Notes under the pieces: generated by a model
What the model saw: only the letters and a program-made list of their open reading frames with translations
Database searches by the model: none
Told to the model about the DNA's origin: nothing
Virus record (IMG/VR): IMGVR_UViG_3300031963_000297
Location: 1 to 43,730 of that record
DNA: 43,730 nucleotides
Direction: 5' to 3' (one strand)
Source: a virus
Shown here: positions 1-43,730 of the stretch, in pieces
Layout of the letters: each line of letters begins with the position of its first letter
Position numbering within the stretch: the first letter of the stretch is position 1
Program-made: the position numbers and the translations under genes

Positions 1-650
1 TTTCTGTGAATCCAGAGACATTCGGCACTAGTGTTGCAGTTCAGATGGAGGCGACCCCTAATGCGAACGACCGATTTCTGGCCGTTGCTGGTGCATTTCC
101 TGCTACCGAAACAATTACTTTTAATATAAGAATTGACCGAACAAACGACTTTGCTTGTGCCGCTGGCGCTACTGGCAGGCCAACGCAAATAGCTAAAGTT
201 GGTACCGGGGTAATTGCAGATAACTGGGTTACTAAAGACTACGCTAGGCGGTTTAAAGATTTCTACGCCACTCCTACCAGTTTCTTCGCCGGCTCAGATG
301 TTAACGAAGAGCTATTTGTAAACAACATTGTTGATTTATTGCAACGAGGTACTATAGCGGATATTGAATATCTATATATGGCTATTAATGGACCTGGTCC
401 TGGTACTCAAAACGCATTAAGTGTTGGCAACAAATGGATTAACAGCCGAGGCATAGCTACCGCTGATATTGGTTTCTTGATGCCTACATTGTTAAACATA
501 GACATTGGGCCTCTTTCTTATCAGGGTTATGTAACCAATCTTCAGGTAAACCACACTTCGTTTACCCAGGAAATGATTCCTATTCGCAGTGATTTAACTA
601 TCTCCCTAAACCTGCTTGCTACAGTCGGTTTGTCTGGGACCACACAGTAA
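1..650 (+). CDS. Tail/baseplate protein, 5'-truncated by window edge
   Basis: The frame is open to the left edge, so the GTG at 6 is probably internal and the true start lies outside the window. The C-terminal part (IGPLSYQGYVTNLQV, then EMIPIRSDLTISLNL) has the pattern 'xxVxVxYtxFdxxxxPiRaxvxlxL' typical of contractile-tail tube or baseplate-initiator proteins encoded just before a LysM protein. It is followed after 8 nt by the LysM gene, the usual order in contractile tails. The tail/baseplate role is well supported by context; the exact subunit is not determined. Confidence 0.6.
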   Translation, partial: SVNPETFGTSVAVQMEATPNANDRFLAVAGAFPATETITFNIRIDRTNDFACAAGATGRPTQIAKVGTGVIADNWVTKDYARRFKDFYATPTSFFAGSDVNEELFVNNIVDLLQRGTIADIEYLYMAINGPGPGTQNALSVGNKWINSRGIATADIGFLMPTLLNIDIGPLSYQGYVTNLQVNHTSFTQEMIPIRSDLTISLNLLATVGLSGTTQ

Positions 651-658
651 GGACTAAT

Positions 659-940
659 ATGGCTATCTATTTAGGCTCTAGGTACGAGAACTCTACTGTA
701 GATTTTCTTGCATACCGTTCCCCTGAAACCGCAGCTCCTGTTGTGTTTTACCAATTTCCTGATATCGGGCGGATTACCTATTCAGAATACTCCTGGCAAG
801 AGGGTGACCGCATGGACCAGGTAGCTGCTAAATTCTATAGGTACCCGGAGCTGTGGTGGCTTGTTGCACAGGCTAATCCTCAAATTGATGACCACAATAA
901 AATACCAGCCGGAACTGTGTTAAGGATTCCAGTTGTTTAA
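659..940 (+). CDS. LysM-domain baseplate protein (gp53-like)
   Basis: 93 aa. The C-terminal half is a LysM-type module: GDRMDQVAAKFYRYPELWWL, then ANPQ and IPAGTVLRIP, as in small LysM baseplate/tail-assembly proteins such as T4 gp53-like and phage gpX-like proteins. These proteins lock the tube initiator to the baseplate and are virion components rather than free cell-wall hydrolases. The ATG at 659 is preceded by AAGGA at 649-653. It overlaps the downstream hub gene by 8 nt, which suggests translational coupling. Confidence 0.85.
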   Translation: MAIYLGSRYENSTVDFLAYRSPETAAPVVFYQFPDIGRITYSEYSWQEGDRMDQVAAKFYRYPELWWLVAQANPQIDDHNKIPAGTVLRIPVV

Positions 941-2246
941 TTATGTTTCTGTAGAGCTTCCTGCTAGCACGCTGCAATTTAAGCGCGTGTTTAAAGTTAC
1001 CTACCGTCAGCATAACTACGAGCACGACTACGCTAGGGTTTATTTTAGGGACTGGAACGCTGCCCTCAACAAGTCTAGGCCAGGCAGCCCAATTATTATT
1101 AAACTAAAAAATAAAGAGTTTTTTGGCTATGTCCATGACGTTAGAGGACACCAGGACTCAAACTCTAACTTTACCGAGGTCGGTATTATTGGGGCATCCT
1201 ACGTTATGCGCCAGGGTAGCCAAGAGGTTTACAAGAACGTTACCGCAGACCAGGTCATCGTAAAAATAGCTAAGAAGTACGGGTTCTCGTACAAGGTGAC
1301 GCCGCACCCACGCGTTTACCCGCAGATTTCTCAGGCCGGTCTTACTGATTGGGAGCTTATGGTTAAGCTAGCCAAGCAGTGCGGGTACTTTTTGCGAGCA
1401 GAAAATACATCTATATATTTTCAGCCACTTACTCAGGACTTTGAAGAGTACATCTATGAAGCGCCAATCTTTGCTAAAAATGACGCGGGCTTTAAATCCT
1501 CTGTTCCGCTGTATTCATTTAAGCCGCTGATTGGCGAGACCCTAGCGCATAACGGGGCGGACAAGTCAGCAATATCTATTGCGGGTGTAGACCCTGAGAC
1601 AGGCAAATATTTTAAATATACAAAACAACGCCGCTCACTACCCACCAGGCGTAACTCACAGCCTGAGCTATTTGATAAGCACAGCACGGCTGTTGTTGCA
1701 AATAACTACAATACAGCCGTTCAAGAAGCCAAAAGTGCTGATGAGAAAAGTCGTTTTCCGTACTCTGCTGAGGCGGAGGTAATTGGCGATACTCGTCTTA
1801 AGCCAGGTCATCCGGTATACATTGCCGGTGTTGGAACTGAGTACTCTGGATACTGGACAGTGCTACGCGTAGAGCATTATGTTATCGAAGAGTCTTTAAA
1901 CGCTCAGAGGTTTACTACAAGGCTTCTACTAGGCACGGACTCTTTAGGAGAAACCGCTGACCCTAAGTATCCAATAACACCGCCATCTAGGGCTACTCGA
2001 CTAATATCTTCTAGGACAAGAAGCACTCGAGTAATACCACAAACTGTGTTGAGGTCTGCGGGTAACCAGTCAAAACCAAAAGGCGCTGTTTCTTTGGTAA
2101 GCAGGACTAACAGAGCAAACGTTGCTAGCAAGCACATACGTCAAAATACCTGGGTATCAGTTCAGGGCAACTTGAATAGCCGTCCACAAAAACCATCTAT
2201 GTCGCCCACAATTAGAGCTAAGGTGGCCCGAAATGTCGCACGATGA
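933..2246 (+). CDS. Baseplate hub protein (late control gene D / gp27-like)
   Basis: 437 aa. The N-terminal region resembles late-control-D hub proteins: an early beta-rich domain with FFGYVHDVRGHQDSNSN, then ADQVIVKIAKKYGFSYKV (a LysM-like segment around residue 110) and LTDWELMVKLAKQCGYFLR (residues ~137-155), the conserved 'sdwdFL.rLAee.Gy' signature. The C-terminus is basic and low complexity. The best start is TTG 933 with AAGGA at 922-926; the ATG at 943 is out of frame. It lies between LysM and spike genes, as expected for the trimeric hub that carries the spike. Confidence 0.8.
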   Translation: MFNYVSVELPASTLQFKRVFKVTYRQHNYEHDYARVYFRDWNAALNKSRPGSPIIIKLKNKEFFGYVHDVRGHQDSNSNFTEVGIIGASYVMRQGSQEVYKNVTADQVIVKIAKKYGFSYKVTPHPRVYPQISQAGLTDWELMVKLAKQCGYFLRAENTSIYFQPLTQDFEEYIYEAPIFAKNDAGFKSSVPLYSFKPLIGETLAHNGADKSAISIAGVDPETGKYFKYTKQRRSLPTRRNSQPELFDKHSTAVVANNYNTAVQEAKSADEKSRFPYSAEAEVIGDTRLKPGHPVYIAGVGTEYSGYWTVLRVEHYVIEESLNAQRFTTRLLLGTDSLGETADPKYPITPPSRATRLISSRTRSTRVIPQTVLRSAGNQSKPKGAVSLVSRTNRANVASKHIRQNTWVSVQGNLNSRPQKPSMSPTIRAKVARNVAR

Positions 2247-2916
2247 AAAGTACTTTGGGTTATATAGAGGAGTCGTTGTAGATAATAATGACCCTAAAAA
2301 TCTGGGCAGAGTAAAGATGATAGTCCCACAAGTTATGGGTGAACAAGTAACGGATTGGGCTTGGCCAGTTGGCGGGGCTATCAGTCAGGTAAGTTACCCT
2401 TACGGAACTTTTTACACAACCGCTGACCAAAGTATCGGAGTTAACACAGCTACGGTAATTAATACTAGCTGGGTTGAAGGCGATACTAATAAGACTTACC
2501 TGGATGGTGCTAAAATATACGTAGAAGAAACTGGAGATTACTTTGTACAGTTTTCTTCCATGCTTATTAAAACTAACTCTAGCTCTGGCACCGCAAACAT
2601 ATGGTTTAGGAAGAACGGCACAGACATACCGGATAGCAACACTAAGATTACTCTGGCAGGCAATGACGCTGAAGTTACAATGACCGTCAGTCTTATTTTG
2701 GACTTAGAAGCTGGAGATTATATACAGTTTGTTTCTTCAGCCAGCAGTACAAACACCTTTATCAGCTCTGATGCCGCAGGAGTTGGCCCCGCTACGCCGG
2801 GTATTATTGCTACCCTTAATTTGGTGGGTAAGTACAAACCCAGACCTTCTCAAGCTGTTTGGGCCTCGTTTGAAGGCGGAGACCCTAACTTCCCACTATG
2901 GATTGGAGCCTCATAA
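2233..2916 (+). CDS. Baseplate spike (gp5/VgrG-type OB fold) with inserted jelly-roll domain
   Basis: 227 aa. Residues 1-49 match the first OB-fold strands of gp5-type spikes (GLYRGVVVDNNDPKNLGRVK, then VTDWAWPVGG). Residues ~202-227 match the last strands (AVWASFEGGDPNFPLWIG). Between them, residues ~50-199 look like a C1q/TNF-type jelly roll, with IYVEETGDYFVQFS, then IWFRKNGTDIPDSN and LDLEAGDYIQF. So the OB domain is split by a domain known from phage receptor or fibre proteins. No lysozyme domain or long beta-helix is present. The start overlaps the hub gene by 14 nt. Confidence 0.8.
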   Translation: MSHDEKYFGLYRGVVVDNNDPKNLGRVKMIVPQVMGEQVTDWAWPVGGAISQVSYPYGTFYTTADQSIGVNTATVINTSWVEGDTNKTYLDGAKIYVEETGDYFVQFSSMLIKTNSSSGTANIWFRKNGTDIPDSNTKITLAGNDAEVTMTVSLILDLEAGDYIQFVSSASSTNTFISSDAAGVGPATPGIIATLNLVGKYKPRPSQAVWASFEGGDPNFPLWIGAS

Positions 2917-3317
2917 TGTCAGTTATCGCTATGCCTTTTAGGTTTAACTCACTAGGCCGTATAGAAGCTACTACAGACGCCAGGATTGTCTGGAAGAACC
3001 GCATAGTTATGCTGCTTGCTACTAAGTTTGGCGAGCGAGTTATGCGCCCTGACTTTGGCAGCGACTTGCACACAACCGTATTTGAGAACGAAGAAACGGC
3101 CATGGAAATAGCCCAGCGCAGCATCACTATCGCCTTTAATCAGTGGCTCGGTGACCTACAATTGTTAGAGATTAACCCTACATACGACGACTATTCGGGC
3201 ATCATGGAGTTTGAAATCAGGTACTCACTTCCGTCTGGAGAGCAGGATAGCGTCTCCCTAAACACGGCCCTGTTCAATAGAACCGGCGACTTACTACAGG
3301 AGATAGCACGTGGATAA
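2916..3317 (+). CDS. Baseplate wedge protein, gp25/GpW-like
   Basis: 133 aa. It shows the gp25-like pattern IVMLLATKFGERVMRPDFGSD, then the helix EIAQRSITIAFNQW. This fold (T4 gp25, P2 gpW) links sheath and baseplate wedge. ATG 2916 is preferred because it overlaps the spike stop codon (TAATG) and has GGAG at 2905-2908; an in-frame ATG at 2898 would lie upstream of that ribosome binding site. Confidence 0.85.
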   Translation: MSVIAMPFRFNSLGRIEATTDARIVWKNRIVMLLATKFGERVMRPDFGSDLHTTVFENEETAMEIAQRSITIAFNQWLGDLQLLEINPTYDDYSGIMEFEIRYSLPSGEQDSVSLNTALFNRTGDLLQEIARG

Positions 3318-5019
3318 TAACATTAATTATATCCCACAGGTAGATTACACCTCTAGGGACTACATAGCAATTAGGGACGACCTAACTAATCTTATTAATC
3401 AGTTTGCCCCTAACTGGACTAGCCGTGACCCGTCTGACCTAGGCATGGTCATGATTGAGTTGTTCTCATACCTTGGCGATTTGATGAACTTCTACACTGA
3501 CCGAGCTGCAAACGAAGGTTTTATTGCAACTGCGAGCCAAAGGGACAGCCTTCTTCAACTTGCTCGTATGCTTGGCTACGTTCCAACAGCAATCTCAGCT
3601 GCATCCGTAACGCTGACCTTTAGCAACTCAACCGCCTCTAGCGTAGTAGTTCCAGCTAAGACTCAGGTAGCAACCACCTCGGTAGTAAACGGCCTTAACA
3701 CGCAAATCATTTTTGAGACAGACTCGGCAGTTACGGTACCCGCTAAAGTGGGCGCTACTAACGGAAGCGCTACGGTTTTGGCTAGCGAAGGCGTGACTAT
3801 CTCCAGTGAAGTGCTTGGCACATCTAATGGTGCTCCTAGCCAGGCCTTCCGACTATCAGAGCCTGACGTAATTAACTCTAGCGTTTCAGTATTAATTAAC
3901 GGAGTTAACTATTCGTACAGCTCGTCTTTGCTGAACAACAACTCTTACGACTCTGTTTTCTCTTTGAATACTGACGCTGAGGGATACACGTATGTTGTAT
4001 TTGGAGACGGAATCGGTGGCCGAGTTCCCCCTACGGCATCCACAATTTACGCAACATACAGGGTTGGAAATGGAACTCTCGGTAATGTTCCAGCGTTTAC
4101 TCTCGACAACATGCTGACCAACATCACCGCAGGAATTACGGTGAGCAATAATGAAGGAGCAATTGGTGGAGCGGATGAGGAGTCCTCTGACTCTATTCGA
4201 CTAAACGCCCCAAGAGCTTTGAAGGCTTTGACTAGGGCTGTGTCTCTAAAAGACTACTCCTACCTCGCGCTTCAAGTACCGGGCGTTGCCAAGGCTAACG
4301 CTAGTTCATCTGTCTACACAAACGTGATTCTATATGTTGCGCCATTTGGAGACCTTGGAGTAGTTCTATCTGGCGGTGTGTACGTACCAACCGCTGCGTT
4401 TAATGCGCTAGCGACTAACGTAGCTGCTTACTTCTTAGATAAAACTCCTCCAAACACTACGCTTACTATTCTTCCGCCTACGTATGTAGAAATTGACATT
4501 GACATGACTGTCCGTGTATTACCGCAATACCAGCAGGCTGCTACCACAACCAGTGCACTGGCATCTATTAGAGAGTTAGTTTCTCAAGATAACTCATTCT
4601 TCTCTGAGATAATTCCGGTGCAGTATATCCTGAACGCGGTAAGCTCTGTTCCTGGTGTGGACTATGCAACCGTAGAGCTATTGAGACGAACAACTGCTGC
4701 TCAAACATTTTCTGTAAACAACTACAGTAGAAGCACAAACGTAGTAACCATTACTACTAGCGCAACCCACAACATTACAGTCGGTCAAACAATTGTTGTT
4801 GCAGAAGTATCGTCCGCCGCTAATGGTACGTGGGTAGTTACAGCTGTTACTGGAACTACTATCGCATACGCAACTTTGACCAGCGGAACAATTACTTCTA
4901 CTGCTGTATCCCCAGTAGGGTCTGTTAAGGCTCAGGTAGTTGAAACAATCACATGTGCCGTAAACGAAATTCCGTCAGAAGGCACGTTTAACCTAACCGC
5001 TATCGGCGGAATTCAGTAA
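3310..5019 (+). CDS. Baseplate J-like wedge protein with C-terminal inserted domain
   Basis: 569 aa. This is a baseplate J / T4 gp6-gp47-like wedge protein. The N-terminus has YIPQVDYTSRDYIAIRDDL, then IELFSYLGDLMNFYTDRAANEGF and the RDSLLQLARMLGY signature. The core has RLNAPRALKALTRAVSLKDY followed by VPGVAKA. An extra beta-rich segment at residues ~463-537 (SVNNYSRSTNVVTITTS to SVKAQV) interrupts the C-terminal part and resembles an Ig-like adhesive module. Start is GTG 3310 with AGGAG just upstream, overlapping the gp25-like gene. Confidence 0.88.
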   Translation: MDNNINYIPQVDYTSRDYIAIRDDLTNLINQFAPNWTSRDPSDLGMVMIELFSYLGDLMNFYTDRAANEGFIATASQRDSLLQLARMLGYVPTAISAASVTLTFSNSTASSVVVPAKTQVATTSVVNGLNTQIIFETDSAVTVPAKVGATNGSATVLASEGVTISSEVLGTSNGAPSQAFRLSEPDVINSSVSVLINGVNYSYSSSLLNNNSYDSVFSLNTDAEGYTYVVFGDGIGGRVPPTASTIYATYRVGNGTLGNVPAFTLDNMLTNITAGITVSNNEGAIGGADEESSDSIRLNAPRALKALTRAVSLKDYSYLALQVPGVAKANASSSVYTNVILYVAPFGDLGVVLSGGVYVPTAAFNALATNVAAYFLDKTPPNTTLTILPPTYVEIDIDMTVRVLPQYQQAATTTSALASIRELVSQDNSFFSEIIPVQYILNAVSSVPGVDYATVELLRRTTAAQTFSVNNYSRSTNVVTITTSATHNITVGQTIVVAEVSSAANGTWVVTAVTGTTIAYATLTSGTITSTAVSPVGSVKAQVVETITCAVNEIPSEGTFNLTAIGGIQ

Positions 5020-5027
5020 GGAGAATC

Positions 5028-5495
5028 ATGGCATCTTATCCAGGAAACCTACACACGTTTACTACTAAGGTAGATAACACGGACCTAGTTCTTGCTGCGC
5101 ACGTGAACGTGTTGCAAGACGAAGTTGTTGCTGTTCAGACTGCTGTAGGCACCAACCCAGCAACTGGAACTAACACCTACACTAGCTCTGGGTTCACTGT
5201 AGGAACTAGCCACCTGACCCTAGCCGCTAGGCTTACAAACCTAGAGGTTGGAATTATCGGCGACTCTCACAACCAGTACGTTAAAGTTGCGGGAGGAAGC
5301 TTGATTACTGCAGCTACCTCTTCGACCAAAGGCGTTATTATCAAAGGCGCGTCTAGCCAGTCTGCAAACCTTCTAGAGGTTCAGAATAGTAGCGGAACTG
5401 TAATCGCATCTATTAGTGCATCTGGAGAGCTAACAGACACCAAGCTAACCCCAGACCTAGACAACCTGTACGTAACTACATACGTATTCGGATAG
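5028..5495 (+). CDS. Small tail-fibre-like protein
   Basis: 155 aa, rich in Thr, Ser, Ala and Gly. The N-terminus (LHTFTTKVDNTDLVLAAHVN, then LQDEVVAVQTAVG) is a short coiled-coil-like segment seen at the start of phage fibre and minor tail proteins. The end (LLEVQNSSGTVIASISASGE) is a short beta repeat like those of trimeric fibre shafts. It sits between baseplate J and the gpI-like protein. A fibre or fibre-attachment role is inferred; no receptor-binding head is visible. Confidence 0.6.
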   Translation: MASYPGNLHTFTTKVDNTDLVLAAHVNVLQDEVVAVQTAVGTNPATGTNTYTSSGFTVGTSHLTLAARLTNLEVGIIGDSHNQYVKVAGGSLITAATSSTKGVIIKGASSQSANLLEVQNSSGTVIASISASGELTDTKLTPDLDNLYVTTYVFG

Positions 5496-5503
5496 GACTT
5501 TAA

Positions 5504-7513
5504 ATGGCTGTATACGGTAGTAATTTTTATGGGCTCTTTACATACGGCGCTGAGCCTCTTGTAGAGTTTGACGCTACCCCGTTCATTGTACGGCCACACT
5601 ACTACAACACCATTTCTATTAGATGGACAAAGCCATCTGGAGACTGGACTAATTTGCTTCTGGTAAGAAACACGTTTGGTTTTCCGGTTACCCCGGATGA
5701 TGGGGACATACTGCTGTCGGTTACAAATGCTGAACACGACTCCCTGGACCTGCCTTATATTGATTCAGGCGCGTCTATTGCAAACGAGAACTTTCTACTA
5801 GGTTCTGACTTTGTATACTACTACTCGCTTTTTGTAAAGAGAACTATCGACGGCAAATGGGTAAAGGCTGGCAATAACCTAACTACCTCTGTGGGTGATG
5901 GCGGTACCGGTGCCTTAATGTACGACTACACCCCACTCCCATACCGCGCGATTAATACTGACGACCTCCTGTCATTAGACGCTAAGAAGAATCTAGACCT
6001 TGCTAACTTTTTAAATGTATTTGGGTTTGAGTATGACTACTTTAAGTCTTTAGCCACTAACGTTAAAGACAGATACAACGTCTCTAAGTTGCACGGCCGC
6101 CTTGTTCCATTAATGATGGACCAGCTTGGGTTTGTCTACGAGCCTGAAATGGGTATCGAACAAGGCCGCAGACTTCTAGAGAACGCTGCTGCTATCTACC
6201 TAACTAAGGGCTCATCTTACGGAATACGAGCATTTGTAAAGTCATTCTCAGGCTACTCAACAACGATAGCTGCAATGAAAAACTTGTTCCTTACAATCGA
6301 GGACTCTTCTTTTGAGAACGCTAAGGGCTCGTGGTCTGTAGTATCTAACGGAACAATAACTAACATAAGCGGAGCTGGAGAGTCTCCTGCGGTTCCTCCG
6401 TACATTGAGTCGACATCTCCAGCCCTGTTCCCGAACTCACAGCTTGGAATACTGAAGGTCGTTGCGGCCTCTACTGCAAACTCAGTGCTAGCGTGTGGAG
6501 CTGCAAATCCAATTAACCAGGGTATCCCAGTAGTAGCCGGACAAGCGTACACATTTAGCATCTACACCAGGACTAGCCTGTCTGGAACAGCCCGCTCTGT
6601 TTCTTTAAAGATTGACTGGTACAAGTCTGACGGAACGTTTATTAGCAGCTCATCTTCTAGCTCTGCTACAAACAACGAAAGCAGTTGGACTCGTGTATCA
6701 ACTGCTAACAGGACCGCTCCCTCCGGTGCGGCTTTTGCTGTACCAGTAGTTACTATTGCCGCTACTGCAGCAGATATTCACTACCTAGATGCGGGTCAGT
6801 TTGAGCAAGCTTCCTCAGCGTCAGACTACGTAGACGCTAGAAGAATTGACCTATACCTAGCCGCTATGCGTGTCAACTTGGCTAAGAACCCGACATTTGC
6901 GTCGGCTACAACTAACTGGTCTGTAGTGTCTTCATCAGCAAACTCTGTAAGTACCGCGGCAGCTTACTCTGGAACGGGGTCACTACTGCTAACCTCCAAC
7001 GGAGGGGCAAAGTTTGGTTGTAATCAATCTTCAGTTCCTGTTACAGCTGGCTCAGCATACACGTGGTCAATGTATGTAAAAGACGTAAACAGCGCCGTTA
7101 GTTACAAGGCAGGGATAAGTTGGTATGACGGCTCTTCTACGCTTATCAGCACATCAAGCGGAACTACAACTGCAGTTAGTTCGTCAGGGTGGACTAGGGT
7201 TTATGTGACTGGAGTAGCGCCTGCTAACGCAGCCACTGCAACTATCTCAATTGAATCTTATTCTGCTGCTGCGTCTGGTACTCAAGCCTACTTTGATGGG
7301 GCTTTGTTTGAGCAAACAGACTCACTAAACCAGTACTTCGATGGTGACGCTGGATACTACGAAACTACCGACCTTTTGTGGGAAGACAACGACGACACAA
7401 ACGGCAAAAGCTACTACTACAAAAACAGGCTTTACGTTACCAAACGATTGATTACCGCCCTGCCAGAGTACATGCAACTCGGGTCTACTTGGGCACTTTT
7501 CATTGGAAGTTGA
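5504..7513 (+). CDS. P2 gpI-like baseplate/tail protein with two CBM-like jelly rolls
   Basis: 669 aa. Residues ~20-130 look like an Fn3-type beta domain. Residues ~145-255 (YRAINTDDLLSLDAKKNLDL, FLNVFGFEYDYFKSLA, then AAAIYLTKGSSYGIRAFVK) match the tail protein I / T4 gp7-like region that joins fibres to the wedge. Two repeats follow at residues ~260-440 and ~457-620. Each starts with an 'N/D-x-x-F-E/A-...W' strand and ends 'AYFDGALFEQ'-like, as in CBM4/9-type carbohydrate-binding jelly rolls. The pair probably binds surface glycans and is the likely host-recognition part of this locus. Confidence 0.75.
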   Translation: MAVYGSNFYGLFTYGAEPLVEFDATPFIVRPHYYNTISIRWTKPSGDWTNLLLVRNTFGFPVTPDDGDILLSVTNAEHDSLDLPYIDSGASIANENFLLGSDFVYYYSLFVKRTIDGKWVKAGNNLTTSVGDGGTGALMYDYTPLPYRAINTDDLLSLDAKKNLDLANFLNVFGFEYDYFKSLATNVKDRYNVSKLHGRLVPLMMDQLGFVYEPEMGIEQGRRLLENAAAIYLTKGSSYGIRAFVKSFSGYSTTIAAMKNLFLTIEDSSFENAKGSWSVVSNGTITNISGAGESPAVPPYIESTSPALFPNSQLGILKVVAASTANSVLACGAANPINQGIPVVAGQAYTFSIYTRTSLSGTARSVSLKIDWYKSDGTFISSSSSSSATNNESSWTRVSTANRTAPSGAAFAVPVVTIAATAADIHYLDAGQFEQASSASDYVDARRIDLYLAAMRVNLAKNPTFASATTNWSVVSSSANSVSTAAAYSGTGSLLLTSNGGAKFGCNQSSVPVTAGSAYTWSMYVKDVNSAVSYKAGISWYDGSSTLISTSSGTTTAVSSSGWTRVYVTGVAPANAATATISIESYSAAASGTQAYFDGALFEQTDSLNQYFDGDAGYYETTDLLWEDNDDTNGKSYYYKNRLYVTKRLITALPEYMQLGSTWALFIGS

Positions 7514-7563
7514 CAAGCCCATAACTTCGTCATAACATGATATCTCCGTCAAAGGAGGAAACC

Positions 7564-8250
7564 ATGAGACGAGTAACCATCGCGGTTATTGGAAACGCAA
7601 AATCAACCAGGGCTAACGTAGAGGCCCTAATTACAGACATGGCTGATGCCATGGATTCGGTAGCACTGGCTACTGTTTACAAAGACAAGCAGTCAGACGG
7701 CCAAATATGGGCAGAACAACTTGCTCAAGACAAAAGTATCCCGTGGGTAGCGTACGACAAGAATGACTACAAAACCCTACTTAAAGAGCACAAGGATAAT
7801 GAGATTAAGTTCTTTATCCTGTGGGATGACGAGGACCCGGAGTGCCAACTGGCAGCGTCCGTGGCGCAGGAAAACTCAATTATTGCATACGACCTGACTA
7901 ACGGTCTGATGCAAATTCCGTTCTCTTCTAGCACGATACAGAAGCCGGCTGTAACAGAAATTCCGGAGATAGAAACTCAGGTTAGTTCTGAGCCTGTTGA
8001 GCCGCAGTTATCTCAAGGGTCTGGCAGTCGAAGAGTCGTACTAGACGTAGGAGAGGCTGTGGCCACTCTGATAGAGGGCGCTCTAGCAAGCGATGACGCG
8101 GAAGAAGAGCCAGAAGAAGAAGACCTTGATGAGTCTGAGGAAGACGAAACTTGGGACTTAGGTGAGCTTTTAGAAAATGCTATAGAAGAAGCAGCTCGGC
8201 ATTTTGCTCGCTCATTTGCTGATGAATTCAAAAAAATAATCGGCAAATAA
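7564..8250 (+). CDS. Unknown protein, Rossmann-like N-terminus and acidic tail
   Basis: 228 aa, first gene of the replication operon. The N-terminal ~110 residues alternate hydrophobic strands and helices (RRVTIAVIGNAKSTRANVEA, KFFILWDD), suggesting a Rossmann-type or SLOG-like nucleotide-binding fold. A linker follows, then a strongly acidic run (~residues 175-205) and a C-terminal amphipathic helix. ATG 7564 is chosen over 7537 because AAAGGAGG lies right before it. No confident family; the acidic tail may bind a basic partner or mimic DNA. Confidence 0.5.
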   Translation: MRRVTIAVIGNAKSTRANVEALITDMADAMDSVALATVYKDKQSDGQIWAEQLAQDKSIPWVAYDKNDYKTLLKEHKDNEIKFFILWDDEDPECQLAASVAQENSIIAYDLTNGLMQIPFSSSTIQKPAVTEIPEIETQVSSEPVEPQLSQGSGSRRVVLDVGEAVATLIEGALASDDAEEEPEEEDLDESEEDETWDLGELLENAIEEAARHFARSFADEFKKIIGK

Positions 8251-9104
8251 TGAGCCCTAACATAAGTGACCAGGCTAAGGCTTGGTTGGATTTCTTCTAC
8301 CTGCACCCAGAGGTGCGGATTAATTACCATGCTCTGATGAAGTACGGCCCAGTTAGCCGTAGAAAAAGCATGGACATCATCCGTGAACTTAAGGCCGCAA
8401 AACTAATTCATGCTAAGCGCTCACGCCACATCGGAACTAATTTAGAACTTACCGTAGCGGTAAGCTCCGTTACATCCGTTACAGCAGTACAGCCAATAAG
8501 CAGTATTTCCAATAGCAGTATTGCTAGTACTAGCAGTTATGCTACAAATAAATTCTTCGACGAGGTCGAAGAGGAAGGCGACAAAGTGGGTTACGACTTT
8601 TTTGAAAGCACATCTACTGGCGATGATGAGATTATCCGCGAGCGCGAAAAGCACATGGCGGTTAAGAAGGCCGAGTATGCTGAGGCTCAAGAAAAGAAGG
8701 CTCAGCAGCGTAAAGACATACACCGGTCAAAGCTGGACCCAATTAGTTGGACTTGCAAGGACGTGGCCTACGAGTTTGCAGACCGCATGGCAAACATTTG
8801 GAGCATCAAGCCATTTAGCGTAACTCAGTCCAGGTTTGTGCAGGCGTTGGCCGGATTCCGCAAGCAGCACGACACAAACGGGGCGCTGGAGCTAGAAATC
8901 ATTAACATGTTTTTCTCTGGTCTTCAGGCTGAAAAGTACACTGATGGCAACCACTTGTGGCGGGCATTTATGTACAAGGCCCCGCTGCTTTTGCAATCTG
9001 CGAAAGAACGTGTAGTATCTGCAGAAGATGTGCAGACCGCTATTGTCGATGACCAGCAGGTTAGCAAGAAGAAACTAGCCCTTTTGGAGGACGAAGATGT
9101 ATAA
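8250..9104 (+). CDS. Winged-helix replication initiator-like protein
   Basis: 284 aa. Residues ~1-60 look like a winged helix: WLDFFYLHPEVRINYHALMK, then SRRKSMDIIRELKAAKLIHA with a KRSRH wing. A Ser/Thr-rich linker (~75-105) and a charged coiled-coil stretch (~115-155) follow. The C-terminal helical domain (CKDVAYEFADRMANIWSIKP) resembles phage replisome-organiser C-termini that contact the loader. It directly precedes a DnaC-like loader, the lambda O/P-like order. The start overlaps the previous stop (TAATG). The initiator role is inferred. Confidence 0.55.
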   Translation: MSPNISDQAKAWLDFFYLHPEVRINYHALMKYGPVSRRKSMDIIRELKAAKLIHAKRSRHIGTNLELTVAVSSVTSVTAVQPISSISNSSIASTSSYATNKFFDEVEEEGDKVGYDFFESTSTGDDEIIREREKHMAVKKAEYAEAQEKKAQQRKDIHRSKLDPISWTCKDVAYEFADRMANIWSIKPFSVTQSRFVQALAGFRKQHDTNGALELEIINMFFSGLQAEKYTDGNHLWRAFMYKAPLLLQSAKERVVSAEDVQTAIVDDQQVSKKKLALLEDEDV

Positions 9105-9783
9105 GCCTGACGAACTGCCTGCTCGCAGGAGAACCTGGGTTAAGACCGCAAACGTGCCTCCAGCCAAGATTGGCTGGGAACTAACTGACTGTAAGGACAT
9201 CCCAGGGGAATCCACAGAAGCCATCCAAAAGTGGCTTAAAAGCCTCTACAACGGCCGTATACTGCGTGCTGAGGGTAAGGAGACCTGCGGCCTTGGAATG
9301 CTGTTCTACGGCCTCCCAGGGCGCGGTAAGACCACAGTAGCCAATGCTGTGATACAGGACATCATCCGCAACGTAGACCCTTCTGTGGTCGGTATGGAGC
9401 CGGGGAGAGCCGTTCCACGACCTTGCTACTTCATCACCTATAACGGCCTCCTAGACCTAAAGGGAGCCATTATGGAGGACCACGACCCTAACGACGAGCT
9501 GCTCTACAATGGCCTGCTAGGCGAGGCTACGGATGACTCATACAACGTCCGAATCCTGGTTCTAGACGACGTAGGCAAGGAGCACTCAAGCGCTTCGGGC
9601 TGGCAGAAGAACATGCTCCACCACGTCTTGCGCACCCGATTCAACAACGGATTGCCCACAATAGTTACAACAAATGTAGCCCTAAACGATTGGGATGCCC
9701 ACTACGGAGCAGCGACTCAATCCTTTATTCACGAGGCATTCATTTGGCTAAACATGAACACAGCAGAAGATTTGAGGAAGTAA
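9097..9783 (+). CDS. DnaC-like AAA+ helicase loader
   Basis: 228 aa AAA+ ATPase. Walker A is GLPGRGKTT (residues 72-80) and Walker B is ILVLDDVGKEH; TNVALNDW corresponds to sensor I. Length and motifs fit DnaC/IstB-type loaders that place the replicative helicase on DNA. It overlaps the initiator-like gene by 8 nt and lies two genes before the DnaB-like helicase. Confidence 0.8.
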   Translation: MYKPDELPARRRTWVKTANVPPAKIGWELTDCKDIPGESTEAIQKWLKSLYNGRILRAEGKETCGLGMLFYGLPGRGKTTVANAVIQDIIRNVDPSVVGMEPGRAVPRPCYFITYNGLLDLKGAIMEDHDPNDELLYNGLLGEATDDSYNVRILVLDDVGKEHSSASGWQKNMLHHVLRTRFNNGLPTIVTTNVALNDWDAHYGAATQSFIHEAFIWLNMNTAEDLRK

Positions 9784-10076
9784 TGTCCAGCCACTTGTTA
9801 CAGGTATTTTTAAGCTACCGAGGAAACAATCCAGGAATCTTTGAGGTTCTAGTTAGCAAAGAAGACAATGAGCTGACTTGCACATGCCCAGGGTTTAACG
9901 TCAAAGGCGACTGCAAGCACGTACAGACTGTTGAGACCAGAATCGGTAACAACGGCGGGATATACCCGTTCAAGTTCCTAGGCACGGTCAAAGAGAACGA
10001 CCTAAAAGCAGCCATGGAAACAGAAATCTTGTTCAGAGAGTTTGTCATCAAAAACACCAAAATAGAGGTGATTTGA
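9783..10076 (+). CDS. Small SWIM-type zinc-finger protein
   Basis: 97 aa. It contains TCTCPGFNVKGDCKHV, a CxC-x8-CxH pattern matching the SWIM zinc finger (CxC...CxH) known from SWI2/SNF2, MuDR and bacterial DNA-repair proteins. ATG 9783 overlaps the loader stop (TAATG). SWIM fingers usually assist nucleic-acid or partner binding. Here it stands almost alone inside a replication operon; its exact job is unknown. Confidence 0.65.
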   Translation: MSSHLLQVFLSYRGNNPGIFEVLVSKEDNELTCTCPGFNVKGDCKHVQTVETRIGNNGGIYPFKFLGTVKENDLKAAMETEILFREFVIKNTKIEVI

Positions 10077-10483
10077 TGCAAGGCAACGACATCAGCAACG
10101 CGCTTCCTCAGCGTATTTTAGTAACGACTGACGTTATTACTGACGAGTACAAATCTGTTACAAAGGTACTAAAGGTAATCCCTGTCAGGTCTAAAAAAAT
10201 AGAGTACAACCGCCTGGTCCTAAGCCACCTTTATGTCTTTACGCTTAAGCGGGGCATAACCCTAGAGCTAGTAAGTTTTGACCGAACAGAAAAAGAAATG
10301 ATAGATTTGATGATTCACCTTGATAAGGTTGGAACGAACCCGTTTAGATACGGCACCGCTTACAAGTCCGTAGACAAGCTGGTTTCTGAGCTTCCTTACA
10401 GACCAGAGGTTGCCGGAGTAATTGACATACCATCCCGCCTATTGAGGTACGGACGATGGGGATTGGACTTTCCTACAGTATGA
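10076..10483 (+). CDS. Conserved phage hypothetical protein in replication operon
   Basis: 135 aa. It overlaps the preceding stop (TGATG) and the following DnaB-like start (ATGA), so it is translated within the replication operon. It has alternating strands and helices (RILVTTDVITDEYKSVTKVL, VAGVIDIPSRLLRYGRWGLD). I do not recognise the family. The 'GVIDIP..RYGxxG' end resembles small acidic-loop phosphohydrolase-like proteins, but no full motif set is visible. Confidence 0.5.
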   Translation: MQGNDISNALPQRILVTTDVITDEYKSVTKVLKVIPVRSKKIEYNRLVLSHLYVFTLKRGITLELVSFDRTEKEMIDLMIHLDKVGTNPFRYGTAYKSVDKLVSELPYRPEVAGVIDIPSRLLRYGRWGLDFPTV

Positions 10484-11706
10484 GTACCGAATCAAAACTA
10501 CTCAGTTCAGTAATTAGAGTAAGAGACCTATCCCCGTTATTTGAGCGCAACATCTCAGACAGCTGGTTCCCCGACGAGGAGGACCGCAGAGTCTGGGCGT
10601 TCCTACGCAGCCACTTTGCTAAGTATGCGGAGTGCCCAAGCATGGAAGTTGTCCAAGCAAACTTCCCCGCCTATCAACTACAAGAACTTACTGACTCAGT
10701 AGATTATCTGCTCGATGATTTGCTAGACAAGCGCCGCAAGAATTCCATATCAAGCACCTTGCGTCTGGCTGTCGAAGAGATTCAAAACAATAAGGACCAC
10801 GAGTCCGCCTTGATGGTTATGCAGGGCGGGATTGTTAGGTTGGAAGAAGAGGGCCTAAACAAGACCTCGGATGTAAACCTTATTCAAACTACCGAGTCTC
10901 GCTGGGAAGATTACGTATTCCGTAAGAACAACCCAGGCCTACTAGGTGTTGCTACAGGATTCCCAACCATTGACGCTGTCACCAACGGTCTGCAAAAGGG
11001 CCAGTTGATTGTTGTCGTAGCAACGCCTAAGACCGGTAAGTCAACCCTCGCCCTACAGATTGCGAATAACATTCACAAGCAGGGGCTGTCTCCAATGTTC
11101 CAGTCATTCGAGATGACAAACCGCGAGCAGCAGGACCGATATGACTCAATGCGTGCCCAGGTCTCTCACAATCGACTAATCACCGGCTCACTTAATGCTG
11201 ATGAAGAAAAGCGATACAAAGAGTCTCTCGAGACTATGGCTGACGATAAGACAAACTTCTGGCTTGTTGACTCAGCGCACGGTATCACGGTATCTGCTAT
11301 TCAAAGCAAGGTGCAGGTGCTACAGCCTGACGTAATATTCATTGACGGTGTCTACCTGATGCTGGACGAGCAGACTGGCGAGTCAAACACTCCACAGGCC
11401 CTGACGGGAATTACGCGCTCGCTGAAGAGACTTGCGCAGCGCATGAACAAGCCAGTGGTAATTACGACACAGGCCCTCAACTGGAAGACTAAAAAGGGCA
11501 AGGTATCTACCGACTCGATTGGTTACTCTTCCTCGTTCCTACAGGATGCAGACGTTGTATTCGGTCTAGAAAAAGAAGACGAGACTGTAGACGACACTCG
11601 TATTCTCAAAGTCATGGCCGCACGTAACAGCGCAAACGTAGAAGCGTCTCTAATGTGGGACTGGGCCTCTGGTATGTTCCGTGAGATGAACGGTGATGAC
11701 GTATGA
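10480..11706 (+). CDS. dnaB: DnaB-like replicative DNA helicase
   Basis: 408 aa. The C-terminal RecA-like domain has GVATGFPTIDAVTNGLQKGQ, Walker A ATPKTGKST (~181-189) and Walker B-like DVIFIDGVYLM. Later come a VITTQALNWK strand and DADVVFGLEK, as in DnaB/gp4-type SF4 helicases. The N-terminal domain is short (~130 aa) with a linker helix. The first Walker A Gly is replaced by Ala. Start ATG 10480 overlaps the prior stop (ATGA) and is preferred to the upstream in-frame ATG at 10456. It unwinds the fork with the loader and primase encoded alongside. Confidence 0.88.
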   Translation: MSTESKLLSSVIRVRDLSPLFERNISDSWFPDEEDRRVWAFLRSHFAKYAECPSMEVVQANFPAYQLQELTDSVDYLLDDLLDKRRKNSISSTLRLAVEEIQNNKDHESALMVMQGGIVRLEEEGLNKTSDVNLIQTTESRWEDYVFRKNNPGLLGVATGFPTIDAVTNGLQKGQLIVVVATPKTGKSTLALQIANNIHKQGLSPMFQSFEMTNREQQDRYDSMRAQVSHNRLITGSLNADEEKRYKESLETMADDKTNFWLVDSAHGITVSAIQSKVQVLQPDVIFIDGVYLMLDEQTGESNTPQALTGITRSLKRLAQRMNKPVVITTQALNWKTKKGKVSTDSIGYSSSFLQDADVVFGLEKEDETVDDTRILKVMAARNSANVEASLMWDWASGMFREMNGDDV

Positions 11707-12656
11707 TGCTAAACGAGATGGAGCGGGTCTTAGAGCGTCTAAACATTGAGCCTGTACAGACCCGCGGAGACGAGATACTTGCTCTGTGTCCAGGCCACAA
11801 AGAGATTACGGGAAAAGAAGACCACAATCCATCATGGTGGATAAACGCTGAGACAGGTGCTCACATTTGCTTTTCTTGCGGGTTCAAGGGAAACATCTGG
11901 TCACTGATTGCTACGGTGCAGGGGCTCAGGGACGCTAACGGTTTTCTAGACTACGCCGATGCAAAAGACTGGCTATACCTGTCTTTTGACAACATCTCGC
12001 TTGGGCCTACCGAAGACGACCAGGATGACGAGCCTGTATTCAAAGAGGTTCAGGGAATGGGCGAGTCCCGTTTAGCCTTGTTTACCTACCCTCCGGCGTC
12101 TGCCCTAAAAGCGCGTGGACTAACTCTAGAGTCGGCAAGCAAGTATCAGCTACTCTGGGACCCTAACTTTGGTAACTGGATTACTGTGATTAGAGAGCCT
12201 AGAACAAACAAGCTTCTAGGGTGGCAGGAAAAAGGATTTAGGCACCGTTACTTTAAGAACTACCCGCCAGGTGTTCAGAAGTCAACGACGCTATTTGGAT
12301 TTAACAGGTATGACGGCGGTCGTATGATTGTCGTAGAGTCCCCGCTAGATGTAATCAGGCTAGACTCTCTAGGAATCAGCGGCGGGGTTTCTACCTACGG
12401 CGCTTTAATTTCAAACACGCAACTAAACCTAATTAGAGAGGCTGAAGAGGTAGTGTTTGCACTAGATAACGACGAAGCGGGACTAGCCGCATCTAAGTCT
12501 ATGCTCGAGAAAAGCATACAGTTAGGTTTTGAGGCGTGGTTCTTTAACTACGCGCACACGGAGATGAAAGACGTTGGAGGCATGAGCAAATCGGAGATAC
12601 TTACTGGCCTAAATAATGCCAAGCACAATGTACACGGATTAGGGGCACTACAGTGA
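11703..12656 (+). CDS. dnaG: DnaG-like DNA primase
   Basis: 317 aa. The N-terminus carries a CHC2-type zinc ribbon (C29, H32, C56, C59; CPGHKE then HICFSCGFKG). A TOPRIM domain follows: MIVVESPLDVIRLDSLGI (catalytic Glu) and VVFALDNDEAGLAASK (the DxD-like metal site). No C-terminal helicase-binding domain is obvious, so it is shorter than bacterial DnaG. The start overlaps the helicase stop by 4 nt. It makes RNA primers for the phage fork. Confidence 0.85.
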   Translation: MMLNEMERVLERLNIEPVQTRGDEILALCPGHKEITGKEDHNPSWWINAETGAHICFSCGFKGNIWSLIATVQGLRDANGFLDYADAKDWLYLSFDNISLGPTEDDQDDEPVFKEVQGMGESRLALFTYPPASALKARGLTLESASKYQLLWDPNFGNWITVIREPRTNKLLGWQEKGFRHRYFKNYPPGVQKSTTLFGFNRYDGGRMIVVESPLDVIRLDSLGISGGVSTYGALISNTQLNLIREAEEVVFALDNDEAGLAASKSMLEKSIQLGFEAWFFNYAHTEMKDVGGMSKSEILTGLNNAKHNVHGLGALQ

Positions 12657-14236
12657 GTTTTGTAGGCACCCTTCTCCCATACCAGCCAGAGGCTGTGGAC
12701 AAAATGTGCGAGCGCAAAAAGATGCTAGTGGCATACGACCTAGGGCTTGGAAAAACTGTTTTGACAATTGCAGCAGTTGAGCGCCTAATGGATGAGCGAA
12801 AGGTCACAGAGCCCGGCTTAATTATTTGCTTATCTAGCCTTAAGTATCAGTGGGCTGAATCCATAAAAAAGTTTACTAACGGGTCTACCTCAGTAGTTAT
12901 AGACGGTACCCCAGACCAGCGTAAGCGCCAGTACGAACGCGCTATGAAGTGGAAAACAACCGGCGTAGACTACATCATCATGAATTACGAGCAGGTAGTA
13001 AACGATTGGGAATTTGTAAGCAAGCTCCCTAGAGGCTTTGTTGTTCTAGATGAAGCAACCGCTATTAAGTCATTTAGGTCCAAGCGTGCTAAGGCTACTA
13101 AGAAGCTGGCTACTTGCGAGTACAGATTTGCCTTAACCGGAACCCCCGTTGAGAATGGCAAGCCGGAAGAACTATTTAGCATTATGCAGTTTGTTGACGA
13201 CTCTGTGCTCGGACGCTTCGATAAGTTTGACATGACCTTTATTGTGCGCAATAACTGGGGCGGAGTAGACCGCTACCGAAACTTGCCTATTCTTCACGAG
13301 AGGATGAAAGAAGCGTCTGTACGTAAGGCGCAAAAAGACCCGGACGTAGCCCCTTTCTTGCCTGAGACTATTCACAAGGACCCGATTTACGTTCACTTGG
13401 ACCGCAAAACTTCTAAGCTCTACAAGCGAATCGTAGATGACCTACTACTTGACCTAGATAACGCGCAGACCATGTTTGGCAGCTCATTTAATATTATGGC
13501 CCACTATGGCTTTGAGAAGTCGTGGGGAGGACCTGCAGACGAGCTACGTGGCCAGGTTATGTCAAAGATTGGTGCTCTGAAGATGCTTGCCTGTTCGCCT
13601 GAGCTGCTAAAGGTAAGTTCCAGAAAGTTCTTAGAGGGAAATGGCGAAGGCTCTGCCTACGCTAATCAACTGGTGGAAGAAGACCTGCTAGAGGGACTGC
13701 CAAACACCAAATTGGATAATTTTGTACAATATGTACAATCTTTCTTAGAGCAGGACGAGCGCAATAAACTGGTGGTGTTCTGTTCATACGTAGACATGGT
13801 AGGTATAATAGCCGATAGGATTGGACGCGATATAACCGTCACCTACACCGGTCAACTAGACGCAAAAACTAAGGAGAAGCACAAAAATGCTCTTAATAAT
13901 GACCCTAACACTCGTGTCATTGTTAGCTCAGATGCTGGTGGTTATGGTGTTGACCTGCCGGCAGCAAACATGCTCATTAACTACGATTTACCTTGGTCTA
14001 GCGGCCTGGCTACTCAGCGCAACGGCCGTATTCGCCGCGCTAGCTCTGAGTGGAAAACCATTGTAATTCAGGACTTCCTAATCAACGGCTCAATTGAGGT
14101 CCGTCAATATGAGGCCCTGCAGCAAAAGAACGCCGTAGCCTCTGCTGTAATTGACGGAGAGGGAATTAATGATAAAGGTGGCGTGGACTTGACAATTGGG
14201 TCACTACGTGGTTTCCTGTTAGATACATCTGTTTAG
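12653..14236 (+). CDS. SNF2/DEAD-like superfamily 2 helicase
   Basis: 527 aa SF2 helicase or translocase. Motif I is YDLGLGKTV (~28-36), motif II is VVLDEATAIKS (DEAT box) and motif III is ALTGTPVEN. The C-terminal lobe has VIVSSDAGGYGVDLPAAN (motif V) and QRNGRIRRASS (motif VI). SNF2-like proteins of this size are common in phage replication operons and are thought to remodel forks or branched DNA. GTG 12653 overlaps the primase stop. Confidence 0.85.
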   Translation: MSFVGTLLPYQPEAVDKMCERKKMLVAYDLGLGKTVLTIAAVERLMDERKVTEPGLIICLSSLKYQWAESIKKFTNGSTSVVIDGTPDQRKRQYERAMKWKTTGVDYIIMNYEQVVNDWEFVSKLPRGFVVLDEATAIKSFRSKRAKATKKLATCEYRFALTGTPVENGKPEELFSIMQFVDDSVLGRFDKFDMTFIVRNNWGGVDRYRNLPILHERMKEASVRKAQKDPDVAPFLPETIHKDPIYVHLDRKTSKLYKRIVDDLLLDLDNAQTMFGSSFNIMAHYGFEKSWGGPADELRGQVMSKIGALKMLACSPELLKVSSRKFLEGNGEGSAYANQLVEEDLLEGLPNTKLDNFVQYVQSFLEQDERNKLVVFCSYVDMVGIIADRIGRDITVTYTGQLDAKTKEKHKNALNNDPNTRVIVSSDAGGYGVDLPAANMLINYDLPWSSGLATQRNGRIRRASSEWKTIVIQDFLINGSIEVRQYEALQQKNAVASAVIDGEGINDKGGVDLTIGSLRGFLLDTSV

Positions 14237-14244
14237 GAGATAAA

Positions 14245-14478
14245 ATGACGTTTGATGAATGGCTACAAACTGGCCTAAAAAACAACTGGTGTGGCCCATC
14301 AGTCTGTGCCACGCACGATGGCATTCCAATGACTGAGGGTGAGGAGGACTTCATGGATAATGAAGACGCCTGCATTCACATCATTCGCCTTTACAAAGAC
14401 GTAGTAGAAAAACGTCTAGTAGAGCAAAACCACTCGCCGAGTATTTGGCGGGCAACTAATTCTGGCTTTGAAGTATAG
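14245..14478 (+). CDS. Conserved actinophage-type hypothetical protein
   Basis: 77 aa. The patterns WCGPSVCATHDGIPMT and CIHIIRLYKD, with a C-terminal NHSPSIWR, resemble short conserved proteins seen in many actinobacterial phages. Three Cys and several His residues could bind a metal. The preceding RBS is TAGGAGAT. Function unknown; it is near the end of the replication transcription unit. Confidence 0.6.
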   Translation: MTFDEWLQTGLKNNWCGPSVCATHDGIPMTEGEEDFMDNEDACIHIIRLYKDVVEKRLVEQNHSPSIWRATNSGFEV

Positions 14479-14486
14479 GAGAAAAG

Positions 14487-14621
14487 ATGGCTAAAGGCAA
14501 AGGCAAAGGTGGAGCACCTGCCCCAAAAAAGAGCAACGAGGGTGACCGCAAGAACGGCAAGGCCTTCAAGAAGCGCCCAAAGATTTTTGATGCTATTAAG
14601 CGTCGTCTAGTACGCAAATAA
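14487..14621 (+). CDS. Very basic 44-aa protein
   Basis: ATG 14487 is preceded by TAGGAGA at 14476-14482 and the frame closes with TAA at 14619-14621. The product begins MAKGKGKGGAPAPKKS and ends KIFDAIKRRLVRK, with about a third Lys/Arg. It is the last gene before the terminator. It may bind nucleic acid or an acidic partner; this is a guess from charge. Spacing and RBS support it as a real gene. Confidence 0.6.
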   Translation: MAKGKGKGGAPAPKKSNEGDRKNGKAFKKRPKIFDAIKRRLVRK

Positions 14622-14625
14622 AATA

Positions 14626-14666
14626 AAAAAGCCGCCTAAGCAGGTTACCTGCAAAGGCGGCTTTTT
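14626..14666. terminator. Bidirectional rho-independent terminator
   Basis: AAAAAGCCGCCT (14626-14637) pairs with AGGCGGCTTTTT (14655-14666). The loop holds a second small hairpin (CAGG-TTA-CCTG). A-tract and T-tract on either side let it end both the rightward replication unit and the leftward lysis unit. Confidence 0.9.
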
Positions 14667-14672
14667 ATTTAA

Positions 14673-15065
14673 TTACTTAGCGTCTTCTCCAGGAGCAACG
14701 GTAGCTTCGTCATCGTCATCGTCCTCGTTGAGGTCGTCGTCTGAGTCAAAGTTGACATCATCGAAATCAAAGTTGTCATCCTGCTTTACCTTCAAAGCGG
14801 CCTCTAGGTTCTCGTTGCCATCGGCGGCCTTAGCCACAGCCGCACGGAACGCATTAGCGATGTCCTGCGGGTTCAAAGTTCCTGACCAGGCTAGGGTCAC
14901 ACCAATGGTGGTTAGTACGACAGCAAACGCTGAACCTACACCAATTAGTGAACCGAGTACCCAGTCACCGTTGGTAGCAATAGCACCAACACCTGTACCT
15001 GCAAAGAACGTTGCAAGTAGAAGACCGAACGCGCGGGCAAGAATAGTTTTAATGAGCTCTTTCAT
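14673..15065 (-). CDS. Putative holin (two membrane helices, acidic tail)
   Basis: 130 aa. Two hydrophobic segments lie at about residues 10-31 (ARAFGLLLATFFAGTGVGAI) and 36-58 (VLGSLIGVGSAFAVVLTTIG). An Asp/Glu-rich C-terminal tail follows, containing DDDLNEDDDDDEA. It overlaps the stop of the M23 endolysin by one base. A short two-helix protein next to an endolysin is the usual sign of a holin; the long acidic tail is unusual. Function is inferred from topology and position. Confidence 0.65.
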   Translation of the reverse strand: MKELIKTILARAFGLLLATFFAGTGVGAIATNGDWVLGSLIGVGSAFAVVLTTIGVTLAWSGTLNPQDIANAFRAAVAKAADGNENLEAALKVKQDDNFDFDDVNFDSDDDLNEDDDDDEATVAPGEDAK

Positions 15066-15550
15066 TATTTAGCTCCTTCTGCAGCTGGGGCTGCGACTGG
15101 GGTTGAGTTTTTCTTCCAAAGTTTGACTAAGTCAACCTTGTCTGATGTTGCTCCGAATACACCCTTAACCTTGCGGCTAGCGGTTGCGTGAAGGTGGTTT
15201 CCGCTTGATGCGGTACCAGTTGTTCCTACGAGGCCGATAGTCTCTCCAACCTTGATTGGGTCTCCGACCTTTAGGGTAGGGACCTTCTGTAGGTGGCAGT
15301 AGCCGATGTACCAGATGTTACCTTCTTTGTCAGCGACTGACTGTACAATTACGTTGCCGAGAACCTTAGACTCGCCAACAAACTTGATTCGTCCGTTACC
15401 AACGGCTGGAATCTTGGTGCCACCAGGCATAGCCCAGTCAGTACCAGAGTGTGGCTGAAGTTTCATCTTCTTGCGGAATGCACTCATTTCACCGTAGTGC
15501 TCGGTTACCTTCTTTTCAGGGAATGGTAGTTTCCATGGTGTAAATGCCAT
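15065..15550 (-). CDS. M23-family peptidase endolysin
   Basis: 161 aa. The M23 (lysostaphin/LytM) zinc site is complete: H34-x3-D38 in HSGTDW, H86 in YCHLQK and H119-x-H121 in GNHLHA. It cuts peptide bridges of peptidoglycan. No signal peptide is visible, so release presumably depends on the adjacent holin. RBS GAAAGGAA lies upstream of the ATG at 15550. No separate wall-binding domain is seen. Confidence 0.85.
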   Translation of the reverse strand: MAFTPWKLPFPEKKVTEHYGEMSAFRKKMKLQPHSGTDWAMPGGTKIPAVGNGRIKFVGESKVLGNVIVQSVADKEGNIWYIGYCHLQKVPTLKVGDPIKVGETIGLVGTTGTASSGNHLHATASRKVKGVFGATSDKVDLVKLWKKNSTPVAAPAAEGAK

Positions 15551-15585
15551 GTTGTTCCTTTCGGGTATCTATCTATTGTCGGTTA

Positions 15586-15810
15586 TTAGGCCAAATTTAA
15601 CTTGGCTAATTCTTTGGCCATTTCAGCCTGGGCGTAAGCTCTGCGATAGGCCTTAATAAAGCCGTCCTGAAAAGCACGGAACTCTATTCGGGTCCAGGTC
15701 TTATCTTTGTAGTAGGCAATCGCTTCTTCAAAGGCAAGTTTTTGAATATCTTTAAATTTTGGAGTGTAGTAGTGCATCCGGTACCTAATCCAATAAGTGA
15801 GCCAAGACAT
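15586..15810 (-). CDS. Small hypothetical protein in lysis operon
   Basis: 74 aa, rich in aromatic and basic residues (WLTYWIRYRMHYYTPKF), then helical with FEEAIAYYKD and AYAQAEMAKELAKL. It is soluble and mostly alpha-helical in appearance. It sits between the small membrane protein and the endolysin in the leftward operon. Family not recognised; a lysis accessory role is only suggested by position. Confidence 0.55.
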   Translation of the reverse strand: MSWLTYWIRYRMHYYTPKFKDIQKLAFEEAIAYYKDKTWTRIEFRAFQDGFIKAYRRAYAQAEMAKELAKLNLA

Positions 15811-15816
15811 GAGGCG

Positions 15817-15984
15817 TCACTCTTTCGGGTTGCGTAGGCGGTAAGTTACTGCCCACAGGATTAGGGTGCCAATAATGCAGTACCCGACAATGGTCTTTGC
15901 AGACCCCTCGAGCACCACCCAGGCCACGAACATACCAAGCAAGGTCCATACCTGGCCCAGTAGGTCATTCACGAATTTCTTCAT
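15817..15984 (-). CDS. 55-aa membrane protein, possible second holin or antiholin
   Basis: It reads [19 protein letters not shown] and on to TYRLRNPKE, with two hydrophobic segments ([14 protein letters not shown] and [17 protein letters not shown]) and a basic C-terminus. The ATG (15984) overlaps the stop of the upstream secreted-protein gene as ATGA, so it is translationally coupled. The size, two membrane spans and lysis-operon position fit a small holin-like protein. Confidence 0.6.
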
Positions 15985-17390
15985 TGTTCTTTCCTTCTGA
16001 TAGTTGATTCTGCTGAAACTGCACCACCGCCGGTAGAGCCGCCGGTAGAGCCTCCTGTTGGCGCTGAGGCGGCCATAGAAGCCGCTGCAGTGGCCGCTCC
16101 TACAGTCGCCTGTACGGCGGCTCCAGTTGCGATAACGGACGCAAGGACAGTTTTCTCTGCGTCTTCACGGACCTGTGGTGCCATGTCGGCTCCCACGTTT
16201 CCTAGGGCGTTGAACGACTCCAAAACTGCTGTAGCCACAGCTCCAACCACAGGTACCGCTGCTAGCTCTTCAGATACCTCTGGGTCATCAGCAACTGCGG
16301 CAATCGCTAGCGCTTCAAGAGCCTGCTGGTACTCTGGAGACCCCTGCTCAGTGTTAGCCAGGACTTCTTCAGCTGCTTCTACAAGCTCTTCTACTTCGGC
16401 GTCGGTTAGTTCTTCTGGCTTAATGGCAGTTAGGTCTTCAATTACGGCAACGGATTCTTCGGTGGTATCGCTCGGCTCTGGTTCTGGTGTCGGTTCAGGC
16501 TCAGGTGTTGTTGGCTCTTCAGTAGGTTCCTCGGACGGCTCAGGCGTTGGTTCAGGTTCAGGTTCAGGTTCTGGCGTCGGTTCAACTGTAGGTTCCTCCG
16601 TAGGTTCTGGGGTGGGCTCAGGAGTCGGTTCTGGAGTCGGTTCAGGAGTAGGCTCTACAACAGGAGGAGCGACAGTAGGTTCTGGTGTAGGCTCTGGGGT
16701 AGGTGTTGGAGTGGGCTCAACTACCGGTTGAGATGAAATCGGAACAATACCCCAAGTAAAACGTGTTACTTTGACTACGCCACCGCAAGGGTCGCCAAAC
16801 GTCCCGTTATCTAAGGCGATAGTGGCAGTGGTCTTACCAAGCATGTAGGTGCCCATAATCTCTGACACATCTACGCCACAGTTCCAATCGTTAGGCGCAC
16901 CGTACCACCCACGTACATAAGCAAACTCCCAGCCCTCAGGGGCAGTTAAAGTAACAGATTCGCCTTCCCAGTTTTCCTGTGCCCACCAGTTCGGCACAGG
17001 TGGAGTTAGTGGAGTAGAACTAATCTCCATGATTGGGCCATAGTTGCCTGACCAAAAGCCATTATCAATGCCCTCAAGTTTTATAGTTTGAGTACCTACT
17101 ACGTCAAACACGTAAGGCCTTGCCCCGTGTTTCTCAGTTACCTCAATAACTTGAGTGCCAAAAGTAATACGGTAGGAGTCAACTACCTCACCGTCGCCGC
17201 CGATTTTGTTCGTAATGTCGTTAGTAACGACAACGGTCACCTGTTCATCGGTAAACGTGAAGTTTTGCTCAGTCCAGTAATACGTGAACTGAATCGCGGT
17301 ACTTGCGTACGCTGGTGTGGCGAGTAGAAGAGGCCCAAAAACAACGGTTAATACGCCAAATGATGCTGCGAGCTTGCGCAGTAGGGTCAT
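15981..17390 (-). CDS. Large secreted protein with Pro/Thr/Glu repeat linker
   Basis: 469 aa. A Sec signal peptide is clear: basic MTLLRKLA, hydrophobic core, and cleavage after TPAYA. The N-terminal domain (~30-220) is beta-rich with aromatic patches and a possible disulfide (C in DWNCGVD and in FGDPCGG). Residues ~225-315 are EPTP-type repeats typical of wall-spanning linkers. The C-terminal ~120 residues are Ala-rich helices ([18 protein letters not shown]) ending in a GGSTGG stretch. It opens the leftward operon (RBS GAGGAG). It could be a surface, exclusion or lysis-assisting protein; none is proven. Confidence 0.7.
16450..16720 (-). repeat. EPTP-coding tandem repeat
   Basis: Imperfect repetition of a GGTTCAGGNGTNGGCTC-type unit on the + strand encodes Pro-Thr-Pro-Glu units in the secreted protein. 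Reading the other strand gives a false GSGV-repeat ORF. Such tracts change length easily by slippage. Confidence 0.8.
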
Positions 17391-17403
17391 TAGCTCCTCA
17401 AAT

Positions 17404-17431
17404 TTGACTTATTTCAATTTTGCCCTATAAG
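17404..17431 (+). promoter_or_regulatory. Candidate rightward sigma-A promoter
   Basis: TTGACT (17404-17409), a 16-nt spacer, TATAAG (17426-17431). It would transcribe toward the NlpC/P60 gene, with a leader of about 160 nt that includes a GC-rich stem-loop. It overlaps a leftward promoter on the opposite strand. Confidence 0.5.
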
Positions 17432-17451
17432 CTTGGTTTTTAGGGTGTAAA
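17424..17451 (-). promoter_or_regulatory. Candidate leftward promoter of lysis operon
   Basis: On the minus strand: TTTACA (17451-17446), a 16-nt spacer, TATAGG (17429-17424). The predicted start at about 17417 is some 25 nt before the secreted-protein ATG. Its -10 overlaps the -10 of the rightward candidate, so the two could not be occupied at once. Confidence 0.5.
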
Positions 17452-17455
17452 CTCC

Positions 17456-17497
17456 CCTCCCCGCGGGCCATAACTGGCAAGTTTAGCCAGCGGGGGG
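17456..17497 (+). other. GC-rich stem-loop in leader of NlpC/P60 gene
   Basis: Inner stem CTGGC/GCCAG encloses AAGTTTA, and flanking CCCCGC/GCGGGG can extend the pairing. No U-tract follows, so it looks more like leader structure or an operator than a terminator. Confidence 0.45.
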
Positions 17498-17504
17498 TAT
17501 TCTG

Positions 17505-17513
17505 TGCTAGGCT
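17505..17513 (+). promoter_or_regulatory. Extended -10 motif TGCTAGGCT
   Basis: This matches the TGnTAnnnT motif that recurs upstream of transcription units in this window, and shares the TAGGCT hexamer with sites at 34296 and 38694-38689. It lies 84 nt before the NlpC/P60 start. No strong -35 is visible. Confidence 0.4.
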
Positions 17514-17596
17514 TGACCTACAACTGAATATAGAAACAATGTCACTTTGACAATAAACGACCGAGTACTAACTACCAAGGAAAGGTAGGTCGCTAA

Positions 17597-18133
17597 ATGA
17601 AAAAGCTCATTGCAGTTAGTGTTATCGCACTAGTAATGACAGGGTGTTCCGCAAGTATTGGGCCCCAAGAAAAGGCTAGTGCAGTAGCCGTTCAGCAGGT
17701 TGTGGAACCTGCGCCTGAATTCATGGCTAAAGTCGCTCTTATGGCTGAACGTCACAGAATTCAAAAAGTAGTAACCCGCCTGGAAAAGCGCATCGGAAAA
17801 ACCTGGTACGTATTTTCAGGCTCAACGCCTAGTGGCTGGGACTGTTCAGGTCTCGTTTACTGGGCATATCAACAATTAGGAATAGAAGTCCCTCATTCAG
17901 CAAACAAGCAGGGACACCTAGCCAAGGGTGTAAAAGACCCGCAGGTTGGGGACATTGTGGTATGGGGCTATAAAGGCTCCAAGTCTTACTACCACGCCGG
18001 AATTTATATCGGAGATGGAAAAGCAATCCATGCAGGTTTCCGCAAGGGGACCACTACCCAGGTCATTGACGTGGATAGTCCAGCATTTAAAGGCAGTACG
18101 GTTAAGTTCGTACGGCTAATTAAAACCTTGTAA
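17597..18133 (+). CDS. NlpC/P60 peptidase lipoprotein
   Basis: 178 aa. The N-terminus is a lipoprotein signal: MKK, a hydrophobic core and a lipobox ending MTGC17. The NlpC/P60 domain has catalytic Cys83 in WDCSGLVYWAYQQLG, His133 in YYHAGIYIG and a third polar residue near KAIHAG. It hydrolyses peptide bonds of peptidoglycan stems from the outer face of the membrane. It is separate from the M23 endolysin, so it may act at entry, in wall remodelling or against superinfection. RBS AAGGAAAGG lies in the loop of a small CTACC/GGTAG hairpin (17572-17588). Confidence 0.85.
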   Translation: MKKLIAVSVIALVMTGCSASIGPQEKASAVAVQQVVEPAPEFMAKVALMAERHRIQKVVTRLEKRIGKTWYVFSGSTPSGWDCSGLVYWAYQQLGIEVPHSANKQGHLAKGVKDPQVGDIVVWGYKGSKSYYHAGIYIGDGKAIHAGFRKGTTTQVIDVDSPAFKGSTVKFVRLIKTL

Positions 18134-18136
18134 CAG

Positions 18137-18163
18137 AAAGGGCCTCCGAAAGGGGGCCCTTTT
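18137..18163 (+). terminator. Rho-independent terminator
   Basis: AAAGGGCC (18137-18144) pairs with GGCCCTTT (18155-18162) around a 10-nt loop, followed by T. It ends the NlpC/P60 unit and runs straight into the next extended -10 motif. Confidence 0.8.
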
Positions 18164-18171
18164 GCTATACT
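18163..18171 (+). promoter_or_regulatory. Extended -10 promoter TGCTATACT
   Basis: TG-C-TATACT, beginning in the T-tract of the preceding terminator. It would start transcription near 18178, about 100 nt before the Hsp20 gene. It is nearly identical to the site at 18877-18885. Confidence 0.55.
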
Positions 18172-18281
18172 GTAGGGGACACGCCAACCGGGTGTCGCAA
18201 ACAAGTACTGTGCTTCGGGCAGTAAAATACATAAAATACTACGTATTTTGTCTAGGCACAGCTATCGTCGAAAGAGATAAC

Positions 18282-18818
18282 ATGCTAAACCGTAATGATG
18301 ATTTCTACCCACCTCGTCCAGAAAAAGACTGGCACAAGAAACCATACATTTCTCCTCAGGACCCCCGCATTTCCGAGGGTATTAAGAAACCAGAACCGCC
18401 TAGGGTTCTCACCATCACCGACCTGTTCCCAAATCTGGGGCGACTATCTATTGGCTGGTCACCAATTCTCGACACTCTCAAAGAGGTCACTGCAACCAAA
18501 CCTTCTTACCCGCCTTACGACATCGTCAAGATTGACGACGAGACTAACGTTCTAAATGTCGCTGTGGCAGGATTTAGCAAGAAGGACCTTACCGTGTCTG
18601 TTCAAGACTCTGTCCTCAAGATTGAGGGCAAGAAGAAGGGTAGGCCGGAGGGCGAAGTAGTTTACCAGGGAATCGCTGGGCGTAACTTCACTCTATCCCT
18701 GGCTGTGGCAGAGTTCTGGGAAATCAAGGACGCCAAGGTAGAGGACGGCATGCTGGTCATTACCTTTGTGAAAGAATTGCCTGAAGAAAAGAAGCCTAAG
18801 GTAATTGACATCAAGTAG
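18282..18818 (+). CDS. Hsp20 / alpha-crystallin small heat-shock protein
   Basis: 178 aa. The C-terminal alpha-crystallin domain (~75-175) has YDIVKIDDETNVLNVAVAGF, then KKDLTVSVQDSVLKIEGKK and DAKVEDGMLVITF, the conserved 'A.v.dGvL.i' strand. The N-terminal ~70 residues are variable and Pro-rich, as is common for sHsps. ATG 18282 is preferred; an upstream extension to 18162 would cross the leader. sHsps hold unfolding proteins. Phage copies are known in cyanophages, where they may aid virion assembly. Confidence 0.82.
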   Translation: MLNRNDDFYPPRPEKDWHKKPYISPQDPRISEGIKKPEPPRVLTITDLFPNLGRLSIGWSPILDTLKEVTATKPSYPPYDIVKIDDETNVLNVAVAGFSKKDLTVSVQDSVLKIEGKKKGRPEGEVVYQGIAGRNFTLSLAVAEFWEIKDAKVEDGMLVITFVKELPEEKKPKVIDIK

Positions 18819-18841
18819 CTAATCTGCTACCATAGTTAGCG

Positions 18842-18876
18842 AAGCCCGAGATACACCGATGTTGTGCCTCGGGCTT
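18842..18876 (+). terminator. Rho-independent terminator
   Basis: AAGCCCGAG (18842-18850) pairs with CTCGGGCTT (18868-18876). A short T-run follows and merges into the extended -10 at 18877. It ends the Hsp20 unit. Confidence 0.8.
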
Positions 18877-18885
18877 TGCTATACT
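18877..18885 (+). promoter_or_regulatory. Extended -10 promoter for a leaderless gene
   Basis: TGCTATACT; the hexamer TATACT ends at 18885 and the ATG is at 18892, six bases later. Transcription would therefore start at the ATG. No Shine-Dalgarno lies in the gap, which fits a leaderless mRNA. Confidence 0.6.
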
Positions 18886-18891
18886 TGGTGT

Positions 18892-19056
18892 ATGCCAAAC
18901 GCACACAAAACACCTACCCGTACAGTGAGAGTTCCAGACGAGCTCTGGGCCGCTGTTCAGGCTAAGGCCGCAGAAGAGGGCGTCACTGTAACCAGTGTAA
19001 TTCTAGAAGCCCTAGAAAAATACCGCGTGTCAGGACTTGACAACCCAGACGAATAG
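18892..19056 (+). CDS. Ribbon-helix-helix (Arc/CopG-like) DNA-binding protein
   Basis: 54 aa. It shows RTVRVPDELWAAVQAKAAEE, then TVTSVILEALEKY: a short strand followed by two helices, the ribbon-helix-helix plan of Arc/CopG regulators. Such proteins bind DNA as dimers through the strand. It is apparently expressed from a leaderless transcript behind its own promoter. Target unknown; repeated palindromes in this window are possible sites. Confidence 0.75.
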   Translation: MPNAHKTPTRTVRVPDELWAAVQAKAAEEGVTVTSVILEALEKYRVSGLDNPDE

Positions 19057-19085
19057 TCTTAGCGTATGTATTGCTAAAAGTTAGC

Positions 19086-19101
19086 AACCCTCAAGAGGGT
19101 T
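19086..19101 (+). other. Hairpin upstream of 19121 gene
   Basis: AACCCTC/GAGGGTT with a 2-nt loop, preceded by GCTAA-AAG-TTAGC (19073-19085). It may be a weak terminator or leader structure. Confidence 0.4.
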
Positions 19102-19120
19102 TAGACTAATAAGGAAATAC

Positions 19121-19555
19121 ATGCCAATCATCAACGACTCTCCAGACCAGAACATGGATACCATCAAACGCGAACTTCAGCAGTACGTCACTCTTAAGGA
19201 CGAGGCCGAAGCCATTACCGAGCGCGTTACTACAATCAAGAAGCGCCTTACTGCGTACATCGAAGACCTAGGCGAGCCAAACGAAAAAGGCAGCATCGTT
19301 CTTCCTGTAGAAGACGACCGCACCGGCACCCGCGCTATCGTAAAGCAGCGCCGTGTCTCTAAGCAGTTCGATGAGAACACCGCCAACGACCTCTTGAAGT
19401 CAAAGGGCTTGTTCGACACCTGCACTACCACTGTCACTATGCTTGACCAGGATGCTGTAATGGCTGCCTACTACGAAGGCAAACTCACTGATTCTGACAT
19501 TGATACCATGTTCCCTGAGAAGGTTACCTGGGCCCTAGTTTTGGAGAAGAAATAA
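19121..19555 (+). CDS. Conserved hypothetical protein, coiled-coil N-terminus
   Basis: 144 aa. Residues ~8-50 form a heptad-like charged helix (KRELQQYVTLKDEAEAITER). A beta-rich middle follows (RTGTRAIVKQRRVSKQF) and then a helical end. RBS AAGGAAAT precedes ATG 19121. It resembles small phage coiled-coil proteins found near recombination genes, but I do not recognise the family. Confidence 0.6.
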   Translation: MPIINDSPDQNMDTIKRELQQYVTLKDEAEAITERVTTIKKRLTAYIEDLGEPNEKGSIVLPVEDDRTGTRAIVKQRRVSKQFDENTANDLLKSKGLFDTCTTTVTMLDQDAVMAAYYEGKLTDSDIDTMFPEKVTWALVLEKK

Positions 19556-19758
19556 TGGCACGCATCGCTGACCTAGATGCTCAGGGAGTCCGTGACTTAC
19601 ACTCTTACAATGTTGGTGTTGAAGATGCTAACGCTCGCATCATCGAATGGATTGAAGCTAACCGTTCTGCAATTGAGCTCGAGCCTGGCAATAACCTTTA
19701 CCGTGACCACTTCAACTCTCAGTCGTTGATTGCCTTTATCAAGGGAGAGAACAAGTGA
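19555..19758 (+). CDS. Small protein of a local paralogous family (member 1)
   Basis: 67 aa. It starts on the last base of the previous stop codon (TAATG). The helix 'HSYNVGVEDANARIIEWIE' and the end LIAFIKGENK match the next gene's layout, so the two are probable tandem paralogues. Function unknown. Confidence 0.6.
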   Translation: MARIADLDAQGVRDLHSYNVGVEDANARIIEWIEANRSAIELEPGNNLYRDHFNSQSLIAFIKGENK

Positions 19759-19937
19759 GCCAGTTCAAGCGGGACATCGAAAAAAAGATGCTTAACCCTG
19801 AGTATGCCTACGAGTTCGGTCGGGCAGAGCGTGAATTAGAGATTATCGAACTGCTAGAAGAACAAGCAGAAATTACGGGCTATGTCGAAATTAAACTTAG
19901 CCGCCTCATCGCTCTTATCAAGGGAGAAAATAAGTGA
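19755..19937 (+). CDS. Small protein of a local paralogous family (member 2)
   Basis: 60 aa. GTG 19755 overlaps the previous stop and has GGGAGAG upstream. The pattern YAYEFGRAERELEIIELLEE and the end LIALIKGENK repeat the plan of member 1: aromatic, then G-x-x-x-E, an amphipathic helix and the same KGENK end. Function unknown. Confidence 0.6.
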   Translation: MSQFKRDIEKKMLNPEYAYEFGRAERELEIIELLEEQAEITGYVEIKLSRLIALIKGENK

Positions 19938-20059
19938 GCTTAGTGACGGTTTTGTCTTATGCAGTTGCAGTTATGTATACCGCTGTGTTTGTTTACATCA
20001 TATTTGTTTGGAACAAAGAGGACCGCAATAACAAGCGCGACCTAGACAAAAAGAAATAA
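19934..20059 (+). CDS. 41-aa single-span membrane protein
   Basis: GTG 19934 overlaps the previous stop (GTGA) with GGGAG at 19922-19926. The product begins MSLVTVLSYAVAVMYTAVF, has one hydrophobic span to IIFVW and a charged tail rich in Lys, Asp and Arg. Too short for confident function; coupling supports that it is real. Confidence 0.55.
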   Translation: MSLVTVLSYAVAVMYTAVFVYIIFVWNKEDRNNKRDLDKKK

Positions 20060-20089
20060 AAAAGTCACGCTAAACTTTAAAAATTTAGT

Positions 20090-20098
20090 TGCTAGACT
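20090..20098 (+). promoter_or_regulatory. Extended -10 motif TGCTAGACT
   Basis: TG-C-TAGACT, 28 nt before the ATG at 20126. It overlaps a TTAGTTGCTAG sequence (20085-20095) that belongs to a recurring half-palindrome in the window. Confidence 0.45.
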
Positions 20099-20125
20099 AC
20101 TTGTCCAACTACTACGAGATACAAA

Positions 20126-20341
20126 ATGACCCCAGAAGAAAACGACAAAGTTCACCAGGCTTTATCTGAAGCCAGGTGGGACTCGTACCTTTACGGACGA
20201 GCCATGGAACGAACAGCTATGCTTAAAGCGGTTAACGACCTCATCGAGTCTGGTTCTTTCAGCGATGCAACAATTGTTCAATCAGTGTTGGTGTATCTAA
20301 AAACCAAAATTAAGAAGGACAAGAATGAGCAAGTTAGCTAG
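20126..20341 (+). CDS. Small protein, probable paralogue (member 3)
   Basis: 71 aa. WDSYLYGRAMERTAMLKAVN repeats the 'Y-x-x-G-R-A-x-E-R' helix of members 1 and 2, and a C-terminal helix is basic (KTKIKKDK). It overlaps the next small gene by 17 nt. Function unknown. Confidence 0.55.
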   Translation: MTPEENDKVHQALSEARWDSYLYGRAMERTAMLKAVNDLIESGSFSDATIVQSVLVYLKTKIKKDKNEQVS

Positions 20342-20504
20342 CTTTTTAAAAAGATTCGGCCCAGAGTATTCAGAATGGCTTAGACTGCATGATGAATATA
20401 TTGCAATGTCGGAGCGTGAGCGTATACTTACTGTCCTGAGTAAAAACAAAATAGTCCTTCCAGAGAAGGCTTTAAAATTAGTAACTGGAGAACCTAGTGA
20501 GTGA
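20325..20504 (+). CDS. 59-aa hypothetical protein, possible paralogue (member 4)
   Basis: ATG 20325 lies after GAAGGACAAG and the frame ends at TGA 20502-20504. The product begins MSKLASFLKRFGPEYSEWLR and contains MSERERILTVLSKN, again an ER-rich amphipathic helix. It overlaps both neighbours, which supports coupled translation. Just under 60 residues, so easily missed. Confidence 0.5.
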   Translation: MSKLASFLKRFGPEYSEWLRLHDEYIAMSERERILTVLSKNKIVLPEKALKLVTGEPSE

Positions 20505-20958
20505 CTTCATCGAAGAAACGTTTGGTGGCCTGGACGTATTTTATCCCGGTAGTAAACGTAAGCGTCGAGAAGCCCCAGCAGAGGCTGCAAAAGACAGCTC
20601 ATGGGAAACAGACTTTTTTGAAAAAGCTTTGCCAAATGGTAGACAAATTCAAATGTATACGCTAGGCTCGTTAGCCAAGGCCCTAGGCCGACCAACCAAG
20701 ACCGTAAGGTATTGGGTGGAAAATGGAATACTTCCAACATCGCCTTACCGCCTCCCGTCCAAGCAGGGTGTCGATGGTAAGGTGTATGCTGGTAGGCGCT
20801 TGTATAGCAAGGCAATGGTACAGGCCACTATAGAGTTGTTTTCTAAAGCTGGACTTTTGGGAACAGTTCGTATAGAATGGTCATTACACCGGAGTCTTGT
20901 TGACAAGATTGCCGAGGCGTGGGAGAATATCCGCGCAGAAGAAATGCAAAATAACTAA
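20497..20958 (+). CDS. MerR-like helix-turn-helix protein
   Basis: 153 aa. The segment MYTLGSLAKALGRPTKTVRYW followed by VENGILPTSPYR is a MerR-type winged HTH (residues ~53-90), with a second part RRLYSKAMVQATIELFSKAG. The N-terminus is charged with a KRKRREAP patch. GTG 20497 has GGAG at 20486-20489. It could be a transcription or terminase-type DNA-binding protein; position before SSB and polymerase favours a regulator. Confidence 0.65.
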   Translation: MSDFIEETFGGLDVFYPGSKRKRREAPAEAAKDSSWETDFFEKALPNGRQIQMYTLGSLAKALGRPTKTVRYWVENGILPTSPYRLPSKQGVDGKVYAGRRLYSKAMVQATIELFSKAGLLGTVRIEWSLHRSLVDKIAEAWENIRAEEMQNN

Positions 20959-20970
20959 TAAAGGAAAAAC

Positions 20971-21630
20971 ATGCCAATTCAGCAAAATGCCCCAGATGCC
21001 GCCAGCTACGTTGCAGACGACATTGACGACCGCCCAGAGCAGGCAACTGCTTCGTCAACCTCAGTACTTTCAGGCTGGGACGCGGCGGACACACTAACCA
21101 CTTCTACTGACTTCCCTACTGAAGTTAAGTTCGAAGATGGCAAGCACTTGGTCTTCAAGTTCCTAGATGAGAACGGACCATTTGCTATCTACAAGCAGCA
21201 CTTCCTAAAGCAGAAGACCAGCGGTAAGCGCTCGTATGTCTGCATTGGTGCTGACTGCCCTCTCTGCATTAAGTTGCAGGACCGCCCAGAGAACAAGCGA
21301 GCATTCACTGTTGTCACCCTAAATGGTGAGCAGGGAATGCAGCGTCAGATGCTTATCTCGGGTGCCCGTCTATACCAGGCACTACACGCAGCTCACTATT
21401 CACCACAAGGTCCTCTAACCAAAGGATATTGGGCTATTGTGCGCCTTGGCAAAGGCCCACAGACTGCATACACAGTTACCCCTATCAAAGAGCGTGACCT
21501 AGAGGAAGACTGGAAGATTGATGCCGAAAAGGCAGCCTCTTCTGTAGCCTCGTCTGAGGTCTACACCCGCAATCTCATCAAGGAGCACTCACTAGAGGAG
21601 CTCACCGAGATTGCCGAAGCCCTTATCTAG
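20971..21630 (+). CDS. Putative single-stranded DNA-binding protein
   Basis: 219 aa. The central region has FKFLDENGPFAIYKQHFLKQ, then YVCIGADCPLCIKL (three-Cys metal patch) and AFTVVTLNGEQGMQ, and TKGYWAIVRLGKG. This plan resembles zinc-containing phage SSB (gp32-like) proteins. Its C-terminus is helical and charged. It sits directly before DNA polymerase I, a usual SSB place. RBS AAAGGAAA. SSB assignment is moderately sure. Confidence 0.6.
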   Translation: MPIQQNAPDAASYVADDIDDRPEQATASSTSVLSGWDAADTLTTSTDFPTEVKFEDGKHLVFKFLDENGPFAIYKQHFLKQKTSGKRSYVCIGADCPLCIKLQDRPENKRAFTVVTLNGEQGMQRQMLISGARLYQALHAAHYSPQGPLTKGYWAIVRLGKGPQTAYTVTPIKERDLEEDWKIDAEKAASSVASSEVYTRNLIKEHSLEELTEIAEALI

Positions 21631-21645
21631 ATAACCCTAGCGATT

Positions 21646-21672
21646 GGCGGGGGCTTAGCGCCCCCGCCTTTT
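21646..21672 (+). terminator. Rho-independent terminator
   Basis: GGCGGGGGC (21646-21654) pairs with GCCCCCGCC (21660-21668), loop TTAGC, followed by TTTT. It separates the SSB-like gene from the polymerase. Confidence 0.85.
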
Positions 21673-21693
21673 GCGTCAATGCCAGGATGCCAA

Positions 21694-23676
21694 ATGAACA
21701 TTATTACAACTGCCGAACAACTTTCTGACATGGTAGAGTACTACCTTGCCCAAGATGCCTTTGCTTTTGACGTTGAAACTGTAGGCCCATTTAGAGGGCT
21801 TACTCCAGTAAACGAAGTCTTATGGATTACGTTTGCTACTCACGGTAGGTGCGACGTTATCCCGATGGGGCACCCGCACGGAGACTTTATTGAAGAGGTA
21901 TTTCCTCTAACCGGCCAGGGTGAACTTAGAAAACAGAAGGGCCTGTCACTTCGACCAAGTGACTACAGCCGCGATGCCAAGAAAGCCACCAAGGTATTTG
22001 GCCCAGCGCCCAAGCAACTATACCCAGCCGAGGTTTTTAAGGCGATAGAGCCTCTAATGTTTAATGACCAGATTCTAACTATCGGTCACAATCTAATGTT
22101 TGACGTAACCTCAATATCAAAATACTACGGCGGCAGAATACCTACTGCTCCCTACTTTGACACGATGGTGGCGTCTTTTATATCCGATAACCGCAACAAG
22201 AACAAGTGCGGTCTTGCTGATTGCCTTAAGCGAGAGTTTGGCTACGAGATGGCCAAGGGAGTAGGTAAAGAGGTCGAGGCTTACGACTTTAATACCGTTG
22301 CGAAGTACGCATACCTAGACTCAAAGTACACGTTCCTATTGTGGAAGTCGCTAGTGCCAAAGCTAGAGGCCGGAGACCTAGGTCGCGTGTTCTCGCTAGA
22401 GATGGATGTCCTAGCAGTTCTATGCGACATGAAACTAACTGGCGCAACTATCGACACCGATTCTCTAAAGCAACTAAAGATTGACCTCGAGGCAAAGGTA
22501 GAAGAGGCCCGCGGCAACATCTACAAAGCAGCTGGTCGAGAGTTTAACATCAACTCAAACCCAGAGAAGCAGGCTCTACTTTACGGCCCTAAGTCAGAGG
22601 GGGGTCGAGGGCTAAAGGCTCAGGTGCTAACCCCAAAGGGGAACACCAAGTCGCGCGGTGAAGAGGAGTTGGCGCTGTCCGACTACTCGGTATCAGCTGA
22701 AGCATTAGAGCCATACCGTGACAAGGACCCGCTAGTAACTGCCATGCTGGAGTATGCCGACTACAACAAACTTCTTTCTACGTATGTAATTCCTTATCTA
22801 GGCGGTGACATCGAGAAAACAGTCGGGGGAAAGACCAAGACTGAGACTAAAGAAAGCATCCTAATAAATGGCAGAATTCACGGAGACTTCATTCAGATAG
22901 GTGCAGAGACCGGCAGGTTCTCTAGCCGTAACCCAAACTTGCAGAATGTACCCGCTCCTCACACGCCGCACGGTAAGGCTATTCGTAATCTTTTCGTGGC
23001 TCCGCCAGGGCACAAGTTAGTGGTCGCTGACTACTCGCAAATTGAGCCGCGAGTTATTGCCTCTTTCTCTGAAGACCCAATTATGATGGACAACTACCTA
23101 AACGGTAAGGACATCTACACCACTGTAGGAGACACCATGGGAGTGGACCGCAAGGCAGGCAAGGTCCTTGTGCTAGCCATGGCATACGGTGTAGGGCCAG
23201 ACAAGATTGCTGCAAGCATCGGGTGTACTAGGACTGAGGCTAAAGATTTGCTTGACCGGTTTGCCTCTGAGTTTAGTTCTATATCAAAGTACCGCGCAAA
23301 AGTAATCGGCTCAACTAAAATGGCAAAGCCTGTACCCTGTGTAAAAACCATCACTGGACGTCGCAGATACTTACCAGAGATTATGTCGCGTGACAATAGC
23401 TTTAGGGCCGGTGCTGAGAGGCAGGCATTTAACACTAAGATTCAAGGCAGCGCCGCTGACATCATCAAGATTGCTATGGTAAGGGCGCACACTATGATTC
23501 CAAAAGAGAGTAAGATTATCCTCACAGTTCACGATGAACTCGTATTAACTACTCCGGCCGATATGGCAGAGGAAACTGCAGAAAAACTAAGAGAGGCTAT
23601 GGAGGACATTCAAGTGTTAAAAGTACCGCTAGTAGCAGACGTAAAGATTGTTGACAGATGGGGTGAGGCTAAATGA
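21694..23676 (+). CDS. polA: DNA polymerase I (family A) with 3'-5' exonuclease
   Basis: 660 aa. Exonuclease motifs are intact: FAFDVETVGP (Exo I), ILTIGHNLMFDV (Exo II) and YAYLDSKYTF (Exo III). Polymerase motif A is VADYSQIEPRVIASF, motif B region KVLVLAMAYGVGP, motif C VHDELV. There is no 5' nuclease domain, as in most phage family-A enzymes. ATG 21694 (MNIITTAE) with CCAGGA upstream is preferred to ATG 21679. It is the replicative polymerase of this phage. Confidence 0.9.
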   Translation: MNIITTAEQLSDMVEYYLAQDAFAFDVETVGPFRGLTPVNEVLWITFATHGRCDVIPMGHPHGDFIEEVFPLTGQGELRKQKGLSLRPSDYSRDAKKATKVFGPAPKQLYPAEVFKAIEPLMFNDQILTIGHNLMFDVTSISKYYGGRIPTAPYFDTMVASFISDNRNKNKCGLADCLKREFGYEMAKGVGKEVEAYDFNTVAKYAYLDSKYTFLLWKSLVPKLEAGDLGRVFSLEMDVLAVLCDMKLTGATIDTDSLKQLKIDLEAKVEEARGNIYKAAGREFNINSNPEKQALLYGPKSEGGRGLKAQVLTPKGNTKSRGEEELALSDYSVSAEALEPYRDKDPLVTAMLEYADYNKLLSTYVIPYLGGDIEKTVGGKTKTETKESILINGRIHGDFIQIGAETGRFSSRNPNLQNVPAPHTPHGKAIRNLFVAPPGHKLVVADYSQIEPRVIASFSEDPIMMDNYLNGKDIYTTVGDTMGVDRKAGKVLVLAMAYGVGPDKIAASIGCTRTEAKDLLDRFASEFSSISKYRAKVIGSTKMAKPVPCVKTITGRRRYLPEIMSRDNSFRAGAERQAFNTKIQGSAADIIKIAMVRAHTMIPKESKIILTVHDELVLTTPADMAEETAEKLREAMEDIQVLKVPLVADVKIVDRWGEAK

Positions 23677-24134
23677 GTGAGCACGAGGACCACGAGCACG
23701 ACTTCTCTGAGGGTCACTACCTTAGCAAGATTCCGCTTACTACCCTATACCGCTGGTTTATGTATGACATACACACAGAAAACCCAAACAACCACGTTGA
23801 CATATTTAAAATAACAGCGGTAAGCGATGAGGGTGACGAAAAGGAGCAGGAAGAGTCGAGGCTCAGAATGGAGCAGATTCAAGAGCTTCTTCCACTTATG
23901 AATCTGTACTCAACCATGACCGCTCAGTACGTTTTTGAGATGCAAAAGCGAGAGGTCATAGACGAGGTATCACCTGAGATTGCTGAGAAGCTAGAAAAAG
24001 ATTCAAACAAGATGAAGCAGTTTTACAAACTAATTTCTCTTTCAGCGCTTATGACAATGCTGTCTAGCGCAGTAGAGCTAGGAATCCTATCTACAGAGGG
24101 TTCATTAATTGACGTAGACGAGATAAAGGAATAA
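23673..24134 (+). CDS. Conserved hypothetical protein
   Basis: 153 aa. The N-terminus is His/Asp/Glu-rich (SEHEDHEHDFSEGHYL) and could bind metal. The rest is helical (SRLRMEQIQELLPLMNLYST). ATG 23673 overlaps the polymerase stop (ATGA). Family not recognised; linked to DNA metabolism by position. Confidence 0.55.
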   Translation: MSEHEDHEHDFSEGHYLSKIPLTTLYRWFMYDIHTENPNNHVDIFKITAVSDEGDEKEQEESRLRMEQIQELLPLMNLYSTMTAQYVFEMQKREVIDEVSPEIAEKLEKDSNKMKQFYKLISLSALMTMLSSAVELGILSTEGSLIDVDEIKE

Positions 24135-24135
24135 T

Positions 24136-24501
24136 ATGTCAAATTCATGGTGGGCTAACAAGCTCGGTAACCAGCCGCCTCAGCAGGCACAAAACTACCT
24201 TCCCCCGGTATCCCCACAACAGCAGGTGCCTCAGCAGCAAGTGCCTCAGCAGGGTCAGAGGCTACCCAGCAGTGCCCAGTCGTATGACCGATGCCCTAAC
24301 TGTGCCAGCGGCAACTACGGCAAGATGCCGGGGTTCCCAGAGGCTAAAGCTAGGTGCTATGATTGTGGCTACCCACTGACCCAGTCAGGTACAGGTATGC
24401 CGGGAATGCACATTCCATCTAACGGCAACACTGTAGCGGCGACACAAATTAATACAGCAAACAACTTTAACCCAGGCGTAATTATCGACAGGATTGGCTA
24501 A
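24136..24501 (+). CDS. Gln/Pro-rich zinc-ribbon protein
   Basis: 121 aa. The first ~45 residues are PQ-rich with a repeat (QQQVPQQQVPQQG). A zinc ribbon follows: C-P-N-C ... C-Y-D-C in DRCPNCASGNYG and KARCYDCGYP. It lies just before recA and overlaps its start by one base. Function unknown; a disordered tether with a Zn ribbon suggests a scaffold. Confidence 0.55.
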   Translation: MSNSWWANKLGNQPPQQAQNYLPPVSPQQQVPQQQVPQQGQRLPSSAQSYDRCPNCASGNYGKMPGFPEAKARCYDCGYPLTQSGTGMPGMHIPSNGNTVAATQINTANNFNPGVIIDRIG

Positions 24502-25517
24502 TGTCACTTCAAAAACTACTCGCATCAATCAACAAGAAGTACGGCGAAAACACCATAGTACTAGCATCAGAGATTGTTGCTCCTACACGGTTTACGTCCG
24601 GCTCGTTATCGCTAGACATGATTCTCGGCGGAGGGTGGCCTACTAATCAGTGGCACGAGATTATTGGCGAGGCCAGTAATGGTAAGACGGCGCTCGCCCT
24701 TAAGACCATCGCAGCCAACCAAAAACGAGACCCTAACTTCACGACTATATGGATTGCTGCTGAGGAGTGGGTACCGGAGTACGCAGAGATGTGCGGGGTA
24801 GACCCTTCTAGAGTTCACGTGTTTACAAGCAACATTATGGAGGTAGCTCTTACAGCAGTTCTAGAGTTTGTAGAGACCCAGGAAGTAGACTGCGTAGTTA
24901 TTGACTCGTTGCCTGCCCTAGTCCCATCTGCTGAAGATGAGAAAGAGATGGACGAGTTTACTGTAGGCCGTGGCGCACAGTTGATGGGCAAGTTCTTCCG
25001 TAAAATGGAGAAGGCCGGAAAGCGCGACCTACTAGGCGGAGAGCGCCCATTCATCGGTATTATTATTAACCAGTGGCGTATGAAGATTGGTGTCATGTAC
25101 GGTGACCCACGAACCACCCCTGGCGGAGAGGCTAAGAACTATTTCTTCTTTACACGAGTAGAAGTAAAGCGTGACGACTGGATTGAGGTCGGCACTGGCC
25201 AAGAAAAGCGTAAAGTCGGTCAGTCTATTAAGTTCACTACTAAGAAGAACAAATCAGCGCCTCCGGGCCAGGTTGCCTTTACTGATTTTTACTTCGATGA
25301 CGGGACCGGGATTGACAAAGGCGAGTACGACTACGCCAAAGAAATTGTGTCACTAGGAATCTTAAACAAGATTATTACCAGAGCTGGTGCATACTATCGG
25401 TACGCAGAACGCCAGTGGCAGGGCGCAGACGCTTTACTATCTTCGATTCGTGAAGAGGTAGACCTACAGGAAATGCTGCAAAAAGACGTTCTTGGGACAC
25501 TTAAGCTGGCTGTATAA
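24501..25517 (+). CDS. recA: RecA-like recombinase
   Basis: 338 aa. Walker A is GEASNGKT (56-63) following MILGGGWPTNQWHEIIGE. Walker B-like VDCVVIDSLPALVP and the catalytic region follow, with INQWRMKIG and TTPGGEAKNYF (the 'TPGG' loop of RecA). It is slightly shorter than bacterial RecA at the C-terminus. It catalyses strand exchange in phage recombination. Confidence 0.9.
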   Translation: MSLQKLLASINKKYGENTIVLASEIVAPTRFTSGSLSLDMILGGGWPTNQWHEIIGEASNGKTALALKTIAANQKRDPNFTTIWIAAEEWVPEYAEMCGVDPSRVHVFTSNIMEVALTAVLEFVETQEVDCVVIDSLPALVPSAEDEKEMDEFTVGRGAQLMGKFFRKMEKAGKRDLLGGERPFIGIIINQWRMKIGVMYGDPRTTPGGEAKNYFFFTRVEVKRDDWIEVGTGQEKRKVGQSIKFTTKKNKSAPPGQVAFTDFYFDDGTGIDKGEYDYAKEIVSLGILNKIITRAGAYYRYAERQWQGADALLSSIREEVDLQEMLQKDVLGTLKLAV

Positions 25518-25711
25518 TGGCTAGGCCAAAAGTAAATAAAGAATGCGAAGAGTGCGGAGAAGGGCACTACGCAAAAGGCCTATGCAAGCGACACTACATG
25601 GCAGTTAATAAAGACCGATTTAATCCAAGTATTAATCCAAAACCGAAGTCGGCTCAACTAGACAAGGATGACTTCTGGGAGTTTGTTAAGAAAGAGCTAA
25701 ATATTGCCTAA
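25517..25711 (+). CDS. Small zinc-finger protein
   Basis: 64 aa. CEECGEGHYAKGLCKRHYMA is a C-x2-C-x9-C-x2-H finger found in many small phage proteins, sometimes as the Zn part of HNH proteins. No HNH core follows. It overlaps the next gene by 8 nt. Nucleic-acid binding is likely; exact role unknown. Confidence 0.6.
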   Translation: MARPKVNKECEECGEGHYAKGLCKRHYMAVNKDRFNPSINPKPKSAQLDKDDFWEFVKKELNIA

Positions 25712-26048
25712 ATCAGAGGGCCAAAAGCAGTCCCAGAAGCACGAAAAGAGGCTAGCTAAAACCATAGGCGGTCAGAGAAGCGTGGCCTCTGGCGCGTTCT
25801 GGTTTCGCAAAGGAGACGTTCGGTCAAAGGACCTTTTGATTGAGCACAAGTGGACTGGTAAAAAGTCATTTACTTTAAAGTCAAGCATTTTAGAAAAAAT
25901 TACGACCGAGGCACTGATTGAGAGCAGAACCCCGGTACTAGGAATCAGCCTAAATGACATTAACTATGTTGTAATGGACGAAAACGATTTCTTAACTATG
26001 CGGGAGTTTGTGCTACAATGTTTAGAGGAGCACACGGGAGAGTCGTAG
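25704..26048 (+). CDS. PD-(D/E)XK Holliday-junction-resolvase-like nuclease
   Basis: 114 aa. The arrangement E14 (QKHEKRLAKT), D38 (RKGDVRSKD) and E47-x-K49 (LLIEHKW) is the E...D...ExK core of small PD-(D/E)XK nucleases such as Hjc-type resolvases, followed by SRTPVLGISL. TTG 25704 overlaps the previous stop. It probably cuts branched DNA made by RecA. Confidence 0.7.
   Translation: MPKSEGQKQSQKHEKRLAKTIGGQRSVASGAFWFRKGDVRSKDLLIEHKWTGKKSFTLKSSILEKITTEALIESRTPVLGISLNDINYVVMDENDFLTMREFVLQCLEEHTGES
26011..26019 (+). promoter_or_regulatory. Extended -10 promoter TGCTACAAT
   Basis: TG-C-TACAAT, 52 nt before the whiB-like start and inside the end of the resolvase-like gene. A weak -35 TTAACT lies at 25992-25997 with a 16-nt spacer. 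Confidence 0.55.
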
Positions 26049-26070
26049 CCCTACTACTTTCGGAGCACCC

Positions 26071-26454
26071 GTGCGTTCACCATATGAACCGACACCAGAA
26101 AACACCTCATTAGGTATCCAATTCCTAGACTGGATGGAGGAGGCCAAGTGTGCTGAGCAGGTCCAGATAAAGGGCTCAACTGAGACTAAAAATCTGTACC
26201 CACCAGACCTTTGGTTTCCTCCCAGAGATAAGTCCCTCTACAAACCAATCGCAGATAAAGCTAAATCAATTTGCTATGGTAAAGACGGTCGTGGAGAATG
26301 CCCCGCTAGAATGAAGTGTCTACTTTTTGCAGACAAAGAAGATTTGGTTCACGGTATCTGGGGCGGCATGAGCCACAGAGAACGAGCAGCGCTAAAAAGA
26401 AAAGCTATTCGACAGGGTAAGACCTTGGAAGAATTAGCAAAAAAAGGCAAGTAG
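26071..26454 (+). CDS. WhiB-family iron-sulfur transcription regulator
   Basis: 127 aa. Four cysteines (C27, C68, C77, C83) and the conserved turn GIWGGMSHRER identify a WhiB-like protein, a family restricted to Actinobacteria and their phages. The basic tail (LKRKAIRQGKT) contacts DNA. It binds a 4Fe-4S cluster and modulates host sigma-A. The second and third Cys are separated by eight residues instead of the usual two. GTG 26071 has GGAG at 26062-26065. Confidence 0.88.
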   Translation: MRSPYEPTPENTSLGIQFLDWMEEAKCAEQVQIKGSTETKNLYPPDLWFPPRDKSLYKPIADKAKSICYGKDGRGECPARMKCLLFADKEDLVHGIWGGMSHRERAALKRKAIRQGKTLEELAKKGK

Positions 26455-26471
26455 ACATTTGGAATAATGTG

Positions 26472-26480
26472 TGCTAGCGT
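26472..26480 (+). promoter_or_regulatory. Extended -10 motif TGCTAGCGT
   Basis: TG-C-TAGCGT, 20 nt before the ATG at 26501, with AAGGAAGG as ribosome binding site between them. Confidence 0.4.
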
Positions 26481-26500
26481 CATACGCAAGGAAGGTACAC

Positions 26501-27376
26501 ATGCCAAAAACAAACAAGCTGCAAAAGATTACCGCTGGAAAACTAAAGAACTTTGTCGATGCGGGTAAGTCAACTACTAGGGTCATAGGACGAGTAGAGA
26601 GACACGTTTTATCAAAGCCCGTAGACAACTCCAGGTCATTCGATGGCCTGCACCCGTCTGCCATGGTAAGCAAGTACTGGTGCCACAGAGCCTCGTACTT
26701 TCATCTAAAGGGCAACCACCCGGCCCCAGAAGCCCGTAAGTTTAAGACCGAGCTTATCTTTGCTCAGGGACACGCTATCCACCAAACGTGGCAGAACTGG
26801 TTTTACGAGATGGGCACCTTGTACGGCTCGTGGCAGTGTAGAGAATGTTCATACTACTGGACTGACCTTAGCCCCTTCCGCTGCATTACCTGCGGTTCTA
26901 CCAAGGTAAAATACAAAGAGGTGCCGGTCATCAACAACGAGCTTATGATTACCGGTCATTCGGATGGTTGGCTAAAGGGATTTGGCGATGACCTAATGCT
27001 TGAGATTAAGTCAGTTGGTGCCGGTACATTTATGTGGCTCGACAAGTCAGCATGGTTCGCCGGAGACCAGAGTTTTGATTCCGCTTGGAAGGGTCTAACC
27101 GCCCCGTTTGAGTCGCACGTTTCTCAGATTCAGCTTTACATGGAAGTGCTAAACCTATCTGGGGTTACTGATGTGCCTAACGAGGCAGTTGTCCTATACG
27201 AAGCCAAGCCTACTCAGGAAGTAAAAGAGTTCATCGTACGCAGAGATGCGTGGGGAGTTCAGCACATTATTGACGGTGCAAAACTTGTGGTAGACTCGTT
27301 ATCTAAGAACACAGCGCCTGACTGCAATGTCGGTGGAGCGCTAAAGTGCAAACAGTGCGAAGGATTTAACGAATGA
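26501..27376 (+). CDS. Cas4-like PD-(D/E)XK exonuclease with zinc-ribbon insert
   Basis: 291 aa. The nuclease core has H91, D155 (TGHSDGWL) and E168-x-K170 (LMLEIKSV), then QIQLYME. One N-terminal Cys (C61) plus C275, C283 and C286 match the cluster layout of Cas4/AddB iron-sulfur nucleases. A separate four-Cys ribbon (C113, C116, C128, C131) is inserted before the core. ATG 26501 with AAGGAAGG is preferred. It probably resects DNA ends for RecA. Confidence 0.75.
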   Translation: MPKTNKLQKITAGKLKNFVDAGKSTTRVIGRVERHVLSKPVDNSRSFDGLHPSAMVSKYWCHRASYFHLKGNHPAPEARKFKTELIFAQGHAIHQTWQNWFYEMGTLYGSWQCRECSYYWTDLSPFRCITCGSTKVKYKEVPVINNELMITGHSDGWLKGFGDDLMLEIKSVGAGTFMWLDKSAWFAGDQSFDSAWKGLTAPFESHVSQIQLYMEVLNLSGVTDVPNEAVVLYEAKPTQEVKEFIVRRDAWGVQHIIDGAKLVVDSLSKNTAPDCNVGGALKCKQCEGFNE

Positions 27377-27876
27377 CCAAGAGTACCCTAATAACAGAAA
27401 CCACAAGCAAGTACGTCCTAGACTCGCTAGATAAGCAGGGGCTTAGTGTAGACCGAGAGGTTGAGTTAGACCGCCCGTCTATGCCGGAAGACATTACCGC
27501 GCTAAACGACGAAGACCTAATGCTTTTGTACACCAGGTTTTCTATGTACAGCGACTTTGTGAACACCCAGCTGTCATGTGCAGTCGTAGACGAGAAGGAA
27601 CTGGAGCGCCAGATTTCTTACGAAGAATCGGTGGCCCTACTCAGACTTCAGAGTGAAAACCCAAAGTCTACTGTCACATCACTAAAAGCCATGGCAGACT
27701 CCGAAGAGTCGATTAACTCCTTAAAAAAGGAGCACATGAACAAGTACGCGTACCGCAAGGTACTAGAGACTATGGCAAATAACTGCGAGCGTAGTAGCTC
27801 CGTGTGCAGCCGTGAGCTGACACGCAGAACCTCGAGCGACAACTTCAAGACTCGCAGCCGAAAGTTCAACATCTAA
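27373..27876 (+). CDS. Conserved hypothetical protein between nuclease and RuvC-like genes
   Basis: 167 aa, largely helical, highly charged. It contains MLLYTRFSMYSDFVNTQLSC, and a basic Ser/Arg-rich end (SRELTRRTSSDNFKTRSRKF) that could bind nucleic acid. It overlaps both neighbours (4 nt and 1 nt). A recombination-mediator role is possible from position only. Confidence 0.55.
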   Translation: MTKSTLITETTSKYVLDSLDKQGLSVDREVELDRPSMPEDITALNDEDLMLLYTRFSMYSDFVNTQLSCAVVDEKELERQISYEESVALLRLQSENPKSTVTSLKAMADSEESINSLKKEHMNKYAYRKVLETMANNCERSSSVCSRELTRRTSSDNFKTRSRKFNI

Positions 27877-28466
27877 TGTCAAAAAAAGCAGACAAAGTAT
27901 TTGGCCCAGGCGTACCGTCATCCTGTAAAAATTACGCGATTGGCATAGACCAATCTTACTCTGGCTTCGGAATTACAGTTATGGATGTAAAAACCGGCGG
28001 GTATGCAACCACAGTGTTTAAGGCCGAGGGCACGGGAATTGAACGCCTAAACTACGTCTACGACAGACTTGGCGAAATTATCGACAGGCACGTAACCTTT
28101 GATGTTAAGTCACAAATCACGGTGGCTATGGAGGGATATGCCTTTGGCTCGCAGATGGCCAACATGGCCGGGGAACTCGGCGCTATAGTCAAGTGGTTTT
28201 GCTGGCAAGAATTTGAGTCTTACGCCGGCAGATACCCTTATATAATTCCTCCAACCGTCCTTAAAAAGTATGTAACAGGCAAAGGAACTGGCGTGCAAAA
28301 GAACCAAATGCTGTTGCACGTATTTAAGAAGTGGGGTATCGAGTTCAACGACGATAATGCCGCGGACTCCTACGCACTAGCGCACCTAGTTGCAGGAAAG
28401 TGCGACTTGACATATGAGCGCGAAATCTATCACAATATACAAGACCCCAAGTACAGGGAGAAATAA
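27876..28466 (+). CDS. RuvC-like Holliday junction resolvase
   Basis: 196 aa with an RNase-H-like fold: D25 in AIGIDQSYSGFGITV, E86 in ITVAMEGYAFG, and the final acidic residues in FNDDNAADSYALAH (D159/D160, D164). These are the four-acid site of RuvC-type resolvases. It cuts four-way junctions symmetrically. It is a second resolvase fold besides the PD-(D/E)XK protein. Confidence 0.82.
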   Translation: MSKKADKVFGPGVPSSCKNYAIGIDQSYSGFGITVMDVKTGGYATTVFKAEGTGIERLNYVYDRLGEIIDRHVTFDVKSQITVAMEGYAFGSQMANMAGELGAIVKWFCWQEFESYAGRYPYIIPPTVLKKYVTGKGTGVQKNQMLLHVFKKWGIEFNDDNAADSYALAHLVAGKCDLTYEREIYHNIQDPKYREK

Positions 28467-28595
28467 ATGGTTGCAAATACTATTGCGGTGCTGACCGCAC
28501 TTACCCTCGTTATTTTAATAGGCATGGGCGTAGCGATGGTACTATCAGTTATTTTTAGCCCAGACGACTACGACGATATCCGTGACACTGACTAA
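28467..28595 (+). CDS. 42-aa membrane protein
   Basis: ATG 28467 directly follows the RuvC-like stop, with AGGGAGAA as RBS. The product begins MVANTIAVLTALTLVILIGM, has one hydrophobic segment (to VIF) and an acidic end (SPDDYDDIRDTD). Likely a small inner-membrane protein; role unknown. Confidence 0.55.
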   Translation: MVANTIAVLTALTLVILIGMGVAMVLSVIFSPDDYDDIRDTD

Positions 28596-28752
28596 CACTG
28601 GATACTGTGACACAGGGTATCACGACGTGTGCCCTGGCCACACTGATAGTCGACCGCAGTGCATGTGCCACTGCCACAGCACCACAGACCAGGGGCCTAA
28701 GCTAGCCTCCACAACTAAACCAAAAGGAAAGATACCAAATGTCAAACTATGA
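28582..28752 (+). CDS. Small Cys/His-rich putative zinc protein
   Basis: GTG 28582 opens a 56-aa frame that overlaps the previous gene's end by 14 nt and the next gene's start by 14 nt. It encodes CDTGYHDVCPGH and then CMCHCH: five Cys and several His in ~30 residues, followed by a basic tail. The rest of the 143-nt gap between neighbours would be unexplained without it. No strong RBS; coupled reinitiation is possible. Confidence 0.45.
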   Translation: MTLTNTGYCDTGYHDVCPGHTDSRPQCMCHCHSTTDQGPKLASTTKPKGKIPNVKL

Positions 28753-29119
28753 AGATTTTTCAAGCATCTTTGATTCCCCGCGCCCAATCCCAGAGGTGTC
28801 ACCAAAAGTATTAGAGAACATACGCGGAAACGGCTTTAATAAGCGGTTTAACGACGCGTTACAGTTTAAGTTTCAAGAGGCCAAGTCCCTGCTACTTCAG
28901 AAGCACGAAGACTACGGGCCTACTAATATCTCAAACGCCCCAGGCGGCCCGCTAAACGGTTTACGCGTCCGTATCCACGACAAGAGTGCTCGCATCAATC
29001 ACCTGCTAGACAGCGGCGTTGAGCCTAAAAACGAGAGTCTGCGTGATTCCTTCCTGGACATGGCAAATTATGCCATTATCGCCCTTATGGTAATTGACGG
29101 GGACTGGCCAGAAAAATAA
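28739..29119 (+). CDS. DUF1599 / nucleotide-modification-associated protein
   Basis: 126 aa. The motif LLLQKHEDYGPTNISNAPGG, then GLRVRIHDKSARINHLL and SLRDSFLDMANYAIIALMV match the DUF1599 (Nmad1) family, a MazG-like helical fold. Related proteins handle nucleotides and often accompany modified-base synthesis in phages. RBS AAAGGAAA. No base-modifying enzyme is seen nearby, so a dNTP housekeeping role is also possible. Confidence 0.75.
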   Translation: MSNYEDFSSIFDSPRPIPEVSPKVLENIRGNGFNKRFNDALQFKFQEAKSLLLQKHEDYGPTNISNAPGGPLNGLRVRIHDKSARINHLLDSGVEPKNESLRDSFLDMANYAIIALMVIDGDWPEK

Positions 29120-29123
29120 TCCG

Positions 29124-29160
29124 TTTAGCCCCTTAGTTGGCGGCTAAATACCTCTATAGT
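29124..29160 (+). promoter_or_regulatory. Inverted repeat plus candidate -10 before SpoVS-like gene
   Basis: TTTAGCC (29124-29130) and GGCTAAA (29142-29148) form an inverted repeat, followed by TATAGT (29155-29160) as a possible -10, with TTAGTT at 29133-29138 as a weak -35. The repeat may be an operator. Confidence 0.4.
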
Positions 29161-29199
29161 GGTAATAGCGGGAGAACCCCAACCATAATTAGAGGAATA

Positions 29200-29481
29200 A
29201 TGTCTGACACACAAGAAGAAAACATCCTACGCGTAGGGGCTGGAAGCAGCCCAATCGCGCTGGCATCTGCTATTGCCCACGCTATTTATGAAAATGGCAC
29301 CGTAAAGCTACGGGCGGTAGGCGCAGGAGCCGTAAACCAGGCCGTAAAGGCCATTGCCATCGCCAGCGGATACACAGCCCCACGAGGCATCAGCCTAGTT
29401 TCCATCCCTGGGTTTGCATCTGTAGAGAGCGACGGCGAAAAAATTAGTGCAATTGTGTTTAAAGTAAACGCAGTTAAGTAA
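29200..29481 (+). CDS. SpoVS-like protein
   Basis: 93 aa. ILRVGAGSSPIALASAIAHA and KLRAVGAGAVNQAVKAIAIA, then APRGISLVSIPGF, match stage V sporulation protein S (Alba-like small fold). SpoVS affects septation and sporulation in Bacillus, but the family is widespread. ATG 29200 follows AGAGGAA. In a phage it may bind nucleic acid or alter division; its role here is unknown. Confidence 0.8.
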   Translation: MSDTQEENILRVGAGSSPIALASAIAHAIYENGTVKLRAVGAGAVNQAVKAIAIASGYTAPRGISLVSIPGFASVESDGEKISAIVFKVNAVK

Positions 29482-29544
29482 GCGCTAACCCCCAATTACA
29501 GGGTATTGTGTAATTGTCCACCTTTAGGCCAAAGAGGTAAAATC

Positions 29545-29865
29545 ATGGAACAACCAAAAAGCAAGTTCCCTACCATGGGAAACAGTGCCGCAACTACTGC
29601 TAGAAACGCATCTGCAGAGAACCTTCGCGGCACAGTAATGAAGAAGAAAGGTAACGCCAAAGGCGGGACCGACCCATATGTACAGGCAAAGCCTGTTCGT
29701 GGCTTTGTTAAGGCAACCGGAGGCGCTGCATACGGTATCCGTACTGGTATGCCTGCTTGGAAAGACCCAAGCATTGGAGCAACACAGGGCAACGGCCGTT
29801 TGTTCACCGCTGCGCTAAACCGCACCAAGCCAAACTTCGACGCTGGTACCACCAACTACAACTAA
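29545..29865 (+). CDS. Small basic hypothetical protein
   Basis: 106 aa, basic and Gly/Ala/Asn-rich, with RGTVMKKKGNAKGG and GGAAYGIRTGMPAWKD. ATG 29545 follows AAAGAGG. Low complexity suggests a flexible nucleic-acid or virion-associated protein. It is followed by a strong terminator. Confidence 0.55.
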   Translation: MEQPKSKFPTMGNSAATTARNASAENLRGTVMKKKGNAKGGTDPYVQAKPVRGFVKATGGAAYGIRTGMPAWKDPSIGATQGNGRLFTAALNRTKPNFDAGTTNYN

Positions 29866-29880
29866 ATAGCCTTAGCAATT

Positions 29881-29906
29881 AACCCGCCAGAGATGGCGGG
29901 TTTTTT
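29881..29906 (+). terminator. Rho-independent terminator
   Basis: AACCCGCCA (29881-29889) pairs with TGGCGGGTT (29894-29902), loop GAGA, then TTTT. It closes the unit ending with the 106-aa protein. Confidence 0.9.
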
Positions 29907-29960
29907 GTTTTTGACACGATTATTTTGTCTCGACAAGTTGTGGTAATTCGCGGTGTTGTG

Positions 29961-29969
29961 TGTTACAGT
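29961..29969 (+). promoter_or_regulatory. Extended -10 motif TGTTACAGT
   Basis: TG-T-TACAGT, 31 nt before ATG 30001, within the 95-nt gap after the terminator. AAGGAGAG is the ribosome binding site. Confidence 0.45.
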
Positions 29970-30000
29970 GTAACCGTAGATAGCAACCACAAGGAGAGAA

Positions 30001-30243
30001 ATGCTAATCGATGAACTAAAGGCGTTAGCCAAATCAGCCGAGATAGAAGGCTGTGTTGTAGGTGTTTGGGCAGTAAGCCAAGACCAGGAGTTTCAAGAAG
30101 TTTTTACTTCCCTACGAAGTAAGCCAAATCTAAATCTGACCCAAACCCTAAATCTAATCAAGTCACACTACCCAGATATTCCATTTAAACGTACGGCATT
30201 TGTTGCCCACATGAGAGGAACATGCACGTGTCCGACAGCCTAG
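30001..30243 (+). CDS. Small hypothetical protein, possibly DNA-binding
   Basis: 80 aa. Helical, with LTQTLNLIKSHYPDIPFKRT and a short TCTCPTA end. It looks like a small helical regulator or terminase-associated protein, but no HTH is convincing. It overlaps the metallophosphoesterase by 22 nt. Confidence 0.5.
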   Translation: MLIDELKALAKSAEIEGCVVGVWAVSQDQEFQEVFTSLRSKPNLNLTQTLNLIKSHYPDIPFKRTAFVAHMRGTCTCPTA

Positions 30244-31250
30244 CCAAAGTTTTGAAGGAATTCCTAGAACAGGATTACTCCGCCCCACTGCCAATAATTA
30301 AACAGGCAGAGAAGATGGTAATTAAACCGGCCAACATCACTAAGCCAAAAAAGAAAGACGGCTGGAAATTAGCCGCCCTGCTACCCGATACCCAAATCGG
30401 ATACCGCGTCTATGAGGACGGGTCAGTAATAGAGTTCCACGACGAAAAGGCCATTGAGATTGCGATGCAAATTGTGGCATACGCTAATGAGCAATTCGGC
30501 GTGGAAACAATCGTGAACCTAGGTGATACCATCGACCTGCCAGCGCAGAGCCGACACCATCAGGAAATCGCATTCCAAAACTCGACCAACCTAGCAATTC
30601 AGCGCGGCTATGAGTACCTAGCGCAACAGAGAGCAACTGTGCCTGACGCCGAGATTGTATTCCTAGAAGGAAACCACGATTGCCGTATCTATAAGTACTT
30701 GGCAGAAAACGCCCCAGCAGTAGTAAACATGCGCCGAGCAGTTGATGATGCCGTCAGTGAGCCGTCATGGCCAGTTAACAGTTTGCCACACCTCCTACGC
30801 ATGGATGAGCTGGGTATTGTATACGCCAGCGGTTACCCAGCCGGTGAGTACTGGCTAAACGAAAACCTACGATGCATCCACGGTGACAGGGTAAACTCGA
30901 GCGGCAGCACCGCGATGAAGTACATTAATTCGAACCACCACGTATCTGTGGTCTATGGGCACATTCACCGAATTGAAATGCTGTACCACACAAACCACAC
31001 GAGTACAGGCCCAGCCAGAAACGCGGCATTCAGCCCTGGTTGTTTGTGCCGTGTTGATGGTTCAGTGCCAAGCGTCAAGGGCGGCGTGACCCCTAATGAA
31101 AAGCCAGTAAAATACTGGGAGAACTGGCAACAGGGTATCGGATTCGCCTGGTATAAGGACAGCGGAGAGTTTACCCTGCTATCGGTCCCCATTATTGATG
31201 ACTGGGCAGTGTTTATGGGACGTGAGTTTAGGGCACAAGAACCTAAATAA
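30222..31250 (+). CDS. Metallophosphoesterase
   Basis: 342 aa. Calcineurin-like metal motifs are in order: D56-T-Q (LLPDTQIG), GDTID (101-105), GNHD (150-153), HGD in CIHGDR and GHIHR. It hydrolyses phosphoester bonds; phage copies may act on nucleic acids, cyclic nucleotides or signalling molecules. ATG 30222 has GAGAGGA just upstream, inside the previous gene. Confidence 0.85.
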   Translation: MHVSDSLAKVLKEFLEQDYSAPLPIIKQAEKMVIKPANITKPKKKDGWKLAALLPDTQIGYRVYEDGSVIEFHDEKAIEIAMQIVAYANEQFGVETIVNLGDTIDLPAQSRHHQEIAFQNSTNLAIQRGYEYLAQQRATVPDAEIVFLEGNHDCRIYKYLAENAPAVVNMRRAVDDAVSEPSWPVNSLPHLLRMDELGIVYASGYPAGEYWLNENLRCIHGDRVNSSGSTAMKYINSNHHVSVVYGHIHRIEMLYHTNHTSTGPARNAAFSPGCLCRVDGSVPSVKGGVTPNEKPVKYWENWQQGIGFAWYKDSGEFTLLSVPIIDDWAVFMGREFRAQEPK

Positions 31251-31267
31251 ATTAATAAACTTATGAT

Positions 31268-31801
31268 ATGGCTGGACCACATCAGAACGTACAATCCCTA
31301 GGCGCTAATGGCCTTTATGGCACTTACACCAACTATGGTGGCGGTGGTACGCCTGTCGCGCGTTCCGAGATGGATTTCCTACGCATGGGTGTGGGACGCG
31401 AACCATCTGCAGAATACCCAGATGGTTACCTAGGAACTATCCGCACACGCCGCGATGACCGTGGCCGCCCTAACAGCGTATCTGAGCAGGTACTAAACGG
31501 GCTAAAAGTTCGAGCAACCCAGCGTGGATACCAGCGTGGTGTTCACCGCGGTGAGCGTATTGACCCCAACGACTATTACCTACCTCGCGAACTATCTATG
31601 GACCGAGGAATTAAGCGCCAGATGTCAGCAGCTCGAAAAGGCATGGCTGCCCCACGATTTACACCAGATTTTAGATTAGCCCCTGCCCCCCACCTTCCTA
31701 ATGACGGTAAGGCCGGGCCGTCAGTAAAATCTAACGCGCCGTATGAACTAAACAGCAAGCGACAGTCACAGTTGCGAAGCATGAGACCGAACTGGGTGTA
31801 A
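31268..31801 (+). CDS. Basic hypothetical protein, first of a small-protein cluster
   Basis: 177 aa, rich in Arg, Gly and Pro (TRRDDRGRPNSVSE, then RATQRGYQRGVHRGE). No SD is visible; TAAACT lies six bases before ATG 31268, the spacing of a leaderless start. Family not recognised; basic flexible sequence suggests a nucleic-acid or capsid-associated protein. Confidence 0.55.
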   Translation: MAGPHQNVQSLGANGLYGTYTNYGGGGTPVARSEMDFLRMGVGREPSAEYPDGYLGTIRTRRDDRGRPNSVSEQVLNGLKVRATQRGYQRGVHRGERIDPNDYYLPRELSMDRGIKRQMSAARKGMAAPRFTPDFRLAPAPHLPNDGKAGPSVKSNAPYELNSKRQSQLRSMRPNWV

Positions 31802-31803
31802 GT

Positions 31804-32091
31804 ATGCCAATTAAGAAAAATATCGCAGCCGCAGCCGCAGGAGCTGTAACAGCCGGAATTAAAAAGGCAAAAGAAGGCGGAACGGGTAGGGAGATTACCC
31901 AAGCCGCAGTCGGCGGTGCTGGTGTACCAAGTTTTGGTGGTGCTAGAGACCGAGTAGTAGGCCAGGCGTATGACGCAGCCGCATCTGGAATAAGGAAAGC
32001 AAAGCCAGCAATTACTGGGGCAGTGCAAGAAGCCATCGGTAGAACCCAGAACTTTATACACGGCATCGGCAAAAAAGACGACAACGCCTAG
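31804..32091 (+). CDS. Ala/Lys-rich small protein
   Basis: 95 aa. Ala- and Gly-rich helices (AAAAAGAVTAGIKKAKEGG) with a repeat: SGIRKAKPAITGAV resembles TAGIKKAKE. It starts 2 nt after the previous stop without a strong RBS. Unknown; internal duplication is visible. Confidence 0.5.
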   Translation: MPIKKNIAAAAAGAVTAGIKKAKEGGTGREITQAAVGGAGVPSFGGARDRVVGQAYDAAASGIRKAKPAITGAVQEAIGRTQNFIHGIGKKDDNA

Positions 32092-32105
32092 AAAGGTAAT
32101 AACCA

Positions 32106-32378
32106 ATGGCATTACCAATAGCAGCAATACTAGCCGGAGTAGGCCGAGGAATTGTTGGAGCCGCGCCTAAGATTGCACAGGGAGCGTCTAGAACCGCAGC
32201 CTTTACAGAAACCGCCGGTAACGCGACAGGCCGTATGATTACCCGCGCAGCAGTTAGCAGCGATGGAGACAAGCCTGCGCCGTCACCCAAACCAGTGCAA
32301 GCAGCCGCCCCTGAAGACCTATCCCAGTCAGTTGCAAAAGTAGCAGAGTTTCAGGTAGGTAGAGGCTACGGTGGCTAA
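32106..32378 (+). CDS. Ala-rich small protein
   Basis: 90 aa. AAILAGVGRGIVGAAPKIAQ is a hydrophobic, Gly-rich helix, then a basic and Pro-rich tail. It may be membrane-active or a virion-internal peptide. It overlaps the next start by 8 nt. Confidence 0.5.
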   Translation: MALPIAAILAGVGRGIVGAAPKIAQGASRTAAFTETAGNATGRMITRAAVSSDGDKPAPSPKPVQAAAPEDLSQSVAKVAEFQVGRGYGG

Positions 32379-32715
32379 TATTCCAAACGGTGTCTATGGC
32401 AACAGGCCATGGCAAGCACACCCGTACGCCGCGTACCCACCGCAGGCGTACATTGGCCCGTTCGCTAGCAATCAGGAGCGCTTACTAACCCAGGCCATGG
32501 AAGTGGCCAGGATGACACCCGCAGAGGTCCAGGAGTACGTTCGTCCTAACCTGCCACAAATAGCTAAGTTCCCTAAAAAATATGGTTATATCAAATCAGC
32601 CTACGGAGTTAGGGATATCATCGAGGTTTCGGGCCGCTCGCAGGAACGTACCGATTACTCGCAGGTTCCAAATGTTATTCAGTCTACGAGCCGCAATACC
32701 CTAGGAACAGTGTAA
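32371..32715 (+). CDS. Hypothetical protein with Tyr/Pro-rich N-terminus
   Basis: 114 aa. AAYPPQAYIGPFASNQERLL is followed by a helical middle (MTPAEVQEYVRPNLPQIAKF) and a polar tail. GTG 32371 overlaps the previous stop. Unknown. Confidence 0.5.
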   Translation: MANIPNGVYGNRPWQAHPYAAYPPQAYIGPFASNQERLLTQAMEVARMTPAEVQEYVRPNLPQIAKFPKKYGYIKSAYGVRDIIEVSGRSQERTDYSQVPNVIQSTSRNTLGTV

Positions 32716-32724
32716 AATATTTAA

Positions 32725-32937
32725 ATGGCCCAGTTAAAATACATAGACCCAGAAGGCGACGGCGTTGCTTATCCTACGCCTTATCCAGCTGGCCTAGACA
32801 AAACTGTCTACAACGGCAGCAAGCCATGTCCAGACTGTGGAGTGTATTTAAACCCAGTTCAGGCATTAAATTCCGACCTCTGCCAGAGTTGTTCACGACG
32901 TAAGGCAGCAAACCAAATCGCCAACAGGATGGCGTAA
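32725..32937 (+). CDS. Zinc-ribbon small protein, apparently leaderless
   Basis: 70 aa. Four cysteines in CPDCGVYL and LCQSCSRRK form a C-x2-C...C-x2-C ribbon. TAAAAT lies six bases before the ATG and there is no SD, as for the RHH gene. Nucleic-acid binding is likely. Confidence 0.6.
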   Translation: MAQLKYIDPEGDGVAYPTPYPAGLDKTVYNGSKPCPDCGVYLNPVQALNSDLCQSCSRRKAANQIANRMA

Positions 32938-32947
32938 GGAGAAAATC

Positions 32948-33154
32948 ATGGCAGTAAACCAGTCACGTTCAGAGAACCAGGGCCTACTAGAAGGCGCAAC
33001 TGACGGCAAGTACCGCAAGGCACGCCCTAACACCCAGGTACAGCCTGGCGCAGGCGACCAGACCGTAAAGGCAAACCGTGCGGGTCTACACCCATACATG
33101 AACTACGGTTTTGTAAACAGCGAAGACCCAAACAAGGTAAACCCAGGCAAGTAA
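32948..33154 (+). CDS. Small basic hypothetical protein
   Basis: 68 aa, polar and Asn/Gly-rich (RSENQGLLEGATDGKYRKAR, then NTQVQPGAGDQTVKANRAGL). RBS AAGGAGAA is strong. The MNYGFVNSEDPNKVNPGK end suggests a disordered peptide. Unknown. Confidence 0.55.
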   Translation: MAVNQSRSENQGLLEGATDGKYRKARPNTQVQPGAGDQTVKANRAGLHPYMNYGFVNSEDPNKVNPGK

Positions 33155-33156
33155 TT

Positions 33157-33519
33157 GTGGAACCCAAGGAGCCCCAGCTAAACACCGATAGTGCGTCAGC
33201 ACGACGGTCAGCTGACTCCATCGGGTTTGATTTTGCTAAACCAAGACGAGTAACTTTAGACGAATTAAGCCCCGACCCTGCTACAGGCAGGTATACGGCA
33301 ACGAAGCCGGGTAACGTAAAAGAAGTCGATACTAAGGCTGAAATTGCTGAAATTAGAGCAGATAAAGCAAAAGACGCTGAGAAGTCTGCGGCGGCTAAAC
33401 AATTCATCCAAGATAACGCGACTCAAATAGCAGCAATGCAAGCCCCACCTAAACCAAAGAAAAAAATGAGTTTCTATATGGCAAAAAAAATTGCCGCACA
33501 AAGAGCAGCTCAGAAGTAA
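33157..33519 (+). CDS. Charged helical hypothetical protein
   Basis: 120 aa. Acidic/basic helix (TKAEIAEIRADKAKDAEKSA) followed by a basic end PKPKKKMSFYMAKKIAAQRA. GTG 33157 follows the previous stop closely. It may be a coiled-coil scaffold or virion protein; unknown. Confidence 0.5.
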   Translation: MEPKEPQLNTDSASARRSADSIGFDFAKPRRVTLDELSPDPATGRYTATKPGNVKEVDTKAEIAEIRADKAKDAEKSAAAKQFIQDNATQIAAMQAPPKPKKKMSFYMAKKIAAQRAAQK

Positions 33520-33563
33520 TAAACTTAATAAGCATCGCGCAAACATAACCAAGGAAAGTAATC

Positions 33564-34265
33564 ATGGCAGTTAGAAAAACTTCAGCGACTAGGCGAGGAA
33601 CCCCTAGCGAGTACGAGCGCCACCTAATTGCCAAGGGTAACAAGAAAAAGCAAAATACTCTAGTTGCGTCCGAGGACCTCATTGAGAACGTGGACCCAAG
33701 CCGCCGTGGTCAGAGCCAGGAGGACATTGAGTCATCGGCTAGGGCAGACTTTAGGGCTATGATGGCAAAAGAAGGCGACCCATTTGCGTCTAGAACACGA
33801 CGAGTAGACTGGACACCTTACAAGCCACAGGCTAGAGACATTGAAAAAGGCGTCGTCGAAGACCCTAAAGTATTTAAAGGCGATGACGCCCCACTACCTA
33901 GAGCCACATCACGACAGCTATCTGAAGCCGCAGCCGCCCAGAGGCGCCTAGATGTAGTCAAAAAGACTAGAGAAGGCGGCGGAAGAATTACAAAGAACAC
34001 TACGTCTCAGGAAGAGAAAGACCGCTCAACTATTGGCGTTATATCCCAATACGGCGGCGGAAGTGGCCTAGACAGCCAGCGTTGTGCTACCCCGGGTTGT
34101 AACAACAACACCTCAGAGATTACTTGCACAGACTGCACTGCTAAGGGAGACCCAGCGGGTAAGAATTACCGCGACGCCCCAGGTGAGCGTGCCGTTCAAA
34201 GAACCGCTGCAAAAGCCTCAAGAAATGCCGAGTTGCAGGAAGGATTAAGACAAGGCGCAGCCTAG
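33564..34265 (+). CDS. Basic protein with C-terminal zinc knuckle
   Basis: 233 aa. Highly charged N-terminal two-thirds; residues ~175-195 hold CATPGCNNNTSEITCTDC, a four-Cys zinc finger. RBS AAGGAAAG precedes ATG 33564. A nucleic-acid-binding role is suggested by the finger and charge. Confidence 0.6.
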   Translation: MAVRKTSATRRGTPSEYERHLIAKGNKKKQNTLVASEDLIENVDPSRRGQSQEDIESSARADFRAMMAKEGDPFASRTRRVDWTPYKPQARDIEKGVVEDPKVFKGDDAPLPRATSRQLSEAAAAQRRLDVVKKTREGGGRITKNTTSQEEKDRSTIGVISQYGGGSGLDSQRCATPGCNNNTSEITCTDCTAKGDPAGKNYRDAPGERAVQRTAAKASRNAELQEGLRQGAA

Positions 34266-34292
34266 TTTTAATTTTTATTATTTGTAGTTATG

Positions 34293-34301
34293 TGATAGGC
34301 T
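34293..34301 (+). promoter_or_regulatory. Extended -10 motif TGATAGGCT
   Basis: TG-A-TAGGCT in the 62-nt gap, 26 nt before ATG 34328. Upstream sequence is AT-rich. Same TAGGCT hexamer as at 17508 and 38694-38689. Confidence 0.45.
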
Positions 34302-34327
34302 GACGGTCTATCTGTTAGGAGCACAAT

Positions 34328-34840
34328 ATGAACAATCCACTTGCTGAACAAGAACCCCATTTTCGCCTATTAGTCTGCCGTACCTGCTCGACTATTGAGG
34401 AGCTGCCCGGTGCTGACGAAGACCCTGGCGACGTCCTTCTAACTATTGCGGCCGAGCGTCACAGCGACACCCACTATGGCGTGCTGTGGAACGTTCCAAA
34501 GGGTATCTGGATGGCTCCAGAGATGAAGAAGGCCGTAATCGAGCAAATCCACGACAGAGTAGGCTCGGGACTTAACTCGTTTGGAACCAAGTTCTACGAG
34601 ACCAAGAGCCAGTTTGCTGAAGACGCTATGAACTGCTTCAGAGACCACCAGCGCCCTAAGGGTCAGTGCCCAGACTACAAGTCTGAGAAGAAGTGGCTGT
34701 CACCTAAGACTGAGAAAGAGCGTAGAGACGCTGGCCTGCCTACTATCGGCAGCGGCCCAAAGGTTTACCTTTGCGACTTCTGCCCTGTAAAGATGTTTAA
34801 CCAAAAGAAGGCCTACGAGGCTGGCGGGCTGTATAACTAA
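34328..34840 (+). CDS. Conserved actinophage-type zinc protein
   Basis: 170 aa. CRTCSTIEELPG near the N-terminus and YLCDFCPVK near the end give two CxxC pairs that may form one zinc site. The middle is helical (EMKKAVIEQIHDRVGSGLNS). It resembles conserved proteins next to phage packaging genes in actinophages. AGGAG RBS. Function unknown. Confidence 0.6.
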   Translation: MNNPLAEQEPHFRLLVCRTCSTIEELPGADEDPGDVLLTIAAERHSDTHYGVLWNVPKGIWMAPEMKKAVIEQIHDRVGSGLNSFGTKFYETKSQFAEDAMNCFRDHQRPKGQCPDYKSEKKWLSPKTEKERRDAGLPTIGSGPKVYLCDFCPVKMFNQKKAYEAGGLYN

Positions 34841-35106
34841 TGTCTAACTACAAGGCTGCCTTTCTAATGGTTCAAGAGCAGGACGGGTCTTGGACAGCGG
34901 TTAGCGATATCACTCAGCCGTTTGAGACTGAGCGGCTGGCTAGCGTCCTAGACATCAAGCACGCCTGCCAGCAGGTCCTAGATGTCGTTACAGCGCAGGA
35001 GATTGCTGACTTGATTCTACGAGAAATAAAGCAAGGTTATGTCGAGGATAGCCAGCGGATTAGTGCCAGTATGAGAGATGCTATTAATAGGCGAAAAGCC
35101 AAATAA
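34840..35106 (+). CDS. Small hypothetical protein
   Basis: 88 aa. Short beta start (KAAFLMVQEQDGSWTAVSDI), then helices (LDIKHACQQVLDVVTAQEIA). Overlaps the previous stop (TAATG). Unknown. Confidence 0.55.
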   Translation: MSNYKAAFLMVQEQDGSWTAVSDITQPFETERLASVLDIKHACQQVLDVVTAQEIADLILREIKQGYVEDSQRISASMRDAINRRKAK

Positions 35107-35126
35107 TAGCGTTAGGATGCCCACAA

Positions 35127-35330
35127 ATGTTTGTTGAAATGTCTTGCCAATGCGGTGCTATATTGCAGCTAGATGGTGTCAATGACACCTTTACCTTGTT
35201 AATGGCAAACCGCTTTGCTAATTCCCACACGGCTTGTGGATATGTTACACCAATTACAGACGACCCCGAGAAACCAGCACGACGTGAAGCGCCAAAACCA
35301 AAGGCGTTAAAAGAAGACGATGAGGATTAA
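35127..35330 (+). CDS. Small Cys-containing acidic-tailed protein
   Basis: 67 aa. SCQCGAILQLDGVND with a later CGYVTP gives a possible three-Cys metal site; the tail is Pro/Lys and then acidic (KEDDED). AGGA at 35114-35117 may be the SD. Unknown. Confidence 0.5.
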   Translation: MFVEMSCQCGAILQLDGVNDTFTLLMANRFANSHTACGYVTPITDDPEKPARREAPKPKALKEDDED

Positions 35331-36221
35331 TTGCTACAAGAAACAGAGACCTCCTATTTTAGTGAGCCGTCATCCACGCTAGACCCGCGGCTGTTCCGCA
35401 ACGGAAAACTAGATAGTTCAATTCGTTCTGCTATTTTGCAGTTGCTATTAAACCATTTAAACGCTAACTACACTGGCGCTGATGGTTGGATGACTGCCTG
35501 GCTAACCGGCTCCGGAGTCTCGTATCAGTGGGCCGCTAACAGAGAGCCGGGAGACTTGGACTGCCAAGTCGCTATTGATTTCACCCGCTTTCGCGCCTCA
35601 AATAATAAGTTCCGAGGCTTTAGTGACAAAGAGATTGCCGATGAGATTAACGAGGGTTTTAGACAAGACCTGCACCCTATTAGCGAGTTGTTCCTAGACA
35701 CCTTTGAACTAACCTTCTTTGCCATACTTAACGCAAATATTATCGAGAGCAAGCCATACGCTGCCTACGCACTGTTAGATGACGAGTGGGTAGTAGCCCC
35801 ATCACTACAGGGGCAACAGGCAATCCCAGAGTTTGACGCTTTTTCTAATAAAGACAGAGAAGCGGCAATTAATATTATGACTAAGTTCATAGCCGCTAGA
35901 AATAAATATGACCAAGCAACCAACGATGCTGTAAAGGCTAATGCTCGCTCAGAAATGCGTATTGCTTCGTCGCAGGCCATCACGCTGTATGAAGACATAC
36001 ACGGCAACAGGGCTAATGCTTTCGGCCCAAATGGCAAGGGATATTCAGACTTTGCCAATTACCGCTGGCAATCAGGTAAAAAACTAGGCGTAGTCAATGC
36101 GCTTCGGGCTATAAAAAAAGAGATGGAAGCCCGTGACGCAGAAGCACAGCGCTCCACATACGGAGTGGACTTACCAGATGCCGCTACGCTGATTAGGCGA
36201 GCAGCAACCTACAACCAGTAG
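35331..36221 (+). CDS. Nucleotidyltransferase-like protein
   Basis: 296 aa. TGSGVSYQW (G60-S61) followed by GDLDCQVAIDF (D75, D77) is the GS...DxD core of Pol-beta-type nucleotidyltransferases. Downstream helices form the rest of the domain. TTG 35331 has GAGG upstream. Such proteins are often found before the packaging genes of actinophages. Substrate unknown. Confidence 0.7.
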   Translation: MLQETETSYFSEPSSTLDPRLFRNGKLDSSIRSAILQLLLNHLNANYTGADGWMTAWLTGSGVSYQWAANREPGDLDCQVAIDFTRFRASNNKFRGFSDKEIADEINEGFRQDLHPISELFLDTFELTFFAILNANIIESKPYAAYALLDDEWVVAPSLQGQQAIPEFDAFSNKDREAAINIMTKFIAARNKYDQATNDAVKANARSEMRIASSQAITLYEDIHGNRANAFGPNGKGYSDFANYRWQSGKKLGVVNALRAIKKEMEARDAEAQRSTYGVDLPDAATLIRRAATYNQ

Positions 36222-36237
36222 AAAGAAATAAATAGTC

Positions 36238-36693
36238 GTGGCAATAGTTGTATTTTTAGACGGGGTAATGCGTTCAGAGACCAAAGTCCCAATCTTTGAG
36301 GGCATCTCGCTTTACAAATCCCTTGATGTAAACGGTATCGTATCTATAGCGTGCGATGACGCAGAAGAAGCCGCTCGCTGGTGTAAAGAACACAAATTAG
36401 TATCGGTAGACAACTTTATATCTAACGCTACTGTAGGTGAGTATGAGGACAAGGATATCCTCAAGGTGCAGCACCAGCAGGCCCAGGGGCCAGTGCATCT
36501 GGTTATCACAGCCGACGTGGACTTGGCTAAACAATTATTAGAAAAGGGCGTTAAAACCCTATTATTCCTACACCCAATATACCTAAGTGCTAAGTTCCGC
36601 CCAGATGGTCGGGATGGCAAGAAGAAGTGGGATGAGCTCGTAGGTGAGTTAGACCGACAGGTAGACCTACTAATGGGAGATAAAAGGGTTTGA
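36238..36693 (+). CDS. HAD-like protein
   Basis: 151 aa. VVFLDGVMRSE at the N-terminus resembles a reduced HAD motif I (only one Asp), then VHLVITADVDLAKQLLEKGV and LLFLHPIYLSAKFRPDG. The second catalytic Asp is missing, so activity is uncertain. It lies between the nucleotidyltransferase and the terminase-associated protein. GTG 36238 start. Confidence 0.55.
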   Translation: MAIVVFLDGVMRSETKVPIFEGISLYKSLDVNGIVSIACDDAEEAARWCKEHKLVSVDNFISNATVGEYEDKDILKVQHQQAQGPVHLVITADVDLAKQLLEKGVKTLLFLHPIYLSAKFRPDGRDGKKKWDELVGELDRQVDLLMGDKRV

Positions 36694-38141
36694 AAATAAT
36701 ATATTTAGGTGCTGAGATACCTAGCAACCGACAGATACTCGAGAAGGCGGCCGCATCCGCGGTGGGCGTAAGCGTCTGGGGATTAATTAAACGCGGCTTG
36801 CCAAAGACAAAACAGTATTTATTAAGCAACTATTTTGCTGAAAACACCGATATTTATGTCTATCCTGGAATCCCTGCCACCGCTACGCTGACCGAATCAG
36901 AGCTGGTTGAGTTCAGCGCTGACTATGAAACTTTTATTGCGGAGAACCTAGATAGGATTACCCTATTTACAGAGGTGTCGCACCCACTTTTGCCCGAGGG
37001 CTTCAAAGAAGAGCAGCGGCAGTCGTGCTGGGCAGAAGTCCAGGAGGAGAAGCTGGCGGTTGTATATGACGGCGGAGACCTAGAAAGCCTAGCAACTAGG
37101 TATTTAAATGTCCTAATTCCTGCCTCAGAATACGAAACAGACCCTAGTATGGCAGCAAAGATGAGACTGTATTCTGAGCGCCACGGGACACAGTTTCACA
37201 CAGTAGGTATGGCAAAGCCCGATTTAATGCGTAATTCGCCATTTAAAACCGCTGGCACGCTGGCTTGGCTGTCGCCTATGATGAGGGGCGAGACTATTGT
37301 GTGGCACGCCAACACCTTGACTCGCTACCCGAAGCGTATGAAAGAACAAGCCCGCAGTAGATACAAGGCTGTATACGAACAGGCTGGCTTAGACTTTGAT
37401 AAAATATTAGCCGATGACGCTGTAGAGGTATCTAGGTTAGCAATTTGGTCGTATCAACAGTTAGAGGCTTGGAATAATAAAATGGAGTTAGTTACTAATA
37501 GTGATGATTCACTACCCCCACAAAAAGCGGAAACACCTACTAATGATGTTACTAAGAGGGGGTCTGGTATGCGGAAACTTAATCCACGAAACCCAGACGA
37601 AATTACCACTTTGCCCGTCTTAAATATAGATTTTAATAGGGTAATAGAGACCGATGACAAGGGCGTTGATGTCCTTAAAGAAGTGCCGGTCACGCGTTCT
37701 AATGGCACGAGCCTGCGTCAATGTAACACCTGTTTTGTCAAGGACACTTGCCCTGCTGCCAAGCCTGATAGCGTGTGCGCTTTTAACCTACCTGTGGAGT
37801 TAAAGACTAAGGAACAACTTAAGGCTCTAATCAACGCTTTCCTTGAAATACAAGGGCAGCGAGTGGCATTCGCCAAGTTTACAGAGGACTTAAATGGTGG
37901 TTATCCTGACCCGAATGTGGGTCAAGAAATCGACAGGTTCTTTAAAATGCTGGAACAAATTAACAAGTTAGACCAGTCAAAAGAGACCATTAGAATCACC
38001 GCTGAACGCTCTGGGAGTTCAGGAGTTCTCTCTGCTCTCTTTGGAGATAGGGCGCAAGTTCTTAACGAATTGCCCAATGGTGGGCTAAACGAACAGCAGA
38101 CAAATAGCATTATTGAGCAGATTAATCCAGAGCAGAGTTAG
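36690..38141 (+). CDS. Probable terminase-associated / small terminase-like protein
   Basis: 483 aa. The C-terminal third has a Cys cluster (CNTCFVKDTCPAAKPDSVC) followed by LIEIQ-type helices (KALINAFLEIQGQRVAF) and GGYPDPNVGQEIDRFFKML. This arrangement is seen in proteins just before or acting as small terminase subunits in several phages. The N-terminal ~270 aa carry a WLSPMMRGETIVWHANTLT region of unknown role. TTG 36690 overlaps the previous stop. The large terminase is not in the window, so the assignment stays moderate. Confidence 0.5.
   Translation: MKIIYLGAEIPSNRQILEKAAASAVGVSVWGLIKRGLPKTKQYLLSNYFAENTDIYVYPGIPATATLTESELVEFSADYETFIAENLDRITLFTEVSHPLLPEGFKEEQRQSCWAEVQEEKLAVVYDGGDLESLATRYLNVLIPASEYETDPSMAAKMRLYSERHGTQFHTVGMAKPDLMRNSPFKTAGTLAWLSPMMRGETIVWHANTLTRYPKRMKEQARSRYKAVYEQAGLDFDKILADDAVEVSRLAIWSYQQLEAWNNKMELVTNSDDSLPPQKAETPTNDVTKRGSGMRKLNPRNPDEITTLPVLNIDFNRVIETDDKGVDVLKEVPVTRSNGTSLRQCNTCFVKDTCPAAKPDSVCAFNLPVELKTKEQLKALINAFLEIQGQRVAFAKFTEDLNGGYPDPNVGQEIDRFFKMLEQINKLDQSKETIRITAERSGSSGVLSALFGDRAQVLNELPNGGLNEQQTNSIIEQINPEQS
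37485..37501. repeat. 17-bp exact direct repeat, copy 1
   Basis: GAGTTAGTTACTAATAG. A second exact copy is at 38135-38151, across the stop codon of the same gene. It contains the odd palindrome TTAGT-T-ACTAA. Confidence 0.7.
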
Positions 38142-38151
38142 TTACTAATAG
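38135..38151. repeat. 17-bp exact direct repeat, copy 2
   Basis: GAGTTAGTTACTAATAG, identical to 37485-37501 and spanning the TAG stop at 38139-38141. The pair could recombine to delete 650 bp. Confidence 0.7.
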
Positions 38152-38155
38152 CGCT

Positions 38156-38188
38156 CTTTTTTGAGTGAAATGGCTCTCTCTCAAAAAG
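38156..38188. terminator. Bidirectional terminator followed by a CT run
   Basis: CTTTTTTGAG (38156-38165) is inverted as CTCAAAAAG (38180-38188), between convergent genes. It is followed by a CT dinucleotide run (38191-38206). The stem is AT-rich and only moderately strong. Confidence 0.5.
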
Positions 38189-38190
38189 TT

Positions 38191-38206
38191 CTCTCTCTCT
38201 CTCTCT
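38191..38206. repeat. CT microsatellite
   Basis: Eight CT units between the terminator and the end of the leftward glycosylase gene; non-coding, prone to length change. Confidence 0.7.
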
Positions 38207-38219
38207 TTTCCTTCCGGCA

Positions 38220-38642
38220 CTAATGCGTAGGCCAGTAGTATTCCAGATTGTCTGGCACTCCACTAAATAATTGCCCATAGAAAATAGGGTCTTTGCGAAT
38301 TAAGTTGCTCTGGTGCGAGATATGTAGCGCCTGCTCTCCCCACCAGCTCGGCAGTTCTCTCGTCTGGTTCTCTAAGTTCTCCTGTATCTCTCGCAGGCGA
38401 GGCAGGGTTGTATCTCTGTATCCTCTCGCTATCCACTCCTCGCACATCGCTATGCCGTAGTCGGCTAGGACTATCTCACTCCCTCGCCACATCTTGACCG
38501 CAGGGTGGTTCTGCCAGCCGTGGCTTATGCCTGTGAGGGTGTTGAGTATCTGTAATGTTTCTATCCGCTGCTTACCAAGCCTGCGATAGTCCAGCACTTG
38601 TGCTGTTTTTGCTAGGTTGGGATAGGGCAAGAAAGTCTGAAT
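38220..38642 (-). CDS. Pyrimidine-dimer DNA glycosylase-like protein (MSMEG_6728/DenV-type)
   Basis: 140 aa if started at ATT 38642, or 136 aa at TTG 38630. VLDYRRLGKQRIETLQIL, then HPAVKMWRGSEIVLADYG, CEEWIARGYRDTTL and SHQSNLIRKDPIFYG match the pyrimidine-dimer glycosylase family (Pyr_excise), whose T4 member DenV removes UV photodimers. Family members usually start MxTFLPYP; here the frame reads IQTFLPYPN with AGAGAGG eight bases before ATT, which favours the rare ATT start. It repairs UV damage and is transcribed from a promoter carrying NrdR-box-like sites. Confidence 0.8.
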   Translation of the reverse strand: MQTFLPYPNLAKTAQVLDYRRLGKQRIETLQILNTLTGISHGWQNHPAVKMWRGSEIVLADYGIAMCEEWIARGYRDTTLPRLREIQENLENQTRELPSWWGEQALHISHQSNLIRKDPIFYGQLFSGVPDNLEYYWPTH

Positions 38643-38664
38643 GATAAATGCCTCTCTGCTATGA

Positions 38665-38680
38665 CCACTACATCTTGTGG
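38665..38680 (-). promoter_or_regulatory. NrdR-box-like site A
   Basis: CCACTACATCTTGTGG fits the NrdR consensus acaCwAtATaTwGtgt closely. It lies just downstream of the predicted transcription start of the glycosylase gene and is 32 bp from site B, about three helical turns. Confidence 0.6.
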
Positions 38681-38688
38681 TTAGCCTT

Positions 38689-38716
38689 AGCCTATACCAC
38701 TACATCTAGTAGTCAA
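38689..38716 (-). promoter_or_regulatory. Promoter of the glycosylase gene
   Basis: On the minus strand TTGACT (38716-38711), 16-nt spacer, TAGGCT (38694-38689). The -10 matches the TAGGCT hexamers at 17508 and 34296. Predicted start ~38682, leader ~40 nt to ATT 38642. The spacer is filled by NrdR-box-like site B. Confidence 0.6.
38697..38712 (-). promoter_or_regulatory. NrdR-box-like site B
   Basis: CCACTACATCTAGTAG, the second copy. It shares ACCACTACATCT with site A and occupies the spacer of the promoter, so a bound repressor would block RNA polymerase. Confidence 0.6.
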
Positions 38717-38755
38717 ACCTCGGCGTGTCGCAACCCGCGTGAATGTCGGTGGGTG

Positions 38756-38769
38756 GTTCGCAGGTGGCT
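38756..38769 (+). repeat. 14-bp inverted repeat, left copy
   Basis: GTTCGCAGGTGGCT; its exact reverse complement AGCCACCTGCGAAC is at 43382-43395, so the leftward MoxR-vWA block lies between inverted copies. Confidence 0.7.
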
Positions 38770-39009
38770 CTGGGTTCTCTTGGCTAATACCTAATTCGGT
38801 ATTTAATAACTCCGCCTTCGGTAGTTTCATAGCGCTAGGCTATTCCTGCCGCAGCAAGCATTTAAATACCTAATTACCTATTAATGCTCTCAAAGTTTAG
38901 GTGTATGCTTACCCTGCCGCAGCAAGAAAAATCACGCGTGATGTTCCACGCCCTCGTTTCAGGTGGCTATTAGTTTTCTTGGCTAATACCTAATTACCTA
39001 TTTAAATCG
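38762..39009. repeat. Direct repeats with TCTTGGCTAATACCTAATT
   Basis: Two ~45-bp imperfect copies (38762-38806 and 38961-39005, offset 199) share the 19-mer TCTTGGCTAATACCTAATT. An 18-mer AATACCTAATTACCTATT occurs at 38865-38882 and 38985-39002 (offset 120). CCTGCCGCAGCAAG occurs at 38845-38858 and 38913-38926 (offset 68). Confidence 0.75.
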
Positions 39010-39077
39010 TTAGCACTCTTGCTCTACGAGTGCCAGCCGGTGCTTACGCTTTGATGTATGACAGGGTAGCAGGTAGC

Positions 39078-39105
39078 AAAAAAGGCGGTCATTTCTGACC
39101 GCCTT
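39078..39105 (-). terminator. Terminator of the leftward MoxR-vWA operon
   Basis: AAGGCGGTCA (39082-39091) pairs with TGACCGCCTT (39096-39105), loop TTTC. On the minus strand it is followed by a T-run, so it ends leftward transcription after the 39128-39328 gene. Confidence 0.85.
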
Positions 39106-39127
39106 AATGCTTTTTTGGTATTTAGTT

Positions 39128-39328
39128 CTAATTCATTTCCTCAACTACTGAGATAATCTCGTCAGAACCGCCGTTCGTTTTCTTGTAAAAGTCAGGCAGT
39201 TCCTCGGGGTCAATCATTCCCTCTTGGAGTTGCTCAATTAGTTCCTCAGCCTGCTCTTTGCTGTCGGCGCTAAAATAATACCAGCCGTATTCCTCGTTGC
39301 TAAATCCAACTCTAAACTGTTCGCTCAT
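39128..39328 (-). CDS. Small acidic protein
   Basis: 66 aa. Beta start (FRVGFSNEEYGWYYFSADS) and an acidic helix (KEQAEELIEQLQEGMIDPEE). Last gene of the operon, overlapping the upstream one by 4 nt. Unknown; net acidic. Confidence 0.6.
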   Translation of the reverse strand: MSEQFRVGFSNEEYGWYYFSADSKEQAEELIEQLQEGMIDPEELPDFYKKTNGGSDEIISVVEEMN

Positions 39329-39600
39329 TCTTTCACCCCCTCGTAGTTCTCGGTTATCCAGCCTGTCAAGGTTTCTGATAGAAACATAGCCTCGTCAGAG
39401 TTGTCGTAGCACTCTGCGACCTTTGCCATTAGTTCCTGCGAGGGCGTGATTGCCTCGTAGTCGTCAGCGTATTCGTCTAGGTCAGGGTAAAACTCCAAGT
39501 CCTCTGCCGTAAAGAACGAGCCAATAACAATCTCGTCAGGGTTCAGGTCTTTCAGTATCTTTATCCAATCTGATACTGTCTGCGGTTTGTAGTTATCCAT
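39325..39600 (-). CDS. Small acidic protein
   Basis: 91 aa, strongly acidic (FYPDLDEYADDYEAITPSQE). Mostly helical; no family recognised. It overlaps its downstream neighbour and abuts the upstream zinc-ribbon gene, so it belongs to the same operon. Confidence 0.6.
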   Translation of the reverse strand: MDNYKPQTVSDWIKILKDLNPDEIVIGSFFTAEDLEFYPDLDEYADDYEAITPSQELMAKVAECYDNSDEAMFLSETLTGWITENYEGVKE

Positions 39601-39813
39601 TTAGTTATCCTCGGTTTCCTCGTCAGAGTAGTCGGTCTGGTCATTTACCCAATCCGCTACGCTTTTGTATCGGTGTAGTGCTAGGTCAAGCATTGGTGAA
39701 TGTTCGCCACTATACAAAGTGAGCAAGCACCAATCGCAACACTCGCTAACAGGGGTGCTTGTGGTAGCACCACAGTCTTTACAGCAGTAATCCTCTGCTA
39801 GTTTCTTGCCCAT
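39601..39813 (-). CDS. Small zinc-ribbon protein with acidic tail
   Basis: 70 aa. YCCKDCGATT and ECCDWCLLTL give two CxxC pairs for a zinc ribbon; the C-terminus is acidic (SDEETEDN). It lies directly downstream of the metallopeptidase-vWA gene, so it is a candidate partner. Confidence 0.6.
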   Translation of the reverse strand: MGKKLAEDYCCKDCGATTSTPVSECCDWCLLTLYSGEHSPMLDLALHRYKSVADWVNDQTDYSDEETEDN

Positions 39814-39815
39814 TT

Positions 39816-41864
39816 TTACCTCGTTCCTTTGATGTTGTGGCGCACTACACCCTTAGCAACTTTAACAAGGTCGTTAGGGTTGCCGATAAATTGTAGGTCG
39901 TTAGCGCCGTGTTGTAGTTGTGCGATTTGAGCAGGGTCGTCTTTGATTTTGTCTATCCAATCGCCGTTCGCTAAAAATACGATAGAGGTAAATACTCCAT
40001 TGTCACGAAGGGCTTTAATAGATTTATCTGCGTTGCTATTAAATGCGCCGTCAGTCAGGACAAAGACCAACTTTGTCTTGGCAGTTGATAAGCCCATTAT
40101 GCGCTCGGTTTCTTTAAGGGCGTAGGTCGGGTCAGTTCCACCACTACTTTCGACCATTAGCACCTCGGTTGCTTTTGCTTTGGTATCGCCGTCTATGAGG
40201 GTGCGTGATGTATCGCTGAATGTCATAACCGACACTCTGCCGTTGATTTTCTCAACAGCCCTCTTGATTGCCCAAGCGCTACGGCAGACTGCGCCCATTT
40301 CAGACCACATAGAGCCTGACCTGTCCATAAGGATACAAGCCTCTATGTTGTAGTCGTCATTACCCAATTCCCAACGATTAAATAATTTGTTGATGTCGTT
40401 GATGTCGGCGTTCATAGCCTTAGCAACATTGAGTTTGCCTGTCGGCTTGTCCTGTATCCATAGAGGGTCGCAGTCAATTCGTAGGCGTTCCAACTCTTGT
40501 GCGAATAGGCGACTTGCTGTGACCTCACGCTGTTCAGGCGTAGCCCTCGTAAATCGAGATTGTCCTAAAATAGACTTGGTTGAGTTATCCCTAGCGATTG
40601 CGCCAACTGTGTCACGGACTTTCTGTTGGAGTTGCTTATCAGCCTTAGCCCTCTCGGCGACCTCTTGGGCTTTCTTGATAAGCGCCTCGCTGTGTTCGTT
40701 AAAGTGAGCGTGGTCTTTGTCAATCTCGCCTGTGTTCGTGCCGACCTGTGTGCCAGCCTCGGGGAATAGACCCTTTTCATTTTCCTCGGGGTCTTGTGAG
40801 TTGATTTCGTCTTGGGCTTTCTCGCTCTGGGGCTTGCCGTTCCTCATCATTGGGCGTTCGTGACAGCCGTGAGGGTCAGGCTTTCCTGCGCCCTCTGGTA
40901 ATAGGGCTACTAAGAGTGTGATTAGTTGCTCTGCCCGAGTGTAATCCCGAGGGAAAACAAGTTTGCGATACTCTGCGGTCAGTTCGTAGATTGCCCTCGC
41001 CCTGTCCTCGCCGTGTTTCTGTGCGTATAGCAGGGCTGATAAGGCTCGTAGTTCTCGGTCAAGATACATACGACCAGCAAGCAAAACAAAACTATCAGCG
41101 AGGGTGTCGGCGTGGTCGGCTATGTAATCGCTGACTGTGGCGATTAGAAACGGCTTGACACTTGGATACTTGATTGTCAGCAGTCGCTCGGCTCGGCTGT
41201 CCTCTAAGATGTTAAAGGCAAGCAGTCGGCGTTCCTCAACTAGCGCCTCAACCTTAAACTCGTAGTCGTAGTCCTCTACCTGCTGTGTATCGTGATTAAA
41301 CCTGCGACCTGTGTGCTTTTCAGTCTTGGTAGCCTTTTCCATTACCCACTTGCCAAGCGCTGTGCCGATACGAGGGGTGTAGAGCAGGTGCGCTAGTTCG
41401 TGATAGTTAAGTCCGTGTAGCGACCTGACTGTATCATCATCAAGCGCCTTAATCTGCGTGGCGTTAAAGGTGACATTCTTGCCGTCATTGTGAGCAGGTG
41501 CGCTTGCCACATCATCATTTAAAAATACCTGAATAGGCAAGTTAGTTAAAATGCGGTCTGCTTTCTGGTAAATAGAGCAAGCGCTATCAAGGCTGTTATT
41601 CCTGATGATTAGGTGCTGTCCGTCTTGCGACTGCCGAGCGTATTCCTCTCGGTTAAACTGCTCTTTGAGTTCGTAGTAGCGCATTGAGCGCTCTTGGTAA
41701 ATCTCGGCGACCTCTCGCCCTGTTTCCTTTGCGACTTTCTGAATGGTTTCGGTGTCGAACCCTATGTCTGCCATTAGGTCAGCGTTCTCGTTCTGCCACT
41801 CATACCACCTGTGCCACGCTAGGTTGTGGTTATACTCACCTGTATTGCGAATGTGTTTAGCCAT
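39816..41864 (-). CDS. Metallopeptidase-like HExxH protein with vWA domain (CobT/ViaA-like)
   Basis: 682 aa from ATG 41864 (MAKHIRNTGEY), preferred over the longer frame because it follows the MoxR stop closely with AGGTTT upstream. A zinc-type HELAH motif (155-159) sits in the N-terminal helical domain, as in DUF2201-like proteins. The C-terminal vWA domain has a complete MIDAS site: D514-x-S516-x-S518 (DRSGS), T577 (SGGTDP) and D605 (LTDG). A long charged linker lies between. It is the expected partner of the MoxR ATPase encoded just upstream. Confidence 0.8.
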   Translation of the reverse strand: MAKHIRNTGEYNHNLAWHRWYEWQNENADLMADIGFDTETIQKVAKETGREVAEIYQERSMRYYELKEQFNREEYARQSQDGQHLIIRNNSLDSACSIYQKADRILTNLPIQVFLNDDVASAPAHNDGKNVTFNATQIKALDDDTVRSLHGLNYHELAHLLYTPRIGTALGKWVMEKATKTEKHTGRRFNHDTQQVEDYDYEFKVEALVEERRLLAFNILEDSRAERLLTIKYPSVKPFLIATVSDYIADHADTLADSFVLLAGRMYLDRELRALSALLYAQKHGEDRARAIYELTAEYRKLVFPRDYTRAEQLITLLVALLPEGAGKPDPHGCHERPMMRNGKPQSEKAQDEINSQDPEENEKGLFPEAGTQVGTNTGEIDKDHAHFNEHSEALIKKAQEVAERAKADKQLQQKVRDTVGAIARDNSTKSILGQSRFTRATPEQREVTASRLFAQELERLRIDCDPLWIQDKPTGKLNVAKAMNADINDINKLFNRWELGNDDYNIEACILMDRSGSMWSEMGAVCRSAWAIKRAVEKINGRVSVMTFSDTSRTLIDGDTKAKATEVLMVESSGGTDPTYALKETERIMGLSTAKTKLVFVLTDGAFNSNADKSIKALRDNGVFTSIVFLANGDWIDKIKDDPAQIAQLQHGANDLQFIGNPNDLVKVAKGVVRHNIKGTR

Positions 41865-41868
41865 TTTA

Positions 41869-43260
41869 TTAAACCTCGTCACTCTGAATAGGTGCGGTTG
41901 CGATTTCGATACCAAAGTCGGTAGCGATACCAGACTTGGCGGTGTCAAAGACCAACTTGACTGCCTCTCGTTCATCATCAGCAAAGCCGTTGATGTAAGA
42001 GTTAATAGCGTAGTTAAGCCCGACATTCTCAACATTCTTGGTAAATGCCATTAGACCTCGGGTAGAGATAGGGGTGTCAATCTCGCCCTTGTGCGCTTGG
42101 TCACGGAGTTTCTGCGCTACATCAAGCAGAGAGGCGTTCTTAATAAGTTTCTTTTCGATTGACTTGTCGTAGTCAAACTCCAACTTGTGAGCAAAGCGGT
42201 CTTTCCACGCTTGGTTCATTGGGCGACTGCCTCGGTAGTTCGGGTTGTGGTCGCCGATTACAACTAGGTCAGGGTGCGCCTTGATTACCTCGCCACCATT
42301 TTCGAGCAGTTGGATTTCTCGCCTGTCGTCAAGCAAGCCAAATAGGACTGTGGTAATTCGCTCTGGCATAAAGTCAATTTCGTTGAGCAACAGCACTCCG
42401 CCGTGTCTTACCAAGTCAGTCACAGCGCCGTCTTGCCACTTAAAGACACCTGCGGTTTCGGTAGGTGTCCAAGCGCCGAATAGGTGACTTGGTTCTAAGC
42501 CGACATTGGCGCTGATGTTGTAGTAGCGGTATCCCCGAGCGCTTGCCCAAGCAAGCACACACATTGTCTTACCCGAGCCAGCGTGACCTCGGATTAGGAC
42601 ATTCTGCTTATTAGTCTTGGCAACATCAAGCAAGTCAAAGTCAGTAATCTTGCCGTCAATCTTGCGGTTGATGTAATCGTCAGCCCACTTTCGGTCTGGG
42701 ATACGAGCAAGTTCGACCTGTGCGCTCTGTGCGGTTGGGGCAGGAATTGGCGCTTTGGCAGTTGGGGCAGGTGCTACCTCAACAGGCTTGCTAACCTCTG
42801 GGGCTAGGACAGGGTAAAAAGCGGTTTCCAATTCAGGACTGCCGATAGGGGCAAAGGTAATAGGATTGCGTAGTCTGCCGTCACTAATGTAGGCGTTCAG
42901 TTCAGGGTCGCCAGCCATTAGTTGCTCAACGACCTCGCCGACCATTTCAGCGTGAGCGATAGGAAACTGCTCATTGACAGGCTTGCTAACTACGGCAAGC
43001 AACTTGACGGCTAGGGCTGTGACATTCCCAATCTCTGCGCTTGCTACATCTCGGGCGCTGATTAGGACTGCCTTTGGTTCGTGAGTGATAAAGGTCATAG
43101 GTAGTTCATCAGTCGTCTTGACTGACTGCCAGCGCTGACCACGACCTCGCTGACCATTCGATAGGCGGTGAAACATAAGGACTTCGGTGTTTGTTGGAAC
43201 GACCAGAGTTTGCTCTTTGCCATTCTCAACCTCGCTCTCAATCATTAGTGCTATGGACAT
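41869..43260 (-). CDS. MoxR-family AAA+ ATPase (CobS/NorQ-like)
   Basis: 463 aa. The C-terminal AAA+ domain has Walker A GHAGSGKT (225-232), Walker B VLLLNEID (289-296), sensor-1 N339 and an Arg finger near R355 in AWKDRFAHKL. It carries the MoxR-type FGAWTPTETAGVF insert. The N-terminal ~210 residues are a separate domain with a Pro/Ala-rich linker (APAPTAKAPIPAPTA). MoxR ATPases work with vWA proteins to remodel or activate substrates. First gene of the leftward operon. Confidence 0.85.
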   Translation of the reverse strand: MSIALMIESEVENGKEQTLVVPTNTEVLMFHRLSNGQRGRGQRWQSVKTTDELPMTFITHEPKAVLISARDVASAEIGNVTALAVKLLAVVSKPVNEQFPIAHAEMVGEVVEQLMAGDPELNAYISDGRLRNPITFAPIGSPELETAFYPVLAPEVSKPVEVAPAPTAKAPIPAPTAQSAQVELARIPDRKWADDYINRKIDGKITDFDLLDVAKTNKQNVLIRGHAGSGKTMCVLAWASARGYRYYNISANVGLEPSHLFGAWTPTETAGVFKWQDGAVTDLVRHGGVLLLNEIDFMPERITTVLFGLLDDRREIQLLENGGEVIKAHPDLVVIGDHNPNYRGSRPMNQAWKDRFAHKLEFDYDKSIEKKLIKNASLLDVAQKLRDQAHKGEIDTPISTRGLMAFTKNVENVGLNYAINSYINGFADDEREAVKLVFDTAKSGIATDFGIEIATAPIQSDEV

Positions 43261-43311
43261 CTGCGGTAATCTCGCTTTCTTGTAGATAAATGGGGCGGTT
43301 GCCTCGGGTCA

Positions 43312-43339
43312 ATTCTAAGCACATCACCCGACAACTAAA
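43312..43339 (-). promoter_or_regulatory. Candidate promoter of the MoxR-vWA operon
   Basis: On the minus strand TTTAGT (43339-43334), 16-nt spacer, TAGAAT (43317-43312). Predicted start ~43305, leader ~45 nt. Confidence 0.45.
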
Positions 43340-43381
43340 TAGGGGTTTACCCATTTGTTCACCTAAAATTAACCTAAGCCA

Positions 43382-43395
43382 AGCCACCTGCGAAC
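43382..43395 (-). repeat. 14-bp inverted repeat, right copy
   Basis: AGCCACCTGCGAAC, exact reverse complement of 38756-38769. Confidence 0.7.
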
Positions 43396-43570
43396 GCTTG
43401 CGGAAAGAGTAAAAATGGGGCGCTTGGTCAATTCGACCACTAGCAACTAATAGAGATAGATAAACATAGAGAGTTCGTATTGGTTGTAGCAGAACAGGCT
43501 TGCCAATCTCTTAGTTGCTAATAAGCCTGCGAACCTAGCCCACATCTGGGCTTATCCCTGCGTGCTTGTC

Positions 43571-43621
43571 AGGCTTATTAGGCAGTAGCCTAAGTGGCTC
43601 TGGCTAATAGGCTTATTAGGC
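43571..43621. repeat. AGGCTTATTAGGC direct repeats
   Basis: The 13-mer occurs at 43571-43583 and 43609-43621 (offset 38). A one-base-shorter inverted form, GCTAATAAGCCT, is at 43517-43528. Confidence 0.65.
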
Positions 43622-43622
43622 T

Positions 43623-43669
43623 CTTTCCGCGCTCGCGGTGGAGTAGTCTACTCTCTCTATGGCGGAAAG
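43623..43669. other. Large hairpin/cruciform
   Basis: CTTTCCGC (43623-43630) pairs with GCGGAAAG (43662-43669). Inside lies the palindrome GAGTAGTCTACTC (43641-43653). Confidence 0.55.
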
Positions 43670-43730
43670 GGCAATAGCCGTTACCAAATCGTTACAATGG
43701 CCGACTGGCCGGCGCGTAGCCTACCCTCTC

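Follow-up and report, generated by a model that had tools for sequence, protein, structure and literature searches.

Absence of GATC from a 43,730 b virus record and its recurrence among polA-related phages

What could have removed every copy of GATC from IMG/VR virus record IMGVR_UViG_3300031963_000297? The window analysed here is that entire record, 43,730 b, which may be a fragment of the genome of an uncultured phage. An earlier reading of the letters alone (the sequence-only reading) had reported that GATC is missing throughout, and the exact count over positions 1–43730 is indeed 0. A maximal-order Markov model based on trinucleotides predicts 102.8 copies (z −12.9), which is not near zero, and the independent-base expectation is 169.5. 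The z score of GATC is the lowest among all 256 tetramers of the record, followed by that of AGCT (134 found, 231.6 expected). Other 4 bp palindromes had been called plentiful, and all of them are present; however, several are mildly low, namely AGCT (0.58 of expectation), TATA (0.61) and CGCG (0.67). Avoidance holds, as had been claimed, in coding and non-coding parts. The coding part has no GATC, where 300 synonymous-codon shuffles gave a mean of 115.1 and a minimum of 88, and 9.0 copies were expected in the 5,694 non-coding bases, which also have none. Two records with a 100 % identical polA are likewise without GATC, in 22,332 and 35,589 b. The strong, lasting selection against GATC that the sequence-only reading proposed is clear.

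The DNA polymerase I gene, polA (positions 21679–23676, plus strand; phrog_17, E 2e-125), was the anchor for finding relatives, including 46 viral-contig relatives, and for building trees. Before counting, 47 of 127 further loci were dropped as near-copies of records already in the set. Among the 127 related records, 63 were found to be GATC-null, and these have a combined length of 1,033,212 b in which about 2441 copies are expected. One record with an expectation below 10 was left out of the testable set. The observed/expected ratio in the 126 testable records is exactly zero for 62, below 0.1 for 3 more, 0.1–0.2 for 11, 0.2–0.5 for 7 and at least 0.5 for 43. Only 8 of the 256 tetramers are ever absent from a related record where at least 10 copies are expected, and these are palindromes without exception. 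GATC is wholly missing from 62 of 126 records, CCGG from 27 of 100, CGCG from 3 of 111 and AGCT from 3 of 127, while ATAT, AATT, TCGA and GGCC are each absent from one record. The set of avoided palindromes varies between relatives. A longer true target (GGATCC, TGATCA or RGATCY) was considered and rejected, as the flanks of the leftover GATC sites in GATC-poor relatives, examined by eye, show no restricted context.

Aligned sites show the same loss. None of the 69 GATC sites of relative G009 is retained in the present record, against 376 of 1415 sites (27 %) for other palindromes. From G028 to G012, 0 of 28 GATC sites are retained (30 % for other palindromes), and from G011 to G012, 0 of 11 (44 %). 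On the polA tree of 116 rows, which omits 11 of the 127 records because they have no usable polA or an expectation below 10, starred branches account for at least 15 changes of the GATC-null state.

The genes of the record bear on both the host and the means of protection. The sequence-only reading saw no Dam-like methylase, and none of the methylase families PF05869, PF02086 and PF01555 was matched anywhere in the record. Upstream of polA lies a variable gene slot (positions 19555–20497, plus strand), recognized by synteny, which holds a Dam-family (PF05869) methylase in GATC-poor relatives. Here, the PF05869 search across 47 records found no methylase in the slot, which is filled by four small ORFs (19555–19758, 19755–19937, 20126–20341 and 20325–20504). 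The protein adjoining polA (20971–21630, plus strand) is conserved in 19 of 19 records longer than 30 kb, and its position is annotated as SSB in LuckySocke. The Streptomyces phages BRock and LuckySocke are the closest isolates by polA, at about 40 % identity, and the gene order of LuckySocke (SSB, polA, RecA, resolvase, WhiB and Cas4, with others interspersed) resembles that of the present record. A WhiB-type regulator (26071–26454, plus strand; Pfam Whib, E 1.6e-10) stands at the same place as WhiB in LuckySocke, and its protein cluster occurs in 29 of 47 records. Together, WhiB and the gene order suggest that the host is an actinobacterium. A queuine tRNA-ribosyltransferase-like protein (36690–38141, plus strand; phrog_887, E 3e-39), which we take to be DpdA-like, is a possible DNA-modification gene and had no Pfam or NCBIfam match. 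It was ruled out as the cause of avoidance, as it is found in 18 of 19 records longer than 30 kb, in every GATC class.

The presence of a Dam-family methylase follows the GATC class of the relatives. PF05869 scored above its cut-off in 13 of 47 records and in none of the 18 GATC-null records of this first set. Three proteins also matched TIGR01712 (NCBIfam), all under the cut-off of 97.05 (best E 5e-27, 94.4 bits). Where the slot was reached in the first set, the methylase is present in 11 of 11 GATC-poor and 0 of 12 GATC-null records. In the larger set, with the slot near polA in view, it was found in 11 of 14 GATC-poor, 1 of 29 near-normal and 0 of 52 GATC-null records. The remaining three GATC-poor records (L267, L268 and L279) have neither Dam nor another adenine-methylase motif in the available stretch. 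Two of the three intermediate records, G014 and G028, also lack Dam, and G028 has a DPPW-type protein. All 13 Dam carriers retain GATC, and sites are kept between carriers nearly as well as other palindromes (7 of 24 vs 39 %, and 4 of 12 vs 40 %). GATC-poor carriers still have only 0.05–0.19 of the expected sites, from which it follows that the methylase was acquired late or gives incomplete protection. The association of the GATC-null state with an absent methylase rests on few independent events: there are four independent pairs on starred branches, about three (2–4) in the expected direction and none against, and a sign test gives p 0.125–0.5.

The relatives' protein is 55.1 % identical to the Dam of the lactococcal 936-type phage phi93, and it is on this identity that we suggest that it would methylate GATC. 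The phi93 enzyme, M.Phi93DAM, is a small adenine methylase with only the NPPY motif, akin to that of the GATC-poor relatives, and according to the text available from PMC4190342 it methylates GATC, which protects the DNA from DpnII but not from DpnI. However, the host of phi93 is of a different phylum, its dam lies within the packaging module rather than close to polA, and the present record is without the gene.

Type II enzymes known to recognize GATC include DpnII and Sau3A (PMC4190342 and PMC6346686, as far as the parts used here go). Very probably, the record reflects restriction-site avoidance, with the phage escaping a host enzyme that cuts unmodified GATC by keeping none. Each new GATC would expose the incoming genome to cleavage, and mutants that gained one would be removed, in genes and intergenic DNA alike. 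Lineages with a Dam-family adenine methylase would methylate GATC and could retain some sites, and those meeting no such enzyme would have near-normal counts. Of the 113 testable records in which Dam was not matched, 40 have near-normal GATC, which would require hosts without the enzyme. Restriction, as the sequence-only reading had also suggested, is the best explanation for four reasons: no tetramer other than a palindrome is ever missing in the group, the avoided set differs between relatives, the polA tree shows the null state both appearing and disappearing, and GATC survives alongside a Dam-family methylase but not in many records that have the same slot without one. We infer that the agent of selection is a nuclease in the host; neither the enzyme nor the exact host was found. 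The cutter is probably blocked by N6-methyladenine, like DpnII and MboI and unlike DpnI and Sau3AI.

Searches for such an enzyme covered genomes sampled from the Actinomycetota, the phylum of the Acidimicrobiia MAG G047, in which locus L204 lies. The DpnII family was found in 6 of 396 genomes and the MutH/Sau3AI family in 13 of 336. DpnII was found in none of 327 genomes of a single order, that of G360 (G+C 0.49 at the locus), which was chosen as a guess via rhodopsin genes. Two routes to the host were discarded. Bacterial genomes with a polA relative were read as carrying generic polymerases, the 80 listed loci being only 29–37 % identical in the best segment. The tmRNA of relative G009 matched 27 of 396 genomes, nearly all at the conserved 3′ end only (the exceptions are one match at the 5′ end and one at both ends). 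A tRNA search of the relatives covered 60 of 76 pieces.

It is rather unlikely, in our estimate, that the inferred actinobacterial hosts commonly carry an undescribed or non-methylation GATC-specific defence that is no relative of DpnII, MboI or Sau3AI; the group would then toggle between purging the site and holding Dam in one slot, and GATC count and slot together would read out a hidden host defence. The broader alternative of a non-classic defence, be it a phosphorothioate (Dnd) system at GATC, a Sau3AI-type enzyme insensitive to N6-methyladenine or an undescribed nuclease, we consider unlikely. Few genomes of the sampled phylum carry a GATC cutter of a known family. In addition, the available text of PMC6329791 gives no methylated motif for seven actinobacterial draft genomes from one lake (coverage about 5–12 where given, at which motifs may be missed), and this sits badly with a common N6-methyladenine GATC system, if those bacteria are the hosts. 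However, any such defence would also have to be countered by the relatives' Dam, and Sau3AI is not blocked by N6-methyladenine.

Mismatch repair is a very unlikely cause. MutH of a host with Dam and MutHLS would nick unmethylated or half-methylated phage GATC, and counter-selection of this kind has been argued for enterobacterial phages; the part of PMC5014478 used here treats the absence of GATC from phiX174 along these lines and proposes that MutH, by cutting unmethylated GATC, counter-selects it directly. Such pressure should also ease if a phage brought its own Dam. Against this, the host appears to be an actinobacterium, and actinobacterial hosts are not known to have MutSL/MutH repair. 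The 8 strongest of the 13 MutH-family matches lie within open frames of 325–922 residues and, judged from length alone, are more like Sau3AI-type enzymes than MutH. MutH also leaves unexplained the loss of CCGG in relatives and that of CGCG, AGCT and ATAT in a few.

A DpnI-type enzyme cutting methylated GATC in a Dam-methylating host would likewise favour losing all GATC, but phages with their own Dam should then be the most GATC-free and the opposite is seen, which leaves this reading barely credible. Just as hard to credit is the idea that the phage encodes a GATC nuclease for use against the DNA of its host and must therefore itself lack the target. Nucleases are present: a small protein (25704–26048, plus strand), itself unmatched in Pfam and NCBIfam, is encoded at the position annotated as the Holliday junction resolvase in LuckySocke. 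However, this ORF is found in 19 of 19 records longer than 30 kb, in every GATC class including the normal one, and is therefore not the cause of avoidance, and no ORF cluster (at least 50 aa, 47 records) exclusive to null records occurs in more than 5 of the 18. An artefact of assembly or library preparation can practically be dismissed, as can mutational bias and codon usage: the records are metagenomic contigs and some library methods use GATC-cutting enzymes, but this reading is already contradicted by the codon shuffles, by the common GAT and ATC trinucleotides on which the Markov expectation rests, and by metagenome 3300028392, whose six records span null, poor and near-normal (of its two null records, one measures just 4.8 kb).

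Complete loss of GATC as such is already known. Staphylococcus Kayvirus (e.g. vB_SauM-515A1) is a large phage likewise described as lacking GATC, the Sau3AI site, in the text available from PMC7596081, and we counted 0 against 74.7 expected in its first 40,000 b. It differs in that the host and GATC cutter are known and the phage is unrelated. PhiX174 also has no GATC, with the same Poisson argument (PMC5014478, in part), but its genome is 5.4 kb, its host is enterobacterial and the absence is discussed through mismatch repair. The portion of Rusinov et al. (2018; PMC6286503) drawn on reports that GATC is scarcer than expected in every one of the 46 phages with hosts encoding corresponding enzymes. 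That survey concerns phages with known hosts, whereas here uncultured relatives switch state repeatedly within one group. What is new is a phage group with so many changes of the GATC-null state; a full-text literature search, which most subscription papers lie outside, brought up no report of GATC avoidance in this group among the titles listed. The group forms a natural experiment, in which one genome plan comes in three states: GATC-free without a methylase, retaining some GATC alongside a Dam-family methylase, and near-normal in GATC count. Phage sequence could then be enough, by itself, to infer the restriction repertoire of uncultured hosts, and the hosts of this group are predicted to have a widespread GATC cutter and, in addition, one for CCGG. 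Unlike the present record, the isolates BRock and LuckySocke have GATC near expectation (120 vs 124.2 and 102 vs 110.7, respectively, in 22 kb each).

An exact count bore out the sequence-only reading that GATC is absent from the window, where base composition predicts 169.5 copies and trinucleotide frequencies (a Markov expectation) predict 102.8. Among all 256 tetramers, GATC had the lowest z. The avoidance extends outside genes, as also claimed, with 0 GATC vs 9.0 expected in 5,694 non-coding bases. When synonymous codons in the coding part were shuffled 300 times with proteins and codon usage fixed, the GATC count averaged 115.1 and never fell below 88. As these values and the composition expectations are far above 0, protein content, codon usage and base composition were ruled out as the cause.

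A polA scan recovered 46 related viral records (47 with the window). Eighteen are GATC-null over 535,712 b, with 1259 copies expected (whole records, window included), 15 are GATC-poor (0.05–0.24 of expectation), three are intermediate (0.34–0.51) and 11 are near-normal (0.59–1.06). Two more scans added 80 non-redundant loci, bringing the total to 127 records (2.39 Mb), of which 63 are null (1,033,212 b, 2441 expected). Observed/expected GATC is split across the 126 testable records: 62 are at exactly zero, 3 more below 0.1, 11 at 0.1–0.2, 7 at 0.2–0.5 and 43 at 0.5 or above. Six records that come from a single metagenome span the null, poor and near-normal states, which speaks against a library or assembly artefact, since that would be expected in all of them.

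Absence of each of the 256 tetramers was examined in records with at least 10 copies expected. Only eight were ever absent, every one a palindrome, namely GATC (62/126 records), CCGG (27/100), CGCG (3/111), AGCT (3/127), and ATAT, AATT, TCGA and GGCC (a single record each). The avoided set varies among relatives. G035 is without GATC and CCGG (GGCC, 1/87), and G042 (23,566 b; loci L122 and L123) is missing GATC, CCGG, CGCG and ATAT (the last 0 vs 37 expected); we know of no restriction enzyme for ATAT. Longer words are also lost, with CCAGG and CCTGG at 0 vs 18.7 and 19.0 expected in G036 (L103, L104), and the non-palindromic GCAGGC and its complement GCCTGC at 0 vs 26.2 and 13.6 in G009 (L052–L056). 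In the 127-record set, CCGG loss often coincides with GATC loss (G035, G037, G042, G043 and others), and CCGG is a second avoided site, as with an enzyme of the HpaII type. Losses that are confined to palindromes among the tetramers and differ between relatives are the pattern expected of differing restriction enzymes, not of a mutational or codon effect, and support the earlier attribution to restriction.

Protein clustering of the 47 records picked out a small NPPY protein, which matches PF05869 (Dam) above the curated score in 13/47 records. Eleven of these are GATC-poor; the other two are G011, which is intermediate, and G039, at 0.59 of expectation. PF05869 was found in none of the 18 null records, window included, in agreement with the earlier statement that the window has no Dam-like methylase. 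In every carrier except G039, the gene occupies a single variable slot upstream of polA. The four Dam-less GATC-poor records in this set extend no more than 1.1 kb beyond polA on that side, too little to show the slot; among records reaching at least 2.5 kb upstream, Dam is in 11/11 poor and 0/12 null (Fisher p 7e-7, ignoring relatedness). With the slot in view in the larger set, Dam is in 11/14 poor, 1/3 intermediate, 1/29 near-normal and 0/52 null records. The three Dam-less poor records are L267 (GATC 1/27), L268 (5/23) and L279 (9/38), and no adenine-methylase motif was found in their available stretches; intermediate G014 and G028 likewise lack Dam. The Dam protein shares 55.1 % identity (over 97 %) with its counterpart in Lactococcus phage phi93, described as methylating GATC and protecting against DpnII but not DpnI, with NPPY its sole recognised motif (PMC4190342).

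Other methylases are dispersed in relatives (G031, 36098–36652; G028, 23677–24234; G034, 50004–51368; G016/G017, PF01555), and include DPPW-type (MT-A70-like by eye), cytosine-type (by eye) and N6/N4-type (by Pfam) enzymes. In the Dam-bearing 87-kb G016, 15 of 31 GATC lie within bases 39361–47012 (<8 kb), as if this segment were recently acquired from a source not avoiding GATC.

When near-normal G009 was aligned to the window, 0/69 GATC were kept vs 376/1415 other palindromes (27 %). Retention was likewise 0/28 (others 30 %) from G028 to null G012, 0/11 (44 %) from G011 to G012, and 0/8 (32 %) from G032 to null G044. Two comparisons between Dam carriers gave 7/24 (vs 39 %) and 4/12 (vs 40 %). 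As this is near the retention of other palindromes, GATC looks tolerated in Dam carriers yet remains scarce, which would fit either partial protection or a regain of sites that had once been purged.

In the polA tree, null G012 is sister to Dam-bearing G011, and null G044 falls inside a Dam-bearing clade at an unresolved fork. The careful tree (47 rows) needs 8 changes of the null label, 7 forced by starred branches, and the quick tree (116 rows) needs 21, 15 of them forced. Several terminal branches are long, and some of the null calls depend on short records (G013, G024). Starred branches yield four independent Dam/GATC pairs, about three as expected and none opposed (p 0.125–0.5). The small number of pairs and the Dam-less poor and intermediate records count against the reading that Dam relieves the pressure on GATC.

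If Dam methylation does relieve it, the agent would cut unmethylated GATC and be blocked by N6-methyladenine. Such a cutter fits DpnII/MboI, not DpnI; Sau3AI is not known to be blocked by m6A. The host searches singled out no enzyme: the DpnII family is in 6/396 and the MutH/Sau3AI family in 13/336 sampled genomes of the phylum Actinomycetota, and DpnII was found in 0/327 genomes of one order. In 6/6 DpnII loci, the ORF next to the nuclease carries, by eye, a DPPY or DPPF adenine-methylase motif; these loci have a G+C of 0.28–0.43 and nothing connecting them with these phages. A lake metaepigenome study reports no methylated motif in seven actinobacterial draft genomes, at low read coverage (PMC6329791), a result hard to square with these bacteria being the phage hosts and with a system that uses m6A.

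Complete absence of GATC has been reported for Staphylococcus Kayvirus (PMC7596081), phiX174 is described as GATC-free (PMC5014478), restriction-site avoidance as widespread in phages (PMC6286503), and Dam as protective in phi93 (PMC4190342); the phenomenon itself is therefore of a known type. Our own Kayvirus count was 0 GATC vs 74.7 expected in 40 kb. What is unusual is how far it extends within one uncultured group, how often the state has switched, and that a gene slot marks the alternative strategy; no report on this phage group was among the titles listed by the literature searches.

The window is the entire IMG/VR virus record, possibly a fragment of a genome, and encodes a baseplate gene, a DnaB-like helicase, a DNA helicase, DNA polymerase I, RecA and a WhiB regulator. 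A DNA-level search of the phage collection with bases 1–20000, the sole part searched in this way, found no relative. By polA, the closest isolates are Streptomyces phages (~40 % identity), in which, unlike the window, GATC is near expectation (120 vs 124.2 and 102 vs 110.7, 22 kb each). This kinship, the likeness to the LuckySocke gene order (SSB, polA, RecA, resolvase, WhiB, Cas4, with other genes interspersed) and a WhiB protein cluster in 29/47 records point to an actinobacterium as the likely host.

A queuine tRNA-ribosyltransferase-like protein (window 36690–38141), kept in 18/19 records >30 kb, is DpdA-like, making 7-deazaguanine DNA possible in these phages; if carried, it evidently does not protect GATC. 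An overlapping gene pair at 39816–43260 (minus strand) encodes a 739-aa protein together with an AAA ATPase (phrog_249, phrog_16448), a pair that is probably CobS/CobT-like. In the relative G009 (L054, 10806–15674), a phage-borne tmRNA (tag AESRSAFALAA) adjoins tRNA-Met, Asn, Val and Thr genes.
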